From Tubulanus polymorphus (taxonomy: Eukaryota > Nemertea > Palaeonemertea > Tubulaniformes > Tubulanidae), in contig NC_134036.1 in assembly GCF_964204645.1 (NCBI RefSeq), forward strand, positions 2,779,501 to 2,843,500: a stretch of 64,000 bases of DNA, given 5' to 3'. The notes beneath the pieces were generated by a model. It was not told the origin of the DNA and made no database searches. It saw only the letters and a program-made list of their open reading frames with translations. Every line of letters starts with the position of its first letter. The first letter of the stretch is position 1. Shown piece after piece: positions 1 to 64,000 of this stretch. A program made the position numbers and the translations under genes.

Positions 1-1135
1 TCCAGTGGTGTGAGAGAATAATGTTGTTACCTTGAATCTCACCCGATCCAAAACTTCCAGCACGAATATATTATATACACTGTTTTTACATCCTCGTTTG
101 TTACCTTATCAAAATGATGATGTGTATTACCGTCGTGCTGGGAACTATAACAGCCACCAGCACACAACCACCTTTCTGTACGGTGATTATGATTCCGGAT
201 ATATAGTGATCAATTTGAGTGGACCTATTTATATATATAAATATAGATATAGGGTACAATCATGCTTAGCAATTATCTATAATAAAATATATTGGATTCA
301 GGTCGACGGTATAGTATACTGTCGTATTATCCTTAGTCATGCGGCATGCTGCAATTGTAAGGTGGTTCCCCCGGTGGTTCCGCAACTATGAGTTCGATTC
401 GAATATGGTAAGAACTGCTGAAAAAAGTGGAAAGTGTCCTTATTGCAATTCGAACTCACTTGTCACTCAGCATTGGTGACTGTGAATGCTTCAGCATCAC
501 ACCTTATCCTACTGAAGGGACGCTATCTATTTGATATGTCCCCTACAAACCTGTCGCTCATTTAGCCTTTGAAATCAGAGTATTGCCTCAAAAAATCGAA
601 TCAGTATTTCTCTGGCAGAAATGGTAACGAAACACTAAAATTCAGGAACAGTTGGCAGCTTTTCTTAAGCGTAACTTTCTTCAAAGTTGATGGACATACC
701 TGTTTATCGAATGAAGACATTGAGCATCGTTTCAAAAGAAAATCGGGAACAATTACTGGACAAGTCCTTCTTCTTCGTTGTCGATGCCTCAGAAGTGGAA
801 ATTGTTTAGAAGCGGACGCGATCGCGAGGCAGCTGTTGCAGTCTTACTGGCGATAATACACTTTACTGTAAATCCTATAGAACACTGGGCGGTCGTTGAT
901 AATGATACAATCGCAAAAAATGTTTAATTCACGAATGGCCGTGGATTACAATGGATTTTAATATACCTCGGCTCGACACCTGTTCGATCATCGACCGAGA
1001 TTTACCACAGCACACGATGAATCGATAATTCAATCGAACAATATTATATTAGAATTCTTTAGTATCATCAACCTAGATCAGTGATATTATTATTACTGAC
1101 AGCCTAGTAACAACTTACTTATTTTTAATGAATTC

Positions 1136-1290
1136 AACGATTCAGTAAAATTATGATCAGTTACTAATGACGACCTTCTCATTCTCGATAACTTCAACGA
1201 TTCAGTGAAATTATGATTAGTAACTAATGACGACCTTCTCATTCTTTATATCTTCGGCCATTCAGTAAAATCATTTATTAATGATGATTT
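1136..1290 (+). repeat. Tandem repeat, 60-bp period, three copies
   Basis: The core TTCAGTAAAATTATGAT recurs at 1141, 1201 and 1261 with TTACTAATGACGACCTTCTC between copies. The same unit reappears at 55010-55240 and 55885-56140, so it belongs to a dispersed family. Confidence 0.85.
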
Positions 1291-2754
1291 TTTGTTTGAT
1301 TCTCGATAACTTCAAAATATTGAAATATGTTGAGGGTCAGGGGGTCATATGGAAGCTAAAATCAAAGGCAAACGCGAATGGTCTAAACTTGACCTTTGCG
1401 GCACCAGAAAACTGGAACAAACACGAAAAGGACCAGATACAGAAATATAACATCATCAATTCATTTAATAATTCATACAAGTTTTATTCATGTATATATA
1501 AGGATCATTTCCCAGTATTATTATTATCGCAGGAACGTTAATTTATGCAAATAGTGCGAGAAATAAATACGTGCTGATTGGTCGATTTACAACAATAAAT
1601 CACTATGGTGATAGAGAGAACATCTTTTGCCACAGCAACGAGGAGGGATAACAATACGCATGCACCATACTTTTAGGATGTTTATGTACAAAAATATCAA
1701 TACAATATCCATATAAGCGTTAGCTTTCCCTTCATTACCAGGAAGAATGTTTTACCAAAAACATTACATTTTAATCTTGTACTTGACAAACGTTGGCATT
1801 GTGGCAAATCATTTTTTTTTAGGAATAAAATTTCTTTCAAGTTACTAGGTCAACTCTCGATTATCCCCCATTCTCATTTTTCTGCCCAAATATTTTTGAA
1901 TGCCTGATTAAAGAATTTACTTCATCATCAATTGTGACATCTGCCATCCTCGATTATCAGCCAACAAGACATTTGTCCCAACCATGCGGCATATCAAAAT
2001 CGAGAGTTGACCATACATTGAATTAGTTCAGCTTTTTTTGGAACGCACTCTTTTTTATTATGTTTATTAGGAGCTAGTCTTTCTTTAAAAATTTACATGC
2101 AGTTGGTCAAGCAAAAAACAAGAGCCTATACACTCTTTAAGTGTTAAGTTATGATTCATGGCGACATTTTGGTATCTACCACAAGGGAAAAGTTGGATGG
2201 AATGAGAAGTAGATTGCACATACACAGTGATTGATATATCACAAAGGAATCCGAGGTCAGACAGCGGGTAGAATTTCATGAAAAACTGTTAAGAGAAAAA
2301 ATCTTCAGACTTGGAAGTGACCTGAGCCAATACAAACTCCAGCCTTTTATCATCTGAGACATAACAAATGATGGTTTCTACAAACTTTAATCTTGATGAG
2401 CACTGATGTTCAAGTTGAAATCAATATTTTTCACAACTTCTTGGTGATTTTTCTTTATCCTTATAACTTGTCTTCAATTTCAGGCATTCACTTTTCAGAA
2501 ATATGTAATTTATCAATTTTCTTCTTTTTTCAACAACATCTTGATGGATTCAATTTTTTCGACTCGTCAACTTTTTCACGAAAATTTACCCAACCGCGCG
2601 GGACCATACGGCAAACATTTGGAGACTACGACAATACACGTAGCGAAGTCAGTGGAGCAAGAATATGACAGAGCTTGAAGTATTATCCATTTAAAGCTCC
2701 AACAGAGTTTGGAGGGATACGATATATTGCAATTCATGCATACATTGTCAACTA

Positions 2755-2839
2755 CAGTCGACTCCTCCTAACTCGAGAATCAGTTCTAAGTTCTCAGCAA
2801 TGGTTCCAAAATGTGCGTTGAGTTAAGAGGAGTCTGCTG
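2755..2839. mobile_element. Short pogo/Tigger-like MITE
   Basis: The ends are inverted: CAGTCGACTCCTCCTAACTC at the left and the complement of CAGCAGACTCCTCTTAACTC at the right, beside TA. CAGT-starting ends flanked by TA are typical of pogo/Tigger-type miniature elements. About 85 bp, no coding capacity. Confidence 0.65.
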
Positions 2840-2865
2840 TGTATGTTTGGTGATACATTTAGTGG

Positions 2866-3093
2866 AGGCCCGTTTCACAAAAATTAAGTTATTCCCTTAG
2901 CGTTTCATTCTAGACCTAAACGATAAAATCTACTAGACTTTGTAGTTTCGATGTCAACAAAATACCTCCTTGTTTAAATAAATAGAAGTTGTGATTTCTA
3001 GACCTTTTCACAAATTCCAATGATTTAACAGAAGAATAATCCCTTCGACAAAATGGAAATTGCTTCGAGCATCTTTTTGTGAAACTGGGCACC
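2866..3093. mobile_element. MITE with GGCCCGTTTCACAAAAA ends
   Basis: The left end GGCCCGTTTCACAAAAA is repeated inverted at the right (TTTTTGTGAAACTGGGC). About 228 bp, non-coding. A related element lies at 61758-61887. Confidence 0.65.
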
Positions 3094-3429
3094 TGTTTCT
3101 ATAAATATGTATCTATAAATAGTGACAGAATGTACATTTTATATCACAAGTCGTTTAAAAATATGAGAGAATATTTTTTTAATGTATTAACATCTTCGGG
3201 GACTGAGGAAACACTTAACAAAATGTCACTTTACACGTATATACTTGCACTCACACATTTGGAATGTACAAAAGGAGAGATATGTTGTAACGTTTTGACA
3301 ATTATTGGCAATGAATAATAAGGACAAATTATGGTATTATATTATAAGGAGTGAGCAAATGCGCTTTGGTTGCTGGTGAAAATTTAGATTTCAAAATAAA
3401 ATACCACAATTAATTCAATTGCTTGGACA

Positions 3430-3640
3430 GTGACAGGATTTAGATTGACTGGACTCGGTTATCTCTGGATCCGGTTCTATACATGTTGGCTTTATTCAGC
3501 TCTGAATCTAGTTACGCGGTTGTGTGGGTTAAATTTGACTCTGGATCCAATTCTACAGTTGTGTGGTTTAATTTTAATCAAGATCCAGTTTCGTAGTCAT
3601 GTCAGTTTAATTTGACTCTAAATCCAGGTCTTCAGTTTTA
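3430..3640 (+). repeat. Copies of a 39-bp dispersed satellite unit
   Basis: Degenerate tandem units built on TTTGACTCTGGATCCAGTT and TGTGTGGTTTAATTT. The same unit forms arrays at 37225-37545, 37860-38170 and 48180-48450. Confidence 0.7.
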
Positions 3641-3857
3641 GATGAGGGATCAACATTTTTTTTTTACTTTTTTGACAACACCGTTTTGACTTAAAAAAGT
3701 TTCCTTCTGATAATATTTTGAAACCTAATTCACCACCAGGTGCAAGCTATGTATATAAACAACACATGGCACAGCCACGGATAAATATGCACCTATTGCA
3801 TTATGTCAGGCCATCAGAAAAATTTAACCACCATACTATACAACATAATTGATTATG

Positions 3858-3896
3858 CTAATAATAATAATAATAATAATAATAATGATAATAACA
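3858..3896 (+). repeat. (AAT)n microsatellite
   Basis: About nine AAT units followed by imperfect ones. Confidence 0.85.
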
Positions 3897-4771
3897 ATAT
3901 CAATTTTTCCTATAAGATAGAAAATAAATCAATAACTAACAAATTCACTGTTTATCAATTAACACGTAATAATTAATAACCGATTATTACTAAACTAATT
4001 AAAATGGACGATATGACGCATATATAACGTAATCATATATTCTGAATTGTAATATTTGTAATATTTACAGTATAAAACACTACGCAAAAACGACTTTAAC
4101 ACGGTAATACATTGTAATAATACACTGTAATGCATACACGTCTATACACTAAATGTGTAAACATATCCCAATGCAACATTCGAAAAATGAAAATGAACTC
4201 ATGAGTTTCTTTTTTCGAAATACATTCAACCATTGAAGTTTCATTTCTCCATTCATTCTTTAAACAATATCAAACATGTATCAAAGTGGTGCAAATTTAT
4301 ACAATTTCCTGACAGCCAATAAGAAACCTCCATATTCGAAACTGACCAATAGAAATTCACGCATTTCAATCAGCACGAAATAAACAATTTCGTCTCGCTG
4401 TTCAGAAAAATCAAAAAATTTCGCAAAAAGAATTCGAGTTTCAGGCACGGAACGGAGGAAGCAAAAGTGTAAATCAATCTTCGATATTCAGAAAGGAACG
4501 TCGAGCAAAAGATGAAAATTCAGTTCTCGGATGAGTTGAACATCATGACTACGCTTAACCCGCAAAAGAAACTGATGCACCGTCAGAAACCAGTGGTTTA
4601 GAGTCTCTTCATTGTTTAACTCAAATAAACTTTCACCGTTCGCAATCTTGTTTTTACATAACAGTTTCCATTGTTGTACTAATATACAAACTACATTGAG
4701 CTTAGCAACATTTGTGCAGCCAATAGGAAGCGGCCAGTTCAGCGAGCGACCAATGAACGATTGTTTGTCTG

Positions 4772-4777
4772 TTTATT
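4772..4777 (-). promoter_or_regulatory. Possible PRUNE2 polyadenylation signal
   Basis: AATAAA on the minus strand, 9 nt after the PRUNE2 stop codon. It is unusually close to the stop but is the nearest canonical hexamer; I saw no other clear AATAAA on this strand in the next several hundred bases. Confidence 0.4.
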
Positions 4778-4785
4778 TAGGGGGG

Positions 4786-4945
4786 TTAAAAACGAGTTTC
4801 GTTGAGGTCGCCGCCGCTCTGTTCGGGAATTTCCGGCAGATTTTTCTGTTGTTGGAAACGTTTTTTCAACGATCGAAGTCGTTGATGTTTTTTTTCATCG
4901 CGCTGACGTTTCAGCTCGAGTTTCTTCACGTAGAAAACGTCGTCG
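4786..4945 (-). CDS. PRUNE2: PRUNE2 terminal coding exon
   Basis: 160 nt, with acceptor TTGTATTTCAG and stop TAA at 4788-4786. It encodes a Lys/Arg/Gln-rich tail ([10 protein letters not shown]) that lines up with the K-F-K-K-R-Q-K-R tail of BNIP2 proteins, then runs on to about 52 residues. An AATAAA (4777-4772) lies only 9 nt past the stop, so either the 3' UTR is very short or a more distal site is used. Confidence 0.82.
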
Positions 4946-7900
4946 CTGAAATACAAGAGACGACAAACAATGAGTAAAATTCCAGAACCTGATATAAGGC
5001 TATAAAGAATTGATACCTTGTTTCTCTCATTTCTGCTGAGCTTAAAAGTTGACCAGGCCGTCTATCTACCCTATACATTACCTTATGAAAATCATGATCA
5101 AGCTTACCATAACAGACTCAGCAGTTTTATTGCAGTTAAAAATATGACCTGGCCATTTAGGAGAAACAAGTTATCATTTCTTTGCACCTAACTTTAAGAC
5201 CTTGACAATTTCAATGCATCGTAGCAAATCAAGTCGATTTTGAAATCATACGTAGATTTGAGACGCGTGGAAGCGGCTGCCTCTTCTAGAACATCAATTT
5301 GATGTCATAGGGGGATCTACAGAAGCAGCTCCATTTTAACTGGAAGCATTTTAATCAGCACATCAACATGATGTTCAAAGTGGTTTTATGAATGAAGCAG
5401 CCATCTTTTTTGGTCACCACATTTAGATTTATGAAAGCTGTCATCTTTTCTGGAATGGTGTGGTGTCTATTTGCTGCCGACGATATCATAGGCAGATTAA
5501 TGAAGGCTGCCATGTCTAGAAGAGGGTAGAACAGTGTAGCTGTCATTACCTGTGTTAACTAGGTGAGGTGATTGGCGTGGAATTAGTGGATGATATCGGC
5601 GACGTCCATGGTTTATTTTTATTGCGTAGTTGATCGTACCTTCATTAGAATTAACAACAAATCATTCATGAATTATCGGATATATCGAGATTTAATTATC
5701 TATGGGCTGCATTCGCTGAGGAGTTGGTTAGAGTTAACCAGTTTATAGTTGACATAGTGACAATTAAAAAGTTCGTTGTTACTATGGCATTTATCCGCTG
5801 GTTATCTTTAACCAACTTTTGAGCAACTTTAGCCTTCGAGTATTAATAATAGTAATAATAACAATAATTATGATCATTGTAATATCTATATCATCATTAA
5901 TCAAATTTAGATAATAAAATATATATGATAGGGATAGGAAAATTGATGGGAGCCCGAACAGAGCTTGAAAGGCTGTAAGTGAATTACTATGGATGTTCAG
6001 GAGACGCCTTCGGGTAAAATGTAGTAATAAGTTTTAAGGAAAACTCTGATTGAGATTTGAAAGTAAAACATTGTCTGACGCAAATGTATAAAATTTTGAC
6101 ATGACTGAGTTTTCAATTATAATAACATAACATTTTTTGATTGTATAAAGCAGAGTTGGCGGGGTGGGGTGGGGGTTTAATTGATATGGATTATAGTTTT
6201 AGAGGATGACTCACCTTTGAACTTGTTCAGGTACATATAGATATTCCATGGGAACGATATCGGAGAGATCTTTTAACGAGTATATGTACTTGATTTTTGA
6301 ATAAAACTTTGAGCTGTCGATGAAAGCAAAAAGAAGTGGATTCAAATTAAAGATTTAAGTAGATTAATCATGTTTGCTGTCACCATCTTTCTACATAGTT
6401 GGAAACAGAGCTTTTACATTGTCAGCCATTACTCAAAAATTGAACAATGGCATTGAGAATGAAGTAGAATTTGTTCGTATTGCCAGCACTATTAAAGAAC
6501 TGTGTCATTCCAACTGCCACAGTGAAAATATCAATCAACGAATGATAAGGAGCGGCTACAAGATAACTCGTGGCGGCAATGAGGACAGAACCAGAACTAC
6601 AAGTTAACTTGCAGTGGCAGTGATGGCAGAACTGGAACAATGTAATATTTCCTAGTTAGGAGCAAACTTAACATATAGAATTCTAGATCTACGGTCATTG
6701 TTTTTTACCTGATAAATGGTCGAGTCATTAACGTAACTGTTTTGATCCAGAAAGTCGGATGAACTAATAACAAACTTTTCAAATTCTTCCGTAACCTGCA
6801 AAGTGAGCAAATAATATTTACAGTTAATGTCATGGAAACAGTGCAATGATGATCCTAGACTTTAAGAATATTTTCCGACCCAAAGCTGCATCACAAGAAT
6901 TAATGCTCGATTTTGTTTTGAGTGAGGCATAAACATTCATTGAATCACTGCAATAGTTACCTTCTGTCAATCATCTGATAGCACCTTCGCATCCAACCAA
7001 TCGTTGGCATTTTCGATCGAGGGGTGGAGCCATGGAAGTAGATAATCATGTAGTCATCGGCGACCAACAATTCTAATGTACTTATCACATATCTACAACG
7101 AGATGAAACGAACAACGAAATGAAAATCTGTAACATTCGACGCCCGCTTTCGAAACCGATTCTTAAAACTTACAAGAATAAATTATCCATCACGTAGCGG
7201 TAGTCATGACGACTACGGTCGGGTAGATAACACGACGCGAAAACGACGATCGCGTTCGCACCATTGCCATAGTAACCGCCGTGTGACAATACGCGTTTAT
7301 ACGGTTCGATGACTTTCATGTCGACTTTGTATTTTTTGTCGGCGATAACGACCGTGCGCCAGTGTCGTTCATTCTCCAGTTCCTCCTCGGCGGTGTATTC
7401 GGGTATCGGGGCGACTCCGCCCCCGCCCCCGGGCGTCGTAGGGCTCGACGTTGTCGTGGTTTCGTAGTCTTCCATGTGCGGCGAATCGTCATCGTCATCC
7501 CATTCTAGCTCACCTGCAGAGCGGGAGCGGGGAGAGAGTGAGAGAGAGAGAGAGAGAGAGCAGGGAGATAAGTGACAGAGAGAGACCTAGGTTGGTCTGA
7601 TATCTAAATCGGTGATTTCGAGATTTCTGATATCTAAATTTGAATGATAGATCAACCACAAAATCAAAGAGAGCAGGGAGATGTAGCTCAACCATAAAAT
7701 AAATCCAAATTACCGGTAAAATCATCTCCGTAATCGAGATCGTCTAAATCGGGAGTTTCCAGGTCGTCTGGAGTGGGGATGTCCTCCATCGCGTCGAGCG
7801 TATCAATCGAACTCAAACGTTCTAGACTGCGTTCCTGATCGGCTTCGGTCATCGATGGGAAACGATCGTGCGTGAAATCCATATCGAGATCCGGCATGAT

Positions 7901-10900
7901 TTTCTTCTTCGTCCGAACGTTATTGTTGTTCGTCGTCGTCGGCAACGTGTCTGGACGTGTTGCGGCTGAAAATTTAAGGAAAATACGATATATATCATAA
8001 CGAATCGATATCTGAAGAGCTTTAAAAATTCTAAAAATAGACTGGATTTGCATAATTTATGTGGGAAGATTTGCATAATGCATGGAATCAATTGACTCTT
8101 TTAAAGCAATCTCAAGTTTTTACCAGAGATAAAGGATTTTCAAAGATTCCTTAAATAGACCTGATTTGCATAATTCTTGTGATCAGATTGCATAATTCTG
8201 TTAGCAAGACACTTCAAAGCAAACTCTTAAAACCTTTCAGTACTGCCGTGTAGACGCACTCAAGCGGTATGCCTGTCATTCAAAGCACTGGGATAAAATC
8301 TTCAAAAATCATCAAATTATCTCTAGCACTTCAGGGTATTAATTAATCAGTTAGCACTGAAATTCGACTGTAAGTTTCCTCACCTTTAGGAGTACTTTCC
8401 AGTTCGGCATTGTCGACTTCTGTTACGATGAAATCGCTTGAGTCAAACACACCTTCCTCGCCTTCCATCGAAATCTTCGAACTGTTGATGACGTCTTCGT
8501 TTTCATTCATTTTCATCTGTAATGATAGGAAAATTCAAATGTCAACGCAATGTTAAGACAAAGGCAGAAAGGATGACACCACCCTAACCATCCCAAACTA
8601 CAGTACAGGGATCAGTTGGTTAAAAGTTAATCTGTGGATAGTTGATATAGTGACAATTAAAATTGCATTGTAACCATGGCCCATGGTCTATTTGCCCACC
8701 GGTTAACTCCAACCAACATTTGAGCAACTGGCCCCTGCGCATCTGAACCTAAATTCTCTCATGTTCGCTTCATAACTTATAGGACCAGCTCTTCAAAATT
8801 AGAACCTGATATTATAGGAGTACCTTACCAGTACCTCAGTACAACCAGAATACTTGAAACTACAAGGGACAGCTTCAAAAGCTCATCAAAGTCTACTCAG
8901 AATACTGCTAAGTTGTCAAAAGGGCTGCAAATGTTTTCATTATCAATTCATCATTCATCATTCAACACGGCCCGCAGAGAGTTTATCAAATATTGTCAGT
9001 TGTCTTTTTGGTTCCACATTGCTACACCTAGATACCTCGGGAAAAGATCAGCAGGAGATACATGGAAGCAGCCCCATGCCAATATGGCCAAGAAGGCAAA
9101 GCGATGGACAAACAGTCTACGGAACCAGCGCTTGAGAAGTGATGTATATGTCCAGAGAGATGTAGACACAGAGAGAGCCACCCGTTATTGGTCCAGGCAC
9201 GGACGGCAAAATCTCCCACAATACGTCCAGAGATAGAAAGTCTAATTCATCAATATTTGTCCAGGCATTGCAGTTATAGCATATAGAAATGTTAAGGACA
9301 AGTATTTCTTGGTTCCCAAACTGCGATATCAATGAGCAAGCAGCAAATATCAATTTCCGACACGGTACAATGTAAAACACATATCACCATATCGGAAAAT
9401 GATGCATCAGTTATTTTACTCATAGATAACAAGATCGAAGTTGCTACACAACACAAAACCCACCTTCGATGTTAACAGGGCGTCACAGCATGGAATATCG
9501 TCGCTAATAATCCGACCGCTGTTTGTTACATCAAACAACTGATCATCATCGTCACTGTTGCGTGTATTGTACACTATTACCATAGCGACACAAACTCTCT
9601 CTCCGTAAGCTGAGAGATTCGAGACTAATAACTTTAGTCGTCAGGTGAAACACGCGCTGAATCTAAATCTGGATTTCGTTTCGGAAGAAATTGATGAATC
9701 CGAAATGAAAACTAATCGAAAGGCTGACAATGGAGAGGCACAAATTGTCCAATAATTCCACTTTGAATCACAAAGTTTTTACGAAATGAGTTTAATCATG
9801 GTCTGTGCTTGAGGTTCACAATAAAATCATACACTAACCATACGTTTTTATCTGATGAGATTTAAATCACTAATACCATTGATAAGGTCACTCACTAACT
9901 ACAGTCCAGTATCCAGAGATTAGTTGTGATATTTAGTTCCAAGCGTTATCAGTGAACGTAAATGCTATTACAATACAATAGCTACGATATCCACAATAAT
10001 TCTCACAATTCAACCGATGCTTTGTAAAATATAGATTCCAAACGCAAATTTCTCTCCAGAGCGCAAGTCGATAGCTTGGGCTGTGCATCAATAATGAGAG
10101 GATATTATCATCGGAGCTGGGTGGGGACATGTAGAGAGAGAACTAGTGGATGAGTCATTTTTACCGCCAGCTTACAGGTGAACGTGTGACACACATGTTC
10201 ACAGCAGTGACATGTTACATGTCACAGTGCTTGCCTGCGTTTACTATGAACAGCTGTTTCAATGTTTATAAACTGTCCTGAGTGTCATTCATATAACAGC
10301 AACACTACAGCGTCTCATTGAGTGGATCGTTCAAATACTGATTCAGTGGTTTTTGATTGCACACTTTCAATTCAAACAAACAAAAATATTTTCATCGCTA
10401 TTTTCCAATGTACAATTGCAGCTTGACTATGATTGAGTACCGGACATACAAGGACCATATCACAGCATTCTGTCCACAGGGTACTGGGCAGGAGGCCTCA
10501 GTGGCAACTATGAGCTCTCTGTCCATCGGATTCTATCTTCAGGACAGGTGTCCAATGGAGCAGCTCAAAGGGGCAGCTCTATCTATCTATCTGATCCTAC
10601 TGCTGTGCAGAGGAGACCACGGGTGTAGCCATGAGATTCCTATCAGACTCAGAATCATGTAGGATGGAATGAATGAATGAGAGCATCCACAAGCTCCCTG
10701 TTTAATGGATACAGTCTGCTTTGGTTCCAGCTAGTTGGCAAAGACAACAGAAGGCTTTCATGGTTTGAGTATTTGCAAACATTTCCCAAAACAGGAAAAT
10801 GCAGATACTGACCGCATCTTTGTCGGGCTTTTTTAAATTCCGTTCAGCTACAGAAATTAATGAATGCAAGAGGAGTTTATTTAGAAGGCCGACTATTCCC

Positions 10901-13900
10901 TGATTCGACTTTTGTAGAAGGCTGGATACCATGGCAACGAGAGGATATACAGACAGACTGAGCGATGGAGCGATGAGAAAACGCCCAAAGACTTCGATGA
11001 AGATTATCACATATATCAATATCAACGCAAATATGAATTCATGAATATTAGAGACGAAATAAGTGATATTATCAAGATCAGACATGAGATTGAGAACCTT
11101 CCTTATCATTAATGACCAAAGTGCCAGCATTGAAATAAATATCAACATGTGATTGAACTTGAAATTATGTCTATATAAATATTGCCTGTAGAATTCACTA
11201 GGGTAAGATTCAATTAGTCCCAGGTGATATCATGTCGTTGTGCTGACATAAATACAATATGCCAACGATAGGAAATCCAATACATATCTAATACAATTAC
11301 GTTAACTTTATTTTGTAAAGGACAGATACATATCAAGATATGTTGCTACTTACATGCTCATAATACCTGAAGTTATATCTCTTCGAAAATAAAAGTATTC
11401 AAATTTACCTCATCTGAAGAAACATGTAGCATTTCTGAGTTCTCAACAACAAGACGAAGCCAGACAAAATAAACTCGATTCAATCAGCAAAACCTAGAAC
11501 TACTTTTGTTCTATCCTCTTCAGGTTCCTGGTGTGAATTAGCTACCCCTACTATTGTAACTATACCGGTAACTGTCTTTTTCAATAAGAAAAAAAATAAT
11601 AACATTGTTTGCATTGATATTGTGGGTTTCTCTTAAGGATATGCCTACAACAAGTGTCAAAATATGCTAAACCATGGAAGGAAACAAACTATATAATCTA
11701 GTTTATATGTCCATGACCAAACCAATCATTTCCAAGTCAATCATGCTCTTACAAGTTAAGTAACGACATTGCATGTCAATAGCGCCATGCGAGATCAGTA
11801 GTGGTTAATTAATAAACCATGTCCTACCGAATTAAGCATTGTTATGTTATACGCTCAGCTGGTCGACAATTACTTCTTGGGAACCCCGCCAGACTTTCAG
11901 TTTCATAATAGAAAGTCAGACCACTCATATCAAACTACTAATATATACATGACCCTGCCTAATAACACTAACAATCAGAATAGAATTTCACAATGCGTAA
12001 TAGGGCCCTCCACCCTGAGTAGTTGGTGGCTTCTGTGGTTCCTATGACTGCCGTGTGGCCTATTGACGTATTGTTAAAAAGACAATTTGTTGATTCCTCA
12101 CAGCTATGGAAACTTGTATTTTGTGTAGGCCTATGTCAACTCTTTTTAATACGGCATATAGCATTCATCAGCTTTTGATATCAAAGAATTCCTATTTCAT
12201 TAGCCAGCTAGATGTTTTTTTCAGGCAAAATATAATATAACTCAGCCTCTTATTCAATGCGGATGTCCTTTTTCTAACTTGATAACCACTTGATTGGATA
12301 CAGTTCCCAAGACAATATCACCTAGCGGCAACCTATGTTGAAGTAGGCCAACCATATGGTACAAGAATGGATGTTCCAACATCAAGTCTGCATCAAATAC
12401 CAGTACCGGTACCTGACAGAAAGGTACCAAATATTGGGGCACGGCCTGACTTTTAGATGCCACCAATGCTTAGCGTGAGATTTGACTTCAATGTTTTTTC
12501 CGAATAATTTCAAAAGCATAGAAAAGCAGAGAAGTAAGTAGGCCTACCTTTATATTATGTACAGTAAAAACTGTGTTTATGAAAATATGAAATTACAAAA
12601 ATCTGTGATTGTATATACACCTAGATTTCAGCTTGTTTTATAGTTATGTAGTGAGAATGCAATACTTGTTGTCTCACTACAGCAAACCACTGAACCAGGT
12701 ATATGCACCATATAAGACTAAAAAATGATAGCTTGTTTCTCCTAATCGGCAGGGGGTCATTTTATGAACTGATGTAAAATTTGTGATCAGTTCATTTCTA
12801 TAACTGTCGAGTCTGTTATTGTTAGCTTGATCATGATTTTTGAAAAAGTAATATACAGGGTAGATAGGCGGCCGACCGGTCAAATTTTAAGCTCAGCAGA
12901 AATGAGCGAAACAAGGTACCTATCTGTACGAGTGAGCACTTACAAGAACTTCTACCTGAATGCTAAATGCGAGCCTATTGTGACTGTTCTACTTGCTGAG
13001 AAACAAGGTATCAATTTGTTTTAGCCTAAAGCTTTTCATATGCAGGAAAAGTTCAGTTTTTTGAAGATCAAAAGCTGTCAACATAAGCTCCACTACTTCC
13101 CAGCAACTTTTATTTTCAGCCAATAGCTGTCAACATAAGTTCCACTTCTTCGCAGCAAATTAGTACAGCATGAATGTCAAAATGTTATCACAGAATGAGG
13201 ACAAAACAAGTCTACATTTATAAGTTTCACTTTTACTCTTGGGTAACCCTTATGTCAAAATGCTTTGTAAAGTACTTCGTTGCAGTGCTATTTATATACA
13301 AGAATTAGGCCAACACATGTGTTTCAGGCTCAGACAAATACTATAACGCACATACAGATAGATAGGAGTTGTTAGAAGAAAGTTCTTATTCGGAACACGA
13401 AAATATGGTCTCCACGAAACATTGCTGTTACGGTATTTGTAACAGCGACTCCAGGTACGATTACCGACCGCACATGCAAGGAGTTAGATTCATACCATTC
13501 CCGAAACCGAAAAGGTATCCGGCTAAATGTGAAAGATGGTTAAAGGCTTGCGGACGTCCCAAAGAGGATTTCAACGCGAACAAAGTCACGAGGAACACCT
13601 ATATTTGTTCGAAACATTTCGTTGGACAAAACGGGCCCACGGAGGAAAATCCGGATCCAATACCCGCTACAGCATGTCGCGAACAAGTATGTAGAAATTC
13701 TTTCATTTTCAAACGAATCTAATACCGGTATTATTCAAGTATACAGCTATTTTACGATACAGCTGACACAGTAGATCAAAATGATAGGTCCGACTTTTAG
13801 ACAATATATCTCTTATTTGTTTATAAAGATAATTTGTAGTTATCCAAGTTCTGACAAAAGTTTATATTCAGTGTTTTTCTGTAGAATTTTAGAGGAGCTG

Positions 13901-16900
13901 CATTGATTGTATTACATTATGGCTGCTGAACTAGCAAGGCTTTCAATTCCCCCCCCCCAAAATACTGAAACTTCAGCTTAATTTGTGTGTAATCTTCTAT
14001 TTCTGGTAGGGGCAGCAGATATTTCATAAGGGGTGGCTGATTTTCAGAGAGTTGAACTGTAAAAATGAAAGGGGTGGCCGTCCCTCTAAAACCTGAACTA
14101 ATCTTTTCTTTATCTCTTGATAAAAGATTTCGGTACAAAACAATTATCAGCACTGATAGAATATTGACATGTACTCTGGTAGGGGCAGCAGATTTTCATA
14201 AGGGGTGGCTGATTTCCAGAGGGGTGGATGTAAAAATGAAAGGGGTGGCCGCGCTTCAAAAACATGTTGTGGAGAACAATACTTTGATATTCTAAGTAGA
14301 AAAAATCAGCCGTATTAAATTTTGGCAAAGTAATAATCTATCTTGTTTTACTTGAAGGTCGAAGCATTTAATTGTCGCAAACGAAAGGCACCAACAGCGC
14401 GAAAATCAGTTAACAATAAAAAACGTTTGGACGCGGCTGAAACTTTAGTGAATTTAGCTGATTATTTCCCGAATAATCACAGCACTATTCGTGAACTGCC
14501 GTCTACGTCTGGTTTCGAAGCTGATCGAAAATTAGACAGTAAGTCATTTTTTAAGGATGCGGAGACTCAAACTGAAACTCAGTGCAAATGCCGCGTTGGA
14601 ATCTGCTACAGCGACACATCTTGTCAGACCGCAATTTCATACCCTCCGGTTCATGACGAACTTTCTTTGCAAGTCAAAATCGAACCGTTGGATTCGTGCG
14701 ACGAAATAAACGCATCGGCAGATTGGGAAGAACCGGACAATACGTTGTCGTTGTCGTGGGATACGTTCGTAAAACTTGAGGACGTAAAAAACGAGGTTGA
14801 ATGATATTCTGGTAGCGGACATAAATTTTCAAACCTCAAGTGGACATTTTCAAACCTGTCTAAAGATAATGACTGTCTCTAATAAAACTCTCTTCGGCCA
14901 AGAGTCAATCTACTCTCTTCATCAATCTACTTATTTGTTATACATTTTATTTGTAATTATGATTGATGATGAAATAAATTACATTATATTACAAAGATAA
15001 TACAGTAAATCTTGCCTTAAATATTCATGTCAGGACTTTTGATGAACATGGACAAAAACGATATCATTGTTCTGATTTCCTTACATATTTTTCCTATCCT
15101 AAACTCAGATGTCACTCAGACCAATTTTTCTGGTCTAAGTGTTGTGACTTAGGCGAGGTTAACTGTACTACATATAAGTAGTAGAAATAAATAGATTACG
15201 CATTTAGAACACAATTTAACTGTAGACCTAGGTATAGTTAGTTAGTTAGTCAGTTAGTTGACCTATTGTTAACACCCGAGTCAGATCAGTTAATTCAAAT
15301 ATCATACCAATGACTTTTCCCAGGGCCTACAGTAGTTAGACTTATCTAAACTATTTGTTTACTTTATCTTTTTTTAAATCTCAATGCTGGTCTTTTGGCT
15401 TCCTGGTGAATGATTTTTCTTCATTAAATAGTTTTGGAACAGAGGTTCTGGTGTCTTTAATGCAAAATTCAAGGTGAACTCGGTCAATGTGGTACTGCAT
15501 GCTTAATAATCAGCAGATTGCAGATTATTTTTGAATAATATTCTAATATCTTTTTTTTGGAAAAATAAAAATATCGTACGCAGTACTACTGAAATACGCA
15601 ATGACACTATAGCTAACTTACCTATATTCTACAGGTGCGAAGTCACATACACTTCAGGGGAAAAAACTTCCGAAAATAAATCTTCAATACTATATACACG
15701 CTAAATAATAATCCTGAAATCTCCTTCGGTTTTGGACGGAAACATGAAATGATAATCCCATAAGTAACTAATCCATTTTAAATATAAATCCCTGCGATGT
15801 GAGCAAGAAATAAACTTTTTTGCTATATATCCTATGCGAGTAGTGTTTTGTATTATAGCGATAACAATGTAGACTGAACTAGCATTGCCTTTACCAGGTG
15901 GAATAGGCCATTCATTCAATAGCGTTCTGAAGGGGTGGCAGAATAACTCTACACTTTATATACTATAAATATAGATTTAATATAAATATATTCGTTATTC
16001 GGCGAAAGTAGAAACGTAGCTGGGAAAAAGTTCACGTTTTCGATCGTATGCGTTTCTGCAAGTGTCTATTGACGAAAAAGAAATTTGTCGAGACATAAAT
16101 TCAAAATTCCCGAAACAAGAATTCTTTTATTGCTTTCGTTGTAAATAGAAATATTTAGCGTTCTTTTCATAGAAAGAATGTGGAAACAATTGCGTAACAA
16201 TCCATTCCTGAACTGGCGCTAAAAATATCTCTTAGTTCATAAGTTTGCTTGACAAACAGGAAGGACTAAGTTAGACAAATTAAATATCTGTCAATTATAG
16301 ATGAAATCCAATGAAAGAGAAATTTATTGAAACAAAAAACCACAAAGTTTTGGCTGTTGACTAACAGCCATCATCAGGGCGATTGACCAAAAACAGAATG
16401 TTGATTGAAGTATCTAAACTCATAGTATATTACATAAGCAGTGACTATGGTTCAGAAACTGATATGAAATGTGGTTTCATTTTGAGAAATCTTTTCTCAA
16501 TCATTTAATCCCAGTGTGTGACTTCTCTATACAACTGATAACTTATGATTTTTCAAAATATTTCACTCGATCTTCTTATCTACCTATAACTTGTGGATCG
16601 ACTAGGTTTAAAGACCAGTTTTAAACTTCAATCATAACTCACATGGATGTGAATGAATCAATTTGCAGGGTGTAAATTTTGCAATAAAACAAGTCTGGAA
16701 AAAAGATCCTCTTCCCGGAAAGTTGTAAGACAAAATAGATCTCCATGTGGCAAATCAGTAAATGAAGCCTTTCAAACAAGTGGGTTTAAAGATTGGTTTG
16801 GAAAATAAATTTGCAGGGGGAATCCTGGTCTTTGGAAAAGAAAACAGGTCTGAAACAAATGGGTCCTCTTCGAAGAAGGTTAAGAGAGAGAGAATACAGA

Positions 16901-19900
16901 TCCTTGTGGCAAATCAGAAAATAGAGATCCCTGCAAGAGGCACTAAAGTAAAATGCAAGGACGAATTCATCCGATTTTCAAGGAAAACATGGATGAGTGG
17001 AGCAGAAAAATTTCTAGGCCTAAAATGTTACAATACATCCATTTTTTCATTGACTCAAGTATTGATTAAGTAACATTCTTGAGTTTTCCAGGTTTTTTTT
17101 GGTAAAATTTGTCAAATTCCCAGAGTTTTCCCTGATTTTATCTAGATTTTTCAGATTCCGTGAGTTTTCCAGGTTTTTTTTGGTAAAATTTGTCAAATTC
17201 CCAGAGTTTTCCCTGATTTTATCTAGATTTTTCAGATTCCCTGAGTTTTCCAGGTCAGTGGCGCCACCCTAGTGAATGGAGGCTATTCTATCGAATGAAA
17301 AACTTATTAACATTCTTTACCTTCTTAGGATCCGTTTCTTCGTAAAGTTTATCAGCCTTATCCAACAATCGGCGATCGACTGCGTAACCTTTGGCGACAC
17401 CGCTGCTTTCGTCCTCTTCGGGAATTCCCTCCGGGAATGTCGTCCTCGACGACGGGTCGACGTCTCCGTCGTCGAACGAGTCGACCTGGATACTGATCTG
17501 ACCGGCGGACGTGAAAAATATCTCGCGTTTACTTTTAACGTCGGTCGGCGCGTGTCGACTCATATCGCCCCCGGCGTCGAGCGTCGGTTTCGATTGTTGG
17601 ACGCGATCGCGTTTTTTCGTAAGACGATGAACAGTCCAGCCGTCGACATTCTCGACGACGATCTCACGTTTACGCGCGGCGGCCGCTCTCCGAGCCGAAC
17701 GCTCCGATTTACTCTCCGGTTTAAAACCGAACTTTCTCGTCGTCGTCGACGATTTCTCGATGCTGTGACGTTTACGATGCGGTTTCGGCGGCGTCGGATG
17801 AACCTCCTCCGCGCGACCTTGAGGATCGTCGGTCTGTTCGGATTCCTCGATTTGACGCAGACGACGTTCCCGTCTCGCCGCTTTACGTAGTTTACGCTCG
17901 TGTTTGTATAACTCACTCCGCGATATTTCACCCTCCGTCGATTTCCTGCGTTCTTCTTCCGATTCGTTTTTCGACTTTTGTTGTAAAATGTTGCGATCGA
18001 CGAGGGCTCCGCGGATACGACTAACGATCGACCAGTTGTTGCCCGTCGCTGACGAGTTTCTATCTTTATCGCTTGTATCTACGACGACAGCTGTTGTAGC
18101 CGTTGCTAGGAGATGATCGTCTTCTCGGGAACATCTGTCGCCATCGATTGCGTCAACAATGTTTCTGTTTATTTTATTATCGATCGTGAATCTATCGCCT
18201 CCTCGGTCAGTTGTCGGCGAGGAGGACGACATATTCCCGCAGCCGTTGTTACCAGGCGACAAATTCATCGCATGATTGTTGATCGCTCGTAACCGTAGCA
18301 ACTCGGCACTGCCGTTTTCCCCGTCATCGTAGACGGACTCGACGTCGGCGTCGTAGCTAAATCGAACGTTCAAATGTCGATCGGACGGAAATTCCAAGAT
18401 GTCCGAACATCGGGAGCTCGATCGACTGGTTTTCTGGTCGACAACGTAGAGACTGTCCTCGTCGATTCGCTGCGGCATGACGGGTAAACTCGGCGAGTCA
18501 AGGCTACTCGTACCGGTGCTGCCCCCGTGAGATGACAACGATCGTAATCGCGATAGAAACGATGCCTCGCGTAATTCGGGCTTCGAATCCGAACGTTTAT
18601 CGTAATCGGGACTTTTCACGCTCATTGCTGCCGTAGCCGTGGTAACGCCGCTGTGCTTACCGCCACTTTTCAATTTCGAAAAGAACGAAACTTCGCGATC
18701 GTTGTTCTCGGAATCGCCGATGTTATCGTCGTAGTGAAACACACTCGACGCCACCGAGTCCGTGCTGTCCATTTTTTTGATACTCGCGATTCGCGAAAAG
18801 AACCACGGACTGCGTTCATTGTTACCATTGTTGCTATTGACGATACGATCGGCCTTACAGTTCGCGTCGAGACTTTCTCCGATTTTTCCACCTTCGCACG
18901 ATTTAAAAACGGCCGTCGGTGAATTTACGATATCGTCGGCCGTCGATATTTTCTTTGCGTTGGCTCTCTCGTCGTCGGGGTCGACAGCCGACTTTTTACA
19001 CATAAACCGCGAAAATACGGACGACTTCCCTGTCTCTTCCGGTTCGTCATTCGCATTTGTCGTCGATAGCAACGATGAGTACTCTTGCGCCGCGTCCGAC
19101 TCGTTCGGAGTCATCGTCGTGGATGCGAGTTCTTGCGACGACGTGCCGTTGCGTTTCAAACCGAATCCGGTGATTCGCGAAAATAGCGACGGTTTCTCGG
19201 TGACGTATTCCTCCTCGCTGTCGAACGAATAATCGCTACGATCCTCGGTGCTGCGCCCTGTTATCAGCGAGAAGAACGACAGTTTACCATCGCTCGATTT
19301 CACCGGAGGTGAACGCGATTTCGGCGATTTAATGGGCGCCTCATTGTTGTCGGATGATTTATTCGCGAGGAATCGCGATAAGAACGACGACCCTTCCGGT
19401 TGCGATTTGGGCGATATTTTTTCTACGTTTGTCGTCTGCTCGAGACCGATCGACTCGGTGCAGTCCGCGGACGTCTTCTCCGTCAAACTCTTTCCGATTA
19501 TGCGACCGAAAAATGAAGAATCAGTTTTCGGGCTCGAGGAAGCATCTTCGTCATCTTCCGCTTCGGGACAATCAAGTTCGTTGGTTACCTTAACGACATC
19601 TTCATTAACGCGCTTCGTACTCTGCTCGCTAGATGGCACTTTTGCGTATTGATTCAACTTTTCCGCTTTTGCGCGTAGATTAAAGAAGAACAACGATTTT
19701 GATTTCGGAGAATCGTCTTCACCGACGGTGGCGCCATCTTCTTCCTCTTCGACTTCGTCCATTTCCGTCGATTCGTCGACTTCCCGCGCGGCGATCGAAT
19801 CGCGGAATCCGGTGAACATCGATTCGAATCCTTTAACGAATCGATTTCCGATGCTGACTCCGCTCGATTTAACGATCGGCGTCCCGGGAACGCGATACTG

Positions 19901-22900
19901 AGCCGGATCGAAGTCCGAATGAACGCGTCCGTGCGATACGACGTCCGAACTGGAGACGCCGATTTCCTCGGTCTCGTCTGCGAACGTCACCGATCCTCGT
20001 TTGCGTGTGTCATCGATGCTGATCCTCAACGCGCTTTTCGCGCACGTCTCCTTCCGCGACGGATCTGACGATTTACGACTCGCGCGATCGTCGAAACTCT
20101 TCCCGCTCATCTGACGTCGTTTATCGATCTCTTTTTTCAACTCGCTGCCGCCCTTACTCGACGAGCCGTCCGAATTCCTGCGTCCAACGACGTCATCAGG
20201 CTGCGAACCGCGACGCTTCCCGGGGATCAGAGCGCCATCTAGCAGCAACTCGTGTAATTCCGATTGACTTAGTCGACGTATACCGCCGCCGCCGTTGATG
20301 TCGCCGCCATCTTTGGAATTTCGTCTCGGTTCATCTTGCGAATCGTGTGACGCTCTCAGCTGCTCCTGTCGAATATCGATGCTGTCTTTACTCGATCGTC
20401 TTAATCGATCTTTGCGGGTTCTTTTCATCGGTTCTTTCTTCATCTCTGTCGCCCGTACGCTCTTCCGACCCGCGCCGCCCGTTTTTTCCGTTTCTCGACG
20501 TGTTTTCTCCGACTGAACGCGAACGAGCTTCCGTCCGATGTTCAGTTCATCGTCGTCGTCACCGCAACAATCATCCTCGATGATTCCCGATTCGCGTCGC
20601 ATCTGTTTAAAACTAGTGCTCTCGACGATCTCTAAACTGGCGCTGGTTGCAAACGACCGGTCCGGCGATGAAACAATGTCCATGTTACCGTGCAACGGGT
20701 CACACGACGATAGATAATCGGTTTCGAGTGTCGTCGATGGCAAATCTAAACTCAACGAACTGGCTCGACTAATCTCGATCAACGCGTTGCGCCAATTCTC
20801 GCCTTTCTCGGCCAATGATCCGATATCGTAACCCTGCGTCACTAAATTCGGTACGAAATCAACGAGACTTTGTTCGATGAATTCTCGCGCGTAAATCGCA
20901 GCCTGTTCGTCGCACGTCTCCTCGTATTCGTCGCGTGTTTCCACGATTATCGAATCGACGATATCATTGATAATCTCGATTTGATACGTTTGATGCGCCT
21001 GTTGGATGATCTCGTTGACGAAGTCGTACGCGCACGTCGTCAACAGGCGGTCGCTAACGACCACGGGCGATGAAGTCTCCATCTCGCCGCTCTGTGATCG
21101 AAGGCGTTGGAATTCGTCCAAACTCGATTCGACCGACGTTTGTTCCGTGCAATTTTGATTGAGAATGTTGACGCTTTCTTGCAAAACGTCGTCGACGAAC
21201 TGCATAGCAATCGCCTCCTCAGACGCGGCCGCCTGCCGATTGGTCGATTCGCAACAATCGTAAATATTCACCGATTGATCGCCGCGACGACGACAAACCT
21301 CCGCTATCACCGTCGTAGATGACAACGCGTCGTTAACGGTATTGTTGGCGATTTCGCTGGTTCGTTCTTTCAAAACGTCGACGGCGTCTTCGATGAGTTT
21401 ATTGACGAAAAACGCCGAGAAATTAAAAATCTGTTCGTCGTCCGTGAGACTGTCGTCAAAATAATACGTATCGTCAAAAACGTGGACCTCGCGAAGACGA
21501 CACGACGATAACGTCGCCCCTGACGACGATGATGCGTATTGTTGCTGTAAGTCGGCGAGATCGACGAGCGAACACGTGTTACTGCCGATCGACGACAGAT
21601 CCTCGTCGCTGATGTCGCAATCGGACGCCGTGACGACTGAAGCTTGTTGCTGATCGCGTATGAATCGTACCCGCGACGCTGGCAGCGCCGCCTGCTGGTT
21701 CGAATCATGAACTATATCTCTAGCGATATCATGCGCGACGTAATTCCCATCACCTAACATCATCAGTTTATACGTTGTTGTCGCCGCGGCGTCCATTGTT
21801 GGCGGTTTTACATAATACTTCTTACGGCAAATACTGACAGCTTGGTCGATGATGTCATCGATGTAACTTTGAACGGTTGTTAGGAATTCCGGATCTTCGT
21901 TGTCGGCGGCGATTTGAGAATAACGGTATACGCGTGGTCGATGGCGTTGCCTATTCGGTGGTGGTGGTGGCGCCGCTGTACATGTCGTCGCGTTCAGCTT
22001 CGAATGGCGTTTCAAACACGATGGACATTTCCGGCGTTGTCGACGTCGTTGTTGCTCGGTAACTGTCATCTCGGCGATGTTCGCTAGGTTACGTTTATCG
22101 GGAATTCTCTCATCTCTTCGAACGTCGTGCGTTAATTTCTCCCAATTTTCAGTCGTTCTATCGCTACGTCGACGCTCGTCTGCATTGCCATCGGTTACTC
22201 GCTCGACTACAGTTGCTATGGTTCTACCGACTAAATGAGCCCGGGATGATGCTGTCCCTCGTTGCTCTGTGTCGACGTGCTTTGCTAGAATGCACCACAA
22301 TCGAGTCATATCCTGTTTTCCGAACTCGGCCGTCTCCGGATCCACGTCCTTGAGATCATCCGTTCCTTCGTGAACGACTTCTTCGTTTACTTCTCGCGCC
22401 ACCTGGTGACCGATTACTTCACCAGTAGAGCATTCCTCGGCGAGGTGCTTCCCCAGTTTACCCCAGCGCGTTCCGATTTGCTCCGGTTGCGTTTCGGCTC
22501 GTTGTTTTCCCGTGAAACTCTCGACGATTTCTAAACTCGATTCACGACGAATTTTGTCGATGATTTTGTCAGTGTCGATCGGTCGATTCTTCTTGGTGTC
22601 GTCGGATAGATGTTCCCCGAGTGTTGCCCAGCGCGGAGTCGCGTATTTCGACGGGCCTTTTTCGAAACTTTGCCCGGCGAATTCTCGTATGATCTTTATT
22701 GTCGTCTTCGATTTAGTCTTCTGCGCCGGTTCATCATCTTCGACGGTGTTGGACTGCGAAACGCCCTTCGAAAGCCGATCCCAATCTTCGTCGTAATCTC
22801 GACCGCTGCACGACTTCAATTTCTGCTCGTCATCTGCAGCGAGGTCATTTCCAAAAATATCTGTAACCACAGCGAAATTTGGACACGACTCCGAGCGCTC

Positions 22901-25900
22901 TTTGACGTCGAGTTCCTCGTCGTAGCTGGCGCTTCGTTCGGGAACGAGGAGGCGTCCGAGGTGATCCCATCGGTCTCGCGTACGGATATTCGGAATTTCT
23001 AACGGATTCGCACGCGGACGCTCGCTCTGCGCGAATATCTGATCACCACCAGGTGGCGTTCCCATCACCCCGCAATTCGATAGATCGTTCCACGAACTTG
23101 CTAAACCCGTTGATGATATGTTGATATTCAACGAGTCCATCTTCGATACTTCTGGTTCTGGTTGCATCGCTTTCTTGATGCACAGTTGTAATTTCAAAGC
23201 ATCGGCATCGATGGCGCCATCTATTGAATCCTGGCGTAGTTTACGTATGACTTCTTCTGGGTCAAAGTTCGGCCCATCGCGTTCATTCGTCAGGTTATTC
23301 AAACTGTTCTGCGGAGTCATGGGTTCGCAGTCTGTGTCACACAGAATACCGAGGTGGAGTTTCTTCTGGCGCACCTCCTCAAGTAGATATGCATTTTTGA
23401 TGCACGGTAGCTCCCCCTGCGACGCGTGAAGTTGCGTCGGATCCGCAAAACTCGTCTGAGGCGTCAACGTACGGTGACATTCGTCTTTTTCATTGTCGTC
23501 CTGGACGACTTCGGCGCTTCGTCGCAGAGCTTTCGACAACGCGGAGGAGCGCTCTTTACGTCGCATATCGAACGTGTCTTTCAACGAGCGTTCCCACGAA
23601 TTTTTCAAAATTCCCATCGGTTTCCGGTCCGGCGCAACGGTGGCGCTAGTAGCATCGGCGGCTTTGTTGTCATCGTCGGTGTTGTCGATCGGAAACGCGG
23701 CGAATTTCGATTCGGATTTCAAACAATGCGGCGAGTTGCAATAATCGTCTTCTTCTTCGAGAACATCGCTGAGATATTTCTGCAGAATCTTTCGCTTCTG
23801 TTCGACGTTGATCAGTTGATCGATGTTCGTCAGTTCGGGCATGCCGTGTTGCTGCATGAAATACTCGAATTTCTTATCGACGAGACTCGCGCTTTCGACC
23901 ATCGTATTATCGAACGCCGCGAACAAATCGACGCCGTCCGGACCGGCGACCCATTCGCGCAACTCGCGTAATTCAGAGATTTTCTGATTCCGTTCTTTCG
24001 CTTGTTCTTTCATTTCGTGGTCGCTGAGCATGCTCCCAGTTCGGAGAAACTTTGCCGATTTCGCCGCGCGATCGTCGTCGGGGCCGACGCCCCCGAGACG
24101 CATTCCTCCCAATTCGTCGAAACCCGTCCAACTCTTCCGTCGATGATCGTTCACCTTCTCGTCTTCATCTTCGTCTTCCTCGGCGATGCTGCGATACGGC
24201 GGCGTGTATAAATTCCCCGAGCCGATACTCGACCAATCGTAATGCTCTTTCATCGCACGTCGCTTTGCGCGGATTTTCTCCATGATCTCTGCGTTCCAGA
24301 AACTCGGCAGGCTGTTCTCGCGCGCGTAACGATCGAAATCCGTCTCCGGCGGAATATGCGGCGCTCCGCTTAACGATGTATTGTTCTTGTTGAACTCGGG
24401 ACAAAGCGGCGCGTCCGGCGTCGAAGTCGACGTCTTCGACGAGTCGTCCGATTCGGATTTAACGTCCGCTTCGTTGGAGTCGCCGAAGTTACCGAAATCA
24501 CGATCGATACTAAACTGCGAGCGGATACCCCATTGTAACGGTTTCGCGGCCGCGGCGGCCATCGGTAAACTAAACGCGTTGTAATTATCGCTATCGTCCT
24601 CGGTGAGCGGATCCGGCGTTACCGGGTAACCGCGCTGTTCTAGATCGCTCAATTCCTGATCGTCGCTGTCCGACGAAAGCGATTTCGCCGGTAATCCCGC
24701 GTTCAACATCATGTTCAACGAACGTCGTAACGTTCTATAGAGTTTATGCGAAGTGATGTCCTCGTTGCCGAGAATGAAGGTCGATAGTTTCGAGCCGTAT
24801 TTATGAAGCGGGATCAAGTCTAAACTCGGCACGGTGAACGCTTGCAGAGCGATTGTTATCTAAAAATATATAGAATTATCGTAGACTTAAGTTTCAGCCC
24901 TTAAAGTTGCTGAAAAAAGGTTAAAGATAACCGGCGGATAAATACCAGAGTAACAATAAAACTTTTAAATGTCAACTATCCATTGGTTAACTCTAACCAA
25001 CTTTTGAGCACTTTCGACCCCAGACTTCTAATTTGATCGGAGCCTACGTTAAATTGTTAAATCGATAAAATTTTTTCAAATGTAACTGAATTGAATTCAA
25101 CTGGCGAAAAGGTATTAATGTTGGAGGATCAAGGAAATAAGAAAAAAGAAATCAGTGTAGATCTATACACTTGAGCAAATATGACGAAGATTGAATTGAA
25201 AATCATGGTTTGGTCACATTTATCCATTCATTCATACCAGATGAATTTGGAGAAAAAAAACACCGACAGTGTCAACAACATCTACATGCATTTATGAAAA
25301 AAAAAAACGAAAATGACACTGAAAGCTACTGAAATGTGTAGGACAACATACCTCGGGTCCAGGAGTTTGAGTTATATTCAAAAGCACCATTATCATAGGT
25401 CTGAAGTTTTTCTACTGTTTTTACAGTTTACGGTAATGAATGAGATTCAGATGAAGTGATGTTCCATTCAAAAGATATTTGAGACATATTCGAGAACTAA
25501 AATCTATAGTGAAGTTAGGCTATTTTTTCGCGAGTTAAGCGTATCCAAAAATTTTACGTTGACACAAAATCTAACACAATGACACAAAAAATCGTTTATC
25601 TACAAAATTTTGACTTTCAAGTTTTATTTCGATCACGTAGAAATGACAGTTTTCACGATCGGCAATATGGCTTTACGCGACGCGGCGATATTGCCTTGAC
25701 GATAGGCTATAAAGTCGGCTGACGGTACCGACCGAATCGGAGTGAGATCCAAAACAGGACCGGGAGTGTCGACGCGGAGTGCTCGGTCGATCTGCAAGCG
25801 AATGATGAAAACAAAGACCGAATTACGAAACAACATCGAAGTATTTACAGTGGACCCGAAACGCAAGTGGTTATTGAAACAAACAATCCAGAGTTGAAAT

Positions 25901-28900
25901 GAAATCGCCAAGTTCCACAAACAGATGGAAATAAGATCAGTTTCATAAAAATATTAAGGTGTATGCTCATCTGGGTTTCCCCAGGGTTTCCTTACTCACA
26001 ATTTGAATGTTATCACAGCTCCTATTCTTTGAGAAAACATTTATAAGACTTGTTTTAAAATTGCTGCATTTTTACATTTTGTTATTAGCACCGGTAGATT
26101 TTTCAGGTCAACACCAGTAACACTATCAACTTAAAGTCTTATGTTATAAAATATTATACTACTTAATTTCCTTGTCTAAAAGATGAGAAACTTTATCAAA
26201 ACTGAATCAACATTCCAACATTGTATGCATGGCTCACTGAAGTATCTTTGTAAGGGGTGGGAACACTTATTTCAGGGTCCACTGTAGGGGGAACACTTAT
26301 ATACATAAGACTACAGTGAAAATGTTGACATATCCAAAACAAGTTTAAACTAAAGAAAATAATGTGACCAACATAAATGAAATGCTGAAAGATATGCTGT
26401 AACCTACCTTATCGCGGAGGCTTGGGTTTGTGGAGTATATAGCTAACTGACGTTCAATGCAATCATCAGTAGAGGGAGCCACTGTCAAGATGACGGCAGC
26501 GTCGGCTTTTTGTAGCGCGAGGAACTTCAACAAATCGGAATCGATTTTCGAACGATGGAGAAACGTCTGAAACCGGTGAAAATTTTGATTTAAAAACAGC
26601 CACTATGGCAGCCATGTATGGTACTCGTCAATTTAAGGCTTACCTCCAAGTGCACGGGCACAGAACTCATAGCGATTACAAACGAATTTGAAGTGACGAC
26701 TTTTAAATCTTTGCGTAAAATCTCCAAATTTGTCAACCCTTGAAAAGAAATTAACATGCTTAAAAGAAAGTCGAAGTGAGTGAAAGATGGAGGTACTGAA
26801 AAGGAGATTAATGCTACTGTCCATAAGATGGAGGTATTGAAAAGGAGATAGATCCAAATGTCCAAAAGATGGAGGTATTGAAGAAGAGATAAATGTGAAT
26901 ATCCAAAAATGTTGTATTCTTCCTGAAGCTGTTGATCCAAAATAGGAGTGACTTTTCGATATATTAACAGTTTGCAAATCTTTTAAGTAGGAACATTTGA
27001 TTCGGAAGTGAAAAGTTGTTTTGAAGCCAATGATGTTGGTGTCACAAAACTTTTTTAAGTGAACCAAGATGTTGCAATTATCAGTGAGAGATTCATCCAG
27101 TGTAGCGTTCCAGTGTAGCGTTAAGGTGCCAGTGTAGCGTTCTAACCACTGTGCCACCAAAGCAGCTTGTATCATTGAGAGGTGCTGCCATCTATTGAAA
27201 AAATTACCCGAACCAAAGCCGCTAACATATACCTAACTCGATTTAAAAAAATAACTTCTTGTGCGCACAATGACCTTTTCTCGACAATAAGAGTCGCCAT
27301 CTATGGCACGTTCTACTAACTAAAGCTTTTTGTACGTACCTGTTATGTCCATTTTCGCGGTTTGTATCTCGGAGAAAATCTGTTTGCGTTCGACTTTCGG
27401 CATAAAATCCTCAAGTCGCGTTAAAACGTTGATGTCCTTATCGGTCGTTTTCTTCGCCTCCGGATTCAGACAGATCGTGTCTACTAATATCGTCGCTATA
27501 GAAACATAAAACAATAAAAAAACGTTAGAGAATAAGAGCTTCCCGCCGAATGACCTTAATAAGTTGGTTTGCGTATATGTGGCCGGTAAACCAACTGTTT
27601 CATCTTTGGTCAAGACATATCTGATATTACATAAGGCAATATGACCTTCAGGCCTACAAGTTGTTCTTCCCCATCATATGCCACTGACCAGTTTTATAAA
27701 CTCTACCTAATCTACTGTATCATCTAGCTATGTTACTGCTTTTGCAAACTTTCAAACGCTTTAGATAATTGAATTGACAAGAAGATGACTTTAAATAGTT
27801 TGATTAGCCACATTTGATTTGGAACAACTGTTAAAATTAAATTCTATTCTTATTTGGTGATATTTTATATATTTGCTAACTGTTTTATGTTTGCTATGCT
27901 ATCATTTTATCTATTTGCCCAATGTTTTATGTCTGAAATTTGCAAAGTTTGTTGATACATTTCATATATCAGATTATAAATGAATATCATTATCATCATT
28001 ATTCTTTGAGTATCAAGCATTTAGAATTTAATTGGAAAATAGATGAATCACCAACTTTATCGGGGAAGGCCATAGCCTATGAAGTCTATGGCGAAAATGT
28101 AAAATTTGCACCTAAGACATTTTCGCCTGCGGCCAAGTTTCCCCTTAGAATTGAATTAGAATGAAGTTGTGTGACCAACTTACCTTACAAAGTCTAAAAT
28201 AACTCTAAATTTGACCTAAAAAATCTTTTCTTGCTGTCAGGTATAATGCCCCTTTGAATTGAATTGGAACCAAGATATGTAACCATGTTAAAAACACAAA
28301 AGCCTAAAATCTAACCTAACAATTTTTATCAGTGGCCAATTTAATGTTTCAAGCACTCAAGAATAGAATTGAAAAGTACCAGTAGCAGAATTGCCAATTT
28401 TACTAAGTGAAGCCATAGCTTGTCAGAACTTACACTCTTCAGTAGCATTTTCTCCAACAAGTTACAAGCACTTCAAATCGAATTGAAAGACACATATTTA
28501 CCATGTAATAATCCCGCTATAACCGAGTTGAATTTGAATTTTTTACAAGCGATTAGTTTCTCGGCAACCAGTGTACTGCAACTTCCCACGCTTTCGATTG
28601 TCATCTTAGCCCTGGAAACAAACGCAAAGCGGAATATTAGGTAATTCTACAAATCTCCCTAAAAATATTATGATAGCTTAACTGATAATAGCTGCAATCA
28701 CACGACCACTTTTGACCTGGGCCTGAACCAATCTAGGCCTGTAACTACTATCCACACGAGTGTCAAATGGGCCTGTGCCAAAAACGCTGGACCAGGCCCA
28801 ACCAAATTTTTAGATTTTTTTCGTTTCTCCACCCACTGAGCACCACTCAGGGCATTATCAGCAGGTTTGAGACTTTTACAAGGAGAGAGAGGCCAGAGGG

Positions 28901-31900
28901 CGACCATCAACCATGAAACACTGCCACTGCCACAAGTATTTAAAGCTAAACCCTGGATCGTTGAGAGACCAGTACTAAAAAGTTCGTTTTTTTCCACTGA
29001 TGTTTCGCAGTTGATTTAGAAAAGGAAAGTTTCCAATACGTTTTCTATAAGCCACAGGGAAACCTATTAGGGAGATTCAAGCTTTATTTGGCCGTTTATC
29101 TGCGGGAAAAATGCAATAAACTACTCCAAGTTGCTTTATCTGGTGAACCCCTCTCGTTCAGTGGCTGCGGAGATAAAGCCAATAATGAAATGCCCACGAT
29201 TTACTTCTAGTTCCAATCAGTCAAACTATGTCGGCATAAGCTTCATGCCTACAGGCAAAATCCGGCTTAGCTCCGACTGTATTTGAGCACGAGGGGAAAT
29301 TGAGTTCGATGCGTATAATTAGTGAAAACTTGGGGAGGAAATTCTTCCCGATGCTGATTTATTCTCAACAAGTGAATTCTGCAGAACAATTCTGGCATTT
29401 TTACTCCAGAAGATATCAATCAAGGAATGAAAGGTAAACCATTTTTAGATACTGATCCTGACAAACTGGGACAGTAAACCTTTAAAAGGCACTATTCCAG
29501 CAATAGTGGGTAGTACATAAACTATGGCATTTACAGAGGCTGATCCTGACAGTCAGGGGGACAGTAAATAATTGGAAGGCACTATTCCTGATAATGAGGG
29601 TAGTAAGTAAGCCATGGATGGCATTTTCAGAGATAGTACCTGGTACAGTCATAGGCAGTTCCTAACAATGAGGGGACAGCAAACCACCTTGAAGGCACTA
29701 TCCCTGATAAAGTGGGGCAGTAAACAAACCATGGCATTTTCAGAGACAGCACCTGACAGTAGACTTTGCAGAGGCTGTTTCTGGGAATCAGGGGGTAAAC
29801 CATTTACAGAGACTGCTCCTTACAATAAGGGGACAGATGAGCACTTTCAGGGAGGGTTCCTGACAATCAGGTGACAGTTAACCAATTTCAGAGACTGTTC
29901 TTGGCAATTGAACGAAACCATTTTTAGAGACAAAATCTGGTAGAGTAGACCTTTTTCAGAGGCTGTTCCTGACAATCAGGGGACAGTAAACCACTTTCAG
30001 AGATTGTTCTTGGCAATCAGAGGACAGTAAACCATTTTCAGAGACTGTTCTTGGCAATCAGAGGACAGCAAACCATTTTCAGAGACTGTTCTTGGCAATC
30101 AGAGGACAGCAAACCATTTTCAGAGACTGTTCTTGGCAATCAGAGGACAGCAAACCATTTTCAGAGACTGTTCTTGGCAATCAGAGGACAGCAAACTTTT
30201 TCAGAGACTGTTCTTGGCAATCAGAGGACAGCAAACCATTTTCAGAGACTGTTCTTGGCAATCAGAGGGCAGTAAACCATTTTCAGAGACTGTTCTTGGC
30301 AATCAGAGGACAGCAAACCATTTTCAGAGAATGTTCTTGGTAATTGGGGACAGGAAACCATTTCTAGAGGCAATACTTGGTACAGTAAACCTTTTTCAAA
30401 GACTGACTATTCCCGACAAATCAAGGAACAGTAGAGCATCTTGAAAGAATATTCTTGACAATCAGGGAGAGCAGGTAAGTCAAGGCATCAATAGTCTGAT
30501 AGATCTATCTCTCATCCGAATCTTACCCTTCCATTTCGCACTGTTCTTTCGGCCGATGATCGATGACCTCGACGACGCAATCGGCGAATTCTTCGTCCGT
30601 CGACGACAATACGTGATGGTCGACCAACGACAATCGTAACCGCGATGATGCGTATAATGCGGCGAGATCGATCTCATCGCGGAATGTTAGATTATCGGAG
30701 CCGACCAGTTTGAACTTGTTCAGTAAATAGACGATCTCCGTGCGCAGGTTGAAATCGGCTTTCGGTATTCCGAGCACCGGAACGATCAACGTGAATTCAT
30801 CGGATTTTATCTAAAATTACAAATAAAATGGAAAAATTAGTAAAATTATGCACAAATTTCGAACCCATACTAAAAATTTTAATTGACCGACTTTGACCCC
30901 GTTTCTTATTTTGCATGCAATGGCTGACAAAAAATGTGTGCCAGTTTAAACTTCATGCTCAAATGTGTAATTGTGGGCTAATTTTAGGGGTGTTAGGGTG
31001 GCCCTGGCCCCTTAAAAGCCCCGACCAAGCCTCGCAAGAAATCCTGATTTGTGAAAACTATCATATACACTCTTCATTGGGATTATCAAACCATTCGTGC
31101 TCAATAGTGTAATTCAAACAAGTCTCTCTGACTAATACTTCAGTGTCAAGATCTCATGTTTCTTGTCATATTTTTTCAAAAATTTCTAATCTCAAGTTAT
31201 CATCTTTTTTCTCTAAAAAGATCCTCTCAACTTTTTCATTGTCTCAGAGTTTTCAATTTCAAATCTTTTATTATTCTCTTTCAAGTTATTCGTCTTCTTT
31301 TATCATTCCTATCCATTTTCACCCTCAAGTTAATATCTCTTTTTTTAAAAACTCTCTTCTCATTTTTCTAAAATTTCGCTGAAAAATGTTGAAATACCTA
31401 ACATCGCGTAATAGGCCTATAGCTTAGGAGACTGACTTGGATTTCATTTCATAAATTCCCTTTCTTCAAATCGTTCCACCTTCTTTTTCAAGTTATTCGC
31501 CATTCGTATCTCCTTTGAGAGTTTGAAATCTCAAATTTTCACTGCAAGCTTTTATCTCAATTTCCAAGTCTTTTTCTCCATTTCTTTTTCTAAATTTGCC
31601 AAAATATTCAGGTTTTAGATTCCTTATATCATACAACCTAATCTTTAAAGCAATGGAGCAAATGTTTGACCGATAAGCTGGACTTCTCCTATATTACTTT
31701 TCCAATAATTACACAACTATCAAAATCTCAAAATTTTCACCCCAAGCTTTTTCTTTAATTTTCTATGTTTGCCAAAATCTTTTAAAATCATATTAAATTC
31801 CTTAATATCATAAATCTTAAACAATGTAGCAAATGTCCGACTGATAACCTGGACTTTGCTCTCTCATATTATATTACTTTTCCGATAATTACACAACGTG

Positions 31901-34900
31901 CCTCAAGCTCACAAACGATACGATCAAAGCCTTTTCGAAATTCGCTAAAGTCGAAATATCTCAAAAAGAAATGGACCATCTCCGATGTCTTCGACGATCA
32001 AAAGATTACAGAAAAAAAAAAACAACATACCGGTAAACGATATCAAAACAGATGAAAAGCACATAAAGCGATATATCATTAAGGGAAACAGGAGTAGGAA
32101 TGTATCATCCGCTAATCTGCACGATGGGAACATCACTTTGGAAAAAAAAACAATTAAGTCCATACGATCGTATCCGGCTGCCGTTTCCCAAAATAAAAAG
32201 CGACGCAATCATCGTCGTCTTTTATTTGAAAATTCTCTGCCGTGTATCTGCATGTTTGAACTAAGGCTAAAAAATCCCCCTTGTTCGTTCCCGGCAGGTG
32301 CGGTGGATTTGTAAGCGATACCAACAAATCAGACCAAATCTACCTATCAAATAGATAACAGGGTCAATCCCTATTTCAAGACAAAATTGATACCTTGTTT
32401 CTCATTTCTGTTGAACTTAAAAGTTGACCCCGCTGCCTATCTACCCTGTACATTACTTTTTAAAAATAAAATTGGGCTTTAAAGTTGACCCGGCCGCCCA
32501 TCTACCCTGTACATAAATTTCTTTAAATTCATGACGAAGCTATCAATAACAGACCCAGTAGTTATAGAAATGAACTGATTACAAATTTTAAATGCAGTGT
32601 AAAAAGTTTACCTACCCACCTATGTACCCTGTACATTACTTTAAAAAAAAATCATGATGAAGCTATACCATAATAGACTCGGCAGCTATAGAATTGAACT
32701 GATCACAAATTTCATCACGGTTTACAAAAGTGACTCGCCTGATTAGGAAAGAGGTATCATTTTATCTTAGCCAAAATGGAAAGTCAGTTGAAATTTTGGA
32801 ACAACGTTAAGAGTTGGATCATGCGCGACTAGAACCGTAAACGATTTAGATCTTCAAACGAACCGAGAGTAGATTTCACAATGTTTACTGATTAAAACAA
32901 AGTCGTTTAAAGCCGATACATCAAAATCTCCTTTGATGACAGACGTATCATGACAACATACGAATAGGATTAAGTTGTAGGCACAGATAAGACTTGTAGA
33001 CCGAGCATAGATGCTTGAAATTTGAGGAAATATATTTGAAGATATTTTCGAAACGGGCAAAATAAAGAAGATAAACATCATTGAAATAAAAGGAATCCTT
33101 GGCAGCCTTCCAAATCAAATACTTAGGTCGAGTGACGATGATTAAATTCGAAGTAATGGGTGTAAAATGAAACTGGTCTTATTTTATCGGTGTCATGATT
33201 TCGAGAAAGTCAAAAGTTCCGAGTTGGCCACGTTCTGAGTTTGTTAAGGTTTACTGTATTTATAAGGTTTACTGTATTACTAAATAAACCCAGTCTTTGA
33301 GATCATTTCTGATTTGCCCATTCTCAGGGGCGGATCCAAGGGGAAGGTGCAGGGGGTGTGCACTCCCTCAAAAAAGTGTCAAAGTGCCCGGGAAAATAAA
33401 AATATTAAACTGATTACCTAGAAAGTTTTAATTCATAAGTATGTCCTCTGTATTTCCAAAAGTGAGTTTAATGTTTTCTGATGAGTTTTCTTTCTTTCAG
33501 GATCCCCTTTCAATTATATGATATGCCCTATTTTGGGGCGTGTAGCCCTCCCTGAATCAGACCCTAGATCCGCACCCTGTATACTAGAAACGGACCCTGG
33601 ATTGCGTAATTAGCGAACACGAAAAATATCGAAATCGATACGAGATATGTGAGACTGATATAATATATCGCAGATGAGAATCGATATCAATTAACTGATT
33701 AATGACTGGAAAGAGAACCTGAGGTGTGAGTGATGAGAGATCGTGGTAATTACTATCGCACCCCAGCTCAGTTATCAAGTAGATATAGACAAATTGCCAG
33801 GTAATTAATGAAGCATGTTGTTCGACATGGTGCTGTCTGCCGAGCAGTTACCGACGACGACGACGACGGCGGTGAGCCGCGTATTCGAGTATTGTAGGTG
33901 AATATTTGGAGTATGAAAGTCTACTTGTTACAACCGAAACCTTTCATTTAAAAAGAACTTCCAGCGACCTGAAAATCTGATTGTTATAATCAGCAGGAAC
34001 ACCATTAAAAAGAACTTCAGGTCACCAGAGAATCTATTTGTTACAACTGAGACAGTGAAACCTTTTACATAACAAACCTCAGGAGGCCTGTAGGAACGCC
34101 ATAACTATGAACTTCTTCATCAGAAAATCTATTTTATAACAACTGATATAGACAGTTGAAACCACAGAGGACCTGTAGTTCTATTAAACGTGGATCCTTG
34201 TTACATCACAACAAACTTCAGCAGACCAGAAAATCAGTTTGTTCTAACTGACAGATAGTCTAAAAATATCCAGTTCAAAATAGCGGGGGAGCTCATTATA
34301 ATGTACTTCAGAGGACCAGAGAAATCTGTTTGTTATTAATGAGTTTGTTTAAAAATTATACCCAGGATGAAATAACGGGGGACCTCATTACAACAAAATT
34401 CAGAGGGCCGAGAAAAAACCGATTGTTATATCAATCAGTACAAAATTACAACGGAACCTCATTACTGAACTTCAAGGGACCATGAAATTTGTTTGTTAAC
34501 CTTTACAAAGAAAACTTGACCATTCAAATCAAACTTTCGCCAGTGTATGAGATGTTTTCACAAACTCCACATTAGATGGTCTAATCAAACCATTCCTTTT
34601 GTCCCGAACCACCCCAAAGGTAAGGACAGCCTTCTTGGCAAGATCTAATTGACCAATCACACGCAGCGGTCATGGCCGAATTAATTACGCGCATTATTTA
34701 CTTACTTTGTCGAGAAAATACGCGTACGAAATGGCCGAAATCGCCGAGTCAAGGTCGCAAGCTTCGTTGCCGATGACGACGTGAATGCAGCTGTACGTGT
34801 CGGCAGATGAGATCTGAAGAAAAAAAAGCGAGACGAAATTACAGGAAGAATCGGTAGTTAATCAGTAAAATTATGGTCAATCTTCGTTTTATGCAGCGTC

Positions 34901-37900
34901 AGTGGATTCAACGTGATAGTTATCATGATCCGCAATCAGTGATTATTATCAGTTATTTGTGTACAGATATACCGCATCGTTTCACCTAATGTTTGCTAGG
35001 TCTACCGGTATATCAGAGTGGTTCTACAATCAATCAGTAACCCATGTGAAATCATGGTAAACTTTTTTATCCCCAATCCGCCGAATGCTATACAGCCTCA
35101 TTAGTGAATTTGAGATATTCGTTTTCTCACAATCAAGGAGAGAGACCAGAGAAGAACCTCATGGTTTCATGTTGTTCAGTGTTAGAATACTGGTGGCCAG
35201 ACAGTTTCAACAACAGAGATGTAACTCAACTATTGGTCAATTAATTAAGTTCCACAGCCCAGTTATCAAGTCTTGACTTAAGCCGAAAAGTGGTCCTAAA
35301 TCTTAAGACATGTCTTAAGTTGTAAGATTGGCTATAAAACTAAGACGGTCTTAGACTTGTATCAAATCTTAGCCATGACTGTGCAACCGACCCCAGCCAG
35401 GGTAACAAAATGTAACTTCCAGTCCTACCAACTCATGTCTTTAAAATTGAACAGAAAAATTGGTTGAATTGAAATTGTTTTTTACTTATCGAAAACATGA
35501 AGAGTAACCGACATTCAAGCAAAAATGAACAATAAACTTTTCCATGAAATAGGACCCAAGCTTGAGGATATGAGTAGAAAATTGAATTGTCAGTTCAAGT
35601 CAGAAAGTCAACAGAAGACCAAGGCAAGTGATACAATGAAACCCCATAGAATTTGATCAATTTCACACTGGTTATAACGAACTATCGGTTATAACGAATA
35701 GATATTCTAGTCCCGAGAAGTTCGTAGTAACGAGGTTCCACTGTATATACTTTTTCTTTATAAATCTCTGATGCACGGTGTTGTTCTCTTTCCCGACCGT
35801 TAACATCTTATGAGCGAAATCTCAAGAGACGGAATTAACGCGAAAGATTTTCTTGCATCTGACAACCTGGAAATCCCGGTGTTGTTATTCTTCAGCTGAC
35901 CGGTCAATCTGGGCAATCAGATAAACCCCATAATGCAGAAGTAAATATCAAACTAAGAAGCTCTACAATCCGTTGTCGATTCCAGCAGGTCGTCATAGAC
36001 ACGTATCCAGTAGATTTTTTTCGTTTAATTCCTAACATTGCGCAACTTGACTTTGGAGAATAGCTTCACCTTGGATTTATTTAATCATTCCCTAGTTTTT
36101 CATTTTCTCAAATCATTCTACCTTTTTTTCAAGTTGTTCATATTCCCTTTTTAGAGTTTGAAATCTCAAATCTCATGCTTTTATCTCAATTTCCAAGTGT
36201 TTCTCAAACAGTTTTTTCTCTGCACCCCAGTTAGCTTTATGCTCTGTGTATTTTGTACGTAACTTGTATTTACCGATGTAACTGTGTCTAAGATTATGTT
36301 TAATGGTAATAAAAAAGATGTTTTTTTTCTCATTTCCCCAAGTGCAAGCCATTAATGCAAGCCATAAACGGTAGAAAATATCAAACTAAGAAGCTCTACA
36401 ATCTGTAGTTGAATCCACCAGATCGACAGAGGCACTGCATCCAGAATATTCATTCAATTCAATTTTGTCACCCATTTTTTCGAAGTTTGCCAGCGAAATA
36501 CACTTTCAGCGACACTGCATCCATAATGGATTCCTTAAACGAGGTGTCCTCTCTAAAAACATGAGAATCATTGGATTGCAATGAGTTCCTAAGCCTCCAA
36601 TATCTCGTAGGCGTCCTCTTCAAAACACGAGAATCATTTGATTGGAATCACATGTAGATCCTCGGCTTACATTGTCTAAGTATTCTATAGACTCTCGAAG
36701 ACTATCATTCGAAAATCTCATCGCTATTCTACAAGCGAAAGCGATATATCGAGTAATCTCGATCTCCGATGAGAATCTTCGATAATTTCACCCTCGGGAA
36801 TTCAACTCGAAATTCATCGTTATTCAAACCGAACACGTTTACACTTTCAATCGCATTTTAAAGACAGTATATTCGAGTAACCGATGGCGACAGTGAATAA
36901 ACGATCATCTCGTTCTGTCTCGCTCCATCACTTTGTAATCAAGTGAAGACAGGTTTGTGATTCAGCTGCTTGTAACTCTAATTGATACAGCTTTGAATCT
37001 ATTAAATCGCCCGACGATGCATTTAAAACCTTGGTTACATTATTCAAACTTGTAAGACACGCAGGAGCCAGGTCGACAGATATACGATACTCAAACTGCT
37101 TTCTTCACAAAATATCAAAATTTATATCGTCTATGTCACAAAATATCAAAGTATATATCGTCTATGTCATCTAATGTGATATCGGGTATATTGATCGATC
37201 TATTGATGGTTCCAAGGTTGTAGTCAACATTCAATTCAGGTTTAATTTGAATCCGAACCTAGTACAACAGTTTTCTAGGTTTGACTCTAGATTCAGTACC
37301 ACAGTTGTGCGGGTTTGACTATGGACCCAGTTCCATAGTTGAGGAGTATGAGTTTAATTTGTCTCCGGACCTAGTTCCACAGTTGTGTGAGATTATTCTG
37401 ACTCTGGACCCAGTTCCAGTTGTGAAGGTTTAATTTTTCTCTCAACCCAGTTCCACAGTTGTGAGGATTTAATTTGTCTCTGGACCCAGTTCCACTGTTG
37501 TGCAGGTTTTATTTGTCTCTGAACCAAGTTCCACAATCCATTTTTAAACTACTCCATTTCCCGTGTAAATTGCGTTCGCAAACTGAAAAGTCATGAATAT
37601 TTGTTGTATAAACAGCACATCTCAGCACTAGACAAATGAGTTTCATGTTGCTGAATGAATGTCTGATTGTGTGAATGATGATTAAAATCTCTGCCGGTAA
37701 TTGCTTATTACCACATGAAAGGTTGATTAATTAGATTCGTCGAATCAGCGTTAATTCAATTCACATCGTCGATAGAAACATATGCCATATCATTTTGTCA
37801 TTCTTTAAACCCGCTACTTCATGCATGTTCATTTGAGGGACTGGATCGAATTGAATCTGTGGGTCAAATTAACACACAAAACCATAGAACTGGGTCTAGA

Positions 37901-40900
37901 GACATGTTAAAATCGCACGACTTCGGAACTGGACCCAGAGTCACATCAAACCTACACAACTGTGGAAAGGATCCAGAGTCATATTAAATCCACACAACTG
38001 TAGAAATGGGTTCAGAGACAAATCAAACCTACACAACTGTGGAAGTAGATCAAACCTGAAAACAGTGAAACTGGATTCAGAGACAAATTAAACTCACACA
38101 ACTGTAGAAATGGGTTCAGCATCAAATCAAACCTGCACAGCTATGGAACTTGGTACAGAATTAAGCTCATGAACGTAAAACGCTCGAATTCAGAATCTCA
38201 CCCCGTGCTAGGTAAGGAGGGGTGAGTAATAGCTCAACAAATCGAGACGACAGTAGATTACATCGTCTGTTTCCCCGCTTACCCGTTCGTTCGTTATTCA
38301 ACCTTTTGTCACGGACGACGCTTTATTAAACATGAAACAAAAATAGATGCATTAAATGCGAAGGTATTTCAAAGGCGTTCCCATGGCAACAGAACTACTA
38401 CCGGAAAATTGCGATGCCCTCGGCAACCGTACTAATAAATATAGATATATGCATATGTATAGATATATATATGTGTATAAATATTTAAGTTGTAAAGCCT
38501 TTTTTAAATTGATTGTTCCATATTTTATGTTTTTGCGTTAACTGCATTTAGGCTAAAAAATGATACCTTATTTCTCATTTCTGCCGAGTTTAAAAGTTGA
38601 CGCGGCCGGCCGCCTATCTACATGTTACTTTTTTAAAGAAATAACAATCAAGCTAACAATAACAGACAACAGACCCGGTAGTTATAGAAATGAATTGATT
38701 ACAAATTTTATCGCAATTTACAAAAGTGACCTGGCCGATTAAGAGAAACAAGGTATCATTTCTATTAGCCTTGTTGCAGTTTGGTAGAAAAAACTTTGCG
38801 TTATTGGTACATCGAATATTGGGCAGGATAATGTACGTCCACCAATAAAAATGCGCAACCAATAACGGAATGGTAAATGAGAATATTACTGTTATAGTTA
38901 AGTGTTTATTGAGTATGGGGACCATGTAAATACCGCAATGAATAACTAACAGGGCCGTTTACGATGGGAATTAAGAGCTGCGCAATACCAGGTCAAGTGA
39001 TAGATGACACCGCAACGCCATCTTGTGATCGCTTCTCTTCCCTCGAGACTTCAATTCAGGAATGATTTAAAAACGTATGTGAAGAATTAGAAAAAAAACG
39101 AACACTTGAAAATATCAGGAATGAAATATGGAAATATATTGTCTCAGAAAATATGTTGAATGAAATTATAACTTTGGTAACATTGAACTTTGCTCTCTTG
39201 GTCACAGTGCATAGTGAATATTTGGTGAAGCAGGAACTGCATGGAAACAAGCGTGAAATGATGTCAACCTACGTTAAGTGCTATCAGAAACAATTTGTAT
39301 TCAAGAACATATCAACATTGAAATATGAAAGTAAATTCCAAAATATTCCAAAGCTTACAACTCAAAACCTTTCAAGAACTCCCTAGTAATGTTAATGTTT
39401 GCAAATATCAGAAAGAAGCACAAACGCTATCGAATAAACATTTCAAAAAATGTTCAAAACGTTCTGTAACACCTTGAAACACAAGCCAGTAACCAGAATG
39501 TCAGTGCTTACAGGGCTTCAATGGGAACATTGAATATGGAAGAAAATGTCATGTAGGGCCTTGAGTAACACCTTTCCAACAGTTCATGCATGCGAGAATA
39601 GTTATCTCATTCATCAGATGGCTACGAATCAACACAAGAAGAAAATGCTCAAAACATTCAGCAATAGTTTAAAAGACAAGCCAGTAACAAGGATGTCAGC
39701 GCTTTCAGTGTTTTGAATTGGAACATTGAATATGGAAGAAATTGTCAATATGAAAAGTAAATGTGAGCCGCAAGCTTCAGTACGACTGTTCCAACAGTTA
39801 TCTATTTCATTAGCAACGCGCGATTGAAAATCTAGTGGTCCGGGCGCGTCGGGGCGCCGGTCAAATTCTCGCGCAGTAAATGCATTTCGTTCAACGCTTG
39901 AGTCAAAAACGGTCGCACCGTGTTCAACTCCATCAACGTCAAAAAGTTCAACTTGGCGTTCGTCGAGTCGCTTTTCACGAATAAATCGACGCTACTGCGT
40001 AATTTCGACATTCGTAAATCCCAGATATCCTTAACGAGCGTACGCACGTCGTCCGCTCGCGGAATATCGTCGGCGGCAACGTTCAACAATAACTGCGACA
40101 CCTCGACGTAGAATTCGTCGGGCATTTCGGTGAAAAGTTCCGAATCGATCTCCGCCTGTTTCGTCGCTTCTAACGCTTCGACGTTCATCCACGCAGGTGG
40201 CGTTATCCGACATTTTTGGCGCCGTTTCAAATTGACGGCTAGCCACAATGGCACGTCGTCGACGGCGACAGCTGCCGAAAACGGACCGACGTCGCCGCCG
40301 ATCATGTAAAGTTTAGCGAGCGTAAAATTCGGCACGATCGTCACGGCGCGTTTCTCGGCGAAGAATTCGACGTCGGCCGGATCCATATAGTCGTACATTG
40401 TTGTCGTCACCGTGGCCGCGGCGCCCGTCGATAGACCCGCCTAAAACGATACAAACAGAAAAACGACGGATGGTAGAGTGAATGAAACAAAAAAAATACA
40501 ATGTGGTGGAGGTGTGTGGTGCTAGTTGGGGATAGGGTAGGAATGGAGCTGAAGGTACGGCTGTGTTATACTAAAGTTGTGCGGTACGATCTCTAGAGCT
40601 CTGGAGTCGTTCAAGCTATTTAAGTTTACGCGATTTGGACTTCGGGAAGGGAACCTCAGTAGGGTGGCCACTTTCCGCCTGTTCGAATATCCTCCTGAGT
40701 GAATCAGAGAAATTCCTTGATCTTAAATGTTACAATTCATTCATTTCTTACTGAATTATGCACTAATAAAGAACTACATGGTCAATAACATCATTCAATT
40801 CCCCGAGTTTTCCAAGTTCTTGGTAAAATTTGTCAAATTCCCTGAGATTTCGCCCTGATTTTTGTCTAGATTTTTCTGATTCCCATAGTTAACCTGATTT

Positions 40901-43900
40901 CTAAGTTAAGTGGCTTTCCTACTAAGGCATTGATACAAGTTGAACGGTGAGGGCAATTACCAGAGCATGCTTGAAACATAAATGAAGTGTGAATGGGTTT
41001 AAGGTCGACGACCCTGAAGCAGTGGATTTTAGTTTGTACGTGGTAGTGATGTTTAAAAGAAGTCAGTAAGGGTTTGAGAAGGGCATGCATGCGAACAAAT
41101 ACTCCATGAAAACTAGCTGCCGAGTCTTTATCAATTTGTAATTTCATTCACGTTTCAGTTCTTGTTACCAATTCCGAAACTAAAACGTTTGTGAAGCACT
41201 TTACCAGATATTCCTATCTTTCGTTATTTTGGATTTTAAGAGTGTTCAGTGTATCATGCTCTCTACTTCTTAAAGTGCAAGGCAATTTCGCAACAACGGC
41301 AAGCACATTATCATGACATTCAATGCAGACATTAATCAAAAGGTCCGATTTAAGTGAAATATTGCCAATCTTAATCTAGCTATAAATAATTTTCCAATTC
41401 ACCAGTTCATCCCTGTCTTATTATTAAACTGTTTTCATCTGTTTTACCAATTACAAATTAAACACCTACTGCACGACTGGGGGTGTTTTTTTTACAAGTT
41501 TTACGAAACAACATCAAGATGAAATGAGATGATAGAAAGAAGACTAGTTCGACTAGTTCAATGGATGGGTTAAGAAGTTTTCGTCAACTTATCCAACAAG
41601 ATTCATGGGAGCCATTGCACAACAAACATTGAAAATTCAAAAAATTAAGTCTGGACAATAAAAATTCTCTCAAATTCCAATGTTTTATCTGGGTTTCTGC
41701 CATTCACAGTGACTGGATTTATACTTTCAAGTTCATAACATTTTCCAAGGCATGCTCTTTAACTATCATTAACGTTAGTTTATCAAGATTCGATGGATCT
41801 TCTTCATCTTTTCTATATCGAACATATCCCATCAATGTCAAATTTCTCTCTCCTATCGCTCAAGATGAAGATTCTATTTAAGTAAGTGATAAATTTTCCA
41901 CATGACGAGACGTTGAACGTTTAAATCGGTATCTGAAAAGTCGATCGTATGCTTTAGAGTATTTCTGTACATTACAGAGACATCAAACAAGATACTAAAA
42001 CTGCCTGAAGATACAGATTGAGGTGATACAGGTGGAACTTCTTCTTCACGAACTAAATAACAACAACAACGACGGAAAACACATGCAATGATGGAATACG
42101 CTCACAGCGAAGAGATTAAAGCTTTGAACTGTTGTTGGAACATCTTCTCTTTAAGCGGGAAGGATGGTTTACGATGTTACAGAAAGGAAATGATGGAGAC
42201 TGATAGCAGAGGGATGGGCAAACCTAGTTTCAGAAAGTAAAGGATGTGGAGACAGGAGAGTCGAGCAAAAATTCTTTACTGATGTTGTTGATGAGTGAAA
42301 CAAAAGGATGAACAATGATGAACTTCTTTGACGAACACAAAACCTGGGAATGGGCAAATAAACGTTCCCAATGTTGGCTAAAGCTATTTGAAGTGAAGTG
42401 GAGATGAGTAATGACAGAGAAGATGATGATGTAGACAAAAAGAACAGGGAAGGGATGGGAGGCAGGTTGTCTCCTCACATTAGGCAGAATGTTTGTAATA
42501 ACAGCCATACTGTACCCAGCAATGTCCGGTATTGCCGTCAACACTACGATTTAAGACACTATTTTAAACCGGTCATCGTTTTAGAGAATATTCTACTTAC
42601 AATCAGCCTTAAGATCATTAATGGACTTAATACACGACTAATTAACTGAGCCCTTGGAGTTTAAGTACATTGTTCCCTCAGATGCACGAATTCAAACTTG
42701 CCAAATCAAAAAGTACTGCAAGGGCGATTTTCAAATAGGGCCTTCGTAAAAGTGAGCACACCATCATGTCACATTTAGGTGGCACCTGGTTGATAACGGT
42801 GATCTTTCCATACATTTCTCGGATAAGCAAATTTCCAGATATATCATTTTCAAATTTCCTGATATCCCAGTACTATGAGAACCATGTTAGTTAGCGCACC
42901 AAGGGTTGAAGAAGGTATCAGTGCAGAGCCTAATGGTCGCTGGTTGGTGAAGATGATTTTCAAGAAAAACTACTGAAGAAAGTTGCCCTTGGGCAAGCAA
43001 TTGATGTATCAAAACTATGCTATGTGAAGTGTACAGTGAAATTCCCGTATATTTCTTGGATTAGAGGAAAATCTATAAAATTCCCAAATTTTTCCAAAAG
43101 GGAAAATGTTATTCCCAGGTTCTTCCAGATTTCCCAGTGCTGTAGAAACCACGCAAGTTGTCAACCAAGGGTTGAGGTAGGTATCAGTGCACAGTATGAA
43201 ACCACAGACACTGGAACAGGGTTTGTAACAGCACTGTGGGTTCGTAATGATTCAAATCTATCATTACCTGCTCGATGAGATATTTCAGTAACTCGAGTAA
43301 CGACGACGACAATGACTGACGATGTTGATAATAATGATGATGAATATAGATGACGAAGATGAAATTGATCTATCGAATTACCCGTACAGATTCATATTTA
43401 TTGATGCATAATACCTATATGTTACATCATAGTATGAAGTATACCATATACAACTACCCCTCACACATTCAACATTGAAGCGTTCAATGTTAACAAAAAC
43501 ATGATATAGGCCTAAAGTCTATAAAATGTTTATCTAACATTTCGACTATATCCTAATAGTCATCTATATCCTAATAGTCATCTATATCCTAATAGACATC
43601 CTCAGGAATACTGTATTCCTTGAGCTAGTGTAGTTTATTCACGACTTTATCCTAATAGTCATCTTCAGGAATACTGTATTCCTTGAGCTAGTGTAGTTTA
43701 TTCAACGTTTCGACTATATCCTAATAGTCATCTTCAGGAATACTGTATTCCTTGAGCTAGTGTAGTTTATTCAACGTTTCGACTATATCCTAATAGTCAT
43801 CTTCAGGAATACTGTATTCCTTGAGCTAGTGTAGTTTATTCAACATTTCGACTATATCCTAATAGTCATCTATACCCTAATAGACATCCTCGGGAATACT

Positions 43901-46072
43901 GTATTCCTTGAGCTAGCGTAGTTCATTCAACATTTCGACTATATTCGACTATATTCTAATAGTCGTCTTTAGGAACACTGAATACGATTAGAATACTGTC
44001 AAAATGTCAAATAAGTTTACTAGCTCAAGGAAGCACTCAGACTTTATATTTTTTTTTCGTTATTATTATGGGATTTTATACATAGGGCCTATATCACAAC
44101 ACAGATAAAGTGTTTGATCAATGGTCATTGAGCTGATATAATATCAACCATCTTGACGTGAAGTCTGTGGATGATCAAAATTTTGAAAGAATGATGAAAA
44201 GAAAATGATATAAGCATCGATCAAATTTTTTGAAGCTAGAAACCAGCGGCGCAAAAACTTATCGCAAATTACAAACTCCATCCGAATTTCTCGTCTAACG
44301 CCGTGGCGAAGATGACAATGACAAACGATGAAATACGTTAATCGAATGAAACATTTTCTCCCGCCGTTGAATTTCAGTTTTTCGCTCGGTTTTTACTCCG
44401 TTAAATTTTCCCGTTACCGGCGACGATGTATACTGTCATCGCCATAGGCGCCGCGAGCGTTTTTGTGTTCGGAACGTTAATTAAACGTTTTCATCTCATC
44501 TCTACAGCGGCGGCGACGGTCTGTTACGCGTGGGAGAATGAGCAACACGCGCAAACGACGTCGTCGTCGTTCCTTAGTCACGTTTCGTTAATTTCGACAA
44601 TTCAGATTTTTTGTACCTTCGCCGAGAGAGAAAAAGTATAGAGAGAAAATGAACTTAATTCGAGCGTAATAGAAACCAATTCTCGTTTTCATGTCTGAGA
44701 GCAATGTGCGGGATTCTTCAGACATTTCGGCTGTTTCTATCGACATTAAATGTCTAATCAAACTATCAACTACTTGGGCGAAGATATTTTACAATCCGGG
44801 GGCTGGTTCCGTTATCCTCCCTAAGAAATAAGACCAGTCCAAGAACATTTCAGTTCAATAGCCAACGTAACAACTCAGGACTAGTCTTAAGATTTAAAAC
44901 CACTTTTGGACTTACCGGGGTATGTCTCCACTGTGGAGCCGGACCCTGGACCCAGTTAACAGTCATGACCTAAGTCCCAAAGTGGTCTTCAATCTTAAGT
45001 CTAGTCTTAAGTTGTTACATTGACTACAGAACTAAGATGGTCTCTAAGATGGTCTAAGACTGGTCTTAAGTTTAAGCCATGACATGCTGTGAATCTGGCT
45101 TCATAGACCAGATTTCAGCTTCCCAGTTGTGAGTCAGAGTTAAAATTGGTTCATTTTAAAACTATTTAACTCCGGACCGTCAACTAACAACTGAGATTTT
45201 GTATCAATGGGTCCACATCTAATTTCTTAGATGATTATTTTATAGCCACAATAGAAAACTACTAATTTGGTTCAGATCGCCGATAATATTTTGTTAACGA
45301 GACGAAAAACATGAATGCAGCTGCCCATGCACCAGCACGCAACAGCTTCGTGTATCGGCAAAGGCTAATGCATCACATATACAATTACAGAGATACGATT
45401 ACTTATAACGATATGATTATGTTACGAGTTGAGTTAAATATTTCCAGAGCGCACGACGCGAAGATAGACATATTTCCGTCAACTGCTGTCACTAATGGCG
45501 ATAAATCCTAACAGACTGTTCGCGTTCACATGGAGGATTCTGACGTCGTCGATCACGCGGCGGTAATTTCAGAAATTTTAAAACGTCGAGTATGTATTCA
45601 TTATTCATCGCGTCGATACCAGTGATAGCACACGTAATAAACACCTTCACAAATTCGATGCCAGAATTATCTTCTTTACCTCCAGGGTCCAGTTCCACAG
45701 TTCCGAGTTGAGATTTAACTCTGAGTGAACTCATTGAAAATGAACTTTAACTCAGAGTTAACTCTAACTCACAACTGTGGAACTGAGTCCAGTATTGGAT
45801 AACGTACAGACAGGCAATTCGAAGAAAGGATGTTCAACTTCATGATAAAGTTAGAGTGAAATATATTGGTTACTCTCATGTTTTTCTTAAAGCTAACTGC
45901 TAAGCATTTTTAACCTGATAACTTCTTGCGAATTTAAGCTAAGATGCAGTGACAAAACATGTTCATCACTTTAATGCGCGAAGATAAAACAAAAATCTTA
46001 GAGTTGTTTCTCTACGATGGGATAAACCTCACTTACCAGAGCGGATTTTGCATTCTTCAGAAACGTTTCCAT
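4786..46072 (-). CDS. PRUNE2: PRUNE2-like gene: Prune DHH/DHHA2 phosphoesterase + giant linker exon + BNIP2/BCH domain, 16 coding exons
   Basis: Coding exons in transcript order: 46072-46037, 34813-34706, 30810-30527, 28611-28502, 27495-27340, 26738-26644, 26566-26408, 25791-25657, 24859-17321, 8516-8384, 7965-7714, 7513-7174, 7092-6961, 6795-6709, 6313-6215, 4945-4786. All introns are GT-AG and the phases match at every junction, giving 9825 nt and 3274 aa. Residues 1-361 form a Prune domain with [17 protein letters not shown] and DHRP metal-binding motifs, then DHHA2. Residues 362-2874 are a disordered linker from one exon. Residues about 3040-3230 are the BCH domain ([27 protein letters not shown]). 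Known family roles: Prune hydrolyses short polyphosphates or cyclic nucleotides, and BCH domains bind small GTPases and their regulators. The full fusion is the vertebrate PRUNE2 layout. The exon model is hand-built; extra small exons near the giant exon cannot be excluded. Confidence 0.9.
5003..5183 (+). mobile_element. MITE, GGCTAA/GATACCTTGTTTCTC family, copy 1
   Basis: Left TGATACCTTGTTTCTC and right GAGAAACAAGTTATCA form terminal inverted repeats. The inner sequence (GTTGACC, CTATCTACCCTATACATTA, ATCATGATCAAGCT) is shared with copies at 12716-12922, 32385-32775 and 38545-38782. Confidence 0.75.
5230..5545 (+). repeat. Degenerate tandem repeat (CAGCCATCTTTT units)
   Basis: Repeated phrases of the type ATGAAGGCTGCCAT, GAAGCAGCCATCTTTT and AACATGATGTCA. 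It is related, in inverse orientation, to the array at 52975-53345 (AAAATGGCTGCCTCCAT). Confidence 0.55.
5719..5832. mobile_element. MITE with AGTTGGTTAGAGTTAACC ends, copy 1
   Basis: AGTTGGTTAGAGTTAACC at the left and GGTTATCTTTAACCAACTT at the right are inverted, with TTGACATAGTGACAATTAAA inside. Copies lie at 8605-8738 and 24898-25024, with a hairpin derivative at 51083-51138. Confidence 0.75.
6215..6313 (-). CDS. PRUNE2: PRUNE2 exon 15: BCH domain end
   Basis: 99 nt, with acceptor TCGACAG and donor GTGAGT. It encodes [11 protein letters not shown] then [13 protein letters not shown], matching the S-S-K-F-S, L-A-E-L and V-P-M-E-Y-V blocks of BNIP2 proteins. Confidence 0.94.
6709..6795 (-). 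CDS. PRUNE2: PRUNE2 exon 14: BCH domain
   Basis: 87 nt. Translated in the spliced phase it gives [19 protein letters not shown] then M-T-R-P-F-I, the most conserved BCH helix. The acceptor is TTTGCAG and the donor GTAAAA. Only the spliced phase gives this peptide. Confidence 0.94.
6961..7092 (-). CDS. PRUNE2: PRUNE2 exon 13: BCH domain core
   Basis: 132 nt, with acceptor GTTGTAG and donor GTAACT. It encodes [18 protein letters not shown] then [12 protein letters not shown], nearly identical to vertebrate BNIP2-family BCH domains. Confidence 0.95.
7174..7513 (-). CDS. PRUNE2: PRUNE2 exon 12: start of BCH domain
   Basis: 340 nt, with acceptor CTCTGCAG and a perfect GTAAGT donor. It encodes L-E-W-D-D-D-D, a Thr/Pro/Gly linker, E-Y-T-A-E-E-E, then [17 protein letters not shown] and Y-R-Y-V-M-D-N-L-F. 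These are the hallmark opening blocks of the BNIP2/PRUNE2 BCH domain. Confidence 0.95.
7530..7562 (+). repeat. (GA)n microsatellite next to PRUNE2 exon 12 acceptor
   Basis: On the coding strand this is a CT run just upstream of CTCTGCAG, so it probably serves as the polypyrimidine tract of exon 12. Confidence 0.8.
7714..7965 (-). CDS. PRUNE2: PRUNE2 exon 11
   Basis: 252 nt, with acceptor TTTTCAG and donor GTAATT. It encodes an Asn run, a basic patch (R-T-K-K-K) and an acidic tail rich in Asp-Leu pairs ([15 protein letters not shown]). The tail is comparable to the acidic region before F-E-W-E-D-D in BNIP2. Confidence 0.87.
8046..8171 (+). promoter_or_regulatory. Cluster of three ATTTGCAT octamers
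   Basis: Perfect octamers at 8046-8053, 8069-8076 and 8164-8171, two followed by AAT, plus one near match at about 8185. ATTTGCAT is the binding site of POU-class factors. Chance copies are possible in AT-rich DNA, but three in 126 bp is unusual. Confidence 0.35.
8224..8365 (+). mobile_element. Degraded piggyBac-like MITE
   Basis: Shares CTTTCAGT, GCGGTATGCC and TTAATTAATCAGTTAGCACT-type phrases with the better element at 47061-47314. The ends are decayed. Confidence 0.55.
8384..8516 (-). CDS. PRUNE2: PRUNE2 exon 10
   Basis: 133 nt, with acceptor ATTACAG and donor GTGAGG. It encodes an acidic stretch starting [14 protein letters not shown] and ending in E-S-T-P-K. It enters in phase 0, so it fits after exon 9 or after the alternative first exon 9464-9583. 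Such acidic sequence precedes the BCH domain in BNIP2 proteins. Confidence 0.85.
8605..8738. mobile_element. MITE with AGTTGGTT ends, copy 2
   Basis: Contains CAGTTGGTTAAAAGTTAATC, TTGATATAGTGACAATTAAA and the right end CCAACATTTGAGCAACTGGC. It lies between PRUNE2 exon 10 and the candidate short-isoform first exon. Confidence 0.75.
9464..9583 (-). CDS. PRUNE2: Candidate alternative first exon for a BNIP2/BNIPL-like short isoform
   Basis: The ATG (9583-9581) opens 40 codons ([14 protein letters not shown] and on to C-C-D-A-L-L-T-S-K), ending at a GTGGGT donor (9463) in phase 0, the phase needed by exon 10. An in-frame TGA lies about 20 codons upstream. The acceptor-like sites between that stop and the ATG would enter in the wrong phase for exon 9, so this looks like a first exon and not an internal one. 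Spliced to exons 10-16 it would encode about 441 aa, in the range of BNIP2-family proteins plus a leader. Short BCH-only products of vertebrate PRUNE2 are known (BMCC1s, BNIPXL). Confidence 0.55.
10207..10225. promoter_or_regulatory. Perfect palindrome with inverted TGACA sites
   Basis: GTGACATGT-T-ACATGTCAC, 9-bp arms. TGACA is the core recognised by TALE homeodomain proteins (Meis/Pknox). It lies about 620 bp upstream of the candidate short-isoform start codon. Function is not shown. Confidence 0.3.
12716..12922 (-). mobile_element. MITE, GATACCTTGTTTCTC family, copy 2 (reverse orientation)
   Basis: Same element as at 5003 in the other orientation: ATGATAGCTTGTTTCTCC at the left and GCGAAACAAGGTACC at the right, with ATACAGGGTAGATAGGCGGC inside. 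It lies about 480 bp upstream of the THAP start codon. Confidence 0.75.
13405..14804 (+). CDS. THAP-domain zinc-finger protein, two exons, nested antisense in PRUNE2 intron 9
   Basis: Exon 1 is 13405-13686 and exon 2 is 14358-14804; the joint is phase 0, with donor GTATGT and acceptor TTGAAG, giving 242 aa. An in-frame TAG at 13363 and the position of the first cysteine support the ATG at 13405. Residues 1-100 form a THAP domain: [33 protein letters not shown] (the C-x2-H ligands) and D-P-I-P-A. THAP domains bind DNA sequence-specifically in the nucleus and many derive from P-element transposases. The C-terminal part (T-A-R-K-S basic patch, E-T-Q-T-E-T-Q, an acidic tail with I-E-P-L-D) has no recognised domain and no transposase core, so it looks like a small host transcription factor. 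The orthologue is not identified. Confidence 0.88.
14015..14250 (+). repeat. Duplicated segment in the THAP intron
   Basis: GGTAGGGGCAGCAGAT, AAGGGGTGGCTGATTT and ATGAAAGGGGTGGCCG occur twice, about 165 bp apart. This is a local duplication with no coding potential. Confidence 0.75.
14881..14886 (+). promoter_or_regulatory. Polyadenylation signal of the THAP gene
   Basis: AATAAA 77 nt after the THAP stop codon on the same strand, a normal distance for a short 3' UTR. Confidence 0.65.
16347..16377 (-). ncRNA. Hammerhead-like remnant
   Basis: The minus strand reads CTGATGA, then a 7-bp hairpin stem (GGCTGTT / AACAGCC) and AAAAC where a hammerhead ribozyme would have GAAAC. CTGATGA-stem-GAAA is the conserved core found in Penelope-like retroelements and satellites. 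The changed G suggests decay. Stem III is not evident. Confidence 0.3.
17081..17255 (+). repeat. Tandem duplication, 81-bp period
   Basis: Two nearly identical units starting GAGTTTTCCAGGTTTTTTTT and a third start at 17243. A diverged relative lies at 40800-40880, so the unit is dispersed. Confidence 0.85.
17321..24859 (-). CDS. PRUNE2: PRUNE2 exon 9: giant 7.5-kb exon, 2513-aa linker with three internal repeat families
   Basis: An uninterrupted 2513 codons between a TTTTTAG acceptor (24860) and a GTAAAG donor (17320), phase 0 at both ends. The first residues (I-A-L-Q-A-F) complete the Prune domain. The rest is Ser-, Asp-, Glu- and Arg-rich and looks disordered, with a few conserved-looking islands: a coiled-coil-like stretch around 23990-23780 (S-E-L-R-E-L-R-E-W to [10 protein letters not shown]) and a basic stretch around 17600-17950. 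Three repeat families stand out: W-x-x-L units at 22144-22969, amphipathic helices at 20850-21890, and S-F-F-S-R-I-like motifs at 18535-19705. Human PRUNE2 also carries most of its length in one very large exon, as I recall. Plus-strand frames across this exon are shadows caused by its CG- and GAC-rich codon use. Confidence 0.93.
24898..25024. mobile_element. MITE with AGTTGGTT ends, copy 3
   Basis: Starts near AAAGTTGCTGAAAAAAGG and ends in TAACCAACTTTTGAGCACTT. It lies about 40 bp upstream of the giant exon acceptor, inside intron 8. Confidence 0.7.
25623..25628 (-). promoter_or_regulatory. Candidate intronic polyadenylation signal (AATAAA)
   Basis: The minus strand reads AATAAA starting 4 nt after the in-frame TGA inside PRUNE2 intron 8. 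It could end a short PRUNE1-like transcript. A single hexamer in AT-rich DNA is weak evidence on its own; the pairing with a poor donor and a nearby stop makes it worth noting. Confidence 0.35.
25633..25791 (-). CDS. PRUNE2: Candidate composite terminal exon for a short PRUNE1-like isoform
   Basis: If the weak GTGAAA donor of exon 8 is ignored, translation continues V-K-T-V-I-S-T and ends at TGA (25635-25633). The product would be about 368 aa and hold the whole DHH/DHHA2 enzyme except its last few residues. An AATAAA follows the stop directly (25628-25623). This is inference from sequence; transcript data would decide it. Confidence 0.4.
   Translation of the reverse strand: MDRALRVDTPGPVLDLTPIRSVPSADFIAYRQGNIAASRKAILPIVKTVIST
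25657..25791 (-). CDS. PRUNE2: PRUNE2 exon 8: end of Prune domain, weak 5' splice site
   Basis: 45 codons. It encodes L-D-L-T-P-I then Y-R-Q-G-N and S-R-K-A-I-L-P-I, matching L-K-L-T-P, Y-L-Q-G-N and S-R-K-K-L-L-P-L of PRUNE1. Cutting at GTGAAA (25656) and joining to exon 9 restores I-A-L-Q-A-F, the counterpart of E-A-L-S-A-Y-F, so this junction is strongly supported although the donor is poor. Without splicing, the frame runs only 7 more codons to a TGA at 25635-25633. Confidence 0.9.
25848..26284. mobile_element. Possible pogo-like element, 437 bp
   Basis: TA-CAGTGGACCCGAAA at the left and TTTCAGGGTCCACTG-TA at the right form inverted ends beside TA. It lies in PRUNE2 intron 7 just upstream of exon 8. 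No transposase frame is visible. Confidence 0.5.
26408..26566 (-). CDS. PRUNE2: PRUNE2 exon 7: DHHA2 domain
   Basis: 53 codons, phase 0 at both ends, with donor GTAGGT. It encodes T-F-L-H-R-S-K-I-D then V-I-L-T-V-A and R-Q-L-A-I-Y, matching the late DHHA2 strands of Prune (R-Q-L-A-I-F). Confidence 0.91.
26644..26738 (-). CDS. PRUNE2: PRUNE2 exon 6: DHHA2 domain
   Basis: 95 nt. It encodes [13 protein letters not shown] and [10 protein letters not shown], matching the GLTTEQMLRKDQK block of Prune; the R-K-D signature of DHHA2 is kept. The acceptor is TTTTCAAG and the donor GTAAGC. Confidence 0.92.
26786..26908 (+). repeat. Tandem repeat, 41-bp period, three copies
   Basis: GATGGAGGTATTGAAAAGGA recurs at 26786, 26827 and 26868 in intron 6... 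upstream of exon 6 (intron 5). Confidence 0.8.
27085..27175 (-). repeat. Possible tRNA-derived SINE head
   Basis: The minus strand carries GGTGGCACAGTGGTTAGAAC, which contains a good pol III A-box (TGGCACAGTGG). No B-box follows; instead there are three short CAGTGTAGCGTT direct repeats. The evidence is weak. Confidence 0.3.
27340..27495 (-). CDS. PRUNE2: PRUNE2 exon 5: start of DHHA2 domain
   Basis: 156 nt, with acceptor TTTCTATAG and donor GTACGT. It encodes T-I-L-V-D-T-I-C-L and R-L-E-D-F-M-P followed by I-F-S-E-I-Q-T-A-K. This aligns with the TIILD and ALFPD segments of Prune that open the DHHA2 domain. Confidence 0.92.
28502..28611 (-). CDS. PRUNE2: PRUNE2 exon 4
   Basis: 110 nt, with acceptor TTTCCAG and donor GTAAAT. 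It encodes the [10 protein letters not shown] helix and ends at G-L-L-H, matching the VGSCATLV to LLHG segment of Prune. The exon is too short to stand out as an open reading frame and was found by homology and phase. Confidence 0.9.
29430..30470 (+). repeat. Minisatellite, 41-bp period, in PRUNE2 intron 3
   Basis: The homogeneous core is about 29985-30345, with at least eight copies of CAGAGACTGTTCTTGGCAAT plus CAGAGGACAGCAAACCATTT. More diverged copies extend on both sides. Because 41 is not a multiple of 3, each copy shifts frame, and the open frames here are artefacts. Confidence 0.92.
30527..30810 (-). CDS. PRUNE2: PRUNE2 exon 3: DHH motifs II-IV
   Basis: 284 nt, entering in phase 0 and leaving in phase 2 at a GTAAGA donor. 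It encodes the RDEIDL motif II, the LVDHH motif III and the EVIDHRP motif IV. The aspartate and histidine metal ligands are intact, so the enzyme core looks functional. Confidence 0.94.
31143..31880 (+). repeat. Pyrimidine-rich dispersed repeat
   Basis: TTTTTCAAGTTATTCG, GAGTTTGAAATCTCAAAT and TTTTATCTCAATTTCCAAGT recur, and the same set appears at 36050-36215. It is non-coding; the plus-strand frames at 31143-31382 are low-complexity. Confidence 0.6.
32385..32775 (+). mobile_element. MITE, GATACCTTGTTTCTC family, expanded copy 3
   Basis: The left end (TGATACCTTGTTTCTC) and right end (AAAGAGGTATCATTTTATCT, then TTAGCC) are as in the other copies. The inner module with CTACCCTGTACATTACTTT is repeated two to three times, making it about twice the normal length. 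Confidence 0.75.
33325..33579. mobile_element. hAT-like MITE
   Basis: CAGGGGCGGATCCAAGGGG at the left and the inverted CTAGATCCGCACCCTG at the right. CAGGGGCGGATC ends are typical of small hAT elements in many animals. An 8-bp target duplication is not clear. Confidence 0.7.
33950..34500 (+). repeat. Degenerate tandem repeat in PRUNE2 intron 2
   Basis: Units built on ACTTCAGAGGACCAGAGAAA and TCTGTTTGTTATAACTGA recur about every 60-70 bp with many indels. Confidence 0.6.
34706..34813 (-). CDS. PRUNE2: PRUNE2 exon 2: DHH motif I
   Basis: 36 codons, phase 0 at both ends, with acceptor TTCTTCAG and donor GTAAGTAA. It contains [15 protein letters not shown], which is motif I of the DHH phosphoesterase superfamily; both aspartates are present. 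Confidence 0.93.
35270..35400. repeat. Dispersed CTTAAG-rich repeat, copy 1
   Basis: GACATGTCTTAAGTTGTAAG, ACTAAGACGGTCTTAGAC and CTTAGCCATGACTG also occur at 44870-45080 (copy 2), with related sequence at 58040-58390. The internal palindromes suggest a decayed MITE family. Confidence 0.6.
35634..35752. mobile_element. Possible pogo/Tigger-like MITE
   Basis: Left ACAATGAAACCCCATAGAAT and right AACGAGGTTCCACTGTA form imperfect inverted ends, with GGTTATAACGAAC inside, a common Tigger-derived phrase. Confidence 0.5.
37225..37545 (+). repeat. 39-bp satellite array, forward
   Basis: About seven units of the type GGACCCAGTTCCACAGTTGT plus GAGGTTTAATTTGTCTCT. An array of the same unit in the opposite orientation starts 300 bp further right. 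Confidence 0.8.
37860..38170 (-). repeat. 39-bp satellite array, inverted
   Basis: Units of ACAACTGTGGAACTGGATTC and AGAGACAAATTAAACTCACA, the reverse complement of the array at 37225. Together they form a large inverted repeat in PRUNE2 intron 1. Confidence 0.8.
38545..38782 (+). mobile_element. MITE, GATACCTTGTTTCTC family, best-preserved copy 4
   Basis: Begins GGCTAAAAAATGATACCTT and ends with the inverted counterpart AAGGTATCATTTCTATTAGC C. The inverted repeats extend about 25 bp or more; the inner sequence matches the other copies. It has no coding capacity. Confidence 0.8.
39370..39760 (+). repeat. Diverged duplication next to GINS2
   Basis: ACAAGCCAGTAACCAGAATG and GGAACATTGAATATGGAAGA each occur twice, about 190 bp apart, just downstream of the GINS2 stop. 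Confidence 0.7.
39832..40398 (-). CDS. GINS2: GINS complex subunit 2 (PSF2), single exon, nested in PRUNE2 intron 1
   Basis: GINS2 is a subunit of the GINS tetramer, which with CDC45 and MCM2-7 forms the replicative helicase in the nucleus. The 188-aa frame is full length for the family (human about 185 aa). Hallmark blocks are present: [57 protein letters not shown] and [19 protein letters not shown] start at ATG 40398; ATG 40386 (M-D-P-A-D-V-E-F) aligns better with the human N-terminus and may be the true start. A stop lies in frame about 20 codons upstream. No intron interrupts it, whereas the human gene has several, and it lies on the same strand inside PRUNE2. It may be a retained retrocopy or simply a gene that lost its introns. 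Confidence 0.96.
   Translation of the reverse strand: MYDYMDPADVEFFAEKRAVTIVPNFTLAKLYMIGGDVGPFSAAVAVDDVPLWLAVNLKRRQKCRITPPAWMNVEALEATKQAEIDSELFTEMPDEFYVEVSQLLLNVAADDIPRADDVRTLVKDIWDLRMSKLRSSVDLFVKSDSTNAKLNFLTLMELNTVRPFLTQALNEMHLLRENLTGAPTRPDH
43540..43960 (-). repeat. 69-bp tandem array with hammerhead-like units
   Basis: Five copies of the palindrome GGAATACTGTATTCC at 43605, 43668, 43737, 43806 and 43893; three successive starts are 63, 69 and 69 bp apart. Each unit also holds TTCGACTATATCCTAATAGT. On the minus strand the unit reads hairpin GGAATA/TATTCC, CTGAAGATGA, stem GACTAT/ATAGTC, GAAAC, which is the order of elements in a hammerhead ribozyme. Confidence 0.85.
44870..45080. repeat. 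Dispersed CTTAAG-rich repeat, copy 2
   Basis: AAGACTGGTCTTAAGTTTAA, GTTGTTACATTGACTAC and ACAGTCATGACCTAAG match the copy at 35270. It lies in PRUNE2 intron 1. Confidence 0.6.
45685..45790. mobile_element. Small hairpin MITE (GGACCCAGTTCCACAGTTGTG ends), copy 1
   Basis: GGGTCCAGTTCCACAGTT at the left and AACTGTGGAACTGAGTCC at the right, with AACTCAGAGTTAACTC inside. It is about 106 bp and almost fully self-complementary. A second copy is at 63060-63169. Confidence 0.75.
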
Positions 46073-46123
46073 TTTTAGAGAATTTACTGCTGCTGCTGCT
46101 GCTGCTGCTCGGTCAACAATAAC
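46037..46123 (-). CDS. PRUNE2: PRUNE2 first coding exon with part of 5' UTR
   Basis: The ATG is at 46072-46070 in a good context (AAAATGG). It encodes [12 protein letters not shown] and stops at a perfect GTAAGT donor (46036). The peptide resembles the human PRUNE1 start (M-E-D-Y-L then A-A-L), which supports this start. A TTTTATAG acceptor at 46124-46125 lies upstream, so the exon begins at 46123 and at least one non-coding 5' exon must lie further right; I did not locate it. A (CAG)7 run lies in the 5' UTR of this exon. Confidence 0.8.
46087..46107 (-). repeat. (CAG)7 microsatellite in PRUNE2 5' UTR
   Basis: Seven CAG units on the minus strand, 15 nt upstream of the PRUNE2 ATG and inside the same exon. 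It is not translated from that ATG. Length variation here could alter initiation. Confidence 0.85.
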
Positions 46124-47060
46124 CTATAAAATAAATTGAAAATTGATAGAAAGGAAAAAATACATATTTGCTGTGTGGAGTGTGGAGTGAAGGGCGAAAA
46201 TACCATTCCATGAAATATAGGCCTCGATACTCTATTTAGCCTTGCATCATCTAAAGTTTCGATATAGATATATTGCAAGGTAACCCTCAAAACCACCGAG
46301 CGCCATCCAGGATGTTATTAGCAAGTTTGCGGTTTCTGTATTTAAATTACAACTAGAGGAGTCAGAAAAGAAGACTCTTGGGAGGTAGTGCCCATCCTCC
46401 CCAAGCCGGATCGATAAACTTCAGCACCCTATGCCGGATTTATTCCCCATTCCGAAGGTTTCCGGTTGATTACACACACACGCACACACAATCTCATACA
46501 CCTGTCACTCTACACGGATCATCCGTAATAGGGACGTGAGAGGAGACAGAATTCGCTACACATCATAAACGGAGGTGTTTTTGATGTAGGAAACGTACAT
46601 CACAACGACAATTCATTTGGGAATTTGGTTTTTATGTTTCCGATTCGCATGCAGCAATAACGCTGGAATAAGCTAATATTTTCCGTCACTCCCCCGGGAC
46701 GGAACGGTCGTCGATAACCAACGACGATGCCAACAATGAAAATAACCGTAACCCGAGAGGATTATCGCTAAGACACAGATAAAGAAATAGAATCTTTATG
46801 GATGAAAAAACAAAGTATTCAAAATATGAGCGTATCCTAATAGTTATTGTCATGGAGACAATTGAAATAATTATGCAAATTAATGCAACTCGATACGCTA
46901 TTTGTAAATTAAGACTTCTCGCGTTGCCGATGTTCAAGAGCTGTATGATCGAGTGTTAGGTAAAATCTTGTCAGTTTCCGATGTAGTCACCTAATACGAT
47001 AAAAGCGTCCAAACGAATTCTACCATGAAATCGGATGATTAACATTCAAAGATGATTTAA

Positions 47061-47314
47061 CCCTTTCAGTGTGTCTATACCGCAGTGCGGTGTATAAGTC
47101 AGTGATGGACTTTGCTAGTACACTGCATCGTGGAGTATCAATGTAATTACTTTTTTCTCTAATGAATGAAGGCAGCACCTGTCAAACATAGTGGTATATT
47201 TGTGGAATATACACATTGGCGGTATGCCCATCATTCATTGCACAGGGGTTATTTCTAAAAATTTTCAAATCATTTCCAGCGCTTTCAAGAATTAATTAGT
47301 CAGCTCTGAAAGGG
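47061..47314 (+). mobile_element. piggyBac-like MITE flanked by TTAA/TTGA
   Basis: TTAA then CCCTTTCAGTGTG at the left; CTCTGAAAGGG then TTGA at the right. Ends beginning CCCTTT beside TTAA are characteristic of piggyBac elements. About 254 bp and non-coding. Confidence 0.75.
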
Positions 47315-48179
47315 TTGATTTGCATGTGAAACTGACAAAGGGCTAATTTTAATGGGTGTGTTTAATTTAGATGCGTTCAAGACTATATGTATTTGGATTT
47401 TTAACATAACATTTGTCAAGAACCGCCTATGTCTAATGTTCAACTTCAAGTTCATTTCATAGAAAAAGCAAATTATATAGAAAGCGATAAAAACATCCAA
47501 TAAACTTTTCTTTCAACAACCCTTGTATGCCCTCCTACCCCGCCATCCTGTTCGGCCCTAATAACACAGGCCTCAAATGAGCAATTTGCACGGAATGTTA
47601 ATTGCTAAAATCACACCCCAAACCACTTAAGACTAGATCTAATATCTACTTTAACATCTTCCTCAAAACCATAAAACACGATTAACTGTGGCTCCCCCGA
47701 TGATCATGAAAACATAAAACGCAACATAACGGGTGGATTAACCGTCGTCGTCTCATCGGTGACCGCAACAATTGTCACCATGGATACCACGCGAGTCTCA
47801 GGTGTTCGCTAATTGTTTAATTGGCTGAAAGTGTCGCCAGTGACGGCAATGAAGATTCAGATGAATGATGCCATCGGCGGAGTTTCACGCACGAGGACGG
47901 TGGAAATTGTTTTTTTTTATGCAAGGAGGAGCGAGCGTTCGTTGATTCCCGGCACGCTGGTAGCCGTCGACGACAATGGTGTATCGTCGTGTTGATATAT
48001 CAAAGGAACGCGATATGATTAAAACGCAGCGGAATGCCAACTCGATATCGTTCGTTCATAGTATCGTACATTTTTAAGACTAAATTTAATTTCGTAAAAA
48101 ATAGAAGCGAAAGCAATCAATTTACAGAACGTGCGCCGCTCCTAACATTCGAAATAGTCATACCCAGAATGAGGTAGAA

Positions 48180-48450
48180 ACCGTAACTGGAACTGTGTCC
48201 AGAGTTGAAATTAACCGACACCACTGTGGAACTGGGTTCAGAGACAAATTAAACCCACGCAACTGTGGAACTGGATCCAGAGTCAGTTGAAAACCACACA
48301 ACTGTGGAACTGGATCCAGAGACAAATCAAACCTACACAACTGTGGAACTGGATCCAGAGTCAGATTAAACCCACAGAACTGTGGAACTAGTTCCAGAGT
48401 CAAACCCATACATCTGTAGAACCACATCCAAAGTCAAATTAAACCCACAA
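48180..48450 (-). repeat. 39-bp satellite array
   Basis: About six units of ACAACTGTGGAACTGGATCC plus AGAGTCAAATTAAACCCAC. The open frame on the minus strand with a 13-residue repeat is a by-product of the 39-bp period. Confidence 0.88.
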
Positions 48451-48933
48451 AACTTAAGTTTGCTACTGGATCACAATTTGGTCCAACCATGTTGTAACTG
48501 GGTCAAAATCATCCCGTACGAAGAACTTCTAACTACTGATCTTTCCATGATCCTCAGGTGTCTGATAAATCCCGATGCCAGAATAGTTGTTTGACCTTTT
48601 TCTTTCTCCTATAATCACAATGTCTCCCAATTACGAATGTCATCAATACTTTAACTAATGACCATCTCTACATAAAACACATAGACACATATATACATAT
48701 ACAAGATGTTACCAGCGCTAATGACACAAGGAGATTGTCTATAAACAGAAATAGCTCCTCGGAATGCATTTCCTTCTCTTCTTATCGAAATGGGTCCCCG
48801 AAAACAGTTTCAAACAAACGTCTTTAACAAATGAGCAAGTAATCAAAGGTATGAAATATTCCATTCAGACAGAAACTCATTAGCCCAATAAGAGGCTCAA
48901 GGTATATTTGTGTCATCAGGACAGAAAGGTCAT

Positions 48934-49145
48934 GTTGAAACACTAACAGGTTGCCGCCCAATGGCCACCAGTGCGCCCAAAAAATCTTGGGCAATGTAAT
49001 AGACCAATGAAGGTTCAGCGGCCAGGGTTTGATTGCTTCGTGTTGAAACACTAACAGGTTGCCGCTCAGTGGCCACCAGTGCGCCCAAGAAATCCTGGGA
49101 AATGTAATACACCAATCAGGAGTCTGCGGCCAGGGGTTGAATTGG
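48934..49145 (+). repeat. Tandem duplication, 108-bp period
   Basis: GTTGAAACACTAACAGGTTG starts at 48934 and 49042, followed in both by TGGCCACCAGTGCGCCCAA. Two copies, non-coding. Confidence 0.88.
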
Positions 49146-50147
49146 CATAAGCTTCGGCGGGAGGCAATCAAACCCTGGCAAGTAAGGATGTCTCAAATGT
49201 CGCAGAACGTTGAGCTGATTGGGAAATGGCAACAGTAATTACAAGTGCTTTCAGGTAATGAACTCAGAAAAATGTATAGGCCACGAAAAAAAACCATCCT
49301 CATCACCAATGATGACAATCTAGTTTAATTATCGCCATGGCGATGATGAAGAGTTTTCTCCGCAGAGACTACGTGCGATGATAACAGAGGTTATATTTAC
49401 TTATAAACAATGAGGCAGATTTGTCGGCGTTGTCAATGTAAAGTAAATCCAGGGGCGGCTGAATTGTGAAATCAGTCCATAATATCAATGACCTAAAAAA
49501 TAAATCCTATGGAATGAATATAATGAAATGGTCCAATTTTAATGTCATTTCCTACAATCTCACTCAACTCTCCCTCAAAACACTTTGAGAATTTAATGAT
49601 ACCTGACAACAACTAAAAATACGTATCATCTTGAAAGGTGAAATTCGTTATAATTTTCCAGTGCCACATGAAATGCTTCACACTATTTCGGAAGACATCT
49701 TCAATATTCCATAAAACCGAATATGCCGACATGCCACACCACGGATGGAAATGCAAAAAATGCCGAGGCATCGTTATCAATATTTCATGGAACACGAGAG
49801 GAGGTTTTTAGAGTGGTGCCAATACTTTTACGCGAGATGAGAATTTTTTTCTGCCTCATACAAAGGGAGACTGCAAAGTAGTTTTGATGCCATTTCGCGT
49901 ATTGATCAATCCCACCATTAGTCCATAACGTCAATGGCCGAGACTTAGCTTTGCGAGGGTGAAAATCAGCTGTAAAATATGGCGGTAAATAACGAGACTT
50001 CGATGTTATTATACGCAACAGACTGTGGCGTAATTCAGATATCTATCTGCTCTGTCTCAGACATTCGACAGATTAAGCACTTCTTATTTATGATCGTCCT
50101 CAGTTCATATGGGTGCTTCACCAGAGTTACTTTAGTCCAGACTTCAC

Positions 50148-50375
50148 ATGTGTTCAGTGCTTCACTGGAGACATTTTTAATTGAAAATGAACTACAAACA
50201 CCAGATATTAGACATTTTATCAGATCACTTTCAAAAACTGATCGTCCACACTTCACATATTGTGTTCAGTGCTTCACCTGAGACATTTGTAATTGAAAAT
50301 GAACTACAAACACCAGACATTAGACATTTTATCAGCACACTTTCAAAAACTGATCGTCCACAATTGATACATGTT
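50148..50375 (+). repeat. Tandem duplication, 112-bp period
   Basis: TGTTCAGTGCTTCAC starts at 50151 and 50263, and AATTGAAAATGAACTACAAA follows in both copies. Confidence 0.88.
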
Positions 50376-50734
50376 CAGGACTTCCTCTTTGATACCTGCA
50401 TAACAGTGTAACCCTGTACATGTATTCATAAGATCTTCGGGAGAATCTCAACAAATCCATCACTCAAGCTCTTAAGCATCGAACAGAGTTACCAGAAAGC
50501 AATAACCGGCTAAAAAAAACCTGCGACGATAATGGCGCAGTTTATCCACGAAGCTAAACATTAACCTATGTTTCGTATTCACGAGGGAGAGAATCTGTCA
50601 CCTGAACTGTCTCTCGTATATTCATCCAAGGAAATAAAAGCTCCCGGTATCATTCATCACACGGACGAGTAGTCCACTAAATTGAGCACAACATCACAAA
50701 CAGAAGTAGTACTTCTAGTTCCAAATTGCACACA

Positions 50735-50910
50735 AGTTACTATGAAACTCGTCAATGGAAAAGTGGACCATACCACCATAACACATGGAGCTATTTTTTT
50801 TCGGAACTATCACTGAGCTAGACAAGTTACTACGGAACTCGTCAATGGCAAATTGGATCGTACCACCATATCACACAGAGGTATTTTTTCATCCAGAACA
50901 ATCACTGGGC
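50735..50910 (+). repeat. Tandem duplication, about 90-bp period
   Basis: CAAGTTACTATGAAACTCGT and CAAGTTACTACGGAACTCGT start the two copies; ACCACCATA and ATCACTG follow in both. Confidence 0.75.
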
Positions 50911-51082
50911 CGTCCCAGCTGCTAAATATGATTTCAGGTCTCATGTACCCACTTTCTTCTACATTAAGACAAAAACACCTTTCTCAACCTTTGGATGCAA
51001 AACAATTTAAATGTTACTGAGCTATCACTGCGCTTACTTGTCACCTACCAGAACAAAGGATTGTCTGATTCCATACAGTACT

Positions 51083-51138
51083 GGAGCCAGTTGCTCAAAA
51101 GTTGGTTCAAGATAACCAACTTTTGAGCAACTGGCTCC
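51083..51138. repeat. Perfect 56-bp hairpin (25-bp arms, 6-nt loop)
   Basis: The left arm begins GGAGCCAGTTGCTCAAAAGT and ends GTTGGTT; the right arm is its exact reverse complement. The arms match the ends of the AGTTGGTT MITE family (5719, 8605, 24898) joined without a body. Confidence 0.9.
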
Positions 51139-52204
51139 TGGATGTTACTGAGTTACCTAACCACAATGCGATGCAATGTACTAGAACACCTCCCCATATA
51201 TATGACAAATGTCTTGTTGTACCTATTCCTCATTAGATCAACAACTAGCTCATATAACATGATTTTCAAGTCCCATGTGATGCTCATTGTTACTGTGTAC
51301 TATTGCGCTGACCAAAAAATGAAATAAAGGATTGTCCATAGATCGCAGGATGTTACTGAGATATCAAACCATAATGCAATACTAGAGGACTTTCCTATAT
51401 TATAATGTCTTGATGTAACCATCCCTGATTAGATCAACAATTCATATTACTAGATGATTTTCAGGTCCCATATGATACACTTTGTTACTGACCAATCAAC
51501 CGTCAGGTACTGTGGGATTACGCGACGTCATGACCCATCCCTCATATATAGCAACACAAATGACATCGCAGTTTGTCGGATCCCCAGTGTCAGTGATCGT
51601 AATGTTATTACCGCTATACTGCGCTGACCTATCCAATACCCCCATTATCTTACGCAGTAAATGATCTCGAAAAAAACAAAGGTTTTCTTTCCTGAGCTGT
51701 CAACCTCCTTGACATACGACACTGCCTGACTAACTGCGCTGACCAATGGTTTATATCATCAACATGCAACAAATAAGTCTACAATTGATGATGCTACTTT
51801 GACATATAACCTATTACATAAGTGTTGACCAATCCCTAATGCGCCATTAAAACTGGTATCAGGTATGAGCCCAAAAGTGGTCAAGCATTTTCAGGTCTCC
51901 GGTTTTTCTGTAGTGAAAGCTTGGGTACCGTGTTGACCAATCCCTTATGGGCGATTACATCCAATGAGGAATCACCATCCAAAAATCGAGCCCAAAATAA
52001 TGCCCTGTTTATTGCAGGGGCACTTTACATCGCGTTCCTAACAGGAATGAATATAGACTTCTAACTGACTGCAGTTTTTTGCTACTAGTTAGTACCAAGA
52101 CAAAATCTAGCATGCAACCACAGCGAACAGGGCTGTCGACCTCTGAAAAGTTGCTATCAGTAACAAATTGATTTTTTTTCAGTGAAAATTTCATTGAAAC
52201 ATGA

Positions 52205-52460
52205 AAGACAATGCTCAAATTAATCGGTTATAAACAGTAAAATCCTTGATAACTCCTTGATCCTTGATCTTTCATATTTCTGTTCAAATTAATCTGTAAT
52301 CAACAGTAAGACCCTCAGTAATATGTTTCATATTTCTGTTCAAATCAATCTGTTATCAACAGAAAGACCCTCACTAACATGTTTCATATTTCTGTTCAAA
52401 TTAATCTATCATCAACAGTCCCCATAAGACCCTCAGTAACATCTTTCATATTTCAGTATG
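52205..52460 (+). repeat. Tandem repeat, about 60-bp period
   Basis: TTTCATATTTCTGTTCAAAT, TAATCTGTTATCAACAGTAA and ACCCTCAGTAAC recur four times with small indels. Confidence 0.75.
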
Positions 52461-52974
52461 TGTCAAACACTAATTAAATCAGTATTTCACATTATAAAAT
52501 AGTTACAAATACTGAAAAGTTGGCAGCTCTGAGCACATAGAAACTAGATAAGTTTGCTTTTTTGGTTCTCTTCGTTCATTAAAACAGCGTACTGTGCCCT
52601 TAAGATCTTTGTCATAGGTACACGCGTTAAATATTAACACGGCAGAGAATATTCTTCAAAGTTAATGAAATAAAGCTCGGAAACAAGAGTTTGTTCATTC
52701 ATATTTACTGCGCTCACGCGCCCACGTACACTTGTCTGCCGTATCACTCATCCATTGATCTATCCCAATAAAGCGCTCTCTGATGATCCGCGACAACATC
52801 AACAACATCCATGAGAAATATTATGATAATACTAATATCGTACAAATTGAAGGTAGAAACCACGCCCGATTATTCACTTGAGGCAATGAGTGATTTATAA
52901 CGTTATTACAGCCACGCGAACAGAGCAAAAACATATATGCAGACAACAATCGAAAAATACATCCGATATGCATT

Positions 52975-53345
52975 GTATCAGAGTATCAGACATATGGCTG
53001 CCTCCATAGATCTCACTATGACATCATAGAATTGATATTAGGGGTTTGTTAGAACCTTCGAGAAAGTGTGGATACGTCCCTGATTACATCATCAACTTGA
53101 TGTTATCACAAATCTCATGTAAAAAATGGCTGCGTCCACAAATACCCCCTAAGACATCATCCAATCGATGATATGAACACTTCCGGAAAAAAATGGTCGT
53201 TTCCATAAATCTCAGGTATGACATCATTAAAATCATGTGGTTTTATAGAGATACTTCAATAAAACATGGCTGCCTCCATCTATTGCTTTATGACATCATT
53301 AAAATCATGAAGCTTTATAGACTCACTCAAAAGATGACATCCTCC
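52975..53345 (+). repeat. Degenerate tandem repeat (ATGGCTGCCTCCAT units)
   Basis: ATGGCTGCCTCCATAGATCT and TATGACATCATTAAAATCAT recur about every 70 bp. It is related to 5230-5545. Confidence 0.7.
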
Positions 53346-54039
53346 GTATGTCCTAAGAGCCTTCCAGTAAATCCACAAATGACATCAACAAATACATTCT
53401 CATACTGAATGACTGGTAGAGATTGATATCAATCTGAGTATTTCAGAGTTAATGAGCAAAACCCACAGTTGATGATCTAACAAATCATTCCGATAGTTTT
53501 TCGAAAGATTCGACCCGTCATCGTGGAAACTAAAATGACATTTTTGTATCTCTGACGAGATGGAGTCTAATAAGAACTTCGAAACTGTTCAGGCGATAAA
53601 CGTTCTAATCATCAACTGCAGGTTTTTACTTATTAACATACTCATACTTCTAGGGGAATTAGACGAGACGAAGAATTACCGGATGAAATTGCTTTAGAAA
53701 AAAGAACCCGCAAACTGAAAACAGTCTAAGAACCCTTTTCACGTGAAAATAAGTGTTAATAGAGTTTTACCCGAAGGCGGTAGATAGAGAACGTCTTCGG
53801 AGAATGAGAGCGAATTTCAGGTCTCCACGACGCCGAGATCGATCACTGTTGACGACGATAGAGAGAAAAGGTCAAACGTTGCCGCAACGATAATTGTTTA
53901 ATGCATTTCGCATCAAGCGAAATTTAACGCAGCATTAAATTGCCACAGCAGCGGCGCGTGATGCCTCATTGGAGTATCCGACATAAAATATTTACGACCA
54001 ACTTGAACATGTTGACACGTAACGGTACGGTACAAACCC

Positions 54040-54258
54040 CTGACAGTTGGGAGCCCTCTAGAAGACCCTGAGAACATGCTGACAGTTGGGAGCCCCCTAG
54101 AAGACCCCGAGAACATGCTGACAGTTGGGAGCCCTCTAGAAGACCCTGAGAACATGCTGACAGTTGGGAGCCCTCTAGAAGACCCTGAGAACATGCTGAC
54201 AGTTGGGAGCCCCCTAGAAGACCCCGAGAACATGCTGACAGTTGGGAGCCCTCTATGA
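54040..54258 (+). repeat. Minisatellite, 39-bp period, 5.6 copies
   Basis: CTGACAGTTGGGAGCCCTCT starts at 54040, 54079, 54118, 54157, 54196 and 54235, nearly identical in every copy. The period is divisible by 3 and the unit lacks stops, so it is open on both strands; there is no other sign of coding. Confidence 0.93.
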
Positions 54259-54264
54259 AGGATG

Positions 54265-54560
54265 AAGGCCCATCCTGCCCTCTATCTCTCTCCTCGCTCC
54301 CTTTCTCTCTACTCTCTCTCCTCTCACCATTTCCCTCTACTCTCTCTCTCCCTTTCTCTCTGTCAACATCACTCTCTATTATCTCTCTCCCTTTCCCTCT
54401 GCTCTCTCTCCTCTCCATATCTCTCTCCTCTCAGCATTTCTCTCTCCTTTCTCACTCCCTTTCTCTCTATACCATCTCCATTTCTCTATTCTCTCCATTT
54501 TTTCTCTCTCCCTATCTCTCTCCTCTCCCTACCACTCTCTCCTCTCATTGTCTCACCAGA
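54265..54560 (+). repeat. Polypyrimidine (CT-rich) tract
   Basis: About 300 bp of almost uninterrupted C and T (CTCTCTCC, TTTCTCTCT). It directly follows the 39-bp minisatellite. Such tracts can form triplex DNA. Confidence 0.9.
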
Positions 54561-55009
54561 GTTGATTGAATGATTCTGCCGGTTTTGATCAGATATTTTT
54601 CCTACCGCGTCAGATTACGTCGACAGTCCTTTAAAACGTTCATTCGTAACCGACTTTGTTTGTTGTAACGGTATCGCCATCGACGATACGAGGTAATCTA
54701 AGATACGGCTTGATTCAACCTGTGACATTTTGCTGAATTACCGAACTGCGTGAAATAATGAACTAACATCGTCATCGGTTACGAGGAAGCCAAACACAAC
54801 GAAAGAAATAGGCTCGGTCTTTTAAACTCGATGTATTTTATATTGTTGAAATCCGAACCTGGCGGTGCAAAAATAGAATATTATCGACTGGTGCTGTTTT
54901 AGAAAAACATACCACGCTCGCTCCCTTCGACCCATCCTTACTGAGGCTTTAACTGACATATATCACCTACTTATCATCTAAAAGTACCTGCCAAGAACAT
55001 TCTTAAATT

Positions 55010-55240
55010 GCGATTAGTTACTGATGATGGCCTTCTCATTCTCTCAATGATTCAGTAAAATTATGACAAGTTACTAATGACCACTTTCCTCTTCTTAAGC
55101 ATATCAACAATTCAGTAAATTTAGTATTAGTTACTAATGACAACCTTCTTCTTAATCATTTAAATGATTCAGTAAAATTATTATTATTCAGTAAAAATGA
55201 TTATTTACTATAATGCAACTTTTTCATTCTCAATAACTTC
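55010..55240 (+). repeat. 60-bp dispersed tandem repeat, second site
   Basis: ATTCAGTAAAATTATGA and AGTTACTAATGACAACCTTC recur three to four times, as at 1136-1290. Confidence 0.75.
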
Positions 55241-55884
55241 CATGACATGGTGACCTCCCACCTTATAAATCTTTTTACAAATCATCTTGATGGGAACAAT
55301 AATTTTTAAGACGTCACAAAGAAATTGTTTCTAATACTACGATTATCAACTAATAATAACGTTATTCCTATTCTCAATTATGACCGGTAATATTCAAAAT
55401 GATCGAACTATGACATTTCGCAGCCTGTGTTTGCACAAATTTGACGGCGATGTCATCAATTTCAGCGCCTGATGGTATTTGCATGTAATATCAGCGACAT
55501 TGAGTGGTTCTAATAAAGAATGTCAAGATATCATCATTATCCTCAATATATCAATCGATAACTGGCCCTTACTGGCTTTGCTAACTTATTTTCACCCTAA
55601 GCTAGTACACGCATTATAGTAATGTGCTTTGTCCAACTCGGCTTAATTTCCATGCTCTCTAAAGACGATAATTGAATGTTTAGCAACTGCCTTTGTTGGC
55701 AACTTAGTACCTAAATACAGGTAAACATCAAAAGTAATGATAAGTCATGATCAAATAATTATCCTTCGTTGCGTTCATTAGCGTATAGTGCACAGGTTCA
55801 AACATAATTTCGAACTTTATAAATGTATATTCCCCGCATACATTAGATCACTACTGATGATTTCAAAAAATATAAAATTACTAA

Positions 55885-56140
55885 CATTCAATCCTCAATA
55901 ATTTCAACGATTCAGTAAAATTATGATTAGTTACTAATAACAACCTTCTCCTCAATAATTTCAAAAATGAAGTAAAATTATGATTTGTTACATAATGAAA
56001 ACCTTTTCAATAAATTCAAAAATCAAGTAAAATTATGATTACTTACTGATGATGACCTTCTCAATAATTTCAAAAAATTAAGTAAAATTATGACTTGTTA
56101 CATAATGACCACCTTCTCGATAAATTCAATGATTTAAGTA
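55885..56140 (+). repeat. 60-bp dispersed tandem repeat, third site
   Basis: AAGTAAAATTATGATT and CTTCTCAATAATTTCAAAAA recur four to five times; same family as at 1136. Confidence 0.75.
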
Positions 56141-56984
56141 TGTTTATGTCTGAAAAGGATCAACTGGCATTAATTTTATATTTGCACACATCAAATAACA
56201 CAAATTGCACACATTTCTTACTTTACCTCAGAAATTCCAAGTTACATAAAAACTTTCAAGCCATTCATATTCACAAACAAAAATCCACATATTCCTAGTC
56301 TGCATAGTTTTTACGTTAAACCATATAGTTTATAACATCTAAGAGATATATCTATATCTGCATTGGTTCGTTCCATAATTATAACTTTAATTTTCCTTTA
56401 CTTACGACGCATATCTATTTCTGAGAATCGCAAAAATCGAAAAACGTGACTGCGCGTCTTTATGGTCGGAGATACAGGTGAATACACTCCCTCCGTCTCT
56501 CGCTGTGACGATGGACAACTTCAAATTCCTATTAATTAAAACACGACAATTTCATCGCTACGACGACGGCACATAATTCAGATTATTATAACGACGATCT
56601 CGCAGTCAGCCACAGTAACGCGAGCGCGCAGAGATGTATCGTCGAGCTCTTGAGGATAGCGAATATGGAACCTTACTCCACTGTACGTAACTACACTAGT
56701 ATATTATTAATACCGATATACCAGATAAAACGATATTGTCATCATTGCCGTAGACGTCATTGTTGCGCGGTTGTCGTGTGGATGCCAAGATGCACCAGTT
56801 TTCAATGGTATCACAATGGCATCATTAATTAACCCTCTAATTTATCAATGTTAAAATACTAGTTTTTGAGTCGTTTATGACAGAGCTAGGGTTTTCTTGA
56901 GTGAATTCATGGTCTAAAAGTAAAATGTGTTGATAAAAATTTCTAATATCTATTGCTTTCATTTGAAAATATCTCTACTGATGC

Positions 56985-57690
56985 AGTGAACATTTCATGT
57001 GAAATGTGGACAATCAGTTTTTTAAAGTGCACTGATAAAATGTCCAATATCTTGTGTCTGCAGTTCATTCTTTCAATTTGAAATGTTGCAAGTGAAGTAG
57101 CAGTATACTAACACCAAGTGAAGTGTGGATGATGAGTTTTTGAAAGTGAGCTGTTAAAATGTTTCAGATGTCTCAGATGAAGTTCTGAACACATGTGAAA
57201 TGTGGACGATCAGTTTTTGAAAGTGCACCGATAAAATGTCCAATATCTTGTGTCTGCAGTTCATTCTTTCAATTTGAAATGTTGCAAGTGAAGTAGCGGT
57301 ATACTAACACCAAGTGAAGTGTGGACGATTAGTTTTCGAAAGTGAGCTGTTAAAATGTTAAAATGTCTAATGTTAATTTTCAATCACTAATGTCTCAGAT
57401 GAAGTACTAAACATTGTGAAGTGTGGAAGATCAGTTTTTGAAAGTGAGCTGATAAAATATTAAAATGTCTAATGTTAATTTTCAATTACTATGTCTCAGA
57501 TGAAGCACTGAAAGTGAGCTGATAAAACGTTAAAATGTCTAATGTTAATTTTCAATTACTAATGTCTCAGATGAAGCACTGAAAGTGAGCTGATAAAATG
57601 TGAAAATGACTAATGTTAATTTTCAATTACTAATGTCTCAGATGAAGTCCAGAACACATGTGAAATGTGGATGAAAAATTGTTAGAATGG
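56985..57690 (+). repeat. Complex tandem repeat with nested units
   Basis: GTGGACGATCAGTTTTTGAA, AGTGAGCTGATAAAATGT, TCTAATGTTAATTTTCAATT and ACTAATGTCTCAGATGAAG recur in varying order, giving units of roughly 80-240 bp. It is non-coding. Confidence 0.8.
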
Positions 57691-60600
57691 AGATAAAGTA
57701 TCAAGTAGTTGAATGAAACCAGACCGATGTCTGGTACGAAACAAAAAGAGCTCAAATTATGAGACAAGGTGCAGTAAATCCATATTGTATCTACCGATTA
57801 CTGAACTGTTCACCGTTGATTGGAAATAGATGGAATTTGACGGATATCGACGTAAATAACATATTCACTAGTCTCCGCCTGAATGTCGTTGTCATCGGCG
57901 ATGAAACAGATATGATTGAAGACAATATAATAGACGTAGAATTGATAAAAGATCAGTTATCAACCGAAAAGCGTAAACCTCACCCTCCTCTTCGTAAAAT
58001 GATCTTATAGTACTGAAAGGGTTTGAATCCGAGTCATAATTTAAATCTAAAAGTGCAGCAAATCGTCATAGTGGTCTTAAGTTTAGTTTTAGATTGGCTT
58101 TTACAAAAAATGTCTCAGATGTTTGTACATCCAAAATTGTCTTAGATTGGTCTCATGTTGAATAGCCAGCACACTCAAGACGTGGAGAACAAGTCTAAAA
58201 TCCAGTATATACAGAATTTTAAGATTAAATTGTCTAAAATAACTGGACTTATGCTGTTACATCCAAAATTGTCTTTGATTGGTCTTGTTACATCCACAAT
58301 CATCTCGGGTCTTAAGTCATCTAACTGGTCAAGAAGTTGCAATAATATCCAAAATTGTCTTAAGTTGTCAAATTTAGTGAGGGCAACACTTCAAGAATTT
58401 GACTAAGGGATTTATTCGACTGCTCCATCAAATAATGTCAGATTAGATCGAGGCAATGTCACAAATATTTCCCTAATATTTGAAGACAATATTTAATTCT
58501 GCTCAAAGAATGAACAAGAAATGGAAGTTGAAATGTATGGATATATTTCAACTTAGTGCTTGTGGAAAGCATCTCAGTTTCAGCACCTGCGAATGCACTG
58601 AATCAACTGGTGATAGAATCGACCTAATCAAATCACTCGGCAACAGCAACAATCGATTTCTCCCGTGAATATTTCTAGAATATATAAATACGACGTATCA
58701 GCTCGATCGGTTGGCAATGTTTATTGGTTTTTGTCGTCGTCGTCGTTGTTCTCCATCTGTACCTCCAATGCTCTGATCAAAATAAAGCTCAGGGCTGTCT
58801 TTCTAAATATAGGCTACCACACACAGAATAAGAACAAAAGTATTGGAATAAGGAGAGGAGAGAGGAGTGTGGGCGCGATATTGTTATAAATGCGGCATTC
58901 GGATCAAAACATCAAAATTATGTATTCATCTATTTTCATGTCTTGCACTATAGGTAGTAGAGATATACCAATTGAATCATTGAAGTGTTCATTTTAAAAT
59001 CAAGATTTTCTTCCATCTATCTTTCCCTACAATTTCTTTTCTGTGTGAAATGAACTTGATACTTTACTTATGGTTACAATAAAAATACAATGGCCTATAG
59101 TCAGAATAAGTTATTCAATAAACATGAGGGGAAGTTCATCATTAAAAGTGGCACTACTATTGCCCTGGAGACTAAGGCATGGCAAACATGCAGTTCACTT
59201 TCTATCAACAATTCGTTTAGTGTGAAATAAACTTGATATTGAATTTGAGGTATTGATAAAAACAATGGGCAAGTGAAAAAGTTATTCAATAAACAGGAGG
59301 GGAACTCATAAGAGAGTGAGTACTAGTGGCACTAGCTCTATCCCTATATTTGGGCACACTACTATTACTATTCTATTCATACATACATGCGCGCAAGGCT
59401 GTAGCGCCTGTCTCTACTCATTCAATGGAGTGAACAGTGGTCAGTTTAGCGCAGGGGAAGTGAACCTCGTTCAACGTAGGTTCCACCTTGTAAACACTAT
59501 AGAAGAGCGCATACCGAGAATAATCATGGAATTGTCATTGATTGACATTGGATTGATAGCTACTAAAAATCAATAACACTTCACTACTATCATAACCAGA
59601 TAACACACTGGTGCATCAATACCTGCACACATTGACATGCCTTGATATTGACCCAAAAAATCAAATGTCTTCTTAGTAGAGATCATGTTAACAATACTTA
59701 CTGCCGAGGCTTCTAATATTGCTTTAATTGAGTGCCTTATGAAATCCGCGAAAAAGAACTATCTATGGAACCCGCCATTTCATTCACATCACTGGGGATT
59801 CCCTGGCATAATTGGGATACGGGAGGAACCATTATTGTAAAAAGGGGGTTGGAGGCAGCACTTGATGGTGTGACGATGGGAAGCCAGCAAACTGGTGGTT
59901 AAACACGGAAGCCGTTTAACTGATCGGATGCTATGTACTTAAGTGAAGCCGACTTGTTTAATTCAATATTCCAGTAATATTAAATCAATGTCCAATTTTT
60001 TTCATGCCAGAATGATTCTCCATCCACGAAGATTTTTTAATACAAAAGCACCAGAAGAAAACGCGGCAGTCCAAGATATCAAAAGCAGTCACCAATCTCT
60101 TGACAAAAAGTAGCAAAGACACAAAATTCAAGAACCCTAGCACTTACAGTAACTTGGTCTTCTGATGAACGATCACAAGAATCCAGTCAGAACCGTGCCA
60201 GTGTCCACCTCCCCTAGATATTTTGGAATAGTGCCCTTTTTGCAAATATTACTGTTTTTATCCAGTAGAACATCTCTTTATGGCATTCTCTGTCCCCAAA
60301 ATTCAAACGCTAGGCACGGCACGGCACGGCACTGCACTACAGTCCAGGATACATTTAACCCAGAGAGGTACCGGTACAATGGGGGTTGCAAGTAGATTTC
60401 GAACCATCCCAAAATCAGCAGCATCAACAGCAGAGACCTGCAGGTGTAGTGGGAAGTGAAGGCCAGTATGGAGAAGTAAATAAACGAACAGAACCCGCCG
60501 CAAACTAAAGGAACACGTTGAGTCTCTTCGATTTAAACAAATTTTCATAATTTATTCATATATGTATATTCATAACACAGTTAATTGTTTTTCAATAAAT

Positions 60601-61352
60601 TTTTTTGCACATTACGCAGCAGATGTACACAGGTATTATGAGAGCTCAGCCATCCTTAATAACATCCATACCAACTAACAGAATTAATACCCCAATTTGT
60701 TGTACAAGTCATTTGAAAGCTAATAAACTAATTTCTCAACTGAGTAAATCTTTTCTATTACGGGGCTTGTATCAAGCCAACTTATTGATTATCGTTTATA
60801 CACTTATCGTAATTTTTCTTATTTTACTATATTTTTTTTCATCACTATAAACAATTGAATGATTGTTCATTTGACCCAAAAACCTTTTACAAGACAATCG
60901 TCCATTTACTACAACATGACATTGAACTCTTTGATTCTTAAAGCCATCAAGTGTTTAAACTAATGCAGCCGTCAATCTGCTGTCTGTACCCAACCACCTC
61001 AGACGATCATCACTCTTTGAATGACAAAGTCTGGACTAACAGATTTCACAAATGGTGAATGTCTGTCTAAAATTGATGGTTCAGACATTGCACCGTTATT
61101 CATTTGCAAAGAAAAAATGTCTGGGGTACTGCCACGGGGGATGGTGACACCTGGTTGGATATGGTTTTGGAAAATGGTGAATGTTGTCTGTCGAAAGTCT
61201 GGAAGGGGGGAGGTGTACAGACAGCTGGTTGATAGCTGTATGATAAATGGGTGATAGGTGAACGCTCGAATTAAAACTAAATTCTATTTTCAATGAAGCA
61301 CCATTTCCAATGATAATAACCATAGAACGTTAAGTAATCTTAGAGCGAAATA

Positions 61353-61533
61353 CAGTAAAAGTCCTGTTGGGGACCATGGAAAAACATGGCATTAAAACGA
61401 ATTTGGCAGCTTTATAAAAGATGGTGTTTTCATTGAATTTGACTTAGATTGGGCAAATTTATTCCCTTAAAAATGATTAGTTTTATGAAAGCAGTGGCAT
61501 TAAAAAGTATAGCGGTATAACAGACTTTGACTG
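61353..61533. mobile_element. pogo/Tigger-like MITE, 181 bp, flanked by TA
   Basis: TA-CAGTAAAAGTCCTGTTG at the left and ATAACAGACTTTGACTG-TA at the right are inverted ends with TA flanks. The inner sequence is also partly self-complementary (GGCATTAAAACGAA against the region before the right end). Confidence 0.7.
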
Positions 61534-61757
61534 TAACTTCTAAGTCTCTAAATCAATCATAGCTTAATATACAAGATGATTAGGCTAAGCCTGGTGTGAG
61601 TTTAATATGCAGCCAAACAAAAGACTAGTCTCTAGATCGGCACATTGATGATAGGCTACATTGCAATTACAATATTTGAAGAAAAGAATAATCGAATTGA
61701 GACAATTGTAAAGTCTTTGAATTAAAAAGAAAGCTTAGAATGAAACCTTATAACTCA

Positions 61758-61887
61758 GGACCCAGTTTCACGAAAAAGTTTAAGCCTAAAACGGTTAAGT
61801 TTGAATTGTTGTCCTCATTAAAAACATGAAGTAACCAATAGCAATTACACCAAAAATTTGAGTTAAACTTTTTGTGAAACTGGGCCC
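61758..61887. mobile_element. MITE with GGACCCAGTTTCACGAAAAA ends
   Basis: GGACCCAGTTTCACGAAAAA at the left and TTTTTGTGAAACTGGGCCC at the right are inverted. Same end type as the element at 2866-3093. Confidence 0.75.
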
Positions 61888-63059
61888 AGGCTACAATTTC
61901 ATAAAATAACAAAAGCACATTTATAATAGACTGCTAGCACAATACATAGCGTAGGATATATAATGATAGTGTGTGTCGAGGCAGAGCTACCAACTTCAAT
62001 TCGAGCTTGTTGTACATAAAATGCTGTATTATGCTCAGTTCCACCAGACAGGCGACAGATGTGCGTCGGACCCTCTCGCTTAAGACGAGTGTACACAGTA
62101 ACGACAACGATACCCATCACGTTATGGGACTGCCTCTTTTGATAAAGCTGAAAAGTAGCGCAACTAACAGCTATTTTCGATACTTTTACTTTTCCTTGCG
62201 ACTTCAAGTAAATCCGAAAACATGTTACAATGTATTCTTTTTCCTTGATTATTCTTCAATCATCAGGAAAATCTACATCGCTATTTTTGATATATCGGTT
62301 TAACTTCTCTTTTCGTATGAACGTCAGGAAGATTCGCTATTTTTTCGAAATATTGCTATTTCTAAGGTAGTGGATCATTTTTCCGGTACGATCTGTCGTC
62401 TTTAATTAAGTGGCACCAACGTTGTTAAATTAGGAAACTCTGATTTGACGCAATATATGCTGTAAATACTATGAAATTCTAAAAATTCAACATAGTGAAA
62501 ATCAGAAAAAATATCACTACTTTTCAGCTGCACCAAAACATACGGTCCCATAACATGACTTATATGATAACATTCGCTGCCAACTTAGAGATCAGCCAAC
62601 ATTGCAACTACGAGATATCTCAAAGCGGATTCTTCACGTCCACTTACATTTTCAGATGGAACAATTCCCAATCGTCTAGTACATGGCTCATCGGCGTTTC
62701 GTGAGCAATGGAGCAATCTTTTTCCCCATAGCGACAATGAGATATCTGAAAGCTAATTTTTCATGTTCGTATTTTGTCTATTTTTGCACTGTGGCATTCG
62801 GAATGACATGTACTGGCAGTGTAAACTCATCTTTATTGCTCATTGGGAAATTATGAACGATAGTCGACTATGTTATTACTTCTTCTGCTATTTACAAGAA
62901 AGCAGAGAAGACTGAGGTAGCAACCTGCTAAATTGCCAGATCGGCAAAAATACCTAAGACTAGTACATTCAATAATTCTTTAATCTATAGTTACATATTG
63001 TACTAAACATAAACATCAACCGCAACTGGTGTTTTTGCCCGAACATAAAATAACAACAA

Positions 63060-63169
63060 GGATCCAGTTCCACAGTCATGAGTTAGAGTTAACACTGAGT
63101 TAAAATTAGTGTATTTTCAATGAGTTAACTCTGAGTCAAATCTTAACTCACAACTGTGGAACTAGGTCC
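63060..63169. mobile_element. Small hairpin MITE, copy 2
   Basis: GGATCCAGTTCCACAGTCAT at the left and CAACTGTGGAACTAGGTCC at the right, with TGAGTTAACTCTGAGTCAAA inside. Its ends match the 39-bp satellite unit. Confidence 0.75.
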
Positions 63170-63583
63170 CGATGTTTTTGGAATTTCAAAAATCTACAAC
63201 CACATTCTTCCTATTATCACAAACAATTATCCGTAGATTGTCCAAGATTCATTTCTCTTATTCCGATCTCAATTAACATTTAGCGACTCATTCATCCAAA
63301 CAAGAAGTGATAATCTATCCTCTATACATCTTCGCATCCCCGAAGGGCGAAGTGGGCATTTCCAACATTTCACCTGAAGACAAACCTCCGAGGAAAGTGG
63401 TTCACCGTCCGAACACACAGAAAGTTTGGTTTCTTCAGTTGTGAATTTTTGTACCTTTAAAAATCTTTCCTTTTCTAGAACGGTGAAGAGGAAGTATCCC
63501 TCGAACATCCAGGAAAAGTGAGCTGATTCACATCCAACCAACGAGCAAAGTTCAGTTTTTTTTCAATATTTCAAATTTTTCAC

Positions 63584-64000
63584 CTATTCCTCGTAGACTT
63601 CGGACGACACCTCCACAAACTCGCTCGACTCCTCAGCGGGAGTCATCGCCATCGACGACGCCGATGAACACGACGAAAAGTCTGTTGTTTCTTCCGGCGA
63701 TGGAACGACGACCGGCGCGTCGATATCATCATCATCATCATCGTCGTCGTTGTCGTCGTCATGGGTACTACCAGACGGCGATTGTTGTTGACTAGAAACT
63801 TCGATGCTACGTTTAGTCAACGACCGATCGTAGACCCAATGTTCGCCGACTTCATGGAAGTATTTCGTTTCGATCGACGCGCCGCTTTCTTTACGATCTT
63901 TCGCCTCCTCTCGTTGGCGTTGTTCGAGTTTGTGTTTGGCTTCGGTCGCGTCTTCGATGCGGCCTTTTTTCAGATTGTACGTGACGTCGCGCCACAATCG
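63584..64000 (-). CDS. OSBPL9: Oxysterol-binding-protein-related protein, terminal exon (ORP9-like), cut by window edge
   Basis: The frame enters from beyond 64000 and ends at the stop at 63584. It reads [27 protein letters not shown] and [16 protein letters not shown], the C-terminal helix and W-V-Y-D end of ORD lipid-transfer proteins. The match is closest to what I recall of ORP9 ([17 protein letters not shown]). ORP9-type proteins exchange sterol or PI4P at ER-Golgi and endosomal contacts. An acidic tail of about 70 residues follows, with a run of eight aspartates, which I do not recall in vertebrate ORP9. The family is certain, the paralogue less so. The rest of the gene lies to the right of the window. 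Confidence 0.87.

Follow-up and report, generated by a model that had tools for sequence, protein, structure and literature searches.

The question raised by this locus is whether one gene of Tubulanus polymorphus can provide the enzyme and the BNIP2-type protein that vertebrates encode separately as well as in fused form, and where, in such a gene, the Prune part comes to its end. In the window, i.e. the whole stretch of 64,000 nt that was analysed, a Prune-BNIP2 gene extends on the minus strand from position 46072 to 4786, with GT-AG introns and consistent phases. Exon borders, splice sites and phases were set manually on the basis of the translations and then checked by joining the exons in silico. 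We think it probable from the sequence that this is an apparently single-copy fusion gene of the PRUNE2 type in which the end of the product can be switched. Exon 8 is most readily taken for an alternative last exon, with exon 7 being joined either to exon 8 (Prune-only product) or to exon 9 (fused product). The gene comprises the following features.

46037–46072, minus strand: exon 1, start codon and 12 residues, GTAAGT donor
34706–34813, minus strand: exon 2, Prune motif I (NEACDLDS), GT-AG, phase 0, aligns with yeast PPX1
30527–30810, minus strand: exon 3, Prune motifs II (DHH) and III (DHR), DHH domain
28502–28611, minus strand: exon 4, from the joined-exon model
27340–27495, minus strand: exon 5, Prune motif IV (LVDT), DHHA2 begins
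26644–26738, minus strand: exon 6, DHHA2
26408–26566, minus strand: exon 7, DHHA2, final exon common to the Prune-only and fused forms
25633–25791, minus strand: exon 8, DHHA2 closing piece with TGA stop at 25635–25633, alternative last exon in the present reading
25623–25628, minus strand: AATAAA, 4 nt past the stop of exon 8
17321–24859, minus strand: exon 9, 7,539 nt (2,513 codons), the first ~54 codons probably a second DHHA2 closing piece and the remainder linker
9464–9583, minus strand: internal ATG exon, 40 codons, donor 8.5, may begin at 9723
8384–8516, minus strand: exon 10, opens with ATG, phase 0
7714–7965, minus strand: exon 11, BNIP2 N-terminal region
7174–7513, minus strand: exon 12, BNIP2 domain, ELEWDDDDD motif, BCH begins
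6961–7092, minus strand: exon 13, BCH
6709–6795, minus strand: exon 14, BCH, the BCH signature straddling exons 13 and 14
6215–6313, minus strand: exon 15, BCH ends
4786–4945, minus strand: exon 16, C-terminal tail and TAA, AATAAA 8 nt beyond (4777–4772)

Three frames were obtained by joining these exons, each of them open with a single terminal stop: a Prune-only frame of 368 aa (exons 1–8), a fused frame of 3,229 aa (exons 1–7 and 9–16) and a BNIP2-type frame of 440 aa (internal ATG exon and exons 10–16). The likelier long form has 15 exons, exon 8 being skipped, and its open, phase-consistent frame predicts a fusion of Prune, the long linker and BCH in a single transcript. Exon 1 lies 11 kb upstream of exon 2; its peptide was the top scorer among the 635 open ATG 12-mers of the minus strand (score 36, the next one 22) when compared with provisional (non-database) letters for the N-termini of human PRUNE1 and PRUNE2. 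Pfam analysis of the Prune part revealed DHH (PF01368; 30.8 bits, cut-off 28.1) and DHHA2 (PF02833; 61.8 bits, cut-off 27), and that of the C-terminal part BNIP2 (84.2 bits, cut-off 27) and CRAL_TRIO_2 (85.8 bits, cut-off 23). As the joined frames were open and the Pfam domains were above their cut-offs, the claim of the first-pass annotation that a full DHH/DHHA2 enzyme, a 7.5-kb linker exon and a BCH domain form a single phase-consistent gene was borne out.

All four motifs of the enzyme (DLDS, DHH, DHR and LVDT) aligned with the sequence of yeast PPX1 (DMDS, DNN, DHH and LIDT), and these we take to be the metal-binding motifs I–IV of Prune/PPX1-type DHH phosphohydrolases. The enzyme is described here as a putative phosphohydrolase with motifs I–IV intact, for which short-chain polyphosphatase/phosphodiesterase activity is predicted. 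The ELEWDDDDD at the start of exon 12 resembles caytaxin's kinesin light chain motif of the W-acidic type. BCH modules of related proteins bind Rho GTPases and their regulators, and by analogy a role as a Rho-binding BCH scaffold is predicted for the present gene. The BCH signature motif, as defined by Gupta et al. 2012 (PMC3313917), was matched at residues 325–340 (16 residues) of the 440-aa form, and binding of caytaxin to kinesin is mentioned in an article on PRUNE2 (PMC3327665).

In exon 8 the TGA at 25635–25633 is followed after 4 nt by AATAAA, which confirmed the in-frame stop with AATAAA right behind the Prune domain that had been pointed out earlier. This layout is like that of exon 16 at the gene end, where AATAAA follows after 8 nt, and on the minus strand 34 of the 3661 stop triplets have AATAAA within 20 nt. 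The sequence behind AATAAA was only mildly GT-rich in both exons (GT content 0.65 for exon 8 and 0.58 for exon 16, strand mean 0.51). With a matrix built from the gene's other acceptors, the acceptor of exon 8 scored 8.0, and the top in-phase donor ahead of its stop (GTGAAA, 25656) scored 1.1, a value that 21.6% of all minus-strand GTs attain or exceed. The 14 donors of the revised model, each left out of the matrix in turn, scored 4.1–10.5. Given a good acceptor and no credible in-phase donor before the stop, exon 8 was judged with high probability to be an alternative last exon. Its codon score was 0.32 per codon, and its inclusion raised the DHHA2 match from 48.0 to 63.9 bits (a gain of 15.9; Pfam) and that with yeast PPX1 (PDB) from 76.0 to 81.1 bits. 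A donor-like site past the stop (25557, score 4.4) suggests that exon 8 might be a stop-bearing cassette rather than a last exon.

The acceptor that opens exon 9 shares its phase with that of exon 8. Judged by protein alignments, the head of exon 9 probably represents the DHHA2 closing piece a second time, in diverged form. The first 48 codons of exon 9 gave a gapless alignment with the matching end of human PRUNE1, and addition of the head (54 codons) to exons 1–7 resulted in a gain of 44 against human PRUNE1, compared with a gain of 59 for exon 8; this comparison, which weighs most for a second closing piece, rests on provisional (non-database) letters of human PRUNE1 and PRUNE2. The gain of 44 was matched by none of 2000 shuffles and none of 480 other segments of exon 9. 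Against the provisional human PRUNE2 letters the gain was 19, which none of 2000 shuffles attained, but seven of the 480 other segments were as good. When exon 8 and the exon 9 head were compared directly, a match anchored at the splice junction was equalled by 17 of 5000 shuffles and by none of the 480 other segments; an unanchored local protein alignment of the two (score 28) was not significant, as 231 of 5000 shuffles reached that score and so did 34 of the 780 open segments that begin with AG, and at the DNA level nothing was found between them beyond a 17-nt gapped match. The Pfam DHHA2 model gave 50.6 bits with the exon 9 head, compared with 48.9–50.0 bits for four control tails, and did not set the head apart from these. 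Yeast PPX1 lent the exon 9 head no support, with 76.1 bits in its presence and 76.0 bits in its absence; the score of the head against PPX1 was attained by 806 of 2000 shuffles.

According to the reading that we favour, splicing to exon 8 and cleavage at its AATAAA would be in competition with the use of exon 9, which lies 932 nt downstream. Use of exon 8 would close the DHHA2 fold and, through the stop and polyadenylation, give a free Prune phosphohydrolase of 368 aa. If exon 8 were skipped, exon 7 would be joined to exon 9, whose first ~54 codons would supply another version of the closing piece for that fold and lead through a linker of ~2,450 residues into the BNIP2/BCH module, making 3,229 aa in total. 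A third, BNIP2-like product of about 400–440 aa may start from an internal promoter. As the linker would tether the enzyme to a BCH module, whose relatives bind Rho GTPases, and to ELEWDDDDD, the long form would place the enzyme on a cytoskeletal scaffold. We infer from this arrangement that both ends are used, that exons 8 and 9 compete, and that the enzyme functions in a free and a tethered state; if both ends are indeed used, there would have been selective grounds for retaining two closing pieces for one fold.

Other readings of the same exons have to be weighed against the end switch. The first-pass annotation had proposed a 16-exon model, in which exon 8 is internal to the long form and is left by the weak GTGAAA donor at 25656, its stop being used only if this donor is missed. 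Joining exon 8 to exon 9 does leave the frame open, as that model supposed, and DHHA2 is closed better by exon 8 than by the head of exon 9, but the donor needed scores 1.1, which is equalled by a fifth of the GTs of the strand (21.6%, see above) and compares with 4.1–10.5 for the 14 model donors, and the Prune closing piece would then probably appear twice in tandem; we regard this model as unlikely. It is likewise improbable that two genes have been read as one, with exon 8 as the end of a Prune gene and the linker-BCH part as a gene that has its own promoter and an unseen first exon before exon 9. Such a separation would agree with the resemblance of exon 8 to a natural gene end and with the initial annotation of human PRUNE2 as two genes, as related in PMC3765211. 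Against it stand the acceptor of exon 9, which is in the phase of exon 7, the probable continuation of the Prune fold by exon 9, and the stop past the exon 9 donor, which has no AATAAA in the ~190 nt checked; furthermore, a merged transcript and a protein of >300 kDa are described for human cells (PMC2655648; PMC3765211).

There is also little probability, in our estimation, that only the full-length form matters, exon 8 being either a duplicate in decay or a cassette with a stop that causes transcript decay, and the ATG exon having arisen by chance. The donor-like site past the exon 8 stop (25557, 4.4) and the ATG exon's codon score, a modest 0.07 per codon, would be in line with this, but exon 8 is intact, has a codon score of 0.32 per codon, adds 15.9 bits to DHHA2 and ends where the fold ends, with a poly(A) signal.

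The internal ATG exon (9583–9464), which had been noticed earlier as a free-standing ATG exon just before the BCH exons, is present with a strong donor (8.5) and opens a frame of 440 aa; its standing as a first exon fared less well. Its modest codon score was compared with those of 40 ATG frames from three introns, of which seven lie inside a nested PSF2 gene (described below) and score 0.35–0.68, and the best of the other 33 scored −0.13, i.e. below the internal ATG exon; the comparison is somewhat flattering, as the same introns had trained the non-coding model. An acceptor-like site at 9723 (score 11.3), 140 nt upstream of the internal ATG, suggests that this exon is not a first exon. A splice from exon 9 to 9723 would run into a stop after three codons; the exon is therefore compatible with a BNIP2-type short transcript or with a long form cut short, and not with an in-frame cassette of the long form. 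The internal ATG exon may thus be taken as a lead to the start of a BNIP2-like product, and it could be spurious. As a separate observation on 9464–9723 (minus strand), splicing of exon 9 to 9723 would yield a Prune-linker product without BCH.

The locus is apparently single-copy in the 268-Mb genome. A query with the gene's own Prune sequence gave seven matches in the assembly, all seven inside the window, and a query with the provisional human PRUNE1 letters gave five, namely four window exons and one match at E = 3 on contig C5, where the flanking open frames were unlike Prune by eye. The BNIP2-type query gave ten matches, eight of them in the window and two on contig C1 (24.3 and 23.3 bits). 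One of the latter adjoins a macro domain (Pfam Macro 53 bits, CRAL_TRIO_2 35.1 bits) and was assigned to a GDAP2-like gene, and the translation of the other reads as ARHGAP1-like by comparison with the 6r3v sequence; the query could therefore see distant BCH relatives, yet no second BNIP2 was detected. Hence no separate Prune or BNIP2 gene elsewhere in the genome, which according to the first-pass annotation would have spoken against its proposal, was found by a search that proceeded exon by exon through an assembly with N gaps and withheld stretches; a family search with PF02833 failed to recover even the gene in the window itself. MINDY, presumably a neighbour of human PRUNE1, was not linked to the Prune-BNIP2 locus, all five MINDY matches being located on contig C11 and the window on contig C12. 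A comparison of the BCH part with viral contigs yielded no relative.

The linker encoded by exon 9 resembled no known family in the searches performed. The whole of exon 9 matched no Pfam family at E <= 0.01, four pieces covering about two thirds of the linker gave only matches far under the cut-off at E <= 10, and a single linker piece gave one chance match in PDB. No alignable similarity to the human PRUNE2 linker (provisional letters) was found, the best local score being 80 compared with a mean of 76 and a maximum of 111 in 30 shuffles. A TPxNSL motif, chosen post hoc, is present at codon 515 of exon 9 as well as in the human PRUNE1 tail and in human PRUNE2 (provisional letters), and its occurrence in both the linker and the PRUNE1 tail hints that the latter is a remnant of the linker.

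Several repeated elements were observed within exon 9. Between codons 630 and 920 (22100–22972, minus strand) there are six W-x-x-L copies at a spacing of 51–62 residues (shuffle mean 0.32, maximum 3), a pattern that reads as a worn repeat array. In the second half of the linker (codons 1720–2110; 18530–19702, minus strand) about nine SSFFSRI-like motifs were recognized by eye, five of them by a strict pattern set after inspection (shuffle mean 0.04). Codons 996–1340 (20840–21874, minus strand) encode amphipathic helices resembling PKA RII-binding helices, with no Pfam support. A PKA RII-binding consensus matched five times in exon 9, always within codons 961–1440 and with two matches overlapping on one helix, and one 10-residue helix of this type falls outside the five matches; the count for codons 961–1440 was equalled by nine of 2000 shuffles, the shuffle mean for the whole of exon 9 being 1.6 and the maximum 7.

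Among known systems, PRUNE2 (BMCC1, BNIP-XL, olfaxin) shares with the present gene an N-terminal Prune part, a very long middle and a C-terminal BNIP2/BCH part, the C-termini being identical at 146 of 258 aligned positions (provisional human letters). In contrast to the present gene with its intact motifs I–IV, human PRUNE2 appears to have lost motifs II–IV, and the linkers of the two are not alignable (provisional human letters in both cases); furthermore, the DHHA2 closing exon of the present gene probably exists in two versions, and the searches of the assembly detected neither PRUNE1 nor BNIP2 as a separate gene. For human PRUNE2 a merged long form has been described, as have an isoform confined to the Prune part and others that start later and carry BCH (PMC2655648), and for mouse and human PRUNE2 several isoforms, each holding the N-terminal or else the C-terminal portion of the long protein, are attributed to alternative splicing and distinct promoters, exon 7a of the mouse gene giving the N-terminal forms their specific C-termini (PMC3327665). 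The long PRUNE2 protein has a size of over 300 kDa and is reported to bind AP-2 (PMC3765211). With PRUNE1 (h-Prune) and yeast PPX1 the present gene has in common DHH, DHHA2 and all four metal-site motifs, and 143 of 359 aligned positions are identical to human PRUNE1 (provisional letters). Human PRUNE1, unlike the Prune part described here, is a separate gene, and it has a tail with TPMNSL, whereas the present Prune-only form would end at the domain and TPxNSL is located in the fused linker. The group-I BCH proteins BNIP2, BNIPL and caytaxin share with it the BNIP2 N-terminal family and the BCH domain with its signature, 154 of 308 aligned positions being identical to human BNIP2 (provisional letters); they differ in that a stand-alone gene of this kind was not found here, and any short form would need an internal promoter.

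It is plausible that the vertebrate genes arose by splitting and duplication of such a single gene, as the fused, single-copy state and the intact active site fit an ancestral gene that was later shared out among vertebrate copies. In the human genome PRUNE1 and BNIPL adjoin each other on chromosome 1. In Drosophila the prune and BNIP2-like genes are separate, so that in flies the fusion would either have been split or have been absent from the start. The vertebrate set for which the first-pass annotation sought an origin (PRUNE1, PRUNE2 and BNIP2/BNIPL) had to be extended by caytaxin (ATCAY), which it had omitted. Tentatively, and with less confidence than the end switch itself, we propose for the ancestral animal a single Prune-BNIP2 locus with two duplicate closing exons, one terminal and one fused, whose copies would have lost different parts after the vertebrate genome duplications: one copy could have been divided into BNIPL and PRUNE1, the latter with the enzyme and a linker stub containing TPxNSL, PRUNE2 would be the copy that is still fused and has lost its active site, and BNIP2 and caytaxin would be copies without the Prune half. 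In favour of a vertebrate origin of this kind are the fused and apparently single-copy locus, the shared TPxNSL (provisional human letters) and the duplications of BNIP-2, the four vertebrate types of which are derived from one invertebrate type and ascribed to two genome duplications in a 2012 study (PMC3313917). The location of MINDY on another contig, the linker that could not be aligned with that of PRUNE2 (provisional letters), and the two group-I genes given for Ciona in the same study (PMC3313917) are against it or neutral. That study ascribes all four BNIP-2 types to zebrafish (PMC3313917), and a study of 2009 states that it found no PRUNE2 homologue in frog, fish and invertebrates (PMC2655648).

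If single-copy and with its enzyme intact, a fused gene of this kind would shift the fusion beyond the vertebrates and would make the succession of one gene, three products and a later sharing out directly testable. It would also combine in one gene an enzyme and a BNIP2 domain that in humans occur separately as well, and would thereby help to explain the source of the human family. No description of an invertebrate Prune-BNIP2 fusion locus was present among the open-literature matches listed. Invertebrate proteins named 'prune homolog 2' are present in annotation databases, and the fusion itself may already be annotated. A neurodevelopmental disorder in humans results from PRUNE1 mutations, and PRUNE2 counts as a cancer gene. 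Caytaxin mutations have been linked to Cayman ataxia (PMC3313917). Three product classes per locus are already documented for mouse and human PRUNE2 (PMC2655648; PMC3327665), and the present contribution is a correction of the role of exon 8 to that of an alternative last exon, the fold probably being closed by either route.

Further features were observed in and around the gene. Intron 1 contains, at 39835–40398 on the minus strand and thus in the orientation of the host gene, a complete intronless PSF2 (GINS2) gene identified by Pfam; being intronless and the sole PSF2 match found in the assembly, it looks nested and possibly retroposed. A 155-aa open frame on the opposite strand (14337–14804, plus strand), in the intron before exon 10, had no Pfam match and by eye resembled the tail of a THAP-type protein. 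Minisatellite-like in-frame repeats were present at 30031–30444 (plus strand), with a 15-residue unit, and at 53913–54281 (minus strand), with GLPTVSMFSGSSR units. Searches of the assembly gave no match for COX1, nor for Chitin_bind_4, mollusc haemocyanin and the annelid erythrocruorin linker, three families for which the control genomes gave no signal either. With a pattern that accepts both TTAGG and TTAGGG units, TTAGGG-type repeats were detected near the starts of contigs C8, C9, C10 and C51, a hint of a TTAGGG telomere and hence of a non-arthropod; taken with a 268-Mb genome in which one Prune and one BNIP2 were found, they speak weakly against an arthropod and a vertebrate. TTAGG arrays were detected inside contigs C3 and C9.
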